From Thraustochytrium sp. TN22 (Eukaryota; Sar; Bigyra; Thraustochytrida; Thraustochytriidae): 64,000 nt of DNA. Under the pieces are notes generated by a model. That model did no database searches, was not told where the DNA came from, and saw only the letters and a program-made list of their open reading frames with translations. Position 1 is the first letter of the stretch. The number at the start of each line of letters is the position of its first letter. Both the position numbers and the translations under genes were made by a program. Positions 1 through 64,000 of this stretch are shown here, in pieces. The stretch lies in contig JABLUY010000015.1 in the NCBI GenBank assembly GCA_013306675.1, positions 1-64,000 of the forward strand, given 5' to 3'.

Positions 1-335
1 GCGGCGGCGGCGGCGGCGGCGGCGGGCCCGGGCGGCGGCGGCCGGCCTGCCGAGCGCCTTGGCGCGGCACGGCGGCGCGCGAGCTGCTGCGGCGGCGACG
101 ACAGGCGCGTCAGCGGCGGCCTGTCCACGTGAGGAGCCGACTTGCAGGCCGGCAGAGTCCGCTGCCCGCCCTCGCGCGCCGCGGCGGGCGGGCAGGCGGT
201 CGGGCGGGCGAGTAGGCAGGCAGGCAGGCAGGCTGGCTGGCTGGCGGGCTGGCGGGCGGGCGGGCGAGGCTCTAGTCGCGGCGACTCGGATCGCGCACGC
301 CCGGAGGACCCTGCCCTGAGGAGCTGGAGAATGTC
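1..335. other. GC-rich leader upstream of the CX3C membrane protein
   Basis: The window opens with a run of GGC/CGG triplets over about the first 25 bases, followed by very GC-rich sequence with short direct repeats of GGCA and GGCGGGC units around 205-265. It is probably the 5' leader and promoter of the gene starting at 336. The overlapping open frames here are Ala/Arg/Gly-rich low-complexity translations and I do not treat them as genes. Confidence 0.5.
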
Positions 336-1697
336 ATGCAGAGGCCCTTGGCCAACAACAACGCAACCCAAGCAGGAGCAGGAGCAGCGGCCGGAGTAGC
401 AGGCGTGGGGGTGGTTGCCGACGACGGCAGCAGAAGTAGCAGCAGCAGCGTGAAGGTTGGCGGCGGGAAGCTCGCGAGCAGCCGCAGCCGCGCCGGAAGC
501 TCCCGGAGCCTGCTTGCGGCCGCCGCAGGGGCTGGCCAGACCATGTCGGTCGTCCCGGACTCGCCAGAGCCAGGCACGCCCGGGTCTGCGTCCTCGCGCA
601 AGGGCAAGGGCAAGGCAAAAACGGCGCGGAGCGGGAAACGATCCGTGCAGGACGGCAACTCGAGCAAGGCGGGCAGTGAGCGGGGGCTTCGTAAGCGCTC
701 GTCGCGCCTGAGCAACAAGCGGCGACTGGGCGAGCCCTCGCTCCGCGCGGCGATCTATGTTATGGTGCACAGCGTGCAGCTCGTTATTGTGGCCATTCTG
801 TCTCTAGTCAGAGGCCGGGCTGCGCGCCGCGACGCCCTGCTCGCCCTGCGACGCTGGTTTGGGGCCGGCAGCGACACTTTGCGTGAGGAACCGCGGCACG
901 CCCTGCGCATGGGCCTGTACATGGCGGTGTGGACCGCGATGGCAATCTTTGGACTCTGGGCTCTGGGCATTGACGTCATTGGCCTCGATAGTGGCCGGTC
1001 GTTGGGCGGGTCGTCGGCGCTGGCCCTGCGCGGAGCAGACGCGGCCGGCGGGATGCCAAGAGTCATGGAAGGCGCCTCATCGGCGGCAGGCGGCGGCGGC
1101 GGCGGCGAGGACGATGACGAAGACGCCATGTTGGAGCAGGGCGGGCAGAGTGCGGAGAAGAAGAAGCTGTCCAAGAAGGAGGAGATCGCCTTCGCGTGCA
1201 AGGAGGTGGATTGCGTCGAAAAGTGTGTTCGAAAGTCCACGAAAAAGTGCTTGCAGAGCGATGGCTGTGTCAAGCAGCGTCTCAGCGCCTGCAAGAAGAA
1301 GTGCCGCAAGGCGCGCTGTGAGGGCCGTTGCAAAGTGGAGCCGGCCACGGGCTACGTGGAGCGCGAGATGAAGACGGACAAGTGCAAGGAGGACTGCCAC
1401 ATGAACAGCAAGTGCATCGAAAAGTGCGAGCGCGAGGGCAAGACCTGCAAGGCGCGCTGCGCCGAGCGCAAGAAGAAGTTTGTCTGCGACCGCCAGCCGG
1501 ACATTCCGTGGCCCTCCGCCCAGGCTGCTCAGGCTGCGGCCGCCGACCCAGGAGACGACGATCTGGATGCCGATGACTCTGACGCCGACGACGCGGGCGA
1601 CGCCGGCTCGGACCCGGACGCTGGCGATGCGGACCAGGAGGACTCCGATGACGGCGGCGGCGATGGCGACGGCGACGACGACGACGGCGAGATCTGA
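336..1697 (+). CDS. Membrane protein with six CX3C motifs and an acidic tail, function unknown
   Basis: The 453-residue protein starts at the ATG at 336. The first 130 residues are Ser/Ala/Lys-rich and probably disordered. Two hydrophobic segments follow, about residues 138-158 and 190-217, which would make a hairpin or two-pass membrane anchor. Residues about 287-388 form a Lys/Cys-rich module with cysteines spaced as CX3C: CVEKC, CKKKC, CEGRC, CKEDC, CIEKC and CKARC, plus further cysteines between them. The last 60 residues are almost all Asp, Gly and Ala. CX3C pairs are known from disulfide-linked helical hairpins (small Tim chaperones, CHCH-like proteins) and from metal binding, but this protein matches no family I recognise. 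It converges on the SMN gene with only 49 bp between stops. It is a convincing gene; its role is open. Confidence 0.75.
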   Translation: MQRPLANNNATQAGAGAAAGVAGVGVVADDGSRSSSSSVKVGGGKLASSRSRAGSSRSLLAAAAGAGQTMSVVPDSPEPGTPGSASSRKGKGKAKTARSGKRSVQDGNSSKAGSERGLRKRSSRLSNKRRLGEPSLRAAIYVMVHSVQLVIVAILSLVRGRAARRDALLALRRWFGAGSDTLREEPRHALRMGLYMAVWTAMAIFGLWALGIDVIGLDSGRSLGGSSALALRGADAAGGMPRVMEGASSAAGGGGGGEDDDEDAMLEQGGQSAEKKKLSKKEEIAFACKEVDCVEKCVRKSTKKCLQSDGCVKQRLSACKKKCRKARCEGRCKVEPATGYVEREMKTDKCKEDCHMNSKCIEKCEREGKTCKARCAERKKKFVCDRQPDIPWPSAQAAQAAAADPGDDDLDADDSDADDAGDAGSDPDAGDADQEDSDDGGGDGDGDDDDGEI

Positions 1698-1746
1698 TAT
1701 ATTTGTGTGCGATGGACAGAGGCGTTCAGACTGGATCTGCTTCACT

Positions 1747-2226
1747 TTACTTGCCCGCTCGAAGCTCCCTGAGCGCCTCAAAGCGCCCGGTCTGGTACCC
1801 TGCGTAGTACCAGCTCATGAGGAGCGCAGCGAGCTCCGGGTCGTCGCTCGGGGGTGGGCCCGCTGGCGGCGCTGGCGGCGCTGGCGGCGCTCCAGACGGA
1901 GGTGCCGATGGCATCGTCGACTTTGCGGGTGGTGCTGGTGGCGCTGCGCTTGTTGCTGCTGAAGACAACACTGCGCTGGCAATGCTCGCGCGGGGCTCGT
2001 GGGCTCCTGCGCCATCCACGTTTGTTGCGCAAGCCTGCGGCGGGTCGACCTCGCGGCCATTCTCAGCCGCGTCAGCCCCATCTTCGACTGACACCCATGG
2101 CCCGGGCTGCGGCGCTTCTCCCGCGCGGGAGGCGCGCTCTATCCTGGTCGGCGCGCCGTCGTGGCTCTGCACGGCGCGCTCGAAGGCGCTGACGATGGCC
2201 GTGTCATCCCAGCGCTCCGCGTCCAT
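1747..2226 (-). CDS. SMN: Survival motor neuron (SMN)-like protein, short Tudor-less form
   Basis: The 159-residue protein starts at the ATG at 2226. Residues 6-19 (WDDTAIVSAFERAV) match the Gemin2-binding helix at the SMN N-terminus, where human SMN has WDDTALIKAYDKAV. Residues 131-150 carry the C-terminal YG box (LLMSWYYAGYQTGRF), the oligomerisation helix, with the SWY-x-x-GY-x-TG core kept. Between them lie a linker and a proline-rich stretch (residues 95-126), as in SMN. There is no room for the Tudor domain that binds dimethyl-arginine Sm tails; the fission yeast protein, also about 150 residues, lacks it too. SMN helps load Sm rings onto spliceosomal snRNAs. The gene is divergent from the coiled-coil gene at 2456 and longer in-frame sequence upstream of this ATG is antisense shadow. 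The two terminal motifs make the assignment strong. Confidence 0.85.
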   Translation of the reverse strand: MDAERWDDTAIVSAFERAVQSHDGAPTRIERASRAGEAPQPGPWVSVEDGADAAENGREVDPPQACATNVDGAGAHEPRASIASAVLSSAATSAAPPAPPAKSTMPSAPPSGAPPAPPAPPAGPPPSDDPELAALLMSWYYAGYQTGRFEALRELRAGK

Positions 2227-2455
2227 GGCAGGCGGCCACGGCGGGCGGGCGAGCGGGCGGGCGAGCTTGCAGGGCGCCGGTGCCGCGTCCGCGTCCGCGT
2301 CCGCGCTGCGCTGCGCTGCGCTGTGCGCGCGAGCTCGTCTCGGCTCTGCCGGCTTGCAGGCCACCGGGCCGCCGCGGCTCGGCTCATCAATTGCGGCAGA
2401 CCCCGGCCGCGCCGGCCGCCCAAACCAAACCGTTTGCTGGCGCGGCCGCGGCACG
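2227..2455. promoter_or_regulatory. Shared divergent promoter region, SMN / coiled-coil gene
   Basis: Only 229 bp separate the two divergent start codons, so the 5' leaders and promoters of both genes must lie here or overlap. It includes GCGGGCGGGCGAG-type repeats near 2245-2265. I see no TATA box. Confidence 0.5.
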
Positions 2456-4246
2456 ATGGCGCAGCCCGGCGGCGGCGGCGGCGGCGGAGGGGGGGCGCGC
2501 GCGGGGCGGCAGCGGCACCAGGAGAACCTGGTGCGGCAGCTCGAGGCGGAGCTGGGCGCGACGGTGCAGCGGCTCGAGGCGCAGCGCGCGGTGCAACAGG
2601 AGGACGCCGAGCGCCTGGGGCGAGACCTGCTGGCGGTCTGCGCGGAGCGGCAGGAGCTGCGCGCGCAGCTGGAGCTGGCCCAGCAGCGTGGCGAGGGCGC
2701 CCGCGAGCAGCTACGCGAGCAGGTCGCCCGCGCGGCGCAAGACCGAGAGGCGCTCGAGCTGCGGCTGGCCGAGGCGGAAGCCGCGGCCGCGGCGGCGCGC
2801 GACAGCGAAGCACGGGTGCTGGCCCAGGCCGCGGCGCTCGATAGCCGCCTCGCCGCAACGCGCGCAGAACGCAAGCTCGGAAGCGAGCAGGGCAAGCTGC
2901 GTGCCGAGCTGGAGCGCAGGGCCGTCGACCAGGCCGACCAGGCAGCGCAGCTACGCGCGACCGTGGAGCGTCTCACAGCGCAACTCGCCGAGGCCGGCCG
3001 CGCGCATGCCGACCAAGACGCAGCTCTGAAGCGCCAGCGTGCCGACCACGCGGCCCTTGTCGCAGACCAACACCGCCTCGCCACCGAAGCTGCCGCCGCT
3101 GGCCGCCTGCGCGCTGATCTTGCTGCTGCGCAGGAGCACGCGCGCGACGCCGCGGAGGCCCTTGCGTCCGCCACCCGGCTCTCTGCCACGCGCGAGAAGC
3201 AAGTGCGCGCGCTGGAGGAGGCGCTGCAGGCCGAGCGCGAGAAGGCGCGCCGCATCGAGACCGCACGCATGCAGGAGCTTGACCTCTTGCGCCACCAGGT
3301 TGACAGTCTGCAGCAGCAGTGTAAGCAGACGGAGCGGCTGCGCGCCGAACAGGTGGCCTCCTTTCAAGACGAGCTCCGCGAGCACCGCGGGCAGACGCTG
3401 CGCCTCACGCGCCAGCTCGCTGACATGGAGGCCGCGCACCACCGATCGCCAAGGGATCGCGTCCGGCGCTACGAGGAGGAAGAGGAGGAGGAAGAGGAGG
3501 AGTATCAAGACGAAGACGAAGGCGAGGAAGGCAAGGTGGAGCTTGGGACCAACGGCACGATCCTATGTGTGCCGGGGCCGCATCCGCCCGTAGTGCCTAC
3601 CGCCCACGGCCCGCAACACCACCGAGTCATCTCTAAGGCACTCGCCGGGGGCGGCGAGGACCTCTGGGCTCTTGTTCCAGACTCGGTGAACCTCCTGACG
3701 CGCCGCGACAGTCTCCTCCATGGCGGCGGCGCGGGCCGGCACGATGAGAGTCGACTTCAGGCCGACTACGTTTCACGAATTCTCGATCTAACGAGCGAAA
3801 GTCTGCGCGGCCCACTGCAAGAGACGGAGGCGGATGGTATGGAGCATCATGATGACGTTGACGAGGAAGTCTCGAGCGACGCTGCGCACAAGGCTGCGCG
3901 TCGCTCGAAGCCGCGCGCACGCCCGGGTACGGCGGTTTCTGCGAGCGCTCCACAGACCGGAAGGACCATTGCAAAGAAGGTGAAGAAGGTGAAGAAGAAG
4001 AAGGCAGACCCGGCATCGCGCAAGCTCCCCACGCCGACGATGCCACCTGAGCAAGCACAACGCAGACTTGGTCCCAAGCCCGTCAAGCCTGATCGGCTCA
4101 CGGGAACGTCCACTATTGCCTCAGCGTCGGTGTCAGGCAGAGGTCCCGGCTCGACGAAGCGGGCCGCGCCGAAAGCGAAGCCCGCCAGGAAGCCCCAAAT
4201 TGATCCTTATGAGAAGCGTCTAGGGTCACCGCGTTGGCGAGTGTAA
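2456..4246 (+). CDS. Long coiled-coil protein with basic C-terminus, function unknown
   Basis: The reading frame is open from 1817, but that upstream part is the complement of SMN; the first sensible ATG is at 2456, giving 596 residues. After a short glycine run, residues about 20-330 show dense heptad character rich in Glu, Gln, Arg, Ala and Leu, typical of a long dimeric coiled coil. A run of Glu (about residues 341-352) follows, then a mixed region with a few hydrophobic patches, then a Lys/Ala/Pro-rich basic tail containing KKVKKVKKKK. Such architecture is common in centrosomal, cytoskeletal or golgin-type scaffolds, but coiled coils carry little family signal and I name no family. It shares a promoter region with SMN. 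Confidence 0.75.
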   Translation: MAQPGGGGGGGGGARAGRQRHQENLVRQLEAELGATVQRLEAQRAVQQEDAERLGRDLLAVCAERQELRAQLELAQQRGEGAREQLREQVARAAQDREALELRLAEAEAAAAAARDSEARVLAQAAALDSRLAATRAERKLGSEQGKLRAELERRAVDQADQAAQLRATVERLTAQLAEAGRAHADQDAALKRQRADHAALVADQHRLATEAAAAGRLRADLAAAQEHARDAAEALASATRLSATREKQVRALEEALQAEREKARRIETARMQELDLLRHQVDSLQQQCKQTERLRAEQVASFQDELREHRGQTLRLTRQLADMEAAHHRSPRDRVRRYEEEEEEEEEEYQDEDEGEEGKVELGTNGTILCVPGPHPPVVPTAHGPQHHRVISKALAGGGEDLWALVPDSVNLLTRRDSLLHGGGAGRHDESRLQADYVSRILDLTSESLRGPLQETEADGMEHHDDVDEEVSSDAAHKAARRSKPRARPGTAVSASAPQTGRTIAKKVKKVKKKKADPASRKLPTPTMPPEQAQRRLGPKPVKPDRLTGTSTIASASVSGRGPGSTKRAAPKAKPARKPQIDPYEKRLGSPRWRV

Positions 4247-4557
4247 AACCCGTTTTCGCGACGCTGTGCTCGCATTGCTCGGCGGCCTCAGGCTGGCCTC
4301 GCATTCTGTTTCAGCCAGGACGACGAGCAGGGTAAACGCTGGTGTCTATGTCGCATTGCGCGCCGGCCACAGCAGCGCCCGCCGCGAGGACCTGGACACA
4401 TTGCAGGTAGCCTCTCGTCGTGGCAGGGAGGCAGCCGCCGTTGCGTCAAGGCAGCAACCCGGCATGGGCTGCGCAGGCTTTATTCCGTCCAGCCACTCGG
4501 TGCTCTTCTTGAGTATGTTTCCTGCGGTACGGCGAACCAAAATCGCTGACATGTGAG
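4247..4557. other. Intergenic stretch with no recognised feature
   Basis: This is the tail of the coiled-coil gene and unassigned DNA up to the PPTase relic. The short open frames across it have no recognisable domain. Confidence 0.4.
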
Positions 4558-4826
4558 ACAAGTTCTGGAGCCTCAAGGTGGCCAACATCAAGTCAATCGG
4601 CATGGGCATCGGCTTTGGCCTGCAGCGCACACCTTCGACCTTGACGAGGCGAAGGATGCGGTGCGGCTCTTCTTAGTCGGCCATCTGGACCACGTGTTCG
4701 TTCGCCTTTCGCGTGGGCGAGCTCGATGACGAGCATTGTGTCGCGGTCGCCGCCCTGCTGAACGAGCCACTAGGCCCAGCCTGGAAGCTTCTGCTGGAAC
4801 CGGATAAGGCCAGACTTTCCTTCTGA
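4558..4826 (+). pseudogene. Decayed C-terminal fragment of a phosphopantetheinyl transferase (copy 1)
   Basis: Translated piecewise, this stretch matches the C-terminal third of the intact PPTase at 56729-57523. It begins KFWSLK, then IKSIGMGIGFGLQR against the gene's IKAIGVGIGFGLQR, then FAFRVGELDDEHCVAVA against FAFRVCELDDEHCVAVA, and ends near LLEPDKARLSF. The pieces lie in different frames with an in-frame stop, the segment encoding VDVRGGGAV is missing, and the whole N-terminal half including the GVD motif is absent. The catalytic WSLKE is changed to WSLKV. It cannot encode a working enzyme. It sits tail to tail with trpA copy 1, the same arrangement as at 44030-44950. Confidence 0.8.
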
Positions 4827-5150
4827 GGACTCCAGGTGGCTCGCAACGCCGCGAAAAAGAGCGCCAGCCACATGCTGGTAGCGGTAGCTCTGCTCTGCCC
4901 TGCTCTGCTTGGCTTGAAGCCGAGCACGACTCGGGATGAATCTCTTTTGTTTTCTTTCCTTTTCCTCACTTGGCAAAAGTGCCAGTGCATGTAGCTATTC
5001 GCGAGTTGCCCGGCGCGGCCGGTCCGTGTCGGACTCCCAGGCCTCCCTCCCCCCTCGCGCAGGGAGGTAGCCAGGCCTTGCTTGAGCAGCGAACTGGCTG
5101 AAGACAGCACGATCAAAAGCCAACTTCCCCGGAGAGTTGCAGCTTCACTG

Positions 5151-5957
5151 TCAGTTGCCGTCAGACGTCACGCTCTTGATGAAGTCGCGCACGGCGTCGC
5201 ACTGCGCGTCCACGCTCTCGCCCGCGCCCTTGATGGTCTTGATCACAACGCTGCCCATGACTGCGCCTGCGGCGTACTGGTAGACGTCAATAACGTGCTG
5301 ACGCGTGTTGAGGCCGAAGCCAACTGCCAGCGGGATCTTAAAGTGCGTGCGAACGCGATCAGTAAACTCTTTGAGGTCCTCCGGCAGCTGATCACGTGCG
5401 CCCGTGACGCCGGTGACGGAGACACAATACACGTAGCCCGAGGCGATCTTGGCCACCTCGGCCAGACGCTTGTCCGTGGACGTGGGCGCGACGAGCGGCA
5501 CGTAGGCGAGGTTGGATGCGGCGCAGAGCTCCGCGAAGCGCACGGCCTCAGGGCCCGCCAGGTCCACCGCGATGAAGCCGCTGATGGTGGCCTCGGCGCA
5601 GTCCTTGACGAGCTTCTCCTCGCCGTACTGCATAAACGGGTTCCAGTAGCCCATGAGGATGACCGGCACCGTTAGGCCCTTGGTGCGCGCCTCCTTGACC
5701 ATGGCCAGCAGGTCCTCCATCTTCATCCCGCCCTGAAGCGCCACGAAGCTCGACTCCTGCACCACAGGGCCGTCCGCCATCGGGTCCGAGAACGGCATGC
5801 CCAACTCAATCACGTCCGCGCCGCCCTCCTGCATCGCCAGCATCTGCGGCACGGTCGCCGCCTTGCTCGGGTAGCCGGCCGTCACATACGGGATGAAGGC
5901 CGCGCGCTTCTCCTCGCCCGCCTTGGCGAAGGTCTTCTCCAGGTCCGCTACCGTCAT
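5151..5957 (-). CDS. trpA: Tryptophan synthase alpha subunit, copy 1
   Basis: The 268-residue protein has the full standalone TrpA length. It cleaves indole-3-glycerol phosphate to indole and glyceraldehyde 3-phosphate, the penultimate step to tryptophan, normally in complex with the beta subunit. The signature IELGMPFSDPMADGP is present with catalytic Glu51 and Asp62 (equivalent to bacterial Glu49 and Asp60), and the phosphate-binding glycine motifs near GFGLNTRQH and the C-terminal GAVMGS are intact. No beta-subunit domain is fused, unlike the fungal enzyme, and no transit peptide is evident. It differs from copy 2 at 42694 by only two residues (Glu versus Gly in the VRFAELCAA segment; Glu versus Asp in GAGESVD). 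A CCG triplet run sits in its leader. Confidence 0.95.
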   Translation of the reverse strand: MTVADLEKTFAKAGEEKRAAFIPYVTAGYPSKAATVPQMLAMQEGGADVIELGMPFSDPMADGPVVQESSFVALQGGMKMEDLLAMVKEARTKGLTVPVILMGYWNPFMQYGEEKLVKDCAEATISGFIAVDLAGPEAVRFAELCAASNLAYVPLVAPTSTDKRLAEVAKIASGYVYCVSVTGVTGARDQLPEDLKEFTDRVRTHFKIPLAVGFGLNTRQHVIDVYQYAAGAVMGSVVIKTIKGAGESVDAQCDAVRDFIKSVTSDGN

Positions 5958-6002
5958 CGTGGCTGCCGCTCGCGTCGCCCACCGCCTCTCCGCCCTATCG
6001 CC

Positions 6003-6045
<43 letters not shown>

Positions 6046-6047
6046 TG
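6003..6047. repeat. (CCG)n microsatellite in the trpA copy 1 leader
   Basis: About 15 consecutive CCG/GCC triplets lie 45-90 bp upstream of the trpA start. The equivalent place in copy 2 (about 42635-42650) has only a few GGC triplets, so the run expanded or shrank after duplication. Confidence 0.85.
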
Positions 6048-6904
6048 CCTGCTGCGCGCCGCGCTGCTCCAGTCTATGTTGCTGCTCCAAGCCTGACTGC
6101 AGGCTGGCCTCAGCTGGCGCGCGCCGGTGCGTGGTGGGTGCAGTGCACGAACAGCGCGCGGCGGGCTATCTTGACATAGGCAGGCCTCTGGTAGTTACCT
6201 TTGGCGCCGAGGCGCGCCGCTGGCTTGCAGGAGAGCCGCCCCGCGGACCAGACTTGACCTCAAAACACTAATAAGTAGCAGATGCTTTGGCGACGCAGGA
6301 GTTCGCCCTTTCTCTGGGGAGTCGCTCGGATGCTGGCCTGGCAGTGAGACGGCAGTGATCGCGAGTTGGACGTGCAAGCTTCCCTTCCTCACCTCGGCGG
6401 CGAAAAGCGTGGCGAAGAGCCTGATGCCCCAGCAGACGGTGTCCAAGGCACAACACAATCAACTTATGACGCCGTAGACGCAGACAGCCTCGCGTCACGG
6501 TACAGGCAGCTTTGCCTTGAGAACAGTGCGGGCATGCAAATCTCCAGCTTGTACGACTGCGAGCGAACTAGCCCGGGAGCAACCCATCGTCCTAGGCTCA
6601 CTGTCAAGACGATGGGGCTTGGACAAAGTAACCTGCCTCACTATCACTGTCACAACCACCAGAGATTGCAGCAACCAGCGCTCTTCATGTTGGCTACGTG
6701 CTTGCGTACTGGTGGCGAGCTTCGTGGCGGCGACGATGCTGGCTGAGATAATGTTTGTCTCGGTGCTGGCGTCTGTGTAGTGCGCGGCGGACGCGCCGTG
6801 CACTAGTTGAGCCGTGAGCGAAGGGCATCGTTCACTCTTCCCGTGTCGGTGTCCGAGGAAAAGCGCAAGCAGGTGGCCAAGCCGGCCACGCAGAGCGCGG
6901 ACAC

Positions 6905-7335
6905 TGGTTTCAGCTGGAAGACCACCTCTTAGCGCGCCGCCCAGTGCCTTCACGACGGCGCGGCCTCGTGGGCGGTTTCCAAGACAACACCAAGGACGCG
7001 ATTGAGATTGGCTCCAACCATTGGCAACCGCATGTCGATCGGCAGTGGACGCACGGCGTGAACGTAGGCCATGGCATGATGGTCTGGTCGCTCATGTATC
7101 GGCAGACCGGCGACGCGTCATGGTGGGGGCGCGGGCACGCTGCATGGGACCGCATCATGAAGCTACATGGACAGGCCACCGGTGTTTTCACGGGCGACGA
7201 ATGTCTGAGCGGGCGCACGCCAGACCGTGGCACAGAGACTTGCACGGTGGTGGAGATCATGAATTCGGCCGCCACCATGTTTATGGCGTCTGGCGAATCT
7301 GCCTACATGGACCGGGTCGCACCATGCGTGTATCT
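6905..7335 (+). pseudogene. GH127 / DUF1680-like glycoside hydrolase fragment
   Basis: One frame reads SNHWQPHVDRQWTHGVN, then GHGMMVWSLMYRQTGDASWW, HGQATGVFTGDECLSGRTP and RGTETCTVVEIMNSAATMF. This order and spacing recall the central part of the GH127 (DUF1680, beta-L-arabinofuranosidase-type) family, where a GDE-x-L-x-G-R-x-P-x-x-GTE-x-C-x-VVE block holds catalytic Glu and Cys residues. Only about 130 residues are readable; the frame ends in low complexity after about 7330 and nothing matching the rest of the roughly 600-residue family precedes it in one frame. I read it as a relic; an exon of a heavily spliced gene is possible but unlikely here. Confidence 0.55.
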
Positions 7336-8070
7336 CTACCGGGCGCGGCGGAGGCCCAGACGGTGAGGTGCGAGAGGCAAACACGCTCGGCCAATCGGGC
7401 GCCCTCGCGGGCTTAGGCGGCGGCGGCGCGCGGCGGCGGAGCGAGGGAGGGTCGTTTGGTCGACACGCGTGTGGAGGCGCTGATCATGGGCGTCTCGCGC
7501 TTTGGAGAGCTGATCGGCAAGCATGCGCCTCGATCGGCATTGACGGAGTTCTGGACAAAGCCGATCGATCAGGTGCGCATCGTCTTCGACTTCGGTGCCG
7601 CCTTTGCGGCGTGCAAGAGCGTGAATATGCTTCTCTCCTGCTGTCGTCGTCCGCGTGCCGCTCTCGCACGTCACCAAGCACAGCAGAGCAACCGACTGCG
7701 CAGCGCTGAAGCGCTGCAAGCCTGAGCCGGCGGCCGTACTACTAACGTTATTTGGCTCGCCTTAGGGCCAACGACGCCAACCGAAAAAAAACTCTTCCGG
7801 AAAGTTGAACTTTGAAATCCTTCATGGTGCTGGCTCGGAAAAGTCCTCACTCGCGCCCTACGAATACCAATGAGTCCCTGCCAAGACTGCCTTGGCTCAC
7901 CGTCAAGAGGCGCGAGGTCTCACCTCCTACAATCATGAACATCGCTCTCCGTACACTGACCAAGCGCTGGGAACAACGAGACAAACCAAAACAAGAAGAG
8001 AAAGAGTCAACCGCGCAAAGTGCGTTACGCCAAAGAAATCGGAATAGAAGGGGATAGGGAAGAACGGCAC
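7336..8070. other. Intergenic stretch with a weak unassigned reading frame
   Basis: A plus-strand frame over about 7456-7665 (VDTRVEALIMGVSRFGEL and onward) looks protein-like but short and matches nothing I know; it could be another relic. The rest, up to the RPS3A stop at 8071, is less GC-rich and probably holds the RPS3A 3' end. Confidence 0.3.
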
Positions 8071-9135
8071 TCACAGACGACCACCCGAGCCCTCAAGCTG
8101 AGTCTCCTCGACGGCCGGGTCCTCGCGGTCGACGGCAGCGCCGACGTCGGCGCCGGACTCCTGGTGCTGCTCCATGAGACGCGAGAGGTCGAAGCGGGGC
8201 TTCTTGAGGATCTTGACCTTGCGGATGGCGGCGTCCCTGCACGGGAAGATGCCCTCGACGGCCTTCTCGATCTCCTTGCCGATGGTCTCGGGGAGAAGCT
8301 TGGCCACGAGCTCCTTGAGGTCGCACTTGGCCGCCTCGTCCTGGATAACCTGCACCATCTTTGCCCGAATAAGGCGGGCCTGGCCGGTCTGGCAGTAGCA
8401 GGCCTTGGCCATGGAGTTCCGCTGCTTGCGGGTGAAGGTGATGGCGAAGAGGCGCACGGTGTAGCCGTCCGTGGTGCGGACGTCCACACGGCCCTCAATC
8501 AGGGTCACGCGCTTCTTGATGAGCGAGCAGAGCTTGTCGCGGGTCAGGCAGAGGCCGTGGAAGGTGGTCAGCACGTTGTCGCCCTGGACATCCTCGGCGG
8601 CGAGCTTGATCTTGACGTGGCCCATGTCCGGGTTGTTCTGCAGGTCGGCCAGGCTCACCTCGAAGATGCGGCCCTTGATCTGCTCAGAGGCGATCTTGGT
8701 GCCGGTGGTGCGCGTGCACGGCGACTTGCCAGCATCGCGGTTCGAGAACACGTTCGGGGCCTTGACGGTGTACCTGTGCAGGACGTAGAGCACGCGCGAC
8801 GCTGTCAGTCTCTGTGTCCATGGATCATTCGTCTCCTCTCGGCGCCACGACGGAAGGTGTCCAGCGCCGGCAACGAGCGAGCGACGCCCGCTCGCCTACA
8901 ACATCCCAGGCGCGTCGTCCGCCCGCCCGCCCGCCCGCCCGCCAGCTGGCCTGGCGCCCGCGTCCAGCCACCAGCATAGCCGCCATCCCCAGGCTCATGG
9001 GCGCCTCGCCTCGCCGCCCGCCCGCGCGCCGTCGACGCCGCCGCCGCTCACGTACCAGTCCTTGCGCGTGAAGGGGTCGACGACCTTCTTCTTCTTGCCC
9101 TTCTTGCCGAGCTTGCGGTTCTTGCCGACCGCCAT
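8071..9135 (-). CDS. RPS3A: 40S ribosomal protein S3a (eS1), two exons
   Basis: Exon 1 is 9135-9056 (start [20 protein letters not shown]) and exon 2 is 8773-8071; together they encode 260 residues, against about 264 in animals. The intron (8774-9055, 282 bp) has a GTACGT donor and a CTGCACAG acceptor; joining gives ...[12 protein letters not shown], matching the conserved KDWYDVKAPAMF of the family. Downstream, [37 protein letters not shown] and [12 protein letters not shown] are diagnostic. eS1 is a core protein of the small ribosomal subunit near the mRNA exit. The C-terminal tail is Glu/Asp/Gly-rich and divergent, as usual. I looked for box C/D motifs in the intron and saw no convincing snoRNA. 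Confidence 0.95.
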
Positions 9136-9255
9136 GGTGCCCGCCGCGAGCAGCCGCCGCGCCAAACCGATTTGACTGCGCCGCCCTGCTGCCGCCGCCG
9201 CCGCCGCCTCTCCTTCCCCGCCACCACCCAGCCGCCCGTGCCAGCCGCGTTCCCG

Positions 9256-9272
9256 CTAGGGTTCTACCCTAG
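9256..9272. promoter_or_regulatory. Palindrome CTAGGGT-TCT-ACCCTAG upstream of RPS3A
   Basis: A perfect 7-bp inverted repeat with a 3-bp spacer lies about 121 bp upstream of the RPS3A start codon. Its arms carry the TAGGG/CCCTA core seen in telo-box promoter elements of ribosomal protein genes in plants. Its role here is inferred from position only. Confidence 0.4.
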
Positions 9273-10005
9273 TTTGCCACCCCGCGTTCCCGGCCTTAGG
9301 CGCGCGGCGCGCGTCTGCGGCGGAGTGAGGCGGGCGCGCGCCGCGTAAGGCGGTGTGCGCGCGTTGCGCAGACCGCGGCGGGGCTCTGGCCGATGTATTG
9401 GTGGGAGCAGACTGCGCAGGCCGGGGGGGGGAAAAGGCCGCGCGCGGACGCCGCTGAGGAGGACGATGGCGAATGATTGGCTGATGGGTCCTGATGGTGA
9501 CCTAATGGTCTGGACATGGTGAGTCATGGTCTGGACATGGTCTTCTTTCTAACGGAGTACGAGGGGGGCCGGGAAGGCAATGAGCTGGACTTGAGCTTGG
9601 GGCGGCGACAGTGAAGTCGTACTTGGTTGAGTGGCCGCGTCCTCGTGCTGGTCGCTCGTCGAGTTCTGGCAACAGCGCGCGGGCCCGGGGTCCAGTCTTC
9701 GGGTCCACTGGTGGCTGGCTGGCCGCAAGTGACGGCGCGTGGTTGCTCAACATGCCATGGTCGAAGTGAAGTCGCTGCTGCTACAAGTTGAACTTGGCGC
9801 CGCGACGGCCTTTGGCGTGGCCCTGCACCAACAGGTTGTTGAAGCGAGCGAGAGCAGAGCAGAGCAGAGCAGAGCCGAGCTGAGCTGAGCAGATCGACGA
9901 CGCGACGCGACGTGAGCGGCGAGAGCGCAACAGTCCACGCGGCGAGCAGCGAGGCAGGCCTTCGCTTCGTTCGGGACGGTGACGGGCCAGGCGCAGGAGG
10001 GCAGC
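9273..10005. other. Divergent intergenic region, RPS3A / homoserine dehydrogenase
   Basis: This 0.7 kb carries both upstream regions. It has a duplicated TGGTCTGGACATGG motif near 9508-9541, a G run near 9422-9430, and a short AGCAG tract near 9854-9878, the same pentamer that is expanded at 43795. No gene is seen. Confidence 0.45.
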
Positions 10006-11076
10006 ATGGCGGCGACCCGGTCGCTGGCGGTCTTCGGCTTCGGCAATGTAGGGCGCGTGCTGTGCGAGCAGGCGCTCGCGGCCGGGTGCGCCGTGCCAGT
10101 GGTGGCAGACTCCTCGGCGGCCGTGGTGAAGAAGGCCGGCCTGACGGAGCAGGATATTCGCACGCTGGGCGAGGCCAAGGCGAGCGGCACGCGGCTTGCG
10201 GATGCGGCGAGCCAGCTGAGCGGCGTGGACGTCGCCTCGCCGTCGGAGGCCGTGCAGCTCATGGCGGCGCTCCCGGGCAAGCCCGGCCTGGCCGACACGA
10301 GCGCTAATGCCAGCGCCGGCAAGGACTATCTGCTGCAGGCGCTCGAGGCCAAGCTGCCCATCGCGCTGGCCAACAAGAAGCCGCTCAGCGAGGACCTCGC
10401 CACCTTTAACAAGCTCACGGCGGACAACTCCCTCATCGGCTACGAGGCCACCGTGGGCGCCGGCCTGCCCGTCATTTGCACGCTGCAGCGCATGCTTGAC
10501 GCTGGGGACCGCGTCACTCGCGTCGAGGGCCAGCTGTCCGGCACGCTGGGCTACATCCTCAGTGCGCTCCAGGAGGGCGGCACCTTTAGCGACATTGTTC
10601 GCGAGGCCAAGGCTCAGGGCTTCACCGAGCCCGACCCCCGCGACGACCTTTCAGGCACCGACGTGGCGCGCAAGGCCCTCATCCTCGCGCGCACCATGGG
10701 CATCGATGTTTCCATGGACCAGCTCACCGTCGAGGCGCTCTTCCCGGACTCGTTTGCCGACCTCCCGCTCGACGAGTTCATGAGCCGCCTTCCCGAGCTC
10801 GACGATGACGTTGCCAAGCGCGTCAAGGCCGCCTCGGACGCCGGCGAGATGCTCCGTTACGCTGCCGTTGTCGAGCCGGGCAAGCCCATCTCCGTTGGCC
10901 TCGTCCAGGTCAAGGCCGATGCCCCGCTTGCCTCCCTTAAGGGCACCGACAACCTCGTCTCCTTCTCATCCGAGTGGTACAACACCTCGCCGACCGTCGT
11001 GCGTGGCCCCGGCGCTGGCCTTGAGGTCACTGCCGCCGGCGTCCTCGCCGACTTTATGTTCCTCACGCGCAAGTAG
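10006..11076 (+). CDS. hom: Homoserine dehydrogenase, monofunctional
   Basis: The 356-residue protein starts at the ATG at 10006; the frame opens slightly earlier only through a GTG. It reduces aspartate semialdehyde to homoserine with NAD(P)H, the branch point toward threonine and methionine. Residues 9-16 (VFGFGNVG) begin the Rossmann fold. Residues 201-223 fit the PROSITE-type family signature, with AKAQGFTEPDPRDDLSGTD leading to catalytic Lys223. The substrate-site segments ANKKPLSED and GYEATVGAGLPVI are present. It has neither an N-terminal aspartokinase domain nor a C-terminal ACT domain, so it resembles the short fungal-type enzyme in layout. No transit peptide is evident. Confidence 0.93.
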   Translation: MAATRSLAVFGFGNVGRVLCEQALAAGCAVPVVADSSAAVVKKAGLTEQDIRTLGEAKASGTRLADAASQLSGVDVASPSEAVQLMAALPGKPGLADTSANASAGKDYLLQALEAKLPIALANKKPLSEDLATFNKLTADNSLIGYEATVGAGLPVICTLQRMLDAGDRVTRVEGQLSGTLGYILSALQEGGTFSDIVREAKAQGFTEPDPRDDLSGTDVARKALILARTMGIDVSMDQLTVEALFPDSFADLPLDEFMSRLPELDDDVAKRVKAASDAGEMLRYAAVVEPGKPISVGLVQVKADAPLASLKGTDNLVSFSSEWYNTSPTVVRGPGAGLEVTAAGVLADFMFLTRK

Positions 11077-12066
11077 GCTTGCTTGAATTGAAGAAGGCTG
11101 ATTGATTGATGGATTGACCCGCTGACCCAACCTTGTCAGGCCGAGACAGTGGCGGCACGCCGGCACATGCCCGCATCAGGCTGGCCTCTCACGCTGCCAC
11201 GCCTTGCCATGGTGGCATGGTCACTGCCAGGCTCACAGGCAGGACTGCCAGGCATTCCGAGGCCCCTTGGGCCTTGCGTGCGCTTCTGCGCAACTGGCGC
11301 AACGCATCGAAACTCATCTCATCACTCACAAGCCAGCCTCCTTTGGCTGCGCCTGCCTGCATCTCTCTGAGTCTGAGTTAGCCTCTAGGCCTACAAGTTG
11401 TTGCCAGCCAGCCAGACATAGACTTTGCATTGCCGAGTCCGACGACGTGAGGCTCTCTCTGGCCGGCCGCCGCCGGCGGAACAACCAAAAGCTCCACCCC
11501 GCCATTAGCACACTGATGTGAGTCGGCGTCCAAGCAGCCAGCAACGAGCCAAGCTGCAGCCATGCTCTCCCAGCTCCCCGTCTGCCGCGCCACGCCCCGC
11601 CTCGTCCCGCCCCACCCCGCCCCGCCTCGCCTCAACTCGACTCGCCTCATCGCGCCACCCACTACACCCTTCTTCGGCAACGCGTCGGTACCATCGCCGG
11701 CTCCGATGACATCGCGAGACAGCCTGACGAGGCGTCGTGGAGCGGCACCACAAAACCGAGTCTTGGTCCGAGTTGGTCGGCGTGCTTTCGGGTTGCGTAG
11801 CGCTTCTGCAGCAGTGCAGCAGCAGCTTCGGCAGCTTCGGCAAGGCCGCTTCAAGTTCTGCGGCACTGGCTGAACGCGCATCCCGTAACTTACCAACCTC
11901 CGAGTCCCCTGATCCGTGGCCGCACGAGGCTCCTGGACACTAGACAGTGAGTGAAGCCGTGGGGGCCAAGTGGCACGCAGCTATGCTTGGTTCAGCTGGG
12001 CCAGTGCCGGCCACTGAGCCGCGCGCGCGCGCCCGCGCGCGCCCCTAGCAAAGTTGCAACCACATT
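11077..12066. other. Intergenic, no recognised gene
   Basis: About 1 kb of mixed sequence after homoserine dehydrogenase. It holds pyrimidine-rich CCGCCCCGCCTCGCC-type repeats near 11585-11640 and one TAGGCCTA palindrome at 11386-11393. Open frames here are short, overlap on both strands and lack any motif. Confidence 0.45.
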
Positions 12067-12067
12067 G

Positions 12068-12140
<73 letters not shown>
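12067..12140. repeat. (CAG)n trinucleotide tract
   Basis: About 22 nearly perfect CAG/AGC triplets, ending with a few CAA interruptions. It is open in several frames on both strands, giving poly-Ala, poly-Ser, poly-Gln or poly-Cys, so the open frames there mean nothing alone. Confidence 0.95.
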
Positions 12141-12141
<1 letters not shown>

Positions 12142-12164
12142 CGCCACCGGCCAGATAGGCGCAG

Positions 12165-12205
12165 AACAGACAGACAGACAGGCAGACTGCAGACAGGCAG
12201 ACTGC

Positions 12206-12258
<53 letters not shown>

Positions 12259-12259
12259 G
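12165..12259. repeat. (CAGA)n tetranucleotide tract
   Basis: Tandem ACAG/CAGA units, with two CAGGCAGACTG variants near 12180-12205, then a pure run to 12259. It ends one base before the ATG at 12261. Confidence 0.95.
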
Positions 12260-12260
12260 C

Positions 12261-12527
12261 ATGAGGCTGCCGCTGCAAAAGATGAGGAATCGCAGCGCGA
12301 GCCGCGCGAGCGCCGCGAGTAAGAAGCCGCAGGGCGACGCTGGTGGCAGCGTGTGCTCGCCGGCCACGCAGCGGTCCTTTCAGAGCGATGCGACGGCGCC
12401 CAAGAAGCGCCGCGCGTGGTCCATCATCAGCTCAGGCAGCGCTAGTAGCTCCAGCAAGCCCAAGCGCCTGCTCATGTGCAAGAGGAAGTCATTCACCAAG
12501 TGCACTTCGGCTGAGTCCTCCGCATGA
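12261..12527 (+). CDS. Possible small basic Ser/Lys-rich protein
   Basis: An 88-residue frame begins at the ATG directly after the CAGA tract. It is rich in Ser, Lys and Arg with patches such as PKKRRAW and KPKRLLMCKRKSF that would suit nuclear targeting or nucleic acid binding. I recognise no domain. The composition is less GC-driven than in the shadow frames nearby, which is the only argument that it may be real. It could be chance. Confidence 0.25.
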   Translation: MRLPLQKMRNRSASRASAASKKPQGDAGGSVCSPATQRSFQSDATAPKKRRAWSIISSGSASSSSKPKRLLMCKRKSFTKCTSAESSA

Positions 12528-13479
12528 GCGCTCGCATCGCTGGCGTGGATGAGCACTCGAGACCGAGGCGTGCACCATGGCCCGGGCCAGCGCCGATGCA
12601 GTCGCGCGGCAGCGGACTGCGCTCTTTGCAGCAGGTGGCCAGGAGCTCGGCTCGGCTCGTCAAGTGCAGCGCAATACATCACCACGCATACATCCTAGAG
12701 ATGAGTTTGCGCGTTTGCCGCGATGCGCTCGGGGTCAAGCAGGCCGTGGTCCTCTCTGCGTCGGCTGTTGGCACGTTGTGGTGCCTCTCACTGTTGGGCG
12801 CAGTCCTTTGTCGGTCTGGCTCGATATGAACAAGGGCAACCGCTAGTGTGGACGCGGCGTTTGACGTGATGGACATGCGAAGATGCCTCGGATCTCGTAG
12901 CTCCGGCTTCTCATCGACAACGCCGGAGGACGTCTCCCTCGGCTGGACTCTTCCGGGCCGTTTGTGGTCGGTCGCCGAGCTTGCTCGCCACACAATCAGA
13001 CTTCACGCAACGCGACGCGTCGCGCAAGAGGCGGCGCTGTCTAGCTAGCTAGTGTGAAGAGTCTTTCAGGCGGGCGGGCGATCAAAATCACTCTGCGTGG
13101 CTCTGAAGGTCTCCACTAGGAGCGAAGCGTATGCAAGAACGTCTGGTTCATGGGGTCACGACATGGCGAACCCGCATCCATCGCAACAACGCACGCTGCA
13201 TCATCTGCAGATCGAGCCAACTCCTGTTTTCTCGGTCCCACCCAAGGTGCGGTGCGGTGGCAGCGTCAGCGCGAGGGACACCGGGAAGAGCGCCCTCGCC
13301 GCCCGAAACTTTATGTCCTGCATGGCGTGCTGCGCAATCCTCTTCGAGCGATGCTTCCTCTTCGTTCGGCCGCCGACATTGTAAATATCCTTTCAGAAAC
13401 AGCTTTCGCATCGCACACAGACTTATCTGGCCTGGACGCCTTTCCATGAGAGCGCCAGTCGACCGCAGGCGCCAGACAT
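12528..13479. other. Intergenic, no recognised gene
   Basis: About 0.95 kb up to the DUF707 gene stop. It holds a short GCTAGCTAGCTA motif near 13040-13050. Its right part is probably the 3' end of the DUF707 gene. Confidence 0.4.
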
Positions 13480-16400
13480 TCAGGGGCGACGAGAAGTTTC
13501 CACCTGTGTGGACCGAGGGTGCCCTTTGAAAATACTCCCGGCAGAGGGCCATTGACGTTGGCCCCCCGTGACAGAAAGTTGCGAACTCTTCGCCACAGCG
13601 TTGTCGTTCTTGGAGCCCGTGTCTGGCGGTTGCGGCCGCGCGGGAGAGCCGGGTTGCAAGAGATGCTTCGGCTTCATGTTCACTCGGTGCCGGATGATGG
13701 TCTGCTTGTCAAGGTGCAGCTGAGGGAACTTAGCGTTGTGTGCATCGACGGTGACGTGTCCAGTGGTCCTGGTTGCGTTCCAGGCCATCTTGCAGTCGTA
13801 CGGTCTCGTGTTGATCGATTCTTCAACGCCGGCGTCCACCACGAGACGCTTGTAGAAGGTGTTGTTGCGGCCGCCAATTTTACGACCGCCTGTATGATTG
13901 AACGGCGTTGCGTCAACGACGGCGATGTTCTTGTTGCGGAGGAGCTGCGGCCAGATCGAGTCGAGACCGTAGCCGGAGAAGACGAGATCGTTGTCCCAGA
14001 GGGGAAAGAGGTAGTCTAGGGCGTCGACACGAAGGAATGGCGCCATAATCTCAACAAAGTTGACGTAGTGGAGTGCCAAAGTGCCGCGAACCACGTGGAT
14101 TGAGTAATGATAGCCAAAGTCGTACATGGCGGGCTGGCCGAGGCGCAGCTCGTAGAGATGCGCAATGTCAAACATGAGGCTCACCTTGGATGCTGCCATG
14201 TCCACGTCGTCATCGGGCAGCCAGACATACTCATAGGAGCGGTAGTCGATATTCCTGAGCGCGTACCTCACGAGCTGCCATTTCATGTCGGATACCTGAA
14301 ATGCGTATGTGGCTTCTCTCTTGTAGATCTCAAACGTCTCGGGATTCTCACCATAATACAGCACGCAGAGGTCGAATTCGGTCCGGTTGGCCCATTGCCG
14401 GTGGAGACTGTCGTCGCCAGCGACCACAATAATCAGGTTACGTCGATTGAGCTGGGCGATGCGCTTCTCGTTGTACCAAAGGGGCGGCAGAGTCGGGTCA
14501 ACGCGCAAGTCCTCCAGCACCTCGCGCTCCCACTCGATGGTGCCGACGGCATGCGTGGCATTTCGCAGCGGAGACGTGACGGCTTTCGTCCAATGAAACC
14601 AGCTGGGGCCGTTGCACCAGTCGATGTCCTTGTTCTCGCGAACTCGCTCGTGAAAATTGAACTTGGTCACGAAGTGCCTTTGCTCAAACGGAAGCGAATG
14701 ATTGCAGCGGAAGCGACGCACCCAGGCGGGCACGGATTCAGCGGCCGCAAATTCCTCCTCCGTGGCGCCGCCGGCAGTCCCGAGGCCGTCCTGACGGTAG
14801 CTCGCCTGATCGACAATGGCGATGGGGGCATCGAGGAGCAGCTGCGGCCACAGGGAACCGAGCCAGGCGCCGGAGCCGCGCAAAGTTGACAGAATCTGGA
14901 CGAGCGTATCAACGCGAATGAGCGGCGCGTTTAAGGGAACGCGTGACACGAAGCGGGCAGCCAAGCCCGGTTGCGTTCGCTCAAAGGCAGTGCGCGCCTC
15001 GCCGGGCCGCGGCCAAGAGGACTTGAGCTTAAGCGGACCATCCCAGGCCGGGTGCGCAATGCGTAAGCCGAGCCGTGTTGCCGTGTTGACGAGCTGCGCC
15101 AGCGTGGGCGCCTCCATGTGCACGTCACTGTCGGGGATCCATACAAACTCGAATTCGCTCTTCCAGCTGGCGATGCGCGTGAGCGCCCAGCGCGCGGTGT
15201 CAAATTTGGAGCCGACACCCTCCTCGGCGGCCAGGTAAATGTCGGCAAGGTTCTTGACCTCATCGCAATTTGTCGTGGCCTCGGCGCAGATGGCGACGAT
15301 GTCGAACATTTCGTAGCCGCTCCATGCACGGAGATTGGTCAGAGCTTGCCCAAGCGCCGGCCCATGTCCAATGGAGAGCACAACAAGCGTCCGCCAGCGG
15401 ACCTTGCGCAAGCTCGAGGAGGAGAACCAGGTCGGTCCGACGGTAGCGTCCACAACGCACGCCGGCTGTGCGTCAGTGTCCGGGCGTCCCGGTCTAGGAA
15501 TTGCCGGATCCAGTTCTTGCGTTGCCGAAACCTTCTGGGGCGCTGCCGGAGGCAGTTTTGGCGTTGTCGAAGCTGCGGGCAAAGCTGCCTCTCCCCCCGT
15601 GGAGGGTGGCGCAGAGCGCTCCCGAATCGCTTCGATACACTCGGGCCGGTGCCACGTCCCGGCGTCATGAATGCGAACTGGCATGTAGGGTGTTGCATCC
15701 ACGATGGCGACATCAGCCGTGGGGGGCATGCTTGCGTTGGTGACGAAGGCAGGCATCACAACTTCTGGCCCGCAGGTCATCTCGAAGAGGGCACCAGACA
15801 AGAAGTACGTGTGCAAGACCTGCAAGAGGTCGCCGCGTACGAAGGGCGCCTCCAGGCTGAGACTTTCTTCGAAGTGCAGCATATCGCTCTTGGTCTCCAC
15901 TTTACGGTCCCGGTGCGCCTTCATGACCTGAAAGTGAGAGTCCGAGTCCGACGCCACCGTCGGACCCCGCGCCGGAGCGCCAACACGCACGTCGAAGCTG
16001 GACGCGATCTGCAGCATACGAAGCACGCTTTCCGCTGGCATGCGGACTTGCGGATCCGGGAACCATATGTACTCATACTCATACTCTCGCCACATTTGCG
16101 CCTGGAGCGCCTTGGCAGCCATACGCCACTTATCAGGCCGGGCTGAGGCCTGGTTTGATTCAGGAGCAGGGCTAGGAGCAGTGAAGATCCACTTTGCCAT
16201 GGACATGACGCTCTCTGGCACACCGGCCTCGGGATACCTCGTCGGGTCCAGAACAATGCCAACGTGCAGCAACGGGGAACCCATCCAGTGCTGCATCTGC
16301 CACATCGAAGCTGGCGTCGCCACGAGGATGATGAGCGAAGTGCCCTTGCGCTCTTCCAGTTCCGACGCGGTCCACCAGTGCACCTTCGGACATTTTGGGG

Positions 16401-16710
16401 ACGACAAGGCTGCGTGCAAATTGCGTTGCTCGCTCAGCGCTGCGAGGGCATCGACCATGCATGCATCGGCCGGCATCCTTGCCGCCAAATCCGTGTCCAT
16501 GTTTTCAGGGAGAGGCACCGGCACCGGGTCCGTCTCTAGCAGCACGTCACTGAAGAGGCTCCTCAGGCTCTGCTGCTGAGGAAGACCTTGTATTTCCTCG
16601 AAAATCCGCATGTCTATCAGGAGCAGTACGCAGATCACGGCGGCTGCAGCCGCCATGAAGTGCCGCGCTCGCATATTGCGCCTAGACTTTGCGCCTCGCG
16701 CCGACCACAT
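13480..16710 (-). CDS. Type II membrane protein with three tandem DUF707-like glycosyltransferase-type modules
   Basis: I chose the ATG at 16710 (1,076 residues) because it places a basic N-terminus before one hydrophobic segment at residues 18-33, the layout of a Golgi type II enzyme; the open frame upstream is low complexity. Three related modules follow. Each has a Y/F-E-Y/F-x-W-x-P-D motif (YEYIWFPDPQVRM at 212-224, FEFVWIPDSDVHM at 520-532, YEYVWLPDDDVDM at 826-838), then an AP-F/L-x-R-V/G-D segment, then IAVVDATP or a variant. This matches DUF707, a plant and protist family thought to be glycosyltransferase-like. Only the third module keeps the full DDD and the WPQLL segment with its neighbours; the first has lost the acidic core. 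A proline-rich linker (residues 365-410) separates modules 1 and 2. Substrate is unknown. Confidence 0.8.
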   Translation of the reverse strand: MWSARGAKSRRNMRARHFMAAAAAVICVLLLIDMRIFEEIQGLPQQQSLRSLFSDVLLETDPVPVPLPENMDTDLAARMPADACMVDALAALSEQRNLHAALSSPKCPKVHWWTASELEERKGTSLIILVATPASMWQMQHWMGSPLLHVGIVLDPTRYPEAGVPESVMSMAKWIFTAPSPAPESNQASARPDKWRMAAKALQAQMWREYEYEYIWFPDPQVRMPAESVLRMLQIASSFDVRVGAPARGPTVASDSDSHFQVMKAHRDRKVETKSDMLHFEESLSLEAPFVRGDLLQVLHTYFLSGALFEMTCGPEVVMPAFVTNASMPPTADVAIVDATPYMPVRIHDAGTWHRPECIEAIRERSAPPSTGGEAALPAASTTPKLPPAAPQKVSATQELDPAIPRPGRPDTDAQPACVVDATVGPTWFSSSSLRKVRWRTLVVLSIGHGPALGQALTNLRAWSGYEMFDIVAICAEATTNCDEVKNLADIYLAAEEGVGSKFDTARWALTRIASWKSEFEFVWIPDSDVHMEAPTLAQLVNTATRLGLRIAHPAWDGPLKLKSSWPRPGEARTAFERTQPGLAARFVSRVPLNAPLIRVDTLVQILSTLRGSGAWLGSLWPQLLLDAPIAIVDQASYRQDGLGTAGGATEEEFAAAESVPAWVRRFRCNHSLPFEQRHFVTKFNFHERVRENKDIDWCNGPSWFHWTKAVTSPLRNATHAVGTIEWEREVLEDLRVDPTLPPLWYNEKRIAQLNRRNLIIVVAGDDSLHRQWANRTEFDLCVLYYGENPETFEIYKREATYAFQVSDMKWQLVRYALRNIDYRSYEYVWLPDDDVDMAASKVSLMFDIAHLYELRLGQPAMYDFGYHYSIHVVRGTLALHYVNFVEIMAPFLRVDALDYLFPLWDNDLVFSGYGLDSIWPQLLRNKNIAVVDATPFNHTGGRKIGGRNNTFYKRLVVDAGVEESINTRPYDCKMAWNATRTTGHVTVDAHNAKFPQLHLDKQTIIRHRVNMKPKHLLQPGSPARPQPPDTGSKNDNAVAKSSQLSVTGGQRQWPSAGSIFKGHPRSTQVETSRRP

Positions 16711-16826
16711 CGTTCGTGCTTGTCCTGCGCGTGCACTGCCAGTGCCCGCCTTGAGTGAGTGCCTGCAAGTGCCACGTGTACGTGCCTTACGCCAAGCCGT
16801 CACGTCGGGCCTGGACGCTGTCGCCA

Positions 16827-16857
<31 letters not shown>

Positions 16858-18189
16858 TGACGGCGACGACGACGCCCTTCTCCCCCCCCAAACCCCACCC
16901 CCCGCGCTCCCGCGCCACCGACGCAGGATGTGCTTGCGAGTTGAGGTTGTGTGCGTGAGTCTGGCGCACGCCGCACGGTGACGTTCGAGCACGCCCATGT
17001 CAACGAAGGTGTCTCCAAAAATTGCAGTAGTAGGCCTAGGCCTAGGCCTAGTTTCGGTGAAGGCACTGCCAGTGACAGTAGGCCTAATGCCACGGGACCT
17101 TTGGCTCTCTGGCTTTGAGCCTCTCTCCCACCGCCTGAACAACCGAGAGCTTCACCACACCCACTGGCACTCGGGCCGGCCGGGTCGGAGTCAACGCAGC
17201 CACTGCCACCAGTCTGCCAGCCAGCCAGTTGGTACTACACTGCAGCCAGGCTCTCCCACCGGCGGCTAGCTCCCCGTGGCCCCGTCTGCCCCGGCTCGCC
17301 TTGCCCCGGCTTGTCCCGGCTCGCTTCGCCTTGCCTCGACTTGCCTCGTCACGCCTCGCCTTGCCCCGCCTCGCTGCGACGTGAGGTTCTGCAGCGACGA
17401 CAACACGATGATGATGCTTGGCCCTGTGAGCGATCTGCAGCTACAACCTGTGAGCGATCGATCTGCAGCTTCGACATGAGTGATCACTGCCACCCGACGC
17501 CGATCGGTCACTGGACCGCAAGTACACGCAGGATGGGGTCTGCGACCGTCTACCGCCGGCACTTCACGAGCCAGCCTACGAAAGTCGACCTTTCCACGAA
17601 GTCTGGGTTAGCTTCGACACTGAATGGGGGAAAGCCCCCTGCGGCCCTCGCTACCCTCGGTGGGCGCCTGCACGGTCGTCGAACCCAGCGTAAACAAGAC
17701 CTTGGGCATGTATTTGATCGTTCTTCTCTTCACCCATGGTGAAATCGGCGTCGCCGAGATGACCCTGCTGCAGAAGTGCCCAAGCACTACCAGCCCAATC
17801 GCGAGGAAGGAGGCAACAGGGGCCCACTCAACCGACATAGGAGCCCTGATGTCGATGGGTTTCAGGGCACTCGCATCGGGGAGCCGGAGCGAATTCTCTG
17901 CAAGTGGAGAGCCAAGTTCTCTTCGACCAGCAACTAACTCGTGTTTCCCTTTGACGGCGGGCAGCAAGGGTGCGCCAGGTACCTGCATGTCTGCTCCGTC
18001 GAGGACCCACGCACTCACAGTCAGGATCATGAGATCAAGTTGATCGGACTCATCCCTTCCTATCTCTTTCATCTTCTGGCTTCCCAAAGTCGAAAGAGCG
18101 AGCCCACTGAGCCTTTTCCTACATCATCGCGCGGAGGGCGAAGAGCAGCGTGCCCCCGCGGCGGCCAGCAAGCAGCAGCGCCGCGGAGC
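16711..18189. other. Intergenic: DUF707 gene upstream region and weak frames
   Basis: Contains GC-rich GACGAC-type repeats near 16838-16875 and, at 17031-17051, three overlapping TAGGCCTA palindromes with another at 17079-17086. On the minus strand a 154-codon frame from 18072 to 17608 has one hydrophobic segment (SFLAIGLVVLGHFC) and could be a small membrane protein, but nothing supports it beyond openness. Confidence 0.35.
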
Positions 18190-18425
18190 ATGGCGTCCGG
18201 CGGCGGTTTCTCGCTCGCCATCCTGCTTTGGGAGATGTTCAATGGTGTGCAGCCCTTCAAGGACGAGGCGAAACCCGCTGCACATCATGCAGCGCGTCGC
18301 CATGAACAACGAGCGGCCGCCGCTGAACGAGGACATGCCGCACTTGCTATGGGAGATTCTCCAGAGCGCCTGGGACCCTGTCCCAGACATGATGCCTCCG
18401 GTCGCCATAAAACTCGGCCACTAGG
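18190..18425 (+). pseudogene. Relic of a TKL-type protein kinase C-lobe
   Basis: One frame reads FSLAILLWEMFNGVQPFKDE, the alpha-F helix region (subdomain IX-X) of tyrosine kinase-like kinases. After a frame change near 18270-18290 the next frame reads HIMQRVAMNNERPPLNEDMP followed by LLWEILQSAWDPVPDMMPP, the subdomain XI segment with its conserved W-D/P pattern. Nothing upstream supplies an ATP site or HRD/DFG motifs, so only the last third of a kinase domain survives, in two frames. It is a host gene fragment rather than a mobile element. Confidence 0.65.
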
Positions 18426-18695
18426 AGTGTCCAAGGCTTGGCTTGGCTAGCTAGAAGCTCATGGCTAGCAAGGGAGAATGGCCGACTGCGTTGGAGGCAG
18501 TGGCCCGCTCAAGATTCCTGGAACGTGGTCCCACTCGCGTCGCCAATCCACTCGCGTCGCCAATTAAGAAAGACAAGCATACTTCCTCGCACAAGTCTGT
18601 GCATTGTGAATCGATCCTCTCAGGCACTTTTTTCCACTTGCCGTCGTCATACGCCGTCGTCACACACAAAGCTAAAACATGTCTCAACAACGGAA
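18426..18695. other. Spacer between kinase relic and PP2C gene
   Basis: AT-richer than its neighbours, with a CTAGCTAG motif at 18446 and a duplicated CACTCGCGTCGCCAAT element at 18533-18563. It is probably the PP2C 3' end. Confidence 0.4.
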
Positions 18696-19889
18696 TCACA
18701 TCAGGGCGGCCGGCTGCCCGCTCGGTGTAGCATCTGCCTCGCCTTCCGCTTCGGCTTCTTCTTGCAGCTGACCGTCTTCTTCACGCTTGGTGGCGTTGTC
18801 GCCACCGCCATCGTCGCTACTATTCACGGTGACAGCGGGCCTATCCAGGATCGCGTCCACCTTGACGGTGGCGGCAGCGGCAAAGTCGTCCGCAACGGTC
18901 GCCTCGGCGCCATCCCCGTCAGCGCCCGAGGCTGATGCCGAAAGGCCGCTAGTGAGGTCAACGACAACCACGGACACGTTGTCGCTTCCAAACCTGTGAT
19001 TTACGACCTCGTCGAGGAGAATCTCGCAGAAAATCTCGAGCTCGGTTCTGTCGTCGACCAGGAACTTCGTCACGAATTCAGCCACATCGTCGCAGTCCAT
19101 CGTGTTCCAAACGCCGTCACTGGCGATCACTAGGTACTGATCAGCCTCGGTGCGCGGAAAGATGGTGATCTCAGGCCGCGCCGTGACCGCCTGCAACTCT
19201 GGCGGCAGATCCTCGTTGTCCTTGAAGCGCGTATCCCCGATGGCGCGCGCCACCGCGAGAACGCCGTCCACGCGGTCGTTGGCGACAGAGTGGCCTGATG
19301 CCTCAATGCGCGTCTGCTCCGTGGGTTCGGAGGGCACGTGGTCTAGAGTCTCGAAATACACGTTGTTGTTCCGAACAAGCATCGCGCGCGAGTCGCCCAC
19401 GTTGGCGAATATGAACTGGCGCGGCGTTAAGAACACTACGCTGGCCGTGCTGCCAACGTACTCGATGTCCTTGAGGCGTTCCTCGTCGCCCATGCAGGGG
19501 CACACGCCAGGCACCTTGGCCAGCACGGGCGGCAGGCGCGCGGCACGCGCGTCCAGGTCGATGAATGCCTCCGTGAAGAGGTCCGTCATCTCCTCGTCCG
19601 AGACCGCGTCGATGTCGCTCACGTTAGCGAGGTGCTCCACTACCACATCGAAGAGCTTCTCCGAGCAGAACTCCGCCACGCGGCTGCCGCCGTGCCCGTC
19701 AAAGACCGCAAAGTACGCCAGCTCTGGCCGCTCCGCCGCCAGCTTGGCAAAGGCTGCGCCCACGTAGTCCTCCATGTGCGGCCTGCGCCCCTGCGCCAAG
19801 GCTGACCCGAAGCGGACCTGCGCGACGCCCACCTCGCCGCCGCCGCTCTGGCCGCCCGGGATCTCGTACTTGCCGCAGCACAGCCCCAT
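18696..19889 (-). CDS. PP2C-type Ser/Thr protein phosphatase, probably membrane-lipidated
   Basis: The frame opens earlier by a TTG, but the ATG at 19889 gives MGLCCGKYE, an ideal N-myristoylation site (Gly2) next to two palmitoylatable cysteines (Cys4, Cys5). The 397-residue protein then shows the PP2C motifs in order: RPHMEDY (37-42), FAVFDGHGGSRVAEF (60-74) with metal ligands Asp64 and Gly65, GSTAS, FANVGDSRAML, LAVARAIGD, ASDGVWN and FGSDNVSVVVVDL. It removes phosphate from Ser/Thr with two bound metal ions. About 80 residues after the catalytic domain are Ala/Asp/Glu-rich and disordered. The lipid signals suggest it acts at the plasma or an internal membrane; that is inference from the motif. 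Confidence 0.93.
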   Translation of the reverse strand: MGLCCGKYEIPGGQSGGGEVGVAQVRFGSALAQGRRPHMEDYVGAAFAKLAAERPELAYFAVFDGHGGSRVAEFCSEKLFDVVVEHLANVSDIDAVSDEEMTDLFTEAFIDLDARAARLPPVLAKVPGVCPCMGDEERLKDIEYVGSTASVVFLTPRQFIFANVGDSRAMLVRNNNVYFETLDHVPSEPTEQTRIEASGHSVANDRVDGVLAVARAIGDTRFKDNEDLPPELQAVTARPEITIFPRTEADQYLVIASDGVWNTMDCDDVAEFVTKFLVDDRTELEIFCEILLDEVVNHRFGSDNVSVVVVDLTSGLSASASGADGDGAEATVADDFAAAATVKVDAILDRPAVTVNSSDDGGGDNATKREEDGQLQEEAEAEGEADATPSGQPAALM

Positions 19890-20643
19890 GGCGCGAGCCG
19901 CCGTGTCGTCGCCGCCGTCAACTGCCGCCGCCGTGTAGCCCAGCCCGCCTGCACCCGCCGCCGCGCTCGCCGCGCCGCGGCGCTCTGCCGCGCTTCGCTT
20001 CTCCTCCGACTCGGGCTGGCTGCACAACTCCTGCGCGCCGCGGGTCAGACAAGGCCTTGCGCCGCTTGCGGTGCTTCAGCAAGTCGATCTCGAGCCTGCA
20101 GTGGCGAGGAAAGCCTGTCACTGGCACTAACTTAGGCCTACCATCTTGTCGCTCGCTGGCCAGGTGGCACTGGCAGGCGAGCCGCCGCCGGCCGAGGCCC
20201 GAGGGGGGGAGGGCCGCTCTCAAGGCTCGCCCGCCACGGAGGCGAAGAACTGGCCACCTCGCGCCACCTCACCGTGACGGAGGGGTGGGCGGCCCACCGG
20301 GCGACCAGCGTCACCAGCAAGCACAAGAGCTGGCGGGCGAAGCGTCGAGTGAGCTTGGGTCTGGCAAAGAGCGGCGAGACGAGGGCCGCTGCTGTGCGTT
20401 GGGTGAGTGTGTTGTGCACCGTGGAGTCTCGGACCGCAAGTCGCATTCTTTGCCAATCAGCCAACAAACTTTGAAAGAGAAAGAGAGTGGTCGAGAGAGG
20501 AAGGAACACTTGGTTGTTTGACCACATTTAGACTAACGTTAGCAAGGCCAGGCCGGGCCAGGTCAAGGCCAAGTCAAACAGAGACACACACTCGCTTCAC
20601 ACAAAGACACAAGGGCTCGCAATCAATCGGTGCAGCCTCCTTC
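19890..20643. other. Intergenic between PP2C and the ABCA minisatellite
   Basis: This is the PP2C upstream region, including one TAGGCCTA palindrome at 20133-20140, 244 bp before the PP2C start. Minus-strand frames running into it are continuations of low-complexity sequence. No gene seen. Confidence 0.45.
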
Positions 20644-20771
20644 GAAGCTGGCCTCCTTCGAAGCTGGCCTCGGTCCAAGCTGGCCTCGGTCGAAGCTGGC
20701 CTCGTTCGAAGCTGGCCTCGTTCGAAGCTGGCCTCGGTCGAAGCTGGCCTCGGTCGAAGCTGGCCTCGTCT
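20644..20771. repeat. 16-bp minisatellite abutting the ABCA stop codon
   Basis: About eight tandem units of GAAGCTGGCCTCGGTC, with CCTTC and CGTTC variants at the unit end, lie immediately 3' of the ABCA gene; the last unit ends next to the stop codon at 20772-20774. In the transcript the repeat would form the start of the 3' untranslated region. Confidence 0.95.
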
Positions 20772-23700
20772 TTAAAGTTGCACTGGAGAGGGCTTGTCCT
20801 GGACGGGGTTGAACCTGACGCCACGAGCAACGCCACGCTCCTCCTCCTGCTGAGAGGCAAAGAAGTTGAAGACGGCCTCCAGGGAAACCTGCGAGACAGC
20901 GTACTCTTCGACCTGGAGCGCGTTCTGATTGCGCTCGACAAAGTCAAAGACGTCGGCAATGCGGCTGTCAGGGATGGAGTAGCGATTGTTGAGGTCATGG
21001 CGCTCGATGAGGGAGGCGCCTCCAAACTCTTCGCGAACGGCGCTAAAGAAGCGGGAGTTGGCGTCCTCAATGAGCCACCACTCAACCAGGGCCAACGCGG
21101 CCACGTCGCCGTACTCGTCGAGATGGTGGCAAAGCGCCCAGGCGGAATCGTCGCGGCCGAGAATGAGGTTGACGCGCTCCTCGTTTCCTAGCGAGGCGAG
21201 CAGGCCACCTTCGATCTGCTCGAGGGTAACAGCTTCCGGCAGCTCAAGCTGCGCGAGGAGATCCTCAACTGCTTCGGGCGCCGGCGGGCGCATGGTGACC
21301 TCCAGCAAGAGGCCGCTGCCGAAGCGATTCTTGAGATGCTGCGACGAGCCGAGGCAGCGGAAGCGGCCGCCCACCATGATGCCGATGCGCGTGGACAGCG
21401 CCTCGATCTCCTCCATGGAGTGGCTGGTGAGCACGATGGTCGCCTTATGGCCGAGCAGACCCTCCCGCACATCGTCGAGCACGTCCCAGATGAAGCGCTT
21501 AGATATGGCGTCCACACCCGTCGTAGGCTCGTCAAGAAAGATCACGCGCGGCGCGCCGATCAGCGCGAGCGCCAGGCTGAGCTTGCGCTTGGTGCCGCCC
21601 GAGAGGCCGCCTGCCAACTTCTTCTCGAAGGGCTCCAGCGTCAGCGTGCGGAGTAGGCGCTGAATGCTCGCGTCAAGGCGCTCGCCACGCAGGCCCTTGA
21701 GGCGCCCGAAGAGCTCCAAGTGCTCGCGCACCGTGAGCAAGTCCAGGAGCGCGTCAAATTGCGGGCAGTAGCCCAATAGGGCGCGCGCCTCGCGGACCTG
21801 CGTGGAGATGGAGTAGCCGCCCACCTTGGCGCTGCCCGTGGACGCAGTCAGCTCACCAGTAAGCATCTTGAGCGTCGTGGTCTTGCCCGCGCCGTTCACG
21901 CCGAGCAGGCCAAAGGTCTCCCCTTCCGGAATACCCAGCGAGACACCGCGCACCGCCAGCTTGCCCGACCCGTACACCTTAACCAGGTCGTTGACAACGA
22001 TGGAGTCATTGTCCGCCCTGCCGCTGTGCACGCGCTCTGCCTCCTCCTGTACGTCCTCGTCGAGTGGCTCCGCAACGGTGGCCAGACCCTGGATGCGCCC
22101 TGCGCGCCGTGGCCGGAGACGATCCAGCACCGCGTTCACGCGCGCCGGCGAGGTGGACGGGATCCGAGCGCGCACCGCCGGGTACGCCGACACATACTCA
22201 AAGGCGAGGACCAGGAGCGAGAACCCGACGGCCTGTGCATACAGATAGGCCAGTGAGGCCCCGGCCACATCAATTTCGTAGGGCGACGGCAACACGTAGG
22301 ACGGGCCGACGAAACCGGCGAGCACCTGGATGATGCTGAGCTGAATGAGCGCATCCCCGAGGCAAAATCCGGGGAAAAGTCGGTACAGGCCCTTGAGCTG
22401 CGCGTTCACTTCCTGGACATCGACGTTGTCAAGATTCTCCATGACGAAGGACGCGATCATGAGCACCAGGCCGGTGATGAGGTTGATGAAGAGGGTCATG
22501 ATGAGCGCCGTTGTGTGCGTCTGGAACAGCCTGCTTGTCAGATAGGAGAACGGGATGACCGCGAGCCCGTAGCCGAGGAGGAGCAGCACGACCGCGCCCA
22601 ACACCCCGTGGTCAATGTATGTGCGGATGTCGAAGGCAAAGATGAGCGCGATGGATCCCAGCAGCGGTACGGCGAAGTTGATGAGGTCAAAGGCATACAG
22701 CGAAGCCCAGTACGGGAGCACCTGCGCGCCAGACACGAGCTGCGCCAGCTTGACATTAGCAGCTTCCTCGCGTTCCTGCACCACATATGAGGCGGCCGAC
22801 GCCGGCACGAAGGCAAAGGCGATGAGCGCGAAGATGGCAGCGGTAAATGCAATAAAGCCCGAGATGATTGTCTGCAGGCTTGACGTGATGGGCAGGGGGT
22901 GCGTCCTCGTCCGGATGTAGGCGCCACTGGCGGCCGTGGCGTTCGCGCCTACCTCGGCCACCTTGAGCCGGAGCAGCGCGCTGTGGATCGCGTTTGAGAT
23001 GATGGCCGCGCCGTGGCGCGTCGTGGAGTTGACGAGCGCCGTGTACCCATACCGGAAGGGTTGCGGTGGGCACCACGCCATGGTACCATTCGAGAAGCTC
23101 GCCTCGTCTGTGTCCCAAAGCAGCGGCTCCAGGTCAGCGGCGGCGCAGTTACCACCCTGACGGCAGGCATCGTTGCAGAGCGTGCTGTTGCACTCGAAGA
23201 AGGCCGTATCCTCAAACGTCACCGCGTCGCCCCCCGCGGCGCCGAGAGTCAGCAGGTAGCCGTAGGCGAGCGGGTCAAATTCGGACGTGCAGCCGACGGG
23301 TGCGCACAGCGTTCCGGCGATGAAATCGATCTCGGTGATCAGGCAGGTGTCAAATGGGTCTGCGCACAGGACCACCTCGTTCTCCACTGTATACAGCTCC
23401 AAGAGGGCTGCGGTGACTTGCTCGTTGAGGAGCGTCGTGTTTAACTGATCCAGAGGCAGCTCTGCCAGCGCGGGCGCCAGCGTTAGGACCGCAGCCGTCA
23501 CCTCGGCCGGGTCCGCTGACGCCGGGTCCGCGACGGCGGCGAGCAGTACAGCAACTGCCTCTGGGTTCTCGGCGAGGGTCGTGGCCAGGTCGAGATCTTC
23601 CAGGAAGTCGCCCACCGTTCCGTTGCCGAGCAGCGAGGTATTTAGGGCGGCAGTCAACGTGTCATTGAGCGACGTGATGCCGCTCGCGGACGCGACCTCC

Positions 23701-26700
23701 TCGAGAAGCAGAATGTCGATGACGGCAGCGCACTCCGTGCTGGCCTCGCTGCACGAAACGCGCGTGCCGGCAGCCATCGTCTCGTTGAAGCCAGGCACCA
23801 CCGCGTCGATTGCGGCGACGGAGGCGTCCGGGTCGTCCACGCACGAGTCGATGATGCAAGTGGCGCCCGCAACGCCCGGGGTCGTCGTGTTCAGGACGAC
23901 CAGAGTGCAGACGTCTAGAGGGTCGACGCAGACCGGGTTGGTCAAGTTCGTAAAGTCCACGCTGGTCTCCAACGCAGTGAGGTTGGTCGTGGCAACGAGG
24001 TCAGTGACATTGACACCTGTGGCACTCAAGAGCACCGCGGAGAGCGTCTCTGCGAGAAAAGTCCCGATGCCGGTGGAGTAGCACGTGCCGACGCCCGTGT
24101 AGTTGGTAGGGGCTGCTGTCGGCGCGGACGTTGCGATGTTGGATGGCGCCAGTGTGGACCCGTCGTCCTGGTTACGGGTTGGGTCGCAGTAGACGACCTC
24201 GCTGCCGCTCGCTTCGTACGGCTCGTACGTGTCCGGGTCGACCTTGTAGACGGTGAGGTCATCCGGGAAGCAATAATTCTCCTCGGATTCACGGCACACG
24301 CTCACGTCGAAGGGGCTCGCCGGACCCGCGTTGCACGCGTAACCCTCGCAGGTGATGAGATAGGTCACGTCGAGCAGCGCCAGCTGCTCTTCCTCAGACA
24401 GGCCGGAGCTCAGGCCAAGAGCCGAACCGCTGGTAATGACCGTTTCGATGGAGTCACTGTCGATCAGGTTTGAGTAGCAACCCACCGGGATGCAGGTGCG
24501 CACGCCCTGGTACTCGATCTCGATATAGGCGCAGGGCGAGTTCACCTCAGAGCACACCTCGCTCAAGTAGGTGGTGACCAAGGTCGTGTCCGCTGCCTCG
24601 AAGGACGCGACCAGGCAGCTGTACTCGACAACGGCGCGCTCGGGCTGCAGAATTGCAGCCAGGTACAGCGAGGCACCGCTGCGGTCCGTCGGCTCGTTGA
24701 TCATCGCGTCCGCGAGGTTGAGCACGGCCGTGCCATGCAGCGAGGAAACCGTGTCGCAGTTGTCACCGCAGCCCTCGGACTGACCGTCGACGTAGTTTCG
24801 GCCCAGCACCGTGACGATCTGGTTCTCTGCATACGGCTCCAGGTCGGTGGGTTCGAGTTCAAAGTCTGGGAAGTTGTCTGGGGTCGCCGCGCGCCAGACC
24901 GCCGTGCCGTTCTCGTCAAACTCCATGATAGGCATGGCAAAGGCGGCCTTGCCAGCGGCGTTCTGCAGGTTCGGGTTCCAGTCGGAAGGGGAAAGCAGAT
25001 AACTCGGGTCGTCCTCCCCGATGGGCGCGAACCTGAGGACCGTGAGACCTACGCCGAAGAGAATCACTGGCATGAGCACGGAGCAGCAGAAGGAGCGAAA
25101 GTCGCGGCGCGCATAGCGCGCGCGCTTGACAAAGAGTGCACGGAACTGCGCCGCACCTGAAGGCGTGGGCGCCTGATCGAAGGCCTTGCTCTTGCCGTCG
25201 GCATCGGACCCGGCCTGCTTCACATACGCGGCAGACTCGGACTTGATGACGTCTGCATCGCCGTCGGCCCCCGTGCCGGCGCCGTCCCTGTCGCCATAGT
25301 CTCGGTGCTGGTCGTCAGCGCGCGCCACCTTGAGGAAGACTTCCTCCAGCGTGGTCACGGAGACACCGTACTGATCGATGGCGAGGTCCGAGGCCTTGTC
25401 CATCTCACGGAAGAGGGCCGCGAAGCTGCCCGCGGCCGCGGCGGGCAGCTGAAAGGCCACCTCCGTACCGACGTTGCTCGCGAGCGCGGCGCCGGGGACG
25501 TGCCTGGTGACAAGCCCGCGCAGGCGAGCCACGTTCTCCGCGTCTGCGGACGGACTCTCACTGGTGCGCTTGACGACGGTGAGCATGTACCCGGCTCCGA
25601 AGCGGCGCTTGAGAAAGAGGCTGGAGCCCAGACAGCGCAGCTTGCCTTCCGCCATGATGGCAATGCGATCGCCCAGGAGGTCGGCCTCGTCCATGAAATG
25701 CGTGGTGAGCACGATGACGCGGCCCTCGCGCGCGTTCTGCAGCACCTGCCAGATGGAGCGGCGGGACCACGGGTCGACGCCCGAGGTGGGCTCATCCACG
25801 AACACGACGCGGGAGTTGCCAAGCAAGGCGATGGCCACGGAGAGCTTGCGCTTCATACCACCGGAAAGCGCGCGCGCGTGCACGTTAAGCTTCTCGGTAA
25901 GGCCAACCTCGGCAACGCTCTCCTTGATGGCCTGGGCCAGCGCCCCGCCCGAGAGGCCCTTGATGCGGCCATAGAACCAGAGGTGTTCCTTGACGGTGAG
26001 CGTCGGGTAGAGGACATCGTGCTGCGGGCAAAACCCAAGACTTCGGCGGATGATGGACATGTGAGCGTTGATGGAGGCGCCGTGGATGAAGGCTTCGCCG
26101 CCGCTGCTGGGCATCATACCCGCAAGGATCTGCAGTGTCGTGGTCTTGCCCGCGCCGTTATGGCCAAGGAGTGCCAGGATCTCGCCCTCGTACATGTCCA
26201 TCGAAAGACCGTCCACGGCCGACTTGGGGCCCGAGGGTGTATCAAAGACCTTACGCAAACCGCGGATCTGGATACGCGGCTTGCGCATCTCGTTGGCCGG
26301 GCGAGACTCGACACTGGACGCTAGAGGCTCCTCGAACGAGAGCGGCTCGGCCGCCGCGGCGTCGTCCACCTCGGACGCGCGCTCGCGCCAGACGCGATCG
26401 AACCAGGCCCGCCAGTAGCTCGGCTTGAGGAAGAAAATGACCGAGCGGCGCGAGCCGTACTGCTGCGGGACAACGTTGCTCAGGTAGGCGCCGATCAGGG
26501 TCCAGAGGATGATGTCGCCGAAGAGACGGGACATGCCCTGCGAGACGGCGAAGCCGTTGACCGGCTCGGACATGGTGTTCCGACTCACGCCCACGCTGCT
26601 CGCCTCGAGGCTGGCGATGGTCTGCAGCGTGAGGGAGAAGGAGATCTGCGGGATAGCCAGCGCAATCCCCGGCTTCGGGTCGACCTCCGCGGAGCTGACG

Positions 26701-27968
26701 CCGTAAAAGCCAAAGAAGCCCACAAAGTAGAAGACCACACCCATATAAGAGGCCGTGCGCGCGCGCCAGAAGATCGTGCTGACCGCGTAACAAAAGCTGG
26801 TGATCGCCATGCCGTAGAGCAGAAACAGGAAGAAGAGCACCGCTCCACCCTCGCGCGTGGCTGACGTATTTGGCAGCATGTTGCGGCACATGAGCGAGAT
26901 GATGATGGAGAGCACAGTGAAGATGATGAAGTAGGTCACGTACCACGACGCGATGATCCACACCTCGCTTACGCCCATGATCTTGAGCATCTCGGAGACG
27001 CGGGTCTCGCGCTCGCGCACAAGGCCCTCCAGAATGAGCGCAACGGGGTATAGGTAGACGAGCATGAAGACGAGCGGGAAGACTTCGGCCGTGTAGCTGA
27101 AGAACTCGTCCCACACGAACTCATGGATCGGGAAGGGGATGAATTTGGCCGCATACGGCTGCCAAACGTCGTCGTAGGCCGCCACGTCGCCCACGGTTGA
27201 AATGAGCCACGAGTCGATGAGCCGCTGGAAGCTGACGAAGCCACTCTCGATGTACTCCGGGTTGTAGTTCGAGCTACTCCAAAGAAGATTGCGCTGTGCA
27301 TTGTCCGTGACCGCCTGCGTCGTGCGCGGCACCTCCAAGATCGGGGCACCGTTTGTGCTGTTAAGCCGCAACGTGTAGGCGAAGCGGTGGTTCTCGAAGT
27401 CCATCTCGTCGAAGACAAGGGCCACGGCGCACTCCGGCTTCTCCGCAGTGAACTCCGGCACGCCATACTCTGCGGACTTGATGTAGTTTTCCAGCTCGCG
27501 GACCGTGCCGTTGCCCAGCGTGAAGACCATCTCCGCAAAGTCTGTCTGGACGCCCTCCGCCGTGCCTTCCTCGGCCACCCACGCCACGAAGCGGTCCAGC
27601 GCGTCAATCTCGCGCTGCGCCAGCGTCGAGGTGGCCAAAAAGATCTTGGCCGTCTCGTGGCCAACCCAGCGGCCGCGGAAGTTGTTCGCGAGGAGGTCGA
27701 AGGAGGTCGCGTCTCGCACGAACCGCGTGTATGGGTATGTGCACACAAGCTCGGCGCCTTCTGGCGCCACCGGGTATGGGCACGTGTCCGTGTTCTCGCG
27801 GCTCCACCCATCCGGGACCACCGCCACGTCTGTCAGCGACTTGAGCGAGGAGAAGAGCAGCACGAAGAGGAGCGGCAACGCGAACTCCAGCACCAGACTC
27901 CGCTTCGCCCGCCATTTCAGCTTCCAGTTCTTGCGCAGCAGCGTGCGCAGGGTCCACAGTGGCATCAT
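20772..27968 (-). CDS. ABCA: Full-length ABCA-subfamily ABC transporter
   Basis: The protein is 2,398 residues from the ATG at 27968; the frame opens earlier only by a GTG. Layout: TM1 (about 26-41); a short first ectodomain (about 45-290); a membrane cluster (about 293-560); NBD1 with Walker A GHNGAGKTTT (near 606), signature LSGGMKRKLS and Walker B VVFVDEPTSGVD; a linker; TM7 (near 963); a large Cys- and NxS/T-rich second ectodomain (about 975-1690); a second membrane cluster; and NBD2 with GVNGAGKTTT (near 2026), LSGGTKRKLS and VIFLDEPTTGVD. All motifs for ATP hydrolysis are intact in both halves. The C-terminus has SLEAVFNFFA, resembling the ABCA1 VFVNFA motif. ABCA proteins move lipids or flip phospholipids. 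The single uninterrupted 7.2-kb frame is notable. Confidence 0.95.
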   Translation of the reverse strand: MMPLWTLRTLLRKNWKLKWRAKRSLVLEFALPLLFVLLFSSLKSLTDVAVVPDGWSRENTDTCPYPVAPEGAELVCTYPYTRFVRDATSFDLLANNFRGRWVGHETAKIFLATSTLAQREIDALDRFVAWVAEEGTAEGVQTDFAEMVFTLGNGTVRELENYIKSAEYGVPEFTAEKPECAVALVFDEMDFENHRFAYTLRLNSTNGAPILEVPRTTQAVTDNAQRNLLWSSSNYNPEYIESGFVSFQRLIDSWLISTVGDVAAYDDVWQPYAAKFIPFPIHEFVWDEFFSYTAEVFPLVFMLVYLYPVALILEGLVRERETRVSEMLKIMGVSEVWIIASWYVTYFIIFTVLSIIISLMCRNMLPNTSATREGGAVLFFLFLLYGMAITSFCYAVSTIFWRARTASYMGVVFYFVGFFGFYGVSSAEVDPKPGIALAIPQISFSLTLQTIASLEASSVGVSRNTMSEPVNGFAVSQGMSRLFGDIILWTLIGAYLSNVVPQQYGSRRSVIFFLKPSYWRAWFDRVWRERASEVDDAAAAEPLSFEEPLASSVESRPANEMRKPRIQIRGLRKVFDTPSGPKSAVDGLSMDMYEGEILALLGHNGAGKTTTLQILAGMMPSSGGEAFIHGASINAHMSIIRRSLGFCPQHDVLYPTLTVKEHLWFYGRIKGLSGGALAQAIKESVAEVGLTEKLNVHARALSGGMKRKLSVAIALLGNSRVVFVDEPTSGVDPWSRRSIWQVLQNAREGRVIVLTTHFMDEADLLGDRIAIMAEGKLRCLGSSLFLKRRFGAGYMLTVVKRTSESPSADAENVARLRGLVTRHVPGAALASNVGTEVAFQLPAAAAGSFAALFREMDKASDLAIDQYGVSVTTLEEVFLKVARADDQHRDYGDRDGAGTGADGDADVIKSESAAYVKQAGSDADGKSKAFDQAPTPSGAAQFRALFVKRARYARRDFRSFCCSVLMPVILFGVGLTVLRFAPIGEDDPSYLLSPSDWNPNLQNAAGKAAFAMPIMEFDENGTAVWRAATPDNFPDFELEPTDLEPYAENQIVTVLGRNYVDGQSEGCGDNCDTVSSLHGTAVLNLADAMINEPTDRSGASLYLAAILQPERAVVEYSCLVASFEAADTTLVTTYLSEVCSEVNSPCAYIEIEYQGVRTCIPVGCYSNLIDSDSIETVITSGSALGLSSGLSEEEQLALLDVTYLITCEGYACNAGPASPFDVSVCRESEENYCFPDDLTVYKVDPDTYEPYEASGSEVVYCDPTRNQDDGSTLAPSNIATSAPTAAPTNYTGVGTCYSTGIGTFLAETLSAVLLSATGVNVTDLVATTNLTALETSVDFTNLTNPVCVDPLDVCTLVVLNTTTPGVAGATCIIDSCVDDPDASVAAIDAVVPGFNETMAAGTRVSCSEASTECAAVIDILLLEEVASASGITSLNDTLTAALNTSLLGNGTVGDFLEDLDLATTLAENPEAVAVLLAAVADPASADPAEVTAAVLTLAPALAELPLDQLNTTLLNEQVTAALLELYTVENEVVLCADPFDTCLITEIDFIAGTLCAPVGCTSEFDPLAYGYLLTLGAAGGDAVTFEDTAFFECNSTLCNDACRQGGNCAAADLEPLLWDTDEASFSNGTMAWCPPQPFRYGYTALVNSTTRHGAAIISNAIHSALLRLKVAEVGANATAASGAYIRTRTHPLPITSSLQTIISGFIAFTAAIFALIAFAFVPASAASYVVQEREEAANVKLAQLVSGAQVLPYWASLYAFDLINFAVPLLGSIALIFAFDIRTYIDHGVLGAVVLLLLGYGLAVIPFSYLTSRLFQTHTTALIMTLFINLITGLVLMIASFVMENLDNVDVQEVNAQLKGLYRLFPGFCLGDALIQLSIIQVLAGFVGPSYVLPSPYEIDVAGASLAYLYAQAVGFSLLVLAFEYVSAYPAVRARIPSTSPARVNAVLDRLRPRRAGRIQGLATVAEPLDEDVQEEAERVHSGRADNDSIVVNDLVKVYGSGKLAVRGVSLGIPEGETFGLLGVNGAGKTTTLKMLTGELTASTGSAKVGGYSISTQVREARALLGYCPQFDALLDLLTVREHLELFGRLKGLRGERLDASIQRLLRTLTLEPFEKKLAGGLSGGTKRKLSLALALIGAPRVIFLDEPTTGVDAISKRFIWDVLDDVREGLLGHKATIVLTSHSMEEIEALSTRIGIMVGGRFRCLGSSQHLKNRFGSGLLLEVTMRPPAPEAVEDLLAQLELPEAVTLEQIEGGLLASLGNEERVNLILGRDDSAWALCHHLDEYGDVAALALVEWWLIEDANSRFFSAVREEFGGASLIERHDLNNRYSIPDSRIADVFDFVERNQNALQVEEYAVSQVSLEAVFNFFASQQEEERGVARGVRFNPVQDKPSPVQL

Positions 27969-29108
27969 GCCGGCCTCCCGCGCGGCGCTCTGCACGTGGG
28001 CGTGAGCACCGCCTGCCCCGCGCGCGCACGAGCGTGCTGCTTGAAGCGCGCGCGCGCGCGAGCGAGTGAACGAGCGAGACCTGGCCACGCGCACGTCAAT
28101 TTACTCGACCCCTCGACGCGCCACTGGGCACGACACACAACGCCGCTGCCCTCGGCGCCCACGCACGCACGCGCGCGCCGCCGCCGTCGCGCCGCGGCCC
28201 GCCGCGCCGCGCCGCGCCGCGCAGTTCCCCCTACCGAACGACGGTAGGTGGCCCAAGCCACTGCAAAGCGATTTTGAATTTGACTGCTGCTGCCTGCCTG
28301 CCTGCCTGCCTGCCTGCGTGCCGCGTGCGGCCGGGCCTAACTAGGCCTAGTGACTTCAACTTGCCAAGTGCAGCCGGGCCCCGCCGGGGCGCGCCGGGGC
28401 GCGGAGCGCCGCGGTCACGGAGCTACCGTCACGAAGAAGGGTTCCGCACACCTCGCGCGCCCTCGCGCCGCCCGGCCATCACCACTGCAGGGCCGCGAGG
28501 CGAGGCGAACAAAGATGCGAGGCGCCCCGAGGCTGACAAAGTGAGGGTCGGCCGGCGCCGTCCAGAGCGCAAGCTGGCTGGTCGCTCCGACGCAGGCGGC
28601 GCTGGGCGCCCCCCTGGCAGGCCGCCCCGCCCCCCTGAGTCGGAGTCGGCCACGGCTGGCTGGAGTAGTGCCTGGGACCGCGCGCGCGCTCGTACCATCC
28701 TGAGACTTTCGCATCGTGCGCCAGAGCGCGTGGCGAGCCATGGCTATGATGCACGACAGTTCTCGTTTGTGTCTCACAGTCTTGTCGGGTGTCTCATTCT
28801 AAAAAAAATTCGCCACCGTGCAGAGTGCCTGCCTGTGCCACCGGGCCGTGGCGGCCGCCAGCCAGGCAGCTAGCTGGCCGGGCATTGTTGCACCGACGCT
28901 GGCGGTCCTGTCCTGACTTGGGGAAACAAGCGGCAGCTTGCTGAGCTTGGAGCTTCGCCGCTTGAGCTCTAACTGAGAGCTAGCTAGCGGGAGTCACATA
29001 GCTTGCTCTCTCGCAGGGAAAAGTTAGCTAGGCCCAATGTAAGTTCCTCTCGCTTTCGCCATGTAAGGTAGCAAGTGGCCTTCGCCCTAGCTCCAGCTAG
29101 TTCCTAGG
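27969..29108. other. Intergenic: ABCA upstream region and GT31-like gene 3' end
   Basis: Very GC-rich near the ABCA start (GCGCGCGC near 28048-28060 and CGCCGCGC repeats near 28190-28222), then TGCC repeats at 28291-28316, and a TAGGCCTA palindrome at 28342-28349. From 28960 to 29105 the sequence is rich in AGCTAG tetramers and AT-richer, as expected of a 3' flank. No gene seen. Confidence 0.45.
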
Positions 29109-31099
29109 CTAAATGCCGTTCAGGATGTCGAGGTTTTGCCGCACGCGCCAGAGATAGAGCACCTCCGAGTAAAAGACATGGAGCGGGATCCTGTGTTTCT
29201 CCGAGATGACGGCGGGCCGCTTCTTCTCCGGGTGCTCCTTGAGCTCGTCGGCGAGTGCCCTGGAGTACACCTGGTCCTCAAGGAAGGTGCTGGCCTGGTT
29301 GTAGAGGTACTTCTCGAGGAGGAGCAGGTCCTCGGGATTCTTGTACCAGTGGTACGCGACGGGGGTTTCGCTGCCTGTCAGCGTGCGAGCATGCAAGGTC
29401 AGCGGACAGTCGGGGTGGAGATCGGGCGGTGCCGCCGCCCCTGCTTGTGAGCATGAAACGTACAGCAGATGGCAGTCTTTGGCTTCTTGTCTGCGCCACG
29501 TGTCATGAGGCGCGTCGCGCGAGAGTGGGAGTGAGTATGCCAATTGTGTGTACACAGTGCGTAGACGCGCGCGCTTCGGCGCTAACTTGACTTACACCAG
29601 TACCAAGACCTGGAGTTGTCGCGCTTGCGCAAGAACAGCGCGTCCGACACGCGAAAGAGGTTGACGAGCTCGAGCCCGAAGGCGTCAAGCATGGAGGTGG
29701 CGTTGATGCCAACTTGCTTCATGCAAAGAGACTCAGCGACCTCCTGCTGCGCGCCATCGCGGTCGACGCAACGCTGTTTCTTGGGGAAGTTCTCGCGCGG
29801 CCCGTACTCCCTCGGCATGGACTTGTAGACCGGCGCGACCTTGCGCAGCGCGCCGCGTGTGACGCCGACCCATGCGCCGTTCACAAAGGGCACGGGCGCA
29901 AGGTGCGAAACATGGCCCATGTAGCGAGGCTCGTCGGGATCGATGTCGTGCTGGGCCATGTAAAGCTTGATGAACTCGATGAACGCGAAGGTGTCATCGT
30001 CCAGCTTGGCCGCGAGGTCCCAGAGTGGCTCGCCGTTGTCATTCTCCATGTCGTTGTCGTAGATGTACTCCCAGGCGCGCCACACCTTTTCCCAGACTGT
30101 GTGAGCAGAGCGACATGGCGTAAGCGAAGGGTGTTAGATGGCATGTGAGAGCGCGAGCCGGCGTGAGCGCACGAGCCGGCGTGAGCGCGTGAGCGCATGA
30201 GCTGGCGCTTGCTCGAGCGCGCATGAACTCACTGTGGCGGCAGGCGACCTGGCGGCCGCGCTCAGTGCACGTCTTGTCTACTCGCAGTGCGGCAAGCGTC
30301 GATCAGTCAGTTTCGCTTGCTCGCCGGCCCCGATCAGGCAAGGCCAGAATAGGTCCCACGTACTGACGTAGTCTTTGTTTTTGACCATGGCGTCGTTCCT
30401 GCGCACGAGAGGCAGCTGCACCATCTCAACCTTAAAGTCGGGGTCGTTGGGCAAAGGAAAGTACTTGGGGAAGGTTTCGCCTGGCGGTGGAGGGTCGATG
30501 AAGAGCTTGATGATGTCGCAGCGGCGACCCCAAGTGTTGAGGACGGCGGAGATGGTCTCGTAGCGGTGTGGCGCGTAAACGGTGGGTACCATGCAGTAGA
30601 AACGCACCTTGGAGGCCTTGTCACGCCACGAACGCAAGTCAGACGGCGGCAGGGCTTGTGACGACGCAGCCGCGGCGGCGCTGTCGCGGATTCCGGCCGT
30701 GGCCTCTGCGGCGGCCTTGGCCTCGGCCTCGGCCTCGAAGCGCTGGATCCGGGACGCCAGGACCTCCTTCTCAGCGCGGAGCTTTGCCGCGAGCGCGTCG
30801 AGCTCAGATAGCTTGGCACGCGAAATGACGTCGAGGACGAGCGGGCCCTCGCTTGCCGCCGCCGCGGCGGCGGCGGCCGCCGTGGACCCCCCCACCAGAG
30901 CCTGCTGGTGGACGAGCGCCACCCCGCACACCAAGAGGGTAATACAGAAGCCGAGGATGAGCGCCTTGCGGATGCCAGAGCTGCCGGCTCCTGGCTCCTT
31001 CCTGCGCAGTGTCTTGCTGCCCAGCTTGGACCGCGCAGGTCGAAAGGCGCTGGCGCTGCTGCCCACCTCATTCTCGTCGCTCATGGGCTGGTACAACAT
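29109..31099 (-). CDS. GT31-type (C1GALT1-like) type II membrane glycosyltransferase, three exons
   Basis: The exons are 31099-30364, 30096-29596 and 29374-29109; together they make 1,503 bp (500 residues). Intron 1 (267 bp) has donor GTACGT and acceptor CACACAG; intron 2 (221 bp) has donor GTAAGT and acceptor TGACAG. The joins restore KNKDYV-IWEKVWRAWEYI and SRSWYWC-SETPVAYHWYKN. Residues 46-63 form a single N-terminal membrane anchor, followed by a coiled stem. Family signals are HRYETISAVLNTWGRRCDII, AKLDDDTFAFIEF (the DxD metal/donor site), DEPRYMGHV, VNGAWVGVTRGAL and VAYHWYKN, in the order of core-1 beta-1,3-galactosyltransferase. It probably extends O-linked glycans in the Golgi; acceptor and sugar are inferred from the family. 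Without splicing each piece reads into stops. Confidence 0.82.
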
Positions 31100-31200
31100 G
31101 GTGGCGCGGGTGAGGCAAAACTGCTGAGCGAGACAGCGCGCGCGCGGGCGCGCGCGCACCTGCGCGCGCGCAAGTTCGGTCCGTCGTCTCCGGCCCTGCC

Positions 31201-31217
31201 TCCGCGCTCGCCTCGTT

Positions 31218-31248
<31 letters not shown>

Positions 31249-31408
31249 CGTGTTTGGCTCGGCGACTCCCGTCGACCTACTTGTTGTGAGCTAGCGAGCA
31301 GTTGAAGACCCAGGGCAGGGCTCTAGAGCTACTAGCAAGATAGAGCAGAGCAGTGGCAAGCGAAGAGAGGGGAAAGAAAGCCTCGGTGAAAAGACCCTTT
31401 AGCAAGGC

Positions 31409-31452
<44 letters not shown>

Positions 31453-31500
31453 GGAGCTGGAGTAGCGACAGCGCAAGCCATTGCTTCCTTAGCTAGCTTA
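31201..31500. other. Intergenic with GAC/GAG and (GA)n tracts
   Basis: Has tandem GAGGAC units at 31217-31247 and a GA microsatellite at about 31409-31452. It contains the GT31-like gene upstream region and the acetolactate synthase small-subunit 3' end. Confidence 0.6.
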
Positions 31501-32355
31501 TTAGGATGGGGGCAGGTCGGCCAGGTCAACGAGGGAGCGAACCTCTTCGACGCTCTCCTCGCCAGAGACGGTGGAGCGCGACATGGCGATGATGCCAGAG
31601 CGAGCGCCCTCAATAATACCGTAAGGCTCGAGCATGCGGAAGAAGGCGTCCACACGGCGGCTCCAAGAGACGACCTCGACGATGATGCTCTCGGAACCAA
31701 TGTCGATGACCTTGCCCTCAAACATCTTGGCGACGTCAAGAATGGCCTGGCGATGAAAGTGCGAGGCCATCATCTCGTCGTAGTTGGCGGCGGCCGAGGT
31801 GGGGCGGCCGGTCTCGTCCGAGGCGGGCGGCGGCAGGCAGGAAACCTTGACGATGGCAAGCTCACGCTCGATGATGTTCTGGTTGCGGTAGTCCAGCACG
31901 GCCCACACGTCCACGAGGTCCTCGAGCTGGCGCACGGCCTGCTCGATCTGCGTATCCGGACCCTTGACGGCGATGGTAACGCGGCTCAGCTCGCGCACGT
32001 CCGTGGAGCTGACCGTGAGCGAGTCGATGTTGAAGCCACGCGCGCTCATGAGGCCCGAGATCTTGGACAGCACGCCGGGCGAGTCGTCCACAAGCACGCT
32101 CATGATGTGCTTCTTGGCCTTCTCCTGCACGGCCGGCGTGTTGTACAGGATGTTGTTGACGGCGTCCTCCGCCGTGCGCCGCCCCAGCTTGCCGCGCGAG
32201 ACGCCCACGAAGGAGTCCAGCCGCTGCAGGCGCGTGTTGCCGCCGTCGCCGCCGCTCGCCGCGCCGCTCAGCGCGCGCGCCGCGTTGCGCTGCGCGCCGA
32301 GCCCCAGGCCGCCCGCGCCGCCGCGCGCCGCGCGCACCACCGCCGCCGCCCACAT
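31501..32355 (-). CDS. ilvH: Acetolactate synthase small (regulatory) subunit, organelle-targeted
   Basis: The 284-residue protein starts at the ATG at 32355; upstream in-frame sequence is Arg/Ala-rich leader translation. The first 35-40 residues (MWAAAVVRAARGG...) are rich in Ala and Arg with no acidic residues, fitting a mitochondrial or plastid transit peptide. Residues about 83-155 form the ACT domain, with HIMSVLVDDSPGVLSKI, GLMSARGFNIDSLTV and SRVTIAV. The C-terminal domain continues with IVKVSC, FEGKVIDIG and FGIIEGARSG-like segments (here YGIIEGARSGIIAMSR). It binds the catalytic subunit of acetohydroxyacid synthase and confers feedback control by branched-chain amino acids. It is divergent from ATIC, 1.15 kb away. 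Confidence 0.94.
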   Translation of the reverse strand: MWAAAVVRAARGGAGGLGLGAQRNAARALSGAASGGDGGNTRLQRLDSFVGVSRGKLGRRTAEDAVNNILYNTPAVQEKAKKHIMSVLVDDSPGVLSKISGLMSARGFNIDSLTVSSTDVRELSRVTIAVKGPDTQIEQAVRQLEDLVDVWAVLDYRNQNIIERELAIVKVSCLPPPASDETGRPTSAAANYDEMMASHFHRQAILDVAKMFEGKVIDIGSESIIVEVVSWSRRVDAFFRMLEPYGIIEGARSGIIAMSRSTVSGEESVEEVRSLVDLADLPPS

Positions 32356-33351
32356 CCTCGCCGCCCGCCGCGCACCGCCCCTCTGTCTCTCGCCGTGCCG
32401 CGCCGCGCCGCGCCGCCGCGCCGCGCCGCGATGCTCCTCGCCGCGCCGCGCCGCCTTGCGCCGCCGCTCGCCCGCTCCTTCTCCGCGCGCCTGGCCTCGC
32501 TTGCCTGCCTGCCTGCCTGCCCTGCGCCGCGCCGCGTGCCCGCCCGCTCGCGGCCTCCTCAGGCTAGGCCAAAGCCTACAAAAATACCTTGTCAGTGAGG
32601 CAGACTTGTCTGTGAGTGGCTGCCGAAGCCTGCCACTGCAAAGCTGGCTGTCAGGCAGGCACTGGCAGGCTGCAAAAGGAAAGCGCAGGGAACGCGGCCT
32701 CCGACAAGTGCGACAAGTGCAGCCGGGCAGTCTCAGGAAGGCCTTGGCAGCCTCTGCGTGCACCGGGCTCTCAGCTGTCCGTGGCTGAGCTGGCTGCACA
32801 GGCGGTGGTGAGGACGAGCGTCGACGAGAGAGAGAGAGAGAGAGAGAGCTTGGAGAATGGGGCGGTCGCGGGGCTCGCGGTGCTCGTGGAGCTCGCGCTA
32901 GCTCTAGAGCTACTAGCTAGCTAGCACTAGCTACTAGAACTTGAAGTGCCGGTAGGCAGACTCGGCAGAGGCGGCCGGCGAAGCCGCCACGCACCGGCAT
33001 TTGCAAGGCAGCAAGGCGCAGCAAGCTGCAAGAGGCCGGCTAGAGTTCCAACGCGCCCCAACGCGAACCTCACCCAAGTTGAAGTTGAAAGGGCTGAAAG
33101 GGCTTGACCAGAAAGCGCTTGAAAGCGATCGATGCTTTCCAGCTAACCGTGACGTTAGTAGCCGTGGCGGGTCTGGTCTGGTCTCGCAGCAAAAGGAGAA
33201 GCAAGACAGACCACTCACTGCACAGTGGCCCCTGGCCCGTGGCGGCTTGCTCCGAGTCGCTCGCGGCCGCCGCCCGCTTCGTTCGCTGCCTGCACTGGCG
33301 CCCGGCGGCCGCTCGGAGCCACCCGTCGCCGTTGAACGGTGCACAGTGAGG

Positions 33352-33396
<45 letters not shown>

Positions 33397-33509
33397 GATC
33401 GAAGGACTGCAGAGCGCGGCACCGGTGGCGAGCAAAACGGGTTGAGCTAGCGATTGCTTGGGCGGGCGAGCAAGCGAGCGAGCCAGCGAGCGCTTGGACG
33501 ACAGGCGAA
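32356..33509. other. Divergent intergenic region with two (GA)n microsatellites
   Basis: Contains GCCGCGCCGCGC repeats near 32395-32435, a GA tract at about 32826-32848, CTAGCTAG clusters at 32895-32935, and a second GA tract at about 33354-33392 that lies 118-156 bp upstream of the ATIC start. No gene seen; both genes' promoters must lie here. Confidence 0.55.
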
Positions 33510-35354
33510 ATGGCGCAGAGCCACGCGGCGATCGTGGGCAGCACGGAGGACAAGGTGCAGGTGAAGCGCGCGCTGCTGAGCGTGAGCGACAAGGCGGACC
33601 TCGTGGCCCTGGGCCAGTGTCTGGCGGAGCAGGGCGTGGAGCTGCTGTCGACTGGCGGCACGGCCAAGGCGCTGCGCGATGCCGGGCTGACGGTGAAGGA
33701 TGTGGCGGAGGTGACCGGGTCGCCGGAGATGCTGGACGGCCGCGTCAAGACGCTGCACCCGAAGATTCACGGCGGCATCCTGGCGGTGCGCGGCAACGAC
33801 CAGCACGCCAAGGACATGGAGGAGAACGGCATCGTGGGCATCGACATGGTGGTTCTTAACCTGTACCCGTTCGAGCAGACCGTGGCCAAGGGCTCCGACT
33901 TTGCCACCTGCGTGGAGAACGTCGACATTGGCGGGCCGGCCATGCTGCGCGCCGCGGCCAAGAACCACAGCGCCGTAACCATCGTGACGAGCCCGTCGCA
34001 GTACGCGCGGCTCATGGACGAGCTCAAGGAGAACAGCGGCTGCACGACCATGAAGCTGCGCAAGAGTTTTGCGGCTGCCGCCTTTTCGCTTTCGGCCCAG
34101 TATGACGGCGCCATCGCGTCCTACATGGCCAAGGAGACTGAGTCGCCCGTGCCCACGGTGACGCGCACCTACGCGGTGGAGCGCCCGCTCAAGTACGGCT
34201 GCAACCCGAACCAGCTGCCGGCCGGCCTGTGCCGCATCGCCGGCACCAAGATGCCCTTCGAGGTGCTCAACGGCAACCCGGGCTACATCAACCTGCTGGA
34301 CGCCTCCAACGCGTGGCAGCTCGTGCGCGAGCTGCGTGCGGCGCTCGGCGTCGCCGCGGCCGCCTCCTTCAAGCATGTCAGCCCTGCCGGCGCCGCCGTC
34401 GCCGTCCCGCTCACTGACGTCGAGGTGCAGGCCTATGAGATGGCCGGTCGCGACATTCAGCTCACCGACTCGGCGCTCGCCTACCTGCGCGCCCGCCAGG
34501 CCGACCCGCTCTCCAGCTTCGGCGACTTTGCCGCGCTCTCCGACGTCGTCGACAAGGACACCGCCATGGTGCTCAAGACCGAGGTCAGCGACGGCATCGT
34601 CGCCCCCGGCTACGACGATGACGCCCTCGAGATCCTCAAGGCCAAGAAGAAGGGCGGCTTCATTATCCTCAAGGCGGACCCGACCTTTGAGCCGCCCCAG
34701 AACGAGTACCGCGAGGTCTTCGGTCAGGGCTTTATGCAGAAGCGCAACGATATCCAGCTCACGCCCGAGTCCTTCTCCAACGTCGTCACGACCAAGGCCA
34801 CCTCCATCCCGGACGAGGCCAAGCGCGACCTCACCGTCGCCTCCATCGCCCTCAAGTACACCCAGTCGAACTCCGTTGGCTACGCGCAGAACGGCCAGAT
34901 GATCGGCGTCGGCGCCGGTCAGCAGTCCCGCGTCGACTGCGTCAAGCTTGCCGGCCGCAAGGTCCAAACCTGGTTCATGCGTCAGCATCCCAAGGTTCTC
35001 GGCCTCAAGTTTAAGTCCTCCGTCAAGCGCCAGGAGCGCATCAACGCCCGCGTTCGCTACATCGAGGGCAACTTTGCCGAGACCGAGCGCGCCCAATGGG
35101 AGACCCTCTTCGAGGAGGTGCCCGAGGCCCTCACCCAGCAGGACATTGACGACTTCATGGCCACCCTCTCTGGCGTCGCCAACGCCTCCGACGCCTTTTA
35201 CCCCTTCCGTGACAACATCGACATCCTCTCTCGCTTTGGTGTCTCCTACATCGGCCAGGCCGGCGGCTCCGTGCGCGACGCCGACGTCATCGAGGCCTGC
35301 GACCAGTACGGCATTGCCATGGCCTTTAACGGCGTGCGCCTCTTCCACCACTAA
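33510..35354 (+). CDS. ATIC: Bifunctional AICAR transformylase / IMP cyclohydrolase
   Basis: The frame opens at a GTG within the GA tract, but the ATG at 33510 gives 614 residues beginning [10 protein letters not shown], near the usual 592. It performs the last two steps of de novo purine synthesis: formyl transfer from 10-formyl-THF to AICAR and ring closure to IMP. The N-terminal cyclohydrolase domain (about 18-165) has [22 protein letters not shown] and [15 protein letters not shown]. The transformylase domain follows, with [12 protein letters not shown] containing catalytic Lys288-His289, then [11 protein letters not shown] and the C-terminal [20 protein letters not shown] and RLFHH. All key motifs are intact. 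A 651-codon open frame on the opposite strand is an artefact of GC-rich codons. Confidence 0.96.
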
Positions 35355-36306
35355 GCTAAGAGCAAGAAGTTGCGACGTGACGCCAAGAGCAATGGCCGGC
35401 AAGACGTCTCTCTATGCTCGAACATACGTAACGATACGTGCTCCAGGCCACGACTGTGTCCCATGGCGCCTCCCGTGCCGCTTTCCCCTCCATGCACATT
35501 TCCCTCTTTCATGTTGTGTCGACTGATGCCAGAACGAAGCTTTGGCTTTGCAGCTGTCGATGACTCTGCGACCCCCACCAACATTACCTTGGAGCTACAG
35601 CGGTGGCGAGGTGCACAAGGGGAAGGAAGACCTTCACGTCGACCTCTCCGCTCGAGGCTCGTCCGTCCGACGAAATCCGTTCGTCGAAACCTGCCTCACG
35701 GATGATGATGCACTGTGGCGGCTGCAGTGGCAGCAGTCGGCCCCGCGTAGCACCATGCTGCGCTTAGATAGATGAGTCAGCTCGCAGGCTTGGTTGGGCG
35801 TGCTGTTCACCTTCTCTGGCCGTGGTCCGAGTCGCCGTGACTCGGTGACAGGCGGTGCCTGTGGCAGGCAGGCCCTCGGCCATGCAGCTGCTGACAGTCA
35901 GTAAGGGCACTGGCAGGGCGGCTGCAGCACTGCAGGCGCCTCACTCTCGTCAGGCCTCGTCAGGCTCATCGAGTTAGAGTTCTCGGTGGTGCAGTGTCTT
36001 GCAGCCGAGGCCAGCGGAACCGCGTTCCGCGGATTCGCTCCGCCGCGCCTTGCTACTTTTAAGTTACGCCTACGCTTGCCAGCCTGATCTCAGTGTCAGT
36101 CGCTGACTGCTGACTGTGAAGTGACAGTGACAGCGCAGTCAGCCACTGGCACAGGCAGCGTCTTGCGAGAAGGACCTTTCCGAGGGCGGCGCGGCAGCGA
36201 GGCCGCGAGCAGAGCGCGGCGCGCGGCGGCGCGCGGGCGGCGTGCGGCGGGGCGGCGCGTGAGGCGCGGCGGCGGCGGCGGCAGGCAGGCGGCGGCGGGC
36301 GGCGCG
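35355..36306. other. Intergenic with a short protein-like relic
   Basis: Between about 35520 and 35740 overlapping plus-strand frames read ERSFGFAAVDDSATPTNITL, then in another frame VHKGKEDLHVDLSARGSS; this looks like a decayed coding piece but I cannot place its family. Near 36090-36150 there are several CAGTGACAG-like repeats. The rest is unassigned promoter region. Confidence 0.35.
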
Positions 36307-37710
36307 ATGCGCGCGCCGGGCGCGCAGCGCGGCGCGGTGCTGGACGCGGGGCGGGGCGGCGGGGCGGCGGACGCGGCGCTGGGCAGCGGCGGGGGCGGCG
36401 GCTTGGGCGGCGCGCCGGACCTTGCAGCGGCGGCGCGCAGCGCAGCGGAGCGCGCTGCAGCGCAGCAGCTGCTGGTGCAGCTGGCCATGGCCGTGGCGTA
36501 CGCCGGCTTCACGCTGGGCGCGCTGCGCGTGCGCTCCTGGCGCTTCAAGCACCGCGTGTCCTTCAAAGTGCTCAACACAAGCGAGATCGAGGGCATCCGC
36601 GAACTGGTGCAGAGTGAGGATGCGGACGAGGAGGGCTCAGAAATTGACAGCCTGCTGAGCCCGTACTCCAGCGACCTCCTTGTCGGCATCCAGGTCGACG
36701 GCGACGTCGTTGGCGTCGACACGGTCAACGTGGACGGACCGAACGGCTACCTCGAGGAGGTGAAGCTGGCACGTCAATTCTGGGGGTACGGCCTCGAGGA
36801 GGCGCTGCGCCGCCAAACGCTCGAGATTGTGCGCGCACCGCCGCCTGCGGTAGCTGCGCGCGTGCCGCGTGAGCGCCTGCGCCAGCTCGTCTTTGCCTGG
36901 AACGAGCGTGCGCGCGCCATCTGCGCGGCTACTGACATGCACGAGGCGGCGCGCTGGTCCTACTTTGTAGCAGACGCGCCACGCAAGGCCGCTGCGGTGC
37001 TGCGCCGTCTCGACCAGGCTGCGCCCGTGCCGCTACCGCCCTTGCAACAGGTTACGCGCCTCTCACAGATGCTTGCAGCCCTCCGGCGCACCGCGCACAA
37101 CGACCTCCTCTTGCAGTACTGGGATGTGTACGACGTCTCGAGGCCCGTCGTTATCTCCCTCTTTTCCGGTGTGCTCGCCTTCAGTCCACGCGGCGCTGCC
37201 GGCGCAGCCTCCTCCTCCTCCTCCTCCTCCTCCTCCTTTTCGCCCGTTGGTGCAGATGCGCCGCATCACGAAGCGGAGGCAGCTATCACTGCGCCGCTGC
37301 TCGTCTCAACCCGAGACAGTCCTTCCTCAAGCGGCTCGGGCTGCGGCTCGGGCGATGACGAGGACCTTCTCGGAGCTGAGGACCTCGTGCGTACGCTGCA
37401 CGTGCGCAACTGCGTCATGCAGGCCGCCAACCTTACCTGCAGCGTTGGCGAGCTTATCGATCGCGACGAGCCTCTCGGCTCGCTCTGTACATTCACAGTC
37501 TACTGCAATTCCGCGGACGCCGCGCGTCATGCGCATCGCTGTCGAGCCGAGGCTCTAGCTCACATCAGCTACTGGGCACGTCTTGGTCTCGAGATGCGTT
37601 GCAAGTCCCTCGCCATGTTCTGCTCTCCCGCGCTTCACGAGCTGCTCGCAGATGTGGTCGACTTTAAGACTGCCTCGCAGCTCATCCTCTTCCAGACCTC
37701 CCTGGCTTAA
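36307..37710 (+). CDS. Unknown protein with one hydrophobic segment and large C-terminal domain
   Basis: The frame opens upstream at a GTG, but the first ATG is at 36307, giving 467 residues. After a Gly/Ala-rich start there is one hydrophobic segment at about residues 58-73 (VQLAMAVAYAGFTLGAL), then SWRFKHRVSFKVLNTSEI, and a globular region with DLLVGIQVDGDVVGVDTVNV, and later AHNDLLLQYWDVYDVSRPVV and HISYWARLGLEMRCKSL. A poly-Ser stretch encoded by TCC repeats (37207-37238) interrupts the middle. I do not recognise the family. It looks like a real single-anchor membrane protein, because the frame uses balanced residues outside the low-complexity parts. Confidence 0.65.
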   Translation: MRAPGAQRGAVLDAGRGGGAADAALGSGGGGGLGGAPDLAAAARSAAERAAAQQLLVQLAMAVAYAGFTLGALRVRSWRFKHRVSFKVLNTSEIEGIRELVQSEDADEEGSEIDSLLSPYSSDLLVGIQVDGDVVGVDTVNVDGPNGYLEEVKLARQFWGYGLEEALRRQTLEIVRAPPPAVAARVPRERLRQLVFAWNERARAICAATDMHEAARWSYFVADAPRKAAAVLRRLDQAAPVPLPPLQQVTRLSQMLAALRRTAHNDLLLQYWDVYDVSRPVVISLFSGVLAFSPRGAAGAASSSSSSSSSFSPVGADAPHHEAEAAITAPLLVSTRDSPSSSGSGCGSGDDEDLLGAEDLVRTLHVRNCVMQAANLTCSVGELIDRDEPLGSLCTFTVYCNSADAARHAHRCRAEALAHISYWARLGLEMRCKSLAMFCSPALHELLADVVDFKTASQLILFQTSLA

Positions 37711-38000
37711 CAGTTGAGCGAGAGCGAGAGCAAGCACGAGCTGGTACGTAAGCAAAAGCAAGCAAGCAAAGCAAACACACAAGATTGCACGCTGCCCGGC
37801 CGCCTCATGACGAGCTGCCCGGCCGCCTCATGCCCGGCTCGCTTTTTTGCCTCCCCACCATCAGTCGGACGAAACGACGTGCCTCTGACACGAACGGTCG
37901 CAAGCGTGCTGCGCGCCGTGGATATATAGTTGCCCGCATACAAATCTCTCCCTTTCTCGCTCTCCAAGCCACCAAGTCTTCAAGAGGCGGCCGATTACGA

Positions 38001-39383
38001 TTATGAAGTTGCTGATGATGCTGCTGATGAGGAGGAGGAAGAAGATGCTGAGGAAGAAGATGAAGACGATGACGCTGATCGAGACCGCGATTGGGACCGC
38101 GGCCGCGACGGCGTCTCTCGGGACAGCCCGTCCTTCTCTGGCAAAGACTTCGCCCTCGTATCGGATGCCGACTGACTCTGCCGAGGTGCCGACCGGCTTC
38201 TGCGGGGCGAATCAGCCTCGCTACGGGATTCCGGGCCTCGGCGCTCGGCGCCCTCACTTGACGAATCCCCTTGCTGCCGCCGCTCGGCCGTGGCCGCTGG
38301 GTCGTTCTGCTGGGCTCCGATCGCTCCTGTCTCCTCCTTGTCCTCGACAAGGCGACGCCTCTTCGGTTCGCGCAGGCGGGCGTGGATGCGCTCCTTCGCC
38401 ACGCCCCCATCCGTATCGCTTGACGACTCGGACCGAGAACGCGCGCGCCGCTTCCTGCGACGACGCGCTGGCGAGCCCGAAGCCACGGAGGGGTGCGAGG
38501 ACGATGCGGAAGACGAGGAGGAAGACGAAGACGAGGACGACGAGGATGAGGACGAGGACGAAGACGAAGACGCCGAAGAGGAGGAGGAGGAAGAGGAAGA
38601 GGAAGAGGAGGAAGAGGAAGAGGTAGACGACCCCGAGTCCTCGCTATCGCTCCGCCGGCGCCGCTTCCTCAACGTGCCCTCCAAGCTCGCGGCGACCTCA
38701 GCCTCCTTGGCCTCGCGCTCGCGCCGACGCGCCTCGCGCTTGGCAAGCTGCTTCTCGGGGTCAAAGCCATCACCGGCACGGTGCGAGGGCGCGATTTGAA
38801 AGGCGTCGCGCAGGCGAGCGTCCTGCGCGGACCTCAGCGACTCCGACTCCTGCGCCGCGCTGCGCCGATCCTCCCAGCCGCGAAGACTTGGACCTCTGGG
38901 GACCGGCGAGGCCGTCGCGCTCGTCCTTGCGCGCGCATCCTTGTGGACGCCCGCATCGACTTTGGTGTCCCCTGTTTGCTGGTCCTGCTTGAGCTTCTTG
39001 CGCGCCTTTTTGGCCTCCTTGCGCTGCCGCCGGGTCTCGGCCAGCCCATCTTGACGGCGCTTGCGCAGCGCCGCGCAGGCCTCATCCACAGCGGCCGCTT
39101 GCTCGCCCTTGGCCTCCAGCTGCTCGCGCAGTTCCAGCACCTCCAGTTCGATCTTGCGCTGCTCTTCGTGTGCCTGCAGCTCCTTGTCGACACGTGCGCC
39201 AGGCGGCGCAGCAGCGCCCCACCTGGCGCCGCCGCGGCCGGCCGAGGCGCGCCCGCGACCAGCGTTGGCCGCTCGGTCGCGCCGATCGCGGTCCTGACGC
39301 ACGAGCCCGGCATTGGCCTGCACGAAGCCGCTCGTCGCGCTCCCGCGCAGCTTTGAGAGCCCGACGCCGTTGTACCGAGGCAT
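38001..39383 (-). CDS. CWC21: Cwc21 / SRRM2-like spliceosome protein
   Basis: The ATG at 39383 gives 460 residues starting MPRYNGVGLSKLRGSATSGF, a clear match to the YNGIGL-x-T-x-RGSGTNGYVQ N-terminus of Cwc21 and SRRM2/SRm300. The cwf21 domain follows near residues 66-95 (ELQAHEEQRKIELEVLELRE), which in yeast binds Prp8 and Snu114 in the activated spliceosome. The rest has a basic coiled segment, a poly-Ser stretch, and a C-terminal RS/SR-rich tail, making it closer in layout to SRRM2 than to the 135-residue yeast protein. Ser and acidic runs are encoded by long GAG/GAC-like repeats at 38510-38630. The in-frame upstream extension is poly-Arg/Ala translation of a CCG repeat. Confidence 0.85.
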   Translation of the reverse strand: MPRYNGVGLSKLRGSATSGFVQANAGLVRQDRDRRDRAANAGRGRASAGRGGARWGAAAPPGARVDKELQAHEEQRKIELEVLELREQLEAKGEQAAAVDEACAALRKRRQDGLAETRRQRKEAKKARKKLKQDQQTGDTKVDAGVHKDARARTSATASPVPRGPSLRGWEDRRSAAQESESLRSAQDARLRDAFQIAPSHRAGDGFDPEKQLAKREARRREREAKEAEVAASLEGTLRKRRRRSDSEDSGSSTSSSSSSSSSSSSSSSSASSSSSSSSSSSSSSSSSSSSSASSSHPSVASGSPARRRRKRRARSRSESSSDTDGGVAKERIHARLREPKRRRLVEDKEETGAIGAQQNDPAATAERRQQGDSSSEGAERRGPESRSEADSPRRSRSAPRQSQSASDTRAKSLPEKDGLSRETPSRPRSQSRSRSASSSSSSSSASSSSSSSAASSATS

Positions 39384-39414
39384 CGTGTCGGCGTCCACCG
39401 CGTCCGCCGCGTCC

Positions 39415-39449
39415 GCCGCCGCCGCCGCGTCCGCCGCCGCCGCCGCCGC

Positions 39450-39480
<31 letters not shown>

Positions 39481-39482
39481 GA
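39415..39482. repeat. (CCG)n microsatellite upstream of the Cwc21-like gene
   Basis: A run of CCG/CGC triplets with a few GTC interruptions lies 35-100 bp upstream of the start codon, in the presumed 5' leader. Confidence 0.85.
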
Positions 39483-39693
39483 CGTGGCACGCTTGTTCTT
39501 TGCTTCGGTGTCCACCGAGTCGGCGACGAGAGCCTACCTGCCAGACGCCAGACTTGGAGCGAGGCGGCGCAACGCGGCGCAACGCGACCGGGCAGGAGAG
39601 GACGACGGCAAGGCCGGGCGAGGAGAGCAAGTCAATGCAAAGGAGCAATCCAGATTGTACCAGTAGTTCGTTACTGCAGAAGCACCACCATCA

Positions 39694-41691
39694 TCAAAGA
39701 ATCTCCTCAAGCAACTTGCGCGTGGCCGGCGTGGGCGCAACGCCAAGGTCTGCGAACTGGAGGGCACGGCGACGGCCAGCGCCAGCCTCGGGGTCCGGTG
39801 TCGAGACGCGCTCCAGCAGGCTTGGCGTGCGCGGAAGAGTGAGCGGGCTCGAGGCCATGCCGGAGGTGTGCGCGAAGCGCTTGCGCTCGAAGGCGGAGCG
39901 CTCCTCGTCAAGGCGACGCGCCTCCTCGAGAAGCATGGCGCGGTCCGTCTCGAGGCGCTCACGCGCGCGCTGCATGTCGAGCTCCTGCAGATTGAAGAAC
40001 TCCTGCGAGCGCAGTCGGGCAATCTCATCGTCGAGCCCGCTAGACGGCGGCGCCTTGAGGTCGAGGGCGTCGTCGTCGTGCTGTGGCGGCGCTTGGCAGA
40101 GCAGGGTGGACCGCAGGCAGGCGTCCAGGTCTCTGATGAGGGTCTTGGCCTGGTCGAGGCGCTCCTTGAGGTCGTCCTCGGAGGGAGGCGCACCGTCATC
40201 GCCGCCCTCGAGCGGACCCGGGCCCGCCTCGAGAGCCTCCAAGAAGGAGAGCGTGTGGTTCTGCACGTCGGCAAGGCGGCGCTCGAGCTGGTCCGCTGGC
40301 AGGTCAAAGCTCGCTTCAGCGAGGCGCAGCGTGTCAATCTCCATCGCCCGGGCCCCAGTGTGCGTCACGTCGCCCTCCTCCGTGCCGCCCTCGGGCCCAG
40401 AAGCGGCAAGAAGGCTGCCGGCCCGCGGTGTGCGGGCTGGCACTGGCGCCGGCGCCGTCGCCAGGGCCTGGAGCTTGGTGAGGATAAGGTTCTGCATGGA
40501 GTGCAGCGAGATGCGCAGCTTCTGGTTCTCGTTGACCAGGTAGGCGACACGACGGCCGCGGGATGTCTCGGCAGCGGCCTCGAGCTCCGCAAGCGCGCGC
40601 GACGCAGCCTCGGCGTCGTCCACGGCGTCCTGGACGGCTTCGTCCGAGTCCGCGTGCGCGCGCGCCGGCGCCAGCGCCGGGTCGCTGTCCAGCAGCGGGC
40701 GCGTACCGCCGGCCTTGGGCGGCGTGTCCTGCTCTAGGCCACGCTTCAGCGTCTTGTCTCGCTGCACCTGCAGCATCTGCATGCGCTTCTGCAGGCGCTC
40801 GTACTCGGCCTCGCGTCGGTTGAGCGCGGCCTGCCAGCCCTTTTGCTGGCCTTCCATCTTAGCGATGTTGACCTGCAGCTCCTTGTTCCACGCGTCGCTA
40901 CGCTGCTTCTCCTTGGCCGCTTGCTCCGAGGCGATGCGGGCGCGATTTTCCAGCGCCGACAGATCCTGCTTCAGGCAGAGCACTTGCAGCTTGAGCGCCT
41001 CCTTTTCGTTCTGCAGCCTCTTGCAGTCCAGCTGCACGCTGTGCGCGGCGTCTTCGTAGTTCTGCGTGATGTTTGACGATTGCCGTAGTTCCTCCAGGAC
41101 CGCCTGCACGACCTGCACGATGCTCTTCGGATCCTCCAGTCGCAGCTGTGGAAACCCAAGCGCATCGAGCTTCGCGTTCAACCCGCCCATGACTCCGTCC
41201 GCATCCGCGGCCACGATCTCGCTGGAAACAAGCAGGCGCTCCTCGACCAGCAGCTGAGGCTCCTCAAAGCTGTCGTCAGCGGCAGCGGCGCTCGACAAGG
41301 GCGCCGCCGACGCCGCCGCCGATGACGACGACGACGACGACGTCGACGACGGCAATGCCGCGGGCGGCATGGCCGGCGCGGCCACGGCCGCTGACGTCGA
41401 GGTGTGCAGCGGCTTGGGCGCCTTCGCTGGCGATGCCAGTGACCCCGCCACCGATGCAGCCGACCGCATCGACAACTGTAAAGCGTCCTGGTTCTCCTTG
41501 CCGCCGTCATCCTCCGACGTATTAGCGCCCACTGAGTCGGCGTCAGCCATGGCCTCGCGCTTCTTACGCCTCAGCCACGGCTTAGCCGGCGGCGCGCCAC
41601 CACCCTTGCTTGTATTCTTGAAGGATGCCGTAAAGTCCATGAGCACGCCGGCATCGCCCTCGCCAGCCGCGCCCAGGTTCTCCTCGTCCAT
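39694..41691 (-). CDS. SSX2IP / MSD1 (ADIP)-like centrosomal coiled-coil protein
   Basis: The ATG at 41691 gives 665 residues starting MDEENLGAAGEGDAGVLMDF; the upstream in-frame part runs into the duplicated block and is not coding. Residues about 165-320 fit the ADIP domain: LNAKLDALGFPQLRL, then SIVQVVQAVLEELRQ, a coiled coil with DCKRLQNEKEALKLQV, and YERLQKRMQMLQVQRDK. In animals SSX2IP and in fission yeast Msd1 anchor microtubules at the centrosome or spindle pole. A second set of coiled coils follows (about 370-620), and the C-terminus PATRKLLEEIL is short and hydrophobic. Family membership rests on the order of these segments; confidence is moderate. Confidence 0.7.
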   Translation of the reverse strand: MDEENLGAAGEGDAGVLMDFTASFKNTSKGGGAPPAKPWLRRKKREAMADADSVGANTSEDDGGKENQDALQLSMRSAASVAGSLASPAKAPKPLHTSTSAAVAAPAMPPAALPSSTSSSSSSSAAASAAPLSSAAAADDSFEEPQLLVEERLLVSSEIVAADADGVMGGLNAKLDALGFPQLRLEDPKSIVQVVQAVLEELRQSSNITQNYEDAAHSVQLDCKRLQNEKEALKLQVLCLKQDLSALENRARIASEQAAKEKQRSDAWNKELQVNIAKMEGQQKGWQAALNRREAEYERLQKRMQMLQVQRDKTLKRGLEQDTPPKAGGTRPLLDSDPALAPARAHADSDEAVQDAVDDAEAASRALAELEAAAETSRGRRVAYLVNENQKLRISLHSMQNLILTKLQALATAPAPVPARTPRAGSLLAASGPEGGTEEGDVTHTGARAMEIDTLRLAEASFDLPADQLERRLADVQNHTLSFLEALEAGPGPLEGGDDGAPPSEDDLKERLDQAKTLIRDLDACLRSTLLCQAPPQHDDDALDLKAPPSSGLDDEIARLRSQEFFNLQELDMQRARERLETDRAMLLEEARRLDEERSAFERKRFAHTSGMASSPLTLPRTPSLLERVSTPDPEAGAGRRRALQFADLGVAPTPATRKLLEEIL

Positions 41692-42693
41692 CTCACGAAG
41701 CGAACAGGACCGACGCGCGAGCAAGCTGCCTGCCCGCCTCCACAGGGACGCCGACCGCCTCGATCCAGCACTACTCCGCCCCTTTCGCGCGCGAGCTTCG
41801 GCTCTGGCCTCGCGCGCAGCCGCCCGCCGCGCGCGCCGCACCGCGCCGTCGCTATAGAGCGCAGGACCGCCCGAGCCTAGCGCGCGGTAACCGCCACGAG
41901 GGGCCCGAAAATGCGTTGCGCAGAGGTGCGTGCTGCACTGCACTGCAAATGAAAACACGCGGCCAAAACCAAAATGCAAGCACGTACGCGGCCAATATGG
42001 AAAGCGCTGGCTGCTGCAATCTCTGGTGACTGCGACTGTGACAGAGGAGTTGGCTGCTTTGTCCATCTCGATTGACAGTGAGGCTTCGATGAAGGGTTGC
42101 TCCCGGGCTAGTTCGCTCGCAGTCGTACAAGCTGGAGGAGAGTGGATGTGCATGCACAGAAGATGCCAGAAAAGCTGTTCACGCTTGTTATCAAGGCGAA
42201 GCTCCAGTACCAGGCTACCCATACTAACCTACCGCGACGCAAGGCTGTATGCGTCTACGGTGGCTTGTAGTGCGCCTTGGACACCGTCTGCTGGGGCATC
42301 AGGCTCTTCGCCGCGCTTTTTGCCGCCAAGGCGAGGAAGCTGGCACTGCCAGGCCAGCATCCAAGCGTCTCTCCTCTGACTGGCAGAGAAAGGGCGATCG
42401 TGGTAACCCTCCTGCGACTCTACTACTCCATGCTGCAGCCGCGTGGCGCCGTGCGTGGCCTATGTCCGAGTCCGAGTCGTTGGCAAGGCGCAGGCGCTCG
42501 GCGCCGCTCGGCGCCGCTGGGCCCCTTTGTCAGTGGCGTCGTTCGCGCACCACGCACTGGCGCGCGCTAGCCTAGGGCGCGGGCTTGCGTCGGCAGCAGA
42601 AACGCGAGGGGCGCGGCGCAGCGGGCAATAGCGCAGCGGCGGCGGCGGGACAGCAGGGCGGAGAGGAGGCGGGCGGCGCGAGCGGCAGCCACG
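41692..42693. other. Intergenic between MSD1-like gene and trpA copy 2
   Basis: From about 41975 rightward it belongs to the duplicated block shared with 6280-6690. It includes a GGCGCCGCTC double repeat near 42498-42518 and the trpA leader. No gene seen. Confidence 0.5.
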
Positions 42694-43500
42694 ATGACGG
42701 TGGCGGACCTGGAGAAGACCTTCGCCAAGGCGGGCGAGGAGAAGCGCGCGGCCTTCATCCCGTATGTGACGGCCGGCTACCCGAGCAAGGCGGCGACCGT
42801 GCCGCAGATGCTGGCGATGCAGGAGGGCGGCGCGGACGTGATCGAGCTGGGCATGCCGTTCTCGGACCCGATGGCGGACGGCCCTGTTGTGCAGGAGTCC
42901 AGCTTCGTGGCGCTCCAGGGCGGGATGAAGATGGAGGACCTGCTGGCCATGGTCAAGGAGGCGCGCACCAAGGGCCTGACGGTGCCCGTCATCCTCATGG
43001 GCTACTGGAACCCGTTTATGCAGTACGGCGAGGAGAAGCTCGTCAAGGACTGCGCCGAGGCCACCATCAGTGGTTTCATCGCGGTGGACCTGGCGGGTCC
43101 TGAGGCCGTGCGCTTCGCGGGGCTCTGCGCAGCATCCAACCTCGCCTACGTGCCGCTCGTCGCACCCACGTCCACGGACAAGCGTCTGGCCGAGGTGGCC
43201 AAGATCGCCTCGGGCTACGTGTATTGCGTCTCTGTCACCGGCGTCACAGGCGCGCGTGATCAGCTGCCGGAGGACCTCAAGGAGTTTACTGATCGCGTTC
43301 GCACGCATTTCAAGATCCCGCTGGCTGTCGGCTTTGGCCTCAACACCCGTCAGCACGTCATTGACGTCTACCAGTACGCCGCCGGCGCCGTCATGGGCAG
43401 CGTTGTGATCAAGACCATCAAGGGCGCCGGCGACAGCGTGGACGCGCAGTGCGACGCAGTGCGCGACTTTATCAAGAGCGTGACTTCTGACGGCAACTGA
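42694..43500 (+). CDS. trpA: Tryptophan synthase alpha subunit, copy 2
   Basis: The 268-residue enzyme has the same reaction and motifs as copy 1, including Glu51 and Asp62 in IELGMPFSDPMADGP and the intact phosphate site. By hand alignment it differs from copy 1 at about 33 of 804 coding bases, about 31 of them silent. Flanking DNA has diverged more and with indels. That pattern means both copies have been kept under protein-level selection since duplication, or have been partly homogenised by gene conversion. No stop, frameshift or altered catalytic residue is present. Confidence 0.95.
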   Translation: MTVADLEKTFAKAGEEKRAAFIPYVTAGYPSKAATVPQMLAMQEGGADVIELGMPFSDPMADGPVVQESSFVALQGGMKMEDLLAMVKEARTKGLTVPVILMGYWNPFMQYGEEKLVKDCAEATISGFIAVDLAGPEAVRFAGLCAASNLAYVPLVAPTSTDKRLAEVAKIASGYVYCVSVTGVTGARDQLPEDLKEFTDRVRTHFKIPLAVGFGLNTRQHVIDVYQYAAGAVMGSVVIKTIKGAGDSVDAQCDAVRDFIKSVTSDGN

Positions 43501-43586
43501 CAGTGAAGCTGCAACTCTCCGGCGAACGAACTGCCTTTTCGAGCTTGTAGTCCGAGTCGTGCTGGCTCTAACCAACTCACTGCTCA

Positions 43587-44950
<1,364 letters not shown>

Positions 44951-47598
44951 TCCTGCCAGAGGGGCTTGTGCGTCCATCGGAGCCTACACACTGTGTACTC
45001 CACCCTGCCAGCGGACAAGGGGAAGGAAGGAAGGTAGCCTGGGCAGGACCGACCACTCGTCCTTGCAAGCGCAATACGGCCAAGGGCCGCGGAGCGCGGC
45101 CCAGAGCAGGCTTTCGAGCAGCCAAGAACAAACCTTGGAAAGCCCCAGAAGACTGAGCAGAGCAGGTCGAGAAAGCGAGTCAAATGGTATCCCTGTCTTC
45201 TTTTTTTGGCGATCGTAGGTGCTTGGAAAGGTCATTCTTGAGCCTGTGCATGACCTTGACCAGCATCAAAAGGTTATGCGCAATGGGACCGATGAAGCTG
45301 TTTCGAACCTTCAACGAGCCACCTGATGAATTTGTCGACTCCAAGCGCATTCGTTCCTCGGCACATGTACATCTTGGTCACCCTCGAGGGTCCATTGCTC
45401 CGTCAAAAGTCACCGCGAGTAGTCTTCAGCTCGTACATCTTCGGCTCGAGAAGCATTTTCATCGAGCCCAAGATCTTCCTCAAGGGCTCCCACAAACTTG
45501 GCCTCATAAGCAGCCTTTAGAAGAGTTGCTGCTGCCCCCTCCACAGGCGACTAGCAGCTCCGGTCGCCGTCACAAGGGCCGGCGATGCCTATCGCTTCAA
45601 GCTCGCTGCGGACCCCGTCCGAGGCGGTGTCAAAAGCCGTGTTTTTCCTCACAAACAATGGTCCAAGTGGTATCACCGTGCAATGATCTCACCAGGCCCG
45701 GCACTTGAGCGCTCGATGCCTCACTGCGTGCGCGTAGGCGTCGTGGCCATGAAGAGATTGGTGCCATTGCGGGAAAGCGCGGACACCGCGACAGACTCAT
45801 TCACATCCACGAAGCCGTATCTCTCCTCGTCTGGTTGCTTTTGGAGGCTAGCGCGGCTGTGCATGATGGTGTCCCTCGGGAGCTCGACGACAGGTCGCCA
45901 TCCACGAGGCCTCCGTCCGAGGCGGACGTGCGGCTCAGGTACAGGGTCAGCGGGTGGCACAGGCGGACCTGGCACTGCTGGCAGTACTCACAGGCCTTTG
46001 ACATCCTCTTGCTCGGAGGGTGGCGCCGGCGGGTAGCTGCTCGCCGTTCATCTTCATCGCTCATGGATCCATCCACCGCTCGGGCTGAATGCCGCTGAAC
46101 CTCACCACGGCGAGCATGGACGCCTTCAGACCGTGGAATGTCACGTCTCGCGCGCAGTCGAGCACGCGCGGCTTGGGCGCGCGAAGCTTCTGAGCAGCCA
46201 ATCGTCCTAGCTAAATCTCAGCCTACGCTGCGCCCGCTGCAACTGCCACGAGCTTGCTCGATGATGCGCGGAGCAGCGCTTACGTGGCCGCCCGTGCTGC
46301 CGCGAGGCGCCGCTCTCGTGCGGCACGCCGTAATGCTTGCGTGGCCGCGCGGCCGTTGTTGGTTTCGATGCTCATGACGCTCTTAGCCTCTTGCCGCCAT
46401 GGTGTGGCGCCTGGGCTTGCAAATAAGCCGCGCGTGGACGGCCGGCGGCGAGGGGCCTTTCGCAGCCCGCTGCGCAGCCGCGGCACTGCGCGTCACGCAC
46501 TGCAGCGCGGGCTACGCGGCGGCCGTCATGCAACTGCCCGCGAGGCTCGAGGCCAGGTAGCTCCGAGACGGCTCGAGGCCCTGGGCCTGTGCCAGTCGAT
46601 TTCGAAGCTGAGCTTTTCTACACACTCGTGCGCTCGCCGCTAGCGCTCGCCGCTCGCGTGCGCGCCTCCGACTTCACGTTCGCGGTCGTTGGCAGCTCCC
46701 ACTTCTTCCCCGCCGGCAGCCTCACTGCACTGGCAGGCTGGCCGCCTCCGACTCGGGCCGACTGACTCGGAGTTGCTCGCTGCCACTGGCAGAGGTGCAC
46801 GGCCCCGCTTCAACTTGAAGTTCCCACTGCAGTCACGAGCGGGTCGGAGCGTCGTCCCTGCACTGCAGTGCGTGACTGGGTCTCGTCACTCCTGCCAGTG
46901 GGCCGGCCACTGCCAGTTGCTCTGGTGCGCTTCGGACTGGTGGCGGGTCGCCATGCGGCCAGCGGCCCTGGCGGGCGGAGTCGGGCGGACCCGCTCCTAA
47001 CCAACACAGTCTCTGGCACGGCCCCCATTGAGGGGCGGCCCATGCCAGTGGCGGGTCAGAAAACGCCGGTGGCAGGCGTGTCCTCGGCCACTGCAACTTC
47101 ATCAGGGCTCGCTGCCAGCGCCGGGGTGCGGTTGATCGCCATCGATGCGGCGAGTTCCGGTTGCGAGTTGTGACCCTGGGATTTCCGTGGGGTAGGAGGG
47201 AGAAATAGCCTGAGCGCAGGAGCGGGGGGTGGAGGTGGGAAAGGAGCCTCAACGAGGCGACTGAACTTGCGTGACTAACTGACTATTTTACTGCGTTAGC
47301 GCCTATTAGCTGCGACGGGGCGTTCCGCCCTCCCGCCACCCCGGTACTGCAGCAGTCAGTCAGGCCTCTCGAAGTGAGGAGATTTGCTGCAGGTGAAGTG
47401 CACCAAATATCGAATCGATCGCCTCTCTTGCCAGCGCCTCCAGCGGCTCAGCCTGCTTTCTATAATTGCGCGGCAGCTAGACGCGGCAGCCGCGTACGAC
47501 GCCACGGGCGTGCTGGGCCGTCGCCGACCGCCGCGTAGGAGCATCGCTGAGAGTGCGGGCGCTTGGGCCCGCGCGGGCGCTTGGGCCCGCGCGTAGCC
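44951..47598. other. Long intergenic region with scattered protein-like fragments
   Basis: 2.6 kb with no intact gene. On the minus strand short stretches look coding: KMYMCRGTNALGVDKFIRWL (about 45375-45310), LLKAAYEAKFVGALEEDLG (about 45525-45465) and YGFVDVNESVAVSALSRNGT (about 45825-45760), in different frames and broken by stops. They suggest one or more decayed genes of unknown family. 46640-47560 is GC-rich with repeated GCCACTGGCA-type motifs and nothing recognisable; a CGCGCGGGCGCTTGGGCC duplication at 47560-47595 lies just before the sulfotransferase start. Confidence 0.4.
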
Positions 47599-48927
47599 AT
47601 GATGTCAACGTGGAGCCGGCGCTCGCTCATGCAGACGGTCGTGATGCCAGCGAAGGCAGCGAAGGCAGTCTTGAAGCAGCGCTTCCTTCTCATTTGCATT
47701 CTATGTGTAGTGGTAACGGTGAGGATGCTCCCCCCTTACTCGGAGCTCTCTGATCGCGATCTAGCCAGGACCCCGGACGAGGATCTCCTCCTCGCGCAGA
47801 GCAATTTGCTCCTCGCGGAGAAGATCCTCAAGGAGGAGGTCCTCGAGGAGGAGGAGGGCGATGCCCATGAAGGCCTAGGCCCTTTCATCCCGGGCCGGTC
47901 CCAGTGGACGTTGAAGCAGATTGATGCTTTCAACCGCCAGATCGAGCTTGAGACGGACAACATTCTGCGCAAGCTGAAGGAGAATAGAGTTGGCTGCATC
48001 CCGTCAATTTGTGGCGAAGAGCACCACTTTCGTGAAGGCAACGCTACCCAGGGCGTGAAACTAGCTCTCGCCTCGCTTCCTGGCTCGGGTAACACGTGGA
48101 CGCGGAGCGTGCTTCGTTCGGGGACAAGGGTTTTCACTGGATCGATCTACATGGACGACGTCATGCTTTTCAAGGCGGGTTTCCGAGGGGAGATGCTGCC
48201 TGAAGCGGACGGCCGCACGTGTCTAGTCAAGACCCACTACCCATTCACGAGGGAGGGGAGCTTTTGGCACTGGGCTGATGGCGCTGTGCATGTCATGCGC
48301 TCCCCATTCGATGCATTTGTCGCTGAGTGTAATCGCTTTTTGTCTGGCAAAAACCACACTGGGATTATGCAGGACCATCAGAGGTTCGTTCGCGCCTGCT
48401 CCGATTTTATTCGTGGTAGGAACGTGGACCTCCGGAAGATGTACGCGCTGTTTACTGGGGATGATTTCCGCTCGATCAGGTCGCGCAAGACCTCCTACAC
48501 TAGAATTCATTTGCTGGAGCATCGTCGCATGCCTATCGCAACGGTTTTCTATGAGGACCTCATGAACAACTTTCTCCCGGCCACAGCATCTCTGCTGGTG
48601 TGGCTGAAGATGATGAACGAATACGATACGACCTGGCCGGACGCCATGACCGGCCTTCTCTGCGTTTTGAAGGAGCTCAAGGGGCAAGAGAGTATGAAGC
48701 GCCCACCGAAAACCCCTCCTACGGATCTCTATCGTGAGCGGACCACGGGCAAGATGAACCGGAACGCTCACCTCATCTGCGATGCGGCTGCACAAGTCTG
48801 GAACGAGCCGAAGTGGGGTCCTTGCGATGGGCACTTCCAGTCCGAACGCAACGTCTCAAAGTCGCCGCTTCCTGATGACATCAACTACGACTTTTGCAGG
48901 CCCGGTGAGAACCCTTTCGGAGGCTAG
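47599..48927 (+). CDS. WSCD-type membrane sulfotransferase
   Basis: The double ATG at 47599/47602 gives 442 residues. A basic N-terminus and one hydrophobic segment (about 29-42, FLLICILCVVVTV) make it a type II membrane protein, probably in the Golgi. The catalytic domain begins LALASLPGSGNTWTR (155-169), the 5'-phosphosulfate-binding loop, continues CLVKTHYPF, and has VMRSPFDAFVAECNR (232-246), the 3'-phosphate-binding segment. The pattern matches the WSC-domain-containing sulfotransferase (WSCD) family; no WSC domain itself is present. It would transfer sulfate from PAPS to a glycan or protein; the acceptor is unknown. An intact sulfatase lies 5.8 kb downstream. Confidence 0.82.
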   Translation: MMSTWSRRSLMQTVVMPAKAAKAVLKQRFLLICILCVVVTVRMLPPYSELSDRDLARTPDEDLLLAQSNLLLAEKILKEEVLEEEEGDAHEGLGPFIPGRSQWTLKQIDAFNRQIELETDNILRKLKENRVGCIPSICGEEHHFREGNATQGVKLALASLPGSGNTWTRSVLRSGTRVFTGSIYMDDVMLFKAGFRGEMLPEADGRTCLVKTHYPFTREGSFWHWADGAVHVMRSPFDAFVAECNRFLSGKNHTGIMQDHQRFVRACSDFIRGRNVDLRKMYALFTGDDFRSIRSRKTSYTRIHLLEHRRMPIATVFYEDLMNNFLPATASLLVWLKMMNEYDTTWPDAMTGLLCVLKELKGQESMKRPPKTPPTDLYRERTTGKMNRNAHLICDAAAQVWNEPKWGPCDGHFQSERNVSKSPLPDDINYDFCRPGENPFGG

Positions 48928-50179
48928 AGCTAACTCGAATAAGCATGCTTCACAAGCTGTCAAGGCGCCACCTTGGCTTCCTCCGGCCAGATGGGACATT
49001 AGGGCCCGCCCGATAAACGTCGCCCCATGGCACCACCCTCAATCTGAGCAGAAGTGCAGGCTGGCGAGCACAGGCGCGAGGATAAAGCCCGCAAAATTGC
49101 CCACCTCCAGCTCGTTCGTGCGGGACTGTGGACGTCAAACGCTGAGGTACATTGCCTGAAGAAGCTTGCGCATGCTGGGGCTGCCGGAACTGGCGTTTGA
49201 CGACTAACCAAGCTGCAAATTTCCGCTCACCAGAAGAGGCCAGTGGAGACATCTCTCCGGGCCTGGGTTCGCCGATGCGAAGGCGTACCTTCGATTTCGC
49301 CCAGGTTGTCCTCGCGGGCGTGCCAAACGCGTGAAGTAGCGCGCAGGCCCCTATTGACGTGCGGCCTCATCTGCTTGCGCTGTGCTTGTGGCCGCAGGCT
49401 CCTCTTTGCCAAGTTCGTGCAGTGCTGGTGGTTCCTCTTGCAAGGTTAGAGCGCACCGACCTCACTCAAACGCCTTGCAGCTTTACGTGAGCGGTGCCAT
49501 CGCCTACGCGCATGCCGCGACGGACTCCCTCTCCGCTCTTGTCGCCACCGCCCCCCTGCCTCGCGCTGCGCACCGACGACGGTCCGACGTTGATGCCACA
49601 ACATGCAGTGACCATGACTGCCCAGCCTGAGCTTGCAACTGCCTGTGAAAGGCTGAGTGAGTCAACAACCGAGTGCTTGGGCTGACAGTGAATAAGCCCC
49701 GCGCAGCGGACGCGCAGCGCCGCAGCCTGACTCGGAGCCCATGTCGGGTCGCCCCCGTTGACGTTGACGCAGCGGCGCCCCCCTCCTTCAAGCTGCCGAT
49801 CACGACGAGACGACGAAGGCTCAGATGCTGGCAGTGCCGTGCTGCAGGCCCGCGGCGCCGGGCACCGTGCAGTCACGGTGGCCTGCGCCGCAGTGGCCGC
49901 ACGACGAACGTAGACATCAGCGTCGCCCCTAGAGTCAGGCCACCGAGCCGCCGAGCAGGTTGGGCTCGCGGCGGTTAGCGCGCAGCAGCAGCGCGGGCCC
50001 GGCAGCAGCGACGGCAGCGCTGGCAAAAAGCCTTGGCCGCGCGCGGCTAGTTTCCGCTTGCGGCGGGCGCGGCCGCCGCGATCGCCGGGGTCTGGGCCGG
50101 TCCGGACGCCGTTGGCCGAGTGCGCGCGCGCAAGCGAGGCCCGTCCTCTCGCCCGGTCGCCAGGTCGAGGTCTGCCGCC
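48928..50179. other. Intergenic, no recognised gene
   Basis: 1.25 kb between the sulfotransferase and CAP-H2. Short frames on both strands have no motif. The last 200 bp are very GC-rich, as expected for the CAP-H2 leader. Confidence 0.45.
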
Positions 50180-52960
50180 ATGGCGCGCTCGACTCGGAGC
50201 AAGGGGCACGGGCAGGAGCAGCAGCAGCAGCGGCAGGACGAGCGGCGGGCGCTCGAGAAGGAGGGGAGCGAGGACGAGGAGAAGGGCGGGGCGGAAGTGC
50301 TGGAGGCAGGGAAAGCGGCCTCGAAGCGGACGGCGGCCGCCGCGGGCAAGACGCGCGCTGGCAAGCGCAAGAGCAAGCAGTACGACGAAGACGACTTCGT
50401 CAGCGACGACGCGGACGACAACGACAACGACGACGAAGACGAGAACGACGACGAAGACGAGAACGACGACGAAGACGAGAACGACGACGATCAGGAGAAG
50501 CAGACGGCGCGGATGAAGCCAACTAAGAAGCGATCCACCCTTGCGCAGCGGCGCCAGCAGCAAGGCAGCGCGTCCGACGAGGAGCAGGACAAGCACCAGG
50601 ACCAGGAGGGCCGCGACATGGAGGACACCGAGGCCGACCTGGACTCGCTCGAAGCCTCCGCCGCCAAGCGTTTCGCGCACCTGCTCAAGCCTATCCGCGA
50701 CATGGCAGAGAACTGGAATATCGACATCGCAACGGAACTCATGAGCTACCTCGAGGAGCTGGACAGCCTGGTCATCAACTTCGAGGGAGGGGACGCCGGA
50801 CTCAACTTCGCCGAGGCCGCGCTGGTCATTCAGCAGTCCACAGTTGTCTACAGCAAGAAAGTGGAGTTCCTCTACACGCTGGTCTTCCGCACGCTTGACC
50901 TGCTCTGCGACGTGCGGGAGGCCGACACTGCCGGCGAGGCAGGCAACGCCGGTGCTGGCCGTGACCGACGCAAGGCGCGCAAGAGCATGGCTGAGGTCGC
51001 TGCCGACGAGCGTGAGCATTTTCTCCTGCTCGACGACGTCATCCCGGTAGCCCAGAACACGCTTCTCAAGGGTGACGAGGCGCGCGCAGACCGCTCCGAG
51101 GGCCTCCGCGAAAGGATACCCTTCGCGCTCCTGGCGGGTCGCGCTGGCATGGGCGACGCCAACGCGGCCTTTAAGATGATGAGCTGCAGCCTCGATGCCA
51201 CAGGCGCCTTCATTCTAGACGTTGACCGCCATGCGGCCGCATCCGCCGGCGGTGCCGGTCTCGCTGGTGCGCACGAGCGTGCGGGCGCGCCCGGCGAGGA
51301 CGACAGCGACGACGACGAGAAGGACGCTCGCGACGACGCTGAAAGCCCGGCCTACTTCTTCGATGGCGCAGCCGGCGCTGGCGGTGCCGCTCGCGGCGAC
51401 GAGGTTGACGATGACGATCTGCCCATGATGGCGCCGGATGACGACTTCGACGACCACCAAGGCGCCATGGGCGGCTTCGATTCGCCAGGACGTCAGGAAA
51501 CCGCGCTCGGCCACCGCGCTGGCGCAGTCGCGCCCCCGAGCACTGGCCTTCGGCGCCGCGAGGGCGTCGAATACGACGAACGCGAAGAAGATGACGACGA
51601 TGCGAGCGAGACCACTGACCCGTGGGCTCGACTGGACCCGCATGATGAGGGTTCTGCACGCGATCTGCGCCCGCTCAAGCCGGGCAAGACGTGGAAGGTG
51701 CCGGCCAGCTTGCGCCTGAGTGCCGCCAAGACCAAAACCAAGGCTGCCGCGGCCCAGGCGGACCGCGCGTACAGGGACCTGCTTTTCTCCATGGCCGCCA
51801 ACCCGCGCCTCGTTTCGCGTCTGCCCCTGCGCACGGACACCGTCCTATTTCCCGAGTTCCGCGCGTACGCGACCGAGCGCCGCCGCGCGCTGCGGTCGTT
51901 AACGCGTGCAAGTGCCGGCCAGAAGGCGGCGCTACAGGACGAGGATGCGGCGCGCGTGGACGATGAAGAGGAGGCCGCAGCAATGCACCTGGCCTTCGAC
52001 AACGTCGCAGACGGCGACCTGGAGGCGATGGCCGACGATGATGACGGCCCGGGCTTCATGGGCAGTGCTGATGGCGACGATGACGTGTACCACGGCGCGG
52101 CCGGCGGCGATCTGAACTTTGGCTTCGCCGCTGGCAACGACAGCGACGACGACGGCGGCGATGGCGCACTGCGCGGCTTTGGTTCCAGCAATCTTGTTTT
52201 GGGAGACGCGGCCCTCGCCGGAACAGCGCCGGACTCCTACGTCGACATGGTGCGCGCCCACCTGCAGAGATACATGGAGTCTGCGAATCAGTGGGCCTCG
52301 GAGTCGAAACTCCACGCGCGCGTGCGCCAATGGGAGGACAAAATTGAGCCCTTCCTTGAGGAGCAGTCGGAACATCCGCCCTTTGACATACACGACTACG
52401 GCGAGCGCCTGCTTGACAATTTCCGCGCCTCCGGCGCTGCACAGGACCAGGAGGTCGCCTTCGAGGATCTCACCTCACGTCTCGGCGCGCTGCGCACGGA
52501 AGAGGCGGGTGCGTGCCGCCGCGGGCGGGCCTCTGCGGTCGCCTCTTCTTCTTCGAACACTGGCGCTGCTGCGACGACCGGCGTCGAGCAGTTCGAGGTG
52601 TGCCGCGCCTTCTTGGCTTCGCTGCAGCTGGCCAACAACGGTAACGTGGCGCTGATCCACGAGTCCAACGACGCGCCGCTACGCATCAAGGTGCTCGACA
52701 CCATGTTGGCCAACGAGCGCCTCGAGACCTATCGCGCACCTTCGATCCGCGCTCTCGAGGAGGACCAGGAACGCGTGAAGCTCGACGAGGCTCTCGAGTC
52801 CGCGGACGAGGAGAGCGACGAAGGCGACGCCGAGGACGAGAGCGAGGCTGAGGATCGCCGACCAGAGGTCGACTCGCCCACGCCTCTGCGTGCCGCCAAG
52901 AAGGCCAAGCTGGCCGCCGCCTCGTCTGGGGGGCGCAGCAGCGCCCCGCAAAAGATCTGA
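50180..52960 (+). CDS. NCAPH2: Condensin-2 complex subunit H2 (CAP-H2)
   Basis: The ATG at 50180 gives 926 residues. Residues about 164-255 match the N-terminal kleisin domain of CAP-H2: RFAHLLKPIRDMAENWNIDI, then SYLEELDSLVINFEGG, NFAEAALVIQQSTVVYSKKVE and LYTLVFRTLDLL. A middle region with DVIPVAQNTLLK and acidic runs follows. The C-terminal winged-helix domain is clear, with YVDMVRAHLQRYMESANQW, KLHARVRQWEDKIEPFLEEQ and PPFDIHDYGERLL. It bridges SMC2/SMC4 heads in condensin II during chromosome compaction. An unusual 160-residue charged extension precedes the kleisin domain, including tandem NDDEDE repeats (about 81-103). Its presence implies the whole condensin II complex. Confidence 0.93.
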   Translation: MARSTRSKGHGQEQQQQRQDERRALEKEGSEDEEKGGAEVLEAGKAASKRTAAAAGKTRAGKRKSKQYDEDDFVSDDADDNDNDDEDENDDEDENDDEDENDDDQEKQTARMKPTKKRSTLAQRRQQQGSASDEEQDKHQDQEGRDMEDTEADLDSLEASAAKRFAHLLKPIRDMAENWNIDIATELMSYLEELDSLVINFEGGDAGLNFAEAALVIQQSTVVYSKKVEFLYTLVFRTLDLLCDVREADTAGEAGNAGAGRDRRKARKSMAEVAADEREHFLLLDDVIPVAQNTLLKGDEARADRSEGLRERIPFALLAGRAGMGDANAAFKMMSCSLDATGAFILDVDRHAAASAGGAGLAGAHERAGAPGEDDSDDDEKDARDDAESPAYFFDGAAGAGGAARGDEVDDDDLPMMAPDDDFDDHQGAMGGFDSPGRQETALGHRAGAVAPPSTGLRRREGVEYDEREEDDDDASETTDPWARLDPHDEGSARDLRPLKPGKTWKVPASLRLSAAKTKTKAAAAQADRAYRDLLFSMAANPRLVSRLPLRTDTVLFPEFRAYATERRRALRSLTRASAGQKAALQDEDAARVDDEEEAAAMHLAFDNVADGDLEAMADDDDGPGFMGSADGDDDVYHGAAGGDLNFGFAAGNDSDDDGGDGALRGFGSSNLVLGDAALAGTAPDSYVDMVRAHLQRYMESANQWASESKLHARVRQWEDKIEPFLEEQSEHPPFDIHDYGERLLDNFRASGAAQDQEVAFEDLTSRLGALRTEEAGACRRGRASAVASSSSNTGAAATTGVEQFEVCRAFLASLQLANNGNVALIHESNDAPLRIKVLDTMLANERLETYRAPSIRALEEDQERVKLDEALESADEESDEGDAEDESEAEDRRPEVDSPTPLRAAKKAKLAAASSGGRSSAPQKI

Positions 52961-53111
52961 CTTGCGTCTTTGAACGCACCGGCACCGGCACCGCACAACA
53001 CTAAGACTTTTCCACCTCTTTCTTTTCTCCGCCGAGAAGAGTGAGATAACACCATTGCACACTGGATACTCTCAAATTGCTTGAATCTCTCACCCGGCAG
53101 TCTACCTACGC

Positions 53112-54115
53112 CTAGTAGCTACGCCGCACGTAAGGGCTCCTGCTCTCTGGGAGCGCCGTATCGCGCGTCCCGCGCACCTCGGGGGACGTCAAAACGCAGC
53201 CAGCACTCCGCCTTTTAGGTTCCGAACAGCCCGCTTCATGGTGGCCGTGCGATCCGGAGGATTTCAGCAGGTGCATGACGCTGACGACCCTGAAAAGAAG
53301 CTGCGGCCCGCAAAATTCGGGACATCCACCGTCTGGCGCGCAGTAGGACAGCGCGCCGAAGCCCCATCTCCGTGCAGACCTTGGCCCATTCAGCGCGGGC
53401 ACGCGAGCGGAAGCGCTTCCAATTTAGAAACCTGCACAAGCGGGCAGCGCACGAGGTGCAACTCTTCGATACAGTCGGTCTCGGCCTGGCACCTCGCGCA
53501 GGCCAAGCAATGGCCGCCTGTGAGGGCTTCAGGCTGCACGAGGGCATGCATGCAGGCCGCCAGCTTATATCGCTGACCTTGGCCGGCTCCTGAGAGAGGG
53601 ATACTAACTTAGAGGTCCCAGAACGGGTCAAAGTCGATCCTCGCGGGCCCGCAATTGCGGCACATGATGCGCAACCGCATCAACCAGCCCGCAATGCGTC
53701 TTTGACCAGGCTCCAGTTCGCGAGCCTGTACGCGTTCCATCACACAGTCGCCTGGGTTGCGCTGGATGCGCCCGCAACATCCTCGTCCCGAATCTCGCGG
53801 TAGCGGGGCGAGCAGACCCGAGTGAGATTCTTGTGGAGGGTGTTCAGGAAGAAGAGGAGGAACACCTGGGCCATCTGTTGCTGGTGCCGGCCGAAGTAAG
53901 GCACGGCCTTCTTCATGAGCTCTTTACTGGCGCGTTGCGCGTAGGCGACTGCCAAGCGTCCTGAAAGGCGGTCGTCAGGGGCCGCGCATCCGCGTTCCGC
54001 GACGGCGTCCCCCACCTTCTCCACGAATGGTATGCAGTGCAAAAGGCTCTGCAGCATGGTATTCATGAAGCATATGTTCCCAAGGTTGGTCAGGCCGCAG
54101 GCTGCGCCGGCAGAG
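53112..54115 (-). pseudogene. Decayed copy of the ubiquitin protease catalytic domain
   Basis: Piecewise minus-strand translation matches the intact USP at 58840-60774 over almost the whole catalytic domain: CGLTNLGNICFMNTMLQSLL at the 5' end, then AYAQRASKELMKKAVPYFG, RYREIRDEDVAGASSATQA, and near the 3' end SSGSHGHHEAGC and LPESRSPYV. The frames shift between these parts and stops intervene. Conserved QQDAQEF has become QQMAQVF, and CRNC-type zinc ligands are not readable. The upstream N-terminal region of the gene is not found here. The relic and the gene point the same way, 5 kb apart. Confidence 0.85.
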
Positions 54116-54763
54116 CCTAGAGTACGCTGTACCCACGGAGCGCGCTCTACACAATCAAGAGCTGATCTCTGGCGACTCGTGAGTTGGCACCCAAGCGCAC
54201 TGCAGCTTCTCTGGTCGCTCGCCGCCTTCAAGTCGGTCAGACTTCACTCTCCGGCAGAGGGCGACAAGGCCTGGCCTTTCTATGGCAGGCTCTGCCCGGC
54301 AAGGTGTTGCCGGCTTGAAATTAGTTGCAGCCCGCGAAGCGACACTGCAAGCTTCTGGGTCCCCCGATACTGGCTACGTGAGACCATCTCGCGCGCGACA
54401 CGGAGCAACCCGACTCGCAATCGCGCAACTCGGAGGAACACCCCACCCCAGCTAAATAGCTAGCTCGCCTAGGATAGCGAGCCTGAGGTTGATTAGCTGG
54501 CTGCAAATGTCGCCCACGCCACCACCTTCACAAGCGTGGATACGGCGCCCTGGCTGTGAGCGAGGCTCTCCAAGTCGCCCGCCCCACGGCCGGCCCGGGG
54601 GGCAAACCTCGTTTGCGCTGCGCAGCAGAGCTGTGCGCGCGCCGAAGCACGCAAGGTCGCGGCGCGCAGCTGAGGCCCTGGCGCCAGCTCCTCCGGCTCT
54701 AGCGCGCAGCGTGCCGCGCTTGGTGGAGGGAAGGTGTGCCAAGCCCCGCGGACGCGGGCCGCC
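54116..54763. other. Intergenic, sulfatase upstream region
   Basis: 0.65 kb without a recognisable gene, with a TAGCTAGCTC motif near 54457-54468. It probably contains the sulfatase promoter. Confidence 0.45.
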
Positions 54764-56485
54764 ATGCGAGGCAAGAGAGCAGCAGCGATCCTGTCGCTGT
54801 CGTTGTCGTTGTCGCTGTCGCTGTCGCTGCTGCTGCTGCTGCTCACGCAGGTAGCGCAGGCCGTCGCGAGCATTGGCGACTTCAAGTCGCCGCCTGAAGA
54901 TCCGCCAAAGCCGAATATTATCTTCATCTTGGTTGATGATCTCGGCTATGCAGACCTCGGCTATCGCAATAACAATCAGATTGACACACCGCACATGGAT
55001 GCGCTCGTGAAGCGCGGCGTGGATCTGACAGGCTATTATACGCACTCCGTATGCTCTCCAAGCCGCGCGGCCTTCATCACTGGTCGGTACTCACACCACA
55101 CGGGAGTGCATGACTGGCTCCGGCCGGCGGACAACATTGCCGTCGAAGCCGAGGAGACCTTCTTGCCTGAGAAGTTCAAGGAGGCTGGGTATGCAACGCA
55201 CATGATCGGGAAGTGGCATCTCGGGCACCATGCCTGGAAGTACACCCCCACTTACCGTGGCTTCGACTCGTACTATGGCCTCCTGACGGCCTGCGGAGAC
55301 TACTTCATGGGCCTTTCGAGCGTCCAGAGGATCTGGTTCCAGTACCTGGAGGCGACGGCGCCCAAGTGCAACGTGGAGTCATGCGTGCGCGTGCCATGGG
55401 AGGCGCAGCTTCGGTACTCAACCGAAGACTTTTCGCAGAAGGCCGTCGAGGTCATCAATCGGCATGGCGCGTCAGAATCAACGGAACCTTTGTTCCTCTT
55501 TGTCTCATACCAGGCCATGCACATGGGCGGAGTTGGGTTCCAGCCGAACCAAGTCCCGCCGCACTACGTTGAGCCCTACCTGACGCGCCTCGGCCCGGGA
55601 AGGCGCAGACAGTTCGCGGGAATGCTCGCAGCGCTCGACAAGGGTGTTGGCGAGATCCTGGCAGCGCTCTCTCTCAATGGAATGACGGAGAGCAATACCC
55701 TCGTAGTCGTCTCAACCGACAACGGCGGGCCTACCGAGCTCATCGACGCCATTGGTAGTCGCAATACGCCGCTCCGCGGTGGGAAGCACTCACTATACGA
55801 CGGCGGTACGCGCGGCGTTGCCTTTGCTTCCGGCTTTGGCATCCGCAATCGCGGAGGCGCCTACAATGGGCTCATGCACATCACGGATTGGTTTGCGACA
55901 TTTGGCGAGTTGGCTGGCTTCTCGCTCGAAACGAATCGCCCGCTCGACAGCGTGTCTCATTGGGCACAACTCTCAGCGTCAAGTGACGAAGAGACGCTCG
56001 AGTTGGAACCCGCGCGCACGACGGTCGTCCTCGGTAACGCTTCGGAGCACGGCATCGGCTTTGGCATGGTCGTCGACGGCGAGGGTGGCCGACGCTGGAA
56101 AATCATTCACGGAACACCAGGCGTGCCCGACAAGTGGAGCGAGCTTGAGAACGGAGACCTCGTCGCCGACGACGATTGCAGATCGGAGCACATGCTTAAG
56201 CGTGACGGCGATCCGTGCCCGGGAGGCTACTGCCTGTTCGAGCTCACCCCGGACCCTCGGGAGGAGAACGAGCTTTCGCAACAAAAGGACTACGCTGCTG
56301 TTCTTGAGCGCATGCGCAATATACTGGAGGATGAGCTCCTGACATACCGGAACATCCATGCTGACTGCGCGAAAGCCCCGAAGCCAAAGTACGAGGAGCA
56401 CATTGGGTACGCATGGTGGCCCTATTGTGGCGACCTCAAAGCGCAGCACGTTGACTTCACAATCGCAGCAAGCTCGAACAACTAA
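54764..56485 (+). CDS. Secreted or lysosomal sulfatase, arylsulfatase B-like
   Basis: The frame opens at a GTG, but the ATG at 54764 gives 573 residues starting MRGKRAAAILSLSL, a classical signal peptide whose core is an unusual run of Leu-Ser pairs encoded by a CTGTCG hexamer repeat (residues 10-27). The mature enzyme starts PNIIFILVDDLGYADLG with metal ligands Asp58 and Asp59. The sulfatase signature CSPSRAAFITGRYS (97-110) holds Cys97, which the formylglycine-generating enzyme would convert. GKWHLGHHAWKYTPTYRGFD, STDNGG and PLRGGKHSLYDGGTRG complete the active site and resemble arylsulfatase B and its relatives. It would remove sulfate esters from polysaccharides or glycosaminoglycan-like substrates. 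All catalytic motifs are intact. Confidence 0.93.
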   Translation: MRGKRAAAILSLSLSLSLSLSLLLLLLTQVAQAVASIGDFKSPPEDPPKPNIIFILVDDLGYADLGYRNNNQIDTPHMDALVKRGVDLTGYYTHSVCSPSRAAFITGRYSHHTGVHDWLRPADNIAVEAEETFLPEKFKEAGYATHMIGKWHLGHHAWKYTPTYRGFDSYYGLLTACGDYFMGLSSVQRIWFQYLEATAPKCNVESCVRVPWEAQLRYSTEDFSQKAVEVINRHGASESTEPLFLFVSYQAMHMGGVGFQPNQVPPHYVEPYLTRLGPGRRRQFAGMLAALDKGVGEILAALSLNGMTESNTLVVVSTDNGGPTELIDAIGSRNTPLRGGKHSLYDGGTRGVAFASGFGIRNRGGAYNGLMHITDWFATFGELAGFSLETNRPLDSVSHWAQLSASSDEETLELEPARTTVVLGNASEHGIGFGMVVDGEGGRRWKIIHGTPGVPDKWSELENGDLVADDDCRSEHMLKRDGDPCPGGYCLFELTPDPREENELSQQKDYAAVLERMRNILEDELLTYRNIHADCAKAPKPKYEEHIGYAWWPYCGDLKAQHVDFTIAASSNN

Positions 56486-56728
56486 AATCATGGATCTGCA
56501 GTTGCCAAAGTGAGGCTTCCGGCACGAGCTCCGTCAGCTCCACTTCAGAGCTGCCCCGCTCCCCCGCCGCAGGCGATCCAAGTCCAAGTCTGCACTGGCA
56601 CTTGCACTTGCGCATAAGCTACATTGAGAACAAAGCTGAGGAAAGAGAAACAGGGGTTGAGAGGATGAGCGACCTTCGCCGCTTCGCTTCTCGCGGCGTC
56701 AGGAGCCACCAGGAGCGACTGGGAACCG

Positions 56729-57523
56729 TTAGGAGTGGAGGCTGCCCTCGTCCGGCTCTTGTAGCATCTTCCAGGCTAATGGCTCGTCCAGCAGGGCGGC
56801 GACCGCGCCACCGCCACGCACGTCGACTGCGACCGCGACACAATGTTCGTCGTCGAGCTCGCACACGCGAAAGGCGAAGACGTGGTCCGGATGGCCGTCT
56901 AAGAAGAGCCGCGCCTTACCGTCCGCCTCCTCAAGGTCGAATGATGCGCGTTGCAGTCCAAAACCGATGCCCACGCCGATGGCCTTGATGTAGGCTTCCT
57001 TGAGGCTCCAGTACTTGTAAAAACGGCGCAAGTGCGCCTCGCCGAGCCCATGGCCACGCGCGCCTCGCCGAATGCTGCGCCACTCGTCGTCGGTGAAGGA
57101 GGAACGCAGCGTTGTGAAGAACTCCTCCACCGAGCGCCCACCCGTCGGCATCTCATACTTCATCAAGTCTACGCCAACGCACTGCGACGGGTGGCTCACG
57201 AGGACCACCCAGTCGCCGTGGTGCGACAGGTTGAAGCTGAAGGCGCCCGGATCCGGCTCGGCAATGATAGGCTTGCCTTTGTCGGTTCGTGCGAGCACCA
57301 AGTCCTCAGGCGCCACCTGCAACGCGGCGGCCGCCATGCTGCGGATCATGACTCGGCCCGCGAGCGCCCTGCGCTGGTCGATCTCGAAGCGGAACTTCTG
57401 CACACGCGTACGTTCCTCTTCCTGCACGCTCGCTAGCAGCGCCTCCCAGCGCGCCTCGTCCGGCTGCCAGCTCGTCGCGCGCAGCGCCCACGCCTGGAGC
57501 TGGGCATGGTCCGCCTCGCTCAT
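56729..57523 (-). CDS. AASDHPPT: 4'-phosphopantetheinyl transferase, AASDHPPT type
   Basis: The ATG at 57523 gives 264 residues; longer in-frame sequence upstream is not conserved. The enzyme moves phosphopantetheine from CoA to a serine of carrier-protein domains (fatty acid, polyketide or PUFA synthases, aminoadipate reductase). Motifs in order: KGKPIIAEPDPGAFSFNLSH, HGDWVVLVSHPSQCVGVDLM with Asp119, RSVEEFF, and FYKYWSLKEAYIKAIGVGIG with Glu176, both magnesium ligands of the Sfp/AASDHPPT fold. LDDEHCVAVAVD follows near the end. This is the only intact copy in the window; two decayed relatives lie at 4558-4826 and 44030-44950. It is also not next to trpA, unlike both relics. Confidence 0.93.
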   Translation of the reverse strand: MSEADHAQLQAWALRATSWQPDEARWEALLASVQEEERTRVQKFRFEIDQRRALAGRVMIRSMAAAALQVAPEDLVLARTDKGKPIIAEPDPGAFSFNLSHHGDWVVLVSHPSQCVGVDLMKYEMPTGGRSVEEFFTTLRSSFTDDEWRSIRRGARGHGLGEAHLRRFYKYWSLKEAYIKAIGVGIGFGLQRASFDLEEADGKARLFLDGHPDHVFAFRVCELDDEHCVAVAVDVRGGGAVAALLDEPLAWKMLQEPDEGSLHS

Positions 57524-58301
57524 GGCCCCGCCACGCGAGCGCCGACAACAGACAGCCGGGCAGCCTCCAGGATCCTCGCCACGGCGGCGCCGCCTTCGCC
57601 CTGCTGCTCCGGCGCGCTTAGCGCCGGCTGGAATCCTGTTCTGCCGCGCCTTGGCGTCGTTGACGAGGCACGGCGGCTCGTATGTTGCGGCACCGATGCC
57701 TTTGGAGTGCCTATTATCGGTACCATGGTATGGAAGTACCACCCACCGTAGTGGTGGCACAAGGCGCGCGCGAGAGGGGACTGGGGCTGTTGACACGCGC
57801 AAGGGTGTGGCCGCAGACAACGTAAATGCACAGAATTGACCTAATCCGAACGTAGGCGCCGAGAAAGCGGGTGAGCAACGATCACTCGAGCAAACACCGT
57901 AGGAGTGCGATTTGTTCGCGTCGCAAACGATTCCTCGCGCCGCAAACTCTGGTGAAGGAGCCGGCAGGACAGCTGTGACCCTCCTCTCTGCCTGGGTTCT
58001 TTTCATCTTCAGCGACGCAATGCTCCTTGAAAACCTTCCAGGACGACCTGATGTGGGTCACGCGTGGCTTCCGCTTCTTCAGCTCGATCCGTGCGGACTT
58101 CTTGAAATCGGCGTGCCTTGCAGGGAGCGACGCCAGTCTTCGGGCTTCCTACTCCGCTCTATTGCGCCTGGAAGTAGCTGATGGCGGGTCCATTTGATCG
58201 GCGAAGGCGTACGTGGCAGAGTCCTTGGCCCTTCTTGGCACGCTCAGTTGCGCCAACTGTGCGCTGCTCACTGCTCGCGATCTGCTTCAATATGGAGCCT
58301 C

Positions 58302-58302
<1 letters not shown>
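57524..58302. other. Intergenic upstream of the PPTase, no recognised gene
   Basis: Contains the PPTase upstream region with a near-palindrome around 57719-57750 (GTACCATGGTATGGAAGTAC). Short open frames on both strands lack motifs. Confidence 0.4.

Positions 58303-58379
<77 letters not shown>
58303..58379. repeat. (TG)n dinucleotide microsatellite
   Basis: About 38 uninterrupted TG/GT pairs. It forms poly-Cys-Val or poly-Thr-His open frames on both strands that are not genes. Confidence 0.98.
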
Positions 58380-58380
<1 letters not shown>

Positions 58381-58839
58381 GGCGTCGACGGAGAGCCCCT
58401 GGGCCGCCTGCTGCCTTTCGTTTGTGGCAAGCTTCGCCTTGCAGACCGCAAGGGGAGGCTCTTGGCGGGCGACTGCATGATGCACATCTTCTTTGACCAC
58501 TTCGTGTGCGATTTGATGAAGTTCCTGGCCACCTACTCGGCGTCAGTAAGCCGTGACGAACCAGGTTCCGCGCCCTCCATCACAAGCTTGCATTTGTTGC
58601 TTCCCTACGCCCCGCGACTCGCCAAACAAAACCGTTCTCATCCTTGAGCGCCCTTCCCTCGAGCGCCTCGCACAACCACGCCGCTCGCGCACTCCACGCG
58701 CCCGCGCCCTGCTCCCTCGCGCGCGCGTCGAGCGCCAGCCCGCTGCAGTTCCCCATTTGCCGCCCATACAAAACTGCCAGCCATTTTCGGTCACCATGGA
58801 ATTGCTTGCCCGATTCCTTTCACCCTCCGCAATCGATTC
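58380..58839. other. Intergenic, USP 3' flank
   Basis: 0.46 kb after the TG tract, up to the stop of the ubiquitin protease. No motif recognised. Confidence 0.4.
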
Positions 58840-60774
58840 CTACGTGCGCCGCACTAGGACAAGCACGTAGGCGCTCTCGCTCTCGTGAAGCGCCGCGGCG
58901 CGCGTCCTGCGTACCTGAGAGTCGTCAAAACGCAGCCAACACTCCGTCTTGGGGTCGAAGCAGTCCGCTTCGTAGTGGCCGTGCGAGCCGGAGGATCCCA
59001 GATGGTGCACGACGCTGACGACCTCGTAAAGAAGCTGCGAGCCGAGAACTCCGGGAGGTGCACCGTCCGGCGCACAGTAGGGCAGCACGTCGAAGTCTCC
59101 TTGTGGGAGGCGCACCTCAGCGCAGACCTTGGCCCAGTCGGCGCGGCCGCGCACACGGAAGCGCTTCAGGTGCAGCACCAGCACACGCGGGCAGCGCACG
59201 AGGTGCATCTCCTTAATACAGTCGGTCTCGGTCTGGCACCTCGCGCAGGCCACGCGATTATCCCCCGTGAGAGCCTCAGGCTGCACGAGGGCACGCATGC
59301 AGTCCGCCAGCGCGTGCCGCTGACCGTAGTCGGCGCCTGGAAGCGGGACACTGAGGCTCCAGAACGGCTCGAAAGCGAGGCTCGCGGCTCCGCAATTGCG
59401 GCACGTGACGCGCGACCGCATCTGGCCCGCAAAGACGTCCTTGACCAGACTGCGGTTCGCGTGCTCGTACGCGTCCCACCAGATCGCCGCTTGAGTCGCA
59501 TCGGAGGCTCCCGCAAGGTCCTCATCCCGAATCTCGCGGTAGCGGGGCGAGCGAACCATATTGAGCTCCTCGTGCAGGGCGTCCAGGAAGAAGAGGAGGA
59601 ACTCCTGGGCGTCCTGCTGCCGGTGCCCGCCGAAGTGAGGCACGGCCTTCTCCATGAGCTCTTTGATGGCGCGCGGCGCATAGGCGACCGCCGGATGCGC
59701 CGTGGCCCAGTGCGCACGTAGGGCGTCTTGAAACGCGGTCGTCAAGGGGCGCGCGACGTTCCCCTGCGGCAGCGTCCACACCGCCTCCACGAGTGGTGCG
59801 CAGTGCATAAGGCTCTGCAGCACGGCATTCATGAAGCAGGTGTTACCCAGGTTAGCCAGGCCGCACGCTGTGCCTGGAAGCGCGGCGGCAGAGCCAGCAC
59901 TCCAGCCCCGCGCAGATGGCGGTGTCGCCACCGTACGGACGATGGCAGGTAGGCTTGTCGGCTTACAGAAAGCTCCGCTCTCGCTCTCGAGAGCTACGTT
60001 CCCATGCTCGCTTTTCGAGACGTCCGTGCAGTACACGATTCCATTTAGCTGCACGGGGCCTTCGGTTGTGGGCGCACGGACGCGGCACGCGGGGCCGTGC
60101 GCCAGCTCGATCAGTTCGGAGGGCGAAGGCCCGGTGGGCGACGGGAAGCTCACGAGAAGGATGTCGGTGTACGTGTCAATGCTCTCCACAACGGCGCGTG
60201 CCCAGCGGCCGTCGCTTCGCCGAGCCTCGACCACGCTGCCGCCCTCGAGATCAAGCGGCTCAGCGGGCCGTGGCGCGCGGGCTGCGCCCGCCTTGCTGAT
60301 GTTCTTTTCAGCCTGCTCCTCAGCTTGCTTGGGGGCTCGGACCCGCACTTGATGTGCCGGGTTTCGGGTGTCCAGAGCGACCTGCGCGCCATCCCCGGCA
60401 CGGCGAAAGACGACCACGCCATCTTCACAGACCTGCTCCACGAGGGCGCCCTTCCAACTCTGGCACGTGTCGTCCTCGGCCACGAGCCAGGCAGAACCGA
60501 CCAGGAAGTCATCCTGGGGATGTGCTGGCGCCGGTGTCGGCCGAGCCTGGGATGTGCCAGCCTTGGGACTCAAGCCATCTCCGAGGCCACCGTCTGCGAG
60601 GCTGGTCATACTGGATACCGCGCCGCCGCCCCCGAGCAAGCGCGGCCGGGTCGCTGGCTCGCGCGCTGCTGGTTGCTGCCGAGGCACCAGCAGCCTGCCC
60701 TGGCATGGCTCAGGCTTCACTTCTGAGTTTAGCGACCGCAGCCTCGACCTCCTCCTCGTCATTTTCCCGTTCAT
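58840..60774 (-). CDS. Ubiquitin-specific protease (USP/UCH peptidase C19)
   Basis: The frame is open back to 61155, but the sensible ATG is at 60774 (644 residues, MNGKMTRRRSRLRSL...); upstream is a TCG/GTC repeat and Arg/Ala-rich leader. Residues about 90-290 hold two segments that resemble small beta-barrel reader folds (GSAWLVAEDDTCQSWKGALV and SVVEARRSDGRWARAVVESI); Tudor/Agenet-like is a guess. The catalytic domain follows: GLANLGNTCFMN with Cys313, GGHRQQDAQEFLLFFLDALH, zinc ligands Cys458/461 and Cys510/513, CPRVLVLHLKRF, and HGHYEAD with His600, then WLRFDDSQV. All catalytic residues are present, so it should cleave ubiquitin from substrates. It is divergent from the App1-like gene. 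Confidence 0.92.
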   Translation of the reverse strand: MNGKMTRRRSRLRSLNSEVKPEPCQGRLLVPRQQPAAREPATRPRLLGGGGAVSSMTSLADGGLGDGLSPKAGTSQARPTPAPAHPQDDFLVGSAWLVAEDDTCQSWKGALVEQVCEDGVVVFRRAGDGAQVALDTRNPAHQVRVRAPKQAEEQAEKNISKAGAARAPRPAEPLDLEGGSVVEARRSDGRWARAVVESIDTYTDILLVSFPSPTGPSPSELIELAHGPACRVRAPTTEGPVQLNGIVYCTDVSKSEHGNVALESESGAFCKPTSLPAIVRTVATPPSARGWSAGSAAALPGTACGLANLGNTCFMNAVLQSLMHCAPLVEAVWTLPQGNVARPLTTAFQDALRAHWATAHPAVAYAPRAIKELMEKAVPHFGGHRQQDAQEFLLFFLDALHEELNMVRSPRYREIRDEDLAGASDATQAAIWWDAYEHANRSLVKDVFAGQMRSRVTCRNCGAASLAFEPFWSLSVPLPGADYGQRHALADCMRALVQPEALTGDNRVACARCQTETDCIKEMHLVRCPRVLVLHLKRFRVRGRADWAKVCAEVRLPQGDFDVLPYCAPDGAPPGVLGSQLLYEVVSVVHHLGSSGSHGHYEADCFDPKTECWLRFDDSQVRRTRAAALHESESAYVLVLVRRT

Positions 60775-61262
60775 GGTCCTGGTCGTGGTCGTAGTCGTGG
60801 TCGTCGGCGGCGACGGCGGCAGCCCCGGCGTTACCGCCTTGGGCGGCCCGGTCCCACTCCTGGGCGTCCTCGCCCTCGCCCTTGCCCTCGGTCCCGCGCT
60901 GCAAGCTGCCGCTGCAGCGGTGGCGGGCAACGTTGGGTGGCCGGCCCGCACGGCGCCATGCGCGCGGCCCGACGTCACGAGCCGAGCCGAGCCGCGCCGC
61001 GCCAAGCTGAGCCGCGCCGAGCCGCGCCGCGCCAAGCCGCGCCAAGCCGTGCCGCTCTGCTGCTCTGCTGTGCTGCCGCGCTGTGCGTTGCGGCACCTGA
61101 GCGAGCGCTGGAGGCTCGCTCGCGCGTCCGACGCGGCGCCACGACGCGCGCACACGAACCGAGCGGCGGCAGCGCGAGGCGGCTGCGGCCGCGGCCGCGG
61201 CAGTGGCGGTAGTCGGCGGCGGCCCTGGTGCGGGCGCGGTCCTCTTGTCCTGCGTGCGCGCC
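60775..61262. promoter_or_regulatory. Shared divergent region, USP / App1-like gene
   Basis: The 488 bp between the two starts carry a GTCGTGGTC repeat at 60783-60803 and many GCCGAGCCGCGCC units at 60980-61055. No separate gene is supported. Confidence 0.5.
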
Positions 61263-61304
61263 ATGGCGGCGCTTACGAGCGGCAGCGGCAGCGGCAGCGG
61301 CGCT

Positions 61305-61339
<35 letters not shown>

Positions 61340-63113
61340 GGCGGTACCCGGCGAGCACGCGGCGGGCCTGCGCAGCGCGGCGCTCTTGCGGCGCGCAGGC
61401 GCGGCCTGCGCGGCGCTGGCGCTCGTGGTGAGCGTGGCTGTCCTGGCGTCGCTGGGCAGCTCCGCGGATGGGAGCAGTGCTCGCCAGGAGGAGGGCGGCA
61501 CGGCGCAGGATGGCCGTGGCCGCGCTCGCCTGGCGGCGGCCGTGGTCGGCCTCGGCGCCTTCGCGGTGCTCGCCACGGCCCTGCGGCAGGCGCGCTGCGC
61601 GCATAGACATGGTGCCATGGCGTACAGCTTGCTGCCGCTAAATCGCACGCCTCGCGGCGGCGGCGGCAGCGGCGGCGGCGGCATTTGGCTCACGGAGACG
61701 GGCGCCGGCGCGAGGCGCGACTCGGAGATGCATCTCTTCGGGAACGCCTTCGATGAGAAGCTGGACTTTGTGCTGAACGCGGTCAAGTCGGGCGATGTCT
61801 TCCGCAGCGCGACCGCGCAGGCCGTGGTCAGTGTCCTCATGTCGTTCGAGGATGCCGCAGATCTGGCGGAGTTCAAGCTCACACTCGACGCGGAGCTGCG
61901 CGAGCTGCGCTGCTCACTCTACGCGCTGGTCTTCGAGATGCTGGGCTCCTCGGCGCGAGATGCGCTCTTGCAGCACGTGGCGCAGCTGCAGGGCGCCGGA
62001 TCGGGTGGCCAGGTGGACGAGGCTGTCAAGCGTGTCATGGTGCTGAGCGACATGGACGACACGCTGGTATCCACCTTCAAGGACCGTCGATTCCCGTTCA
62101 ACACCATGTACCCGGGCGTGAAGCAATTCTACCACGAGCTGATCCGGTCCAGCGGCGTGAAAGACTCGCTCGCGGACTGGAACATGGTCAAGGATCATGT
62201 CACCTTCGTCACGGCGCGGCCTAGCTGGCTGAATCCGTGGACGCGCAGTGAGATGCGGCGTCACGGCTTCGCGCGGTCTGTCGCACTGACGGGCTCGTCG
62301 ACCAGCTTCATCACCCCGGCCCAGATGCTGCACCGCAAGGTGACGCAGTGCTCCCAAGTCCGCGCGCTCTATCCTGAGTGCGCCTTCTTCCTCGTCGGGG
62401 ACAATGGCCAGCGCGATATCGATCTTGGCAAGGAGCTACTTCGCCTCGGCTTGGTCCGCGCGGTCTTCATTCACGACATCTTTGAGCCACTCTCGTATGG
62501 TAGCCCTGAGGTCAAGGCGCGAGGTCGCGGTGTCGGTGGGCGCTCGCCCGGCGTTGCGAGCAGGGCGAACGCCTGGGTGGACCGCCCAGTGCACGAGCTG
62601 GCGGCGCAGGCTAGCGCGCAGGTGCGCGGGCTGGACCTGGAGATACCCTTTGACACAATCGATCTCGGGGAGGGCGCATCGGCGGCCGCAGCCGCGGCCT
62701 CGCCCGACACCGCGCCGCTCCTATTGCCCCGCCAGCACTCTACTGGCGACCTTGAGACGGAACTCTACGTGGCGCAGAGCGTTCCGGAGGGCTACCGCAA
62801 CACAGAGTGCTCAGAGGCCGGCATTGTACTCTTCCAAAGCTACGCTGGTGCCGCGTATGCAGCCATGCAGATGGGAATCTTCAATTTGCAGGCGCTCATG
62901 AATGTGGCCACGCAGGCCGCCACGGACTTTTCGGCGATCCAGTTCTCACGGCCCTGGCAGCGGGTGCGGCAGCGCGAGGTCTTTCTCCGTGACATTGCGC
63001 GCATCGCGCACCGACTCTCTGAGAGCGTTGACACCGTGCACTTCTTGCATACCGTGCACGAGCACATGGACGCTGCCGCTGGTGCGGCTTCCGCTGACGT
63101 GGCTCTGCAGTAG
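61263..63113 (+). CDS. App1-like phosphatidate phosphatase (DUF2183), membrane-anchored
   Basis: The first ATG in the open frame is at 61263, giving 616 residues; upstream opening is by GTG. Residues about 46-65 and 90-108 are hydrophobic and would form a two-pass anchor after a Gly/Val/Ser repeat encoded by GGCGTC units. The catalytic region has VMVLSDMDDTLVS with the HAD-type DxDxT motif (Asp263, Asp265, Thr267), then MYPGVKQFYHELI, HVTFVTARPSWLNP, the Lys in HRKVTQC, and FFLVGDNGQRDIDLG with the acidic metal site. This order matches the App1 catalytic domain, which dephosphorylates phosphatidate in yeast. A C-terminal 120 residues with NTECSEAGIVLFQSYAGAAY is not part of yeast App1. Another start at 61617 is possible. 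Confidence 0.82.
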
Positions 63114-63298
63114 ACGCCGAGCCAGCAGGAGCGAACGTCACATGTACATTAGGATTCAGAGACAGACTATCCATCGATTTTCTTCACATTTGACACTGGC
63201 GGGCAAGAATAAACACACACATACACACACATGGCTGGCGCGGTAGCGAGAGTGGCGGCGTCGCACGCGCGCTCCCTCGCGCTCTCATTTGCGGTCCA
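63114..63298. other. Convergent gap with AATAAA and CA repeat
   Basis: Between the stops of the App1-like and B9D1 genes. It holds AATAAA at about 63208-63213, a plausible poly(A) signal for the App1-like gene, next to a short CA-rich tract. Confidence 0.5.
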
Positions 63299-64000
63299 CT
63301 ATGCGTAACCGAGCGCTTCGTGGCCTTGGAGCCGGACCGTGAATTCGACCTTGACGACGCCCGCCGACACGACGCGCACGGCCTCACGACCGGCGCACAC
63401 AGTGGAGAACTTGGAGTCGTAGAACTCAGCAGGCTCCGCCGTGAGCGCCGCAATAGCGTCGCCCAGCGTAGAGCTCGTCAGTGGCGCGAAGAGCCGGCAG
63501 TAGCGAACCACGCGGCCCGCTCGCGTCGGAACGCGCGCAGCGCCGTAGCCCACAATGTTGCGGCCGCTATCGCGCAGGCACAGTGCGAGGCGCGGCCAGC
63601 CCGCCGCGTTGGTCGTGTGAAAGCTCACCTCGACTGGAAAATTCCACGTGACCGAGGGAGCGTCCTCATCACCGAGTTGGTTGCGCGCCGGCTGTGTCTC
63701 GGCGCTCGCCTCGCCCGCGAGGAGCTGCCAGTCGGCGCCTAGGACGAACTCGTAGCCACAGCTCACCGCGTCGACACCGGCCAGCTGGCCGCTTTCTACT
63801 CTGCCAAAGACGTGCACTCGGAAGCCGCGTGCGGAGGCCGCCGCCGCTCCATCCTGCAGCTGTTCGCGGTTCGCCGCATCGCCCTCATCCCGTTGCCAGC
63901 GCTCGCCCTGCACCTTGAGCTGTTCTAGCCGCGTCCCCTGTCGCGCATCCTGGTGCCCCTCGCCCTCGCCCTCGTCCCAGTCCTCGTCCTCCTCGTCCTT
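63299..64000 (-). CDS. B9D1: B9 domain-containing protein 1 (ciliary transition zone), 5' end cut off
   Basis: The frame runs from the stop at 63299 to the window edge without an ATG that fits, so the start lies beyond 64000; at least 233 residues are visible. The B9 domain is clear and close to human B9D1: FRVHVFGRVESGQLAG, CGYEFVLGADWQLLAG, SVTWNFPVEVSFHTTNAAGW, VGYGAARVP-x-x-AGR, EFYDSKFSTVCAGREAVRV and the C-terminal GHEALGYA (human KLGYD). B9D1 is part of the MKS complex that gates the ciliary membrane with B9D2 and MKS1. The N-terminal part visible here is acidic and Gln/Glu-rich and is an extension compared with the animal protein. Its presence implies a cilium or flagellum at some life stage. 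Confidence 0.9.
   Translation of the reverse strand, partial: KDEEDEDWDEGEGEGHQDARQGTRLEQLKVQGERWQRDEGDAANREQLQDGAAAASARGFRVHVFGRVESGQLAGVDAVSCGYEFVLGADWQLLAGEASAETQPARNQLGDEDAPSVTWNFPVEVSFHTTNAAGWPRLALCLRDSGRNIVGYGAARVPTRAGRVVRYCRLFAPLTSSTLGDAIAALTAEPAEFYDSKFSTVCAGREAVRVVSAGVVKVEFTVRLQGHEALGYA

Follow-up and report, generated by a model that had tools for sequence, protein, structure and literature searches.

Small-scale gene duplicates that are retained under purifying selection, either for dosage or by regulatory subfunctionalisation, form a known class. The two genes for the alpha chain of tryptophan synthase (trpA) described here, which are located in a 64-kb stretch of the Thraustochytrium sp. 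TN22 genome (the window), share with this class that both coding regions are conserved, that flanks and passenger DNA have decayed and that the upstream regions are partly different. They are set apart from it because they encode one subunit of a heteromeric enzyme, the partner of which was found once, and because the copies are inverted and lie 36 kb from each other. We consider the pair to be essentially an ordinary kind of retained duplicate and a well-resolved case. A description of this pair was not found in the literature searched, which does not prove its absence from print.

Duplicated alpha subunits also occur in plants. Excerpts of two reports describe TSA paralogues (Arabidopsis INS, maize BX1 and IGL) that have diverged in activity or compartment (PMC12727527, PMC10142997). 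The duplication of the alpha subunit is shared with our locus, but the two TrpA proteins are 99% identical here and no functional divergence is visible. As far as these excerpts go, the plant paralogues constitute a precedent for duplication of the alpha subunit alone, which a preliminary description of this DNA had regarded as unusual. For fungi (PMC10893352) and diatoms (PMC3942023), excerpts of the corresponding papers describe fused alpha-beta tryptophan synthases. The same two activities are involved here, but the alpha and beta genes are located on different contigs and IGPS and PRAI are fused instead.

Layout of the locus and gene copy numbers

The window comprises the first 64 kb of contig C66 (288,833 bp) in an assembly of 37.9 Mb and 453 contigs, and its G+C content is 64.5%. 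The surrounding genes (condensin II CAP-H2, ubiquitin hydrolase, cwf21, PP2C, ABCA-type transporter, AICARFT/IMPCHase), of which many occupy long open frames, suggest a eukaryote with few introns. When we compared the window with itself using blastn, we found a unit of about 2.2 kb in two inverted copies (left, L; right, R). One block (4887-6713 vs 43804-41968) is 78% identical over 1944 columns (E=0.0) and a second one (4558-4914 vs 44270-43932) 71% over 361 columns (E=3e-42), and these E-values exclude chance similarity. The inverted blocks reported previously (4555-6700 and 41975-44345) are thus confirmed, with the edges given in Table 1. Each unit consists of upstream sequence (about 756 bp in L, about 726 bp in R), trpA, a 3' spacer and the last 300 bp or so of a convergent PPTase gene. 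Genome searches, which score the best candidates only, yielded nine matches for 4500-6800, all on C66, and 40 rows for 41960-44700. Of these 40 rows, seven are on C66, 32 fall in an LTR-like repeat outside the R unit and the remaining one is a short hit of the GC-rich leader at another place.

Table 1. Positions of the features discussed in the text (numbering of the window)
Feature	Position	Strand	Basis and remarks
Duplicated unit, left copy	4558-6713	-	blastn self-comparison and alignment
Duplicated unit, right copy	41968-44270	+	blastn self-comparison and alignment
trpA copy L, tryptophan synthase alpha chain	5151-5957	-	268 aa, intact, PF00290 E=1.1e-85
trpA copy R, tryptophan synthase alpha chain	42694-43500	+	268 aa, intact, PF00290 E=4.5e-85
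Copy L upstream segment, no clear homology with its R counterpart	6105-6298	-	local alignment z=0.5
Copy R upstream segment, counterpart to L 6105-6298	42425-42545	+	local alignment
PPTase 3' fragment, left unit	4558-4857 (protein match 4560-4817)	+	one internal stop, indels
PPTase relic, 3' part, within and just past right unit	43930-44307 (protein match 44069-44218)	-	
PPTase relic, further piece beyond repeat insertion	44796-44924	-	residues 247-283
Intact PPTase	56729-58006	-	AASDHPPT_N and ACPS (PF22624, PF01648); parent or sister of relics
Dispersed solo-LTR-like repeat in right PPTase relic	44315-44803	-	one end truncated by about 43 bp

A third trpA was not found in a search of the 37.9-Mb genome, which leaves a total of two. 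Only one trpB exceeded the cut-off, a 481-aa open frame without an alpha domain on contig C4; the second match, on contig C442, was weak (40 bits vs a cut-off of 392). The earlier remark that no duplicated beta subunit is in view thus also applies to this genome search. IGPS and PRAI gave one match each, both in a single fused frame on contig C55 (stretch L018:598-2379). The alpha gene is thus the only one doubled among the late pathway genes tested (trpA, trpB, IGPS and PRAI); trpA, trpB and IGPS-PRAI are carried by different contigs. As a separate observation, this genome joins IGPS and PRAI in one gene, yet keeps the alpha and beta chains of tryptophan synthase separate.

Since trpB, IGPS and PRAI are single, the assembly is not generally doubled. 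This observation argues against an assembly artefact or unmerged haplotypes, in which case only one trpA would be real. The contig does start inside a GCG repeat, but both copies are located on this one long contig, border on different sequences on the outside and show 16-20% divergence and numerous indels in their flank segments, so that such an artefact appears extremely unlikely.

Two repeat features were seen in passing. A perfect AGCAG pentanucleotide array of 37.6 copies occupies 43787-43974 in the R spacer, L has only a few units, and the same unit recurs at a distance of about 0.7 kb from trpB, within a translated ORF (stretch L003). Part of the ubiquitin hydrolase gene (58840-61155) is repeated in direct orientation at 53126-54116, where a relic (75%, 1038 columns) represents a further local duplicate within the window.

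Two trpA genes and their proteins

Both trpA products match PF00290 over its full length and well above the cut-off of 27 bits (287.2 bits for L, 285.1 bits for R, profile positions 1-247 of 259 in each case), which identifies them as TrpA. The genes differ at 33 of 807 bases, distributed as 1, 1 and 31 over the first, second and third codon positions, and there are no indels. This exact count agrees with the previous estimate of about 33 differences, about 31 of them silent, and it leaves two amino acid exchanges among 268 residues (E143G and E247D). Both exchanges fall on positions that vary among bacterial homologues: in an alignment with six bacterial TrpA sequences, residue 143 is A, E, E, D, V and Q, and residue 247 is K, A and K in the three of the six that reach it without gaps. 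The active-site residues had been described as retained in both copies, and this was also what we observed. E51 and D62 (E50 and D61 if Met is not counted), which we take to be the catalytic Glu49 and Asp60 of the enterobacterial enzyme, are invariant in all eight aligned sequences. An N-terminal extension was not seen on TrpA and, for this reason, the protein is probably cytosolic. It would most likely form an ordinary tryptophan synthase with TrpB, in which the same TrpA made from two loci would pair with the product of the single-copy trpB.

According to the same excerpts on plant paralogues (PMC12727527, PMC10142997), stand-alone indole-3-glycerol-phosphate lyases of the BX1/IGL/INS type originated repeatedly from TSA, and one of the two copies might have taken this route. 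However, such lyases are paralogues that have diverged from a housekeeping TSA, whereas the proteins compared here differ by the two exchanges at variable positions only and reveal no functional divergence. A change of this kind is therefore exceedingly improbable.

A recent transfer of trpA from bacteria is not supported by our scans of genome contigs and plasmid records, in which no close bacterial donor was seen. A first pattern scan of genome contigs matched 115 stretches, none of which was confirmed as a relative. An alignment-based scan indicated that at least 595 stretches encode relatives, and among the best 80, which were kept, identity reached 45% at most (a Chloroflexota MAG and a Proteobacteria MAG; L029, L044). 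For plasmids, the identity did not exceed 43.8% among the 25 of 133 records listed.

Divergence of coding and flanking sequences

To quantify the divergence of the pair, we determined a dN of 0.003 and a dS of 0.18 (NG86) or 0.41 (YN00), which corresponds to dN/dS ratios of 0.007-0.018. At fourfold sites of trpA, 22 of 150 positions differ (JC distance 0.163). Three flank segments (41968-42345, 43531-43800 and 43975-44270) differ at 59/321, 46/233 and 43/264 positions (JC 0.21, 0.23 and 0.18) with 19 gap events, and when pooled at 148/818 (JC 0.207). Segments 42346-42600 (91/234 differ, partly non-homologous), 42601-42693 (17/93) and 43501-43530 (2/27) and the AGCAG array were left out of this count. 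In the flanks, 16-20% of the aligned sites differ, with the exception of the middle upstream segment (39%) and the 27 sites following the stop codon (7%), and 28 gap events were counted over the six listed segments vs none in trpA. Synonymous sites and flanks have thus diverged alike, by about 0.16-0.21 substitutions per site.

A simple neutral model, in which the transition share was set to 0.58 (a chosen value close to the 85/148 of the flanks), predicts for 31 silent changes about 79 amino acid changes if both copies were free of constraint and about 40 if one copy was. When half of the divergence is unconstrained, the model yields about 40 amino acid changes along with about 9 indels, but two and zero were observed (P ~5e-15 for amino acid changes and ~9e-5 for indels under the one-free-copy model). 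Under this model, the unconstrained share of the divergence is about 8% at most, which leaves at least about 92% during which both copies were under constraint. Taken together, these data show that both trpA copies are held to a near-identical protein by purifying selection, as the preliminary description had proposed, and the pair combines a dN/dS far below 1 with constraint on both copies in the way retained duplicates do. The preservation is restricted to the protein level. Decay of the passenger DNA had also been claimed correctly, as can be seen from the indels in the flanks and the internal stop in the left PPTase fragment.

These results also bear on the possibility that one copy has recently lost its function, or is losing it, and is intact in appearance only. 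Copy L adjoins repeat relics and a glycosidase fragment, and little trace would be expected from a recent loss. However, the small unconstrained share of the divergence and the intact reading frames and active-site residues of L and R make this scenario unlikely.

Gene conversion was the other process that had been suggested to keep the copies alike. A pair homogenised by conversion should exhibit synonymous divergence well below that of its flanks. The fourfold value is nominally lower than the flank value, but the two do not differ significantly (Fisher P=0.35), and we therefore attribute the likeness of the trpA genes to the removal of amino acid changes from both copies and not to homogenisation. 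The uniform divergence of coding and non-coding parts, which had been named beforehand as an argument against selection on trpA, was indeed found for synonymous vs non-coding sites, but it counts against conversion and not against selection. More detailed inspection of the gene indicated that synonymous differences are unevenly distributed and increase along trpA (4, 6, 9 and 14 differing codons per 67). The longest run of identical codons, at the 5' end, comprises 46 codons (permutation P=0.046), and the first third holds 6 of the 33 differing codons (P=0.053). Between 42677 and 42842, which covers the last 17 bases of the leader and the first 49 codons, there is one L/R difference; the 17 leader bases are the same in both copies, although the last 60 before the ATG contain 8 differences. 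The low divergence of the 5' end is borderline and could stem either from constraint on this end or from a single short tract that was converted long ago. Conversion along the gene should have lowered the synonymous divergence as well, so that one short tract is plausible at most, and we consider it quite unlikely that conversion keeps the genes alike.

Origin of the duplicate, upstream regions and retention

The preliminary description had placed a dead PPTase beside each trpA. Relics are indeed present at both genes, and a protein search found none elsewhere, but an intact PPTase is located about 12 kb beyond the R unit. The dead pieces are thus relics of a copied neighbour, and the link of PPTase to trpA is collateral. 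In a three-way comparison of 307 gap-free sites, the odd one out is the intact gene at 49 sites, the right relic at 26 and the left relic at 23, and all three differ at 6; the pairwise distances are 0.255 and 0.244 between the relics and the intact gene and 0.186 between the relics. These counts suggest that the left-right split is younger, and they indicate the order of events rather than dates since the intact gene is constrained and the relics are not. From this pattern, a PPTase copy probably arose first and came to be arranged tail to tail next to trpA, after which a later duplication of trpA took the end of this copy along. The right relic reaches past the unit (to 44924), which suggests that R is the likely source and L the daughter.

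The right relic is interrupted by a repeat of about 520 bp, which gave 32 match rows outside C66, some of them from one copy, and about 105 bp of PPTase are absent at this site. Of 14 stretches fetched, eight were aligned with the window; by eye, five carry 5-bp direct repeats at both ends, one matches four of the five bases and two show none. The genome copies are thus dispersed, with defined ends and short target-site duplications, as is characteristic of solo LTRs, and for the truncated copy in the window no target-site duplication was made out. On the opposite strand, the element begins with TGTTGG, as many LTRs do. The genome search with 4500-6800 did not find this repeat in the left unit. 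Two dispersed repeat stretches are located upstream of L (6789-6907 and 7365-7880; 19 rows outside C66), and a GH127 beta-L-arabinofuranosidase gene fragment (6818-7363, E=5e-6) adjoins the copy. On the other side of L, 4230-4570 matched nothing but itself.

The upstream end of the R unit precedes the probable start of a divergent gene (about 41690, start by eye) by some 280 bp, and the unit therefore probably included the trpA promoter. When compared with 300 shuffles of two-base blocks, the far upstream parts of L and R are homologous (z=65), and so are the proximal 150 bp or so (z=7). The preliminary description had proposed different leaders, which holds in part: between these regions, a segment that measures 194 bp in L and 121 in R is not recognisably homologous (z=0.5; z=2.1 and P=0.04 for a wider R stretch). 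In addition, the leader contains a run of 14 GGC-type units in L (within 5958-6120) vs four in R. Because the upstream segments are partly unrelated, the expression of the two genes may differ.

We consider it highly probable that a local inverted duplication of 2.2 kb gave rise to the pair and that both trpA copies are kept by purifying selection, presumably for dosage or regulatory subfunctionalisation. A piece containing trpA, its 726-756 bp of upstream sequence and the convergent PPTase end would have been copied from R, and the daughter L would have landed about 36 kb away beside dispersed repeats and the glycosidase fragment. Since then, selection has held both TrpA proteins nearly alike, while synonymous sites and flanks drifted similarly. 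The PPTase pieces would have been free to decay because the intact gene persists 12 kb off. Both copies may have been retained for total TrpA output or for output under different conditions, mediated by the partly different upstream regions. It is very unlikely that the organism deliberately produces alpha in excess of beta, with a second trpA that is switched on separately through its partly different upstream region and the free product of which, in the presence of little or no TrpB, would leak indole as signal or side-product.

The trpA pair is a clean case, found in nature, in which both duplicates are subject to selection and the hitch-hiking DNA serves as local neutral yardstick. If both copies are expressed, the pair would offer a test of whether a subunit of a heteromeric enzyme can persist at double dose without its partner.
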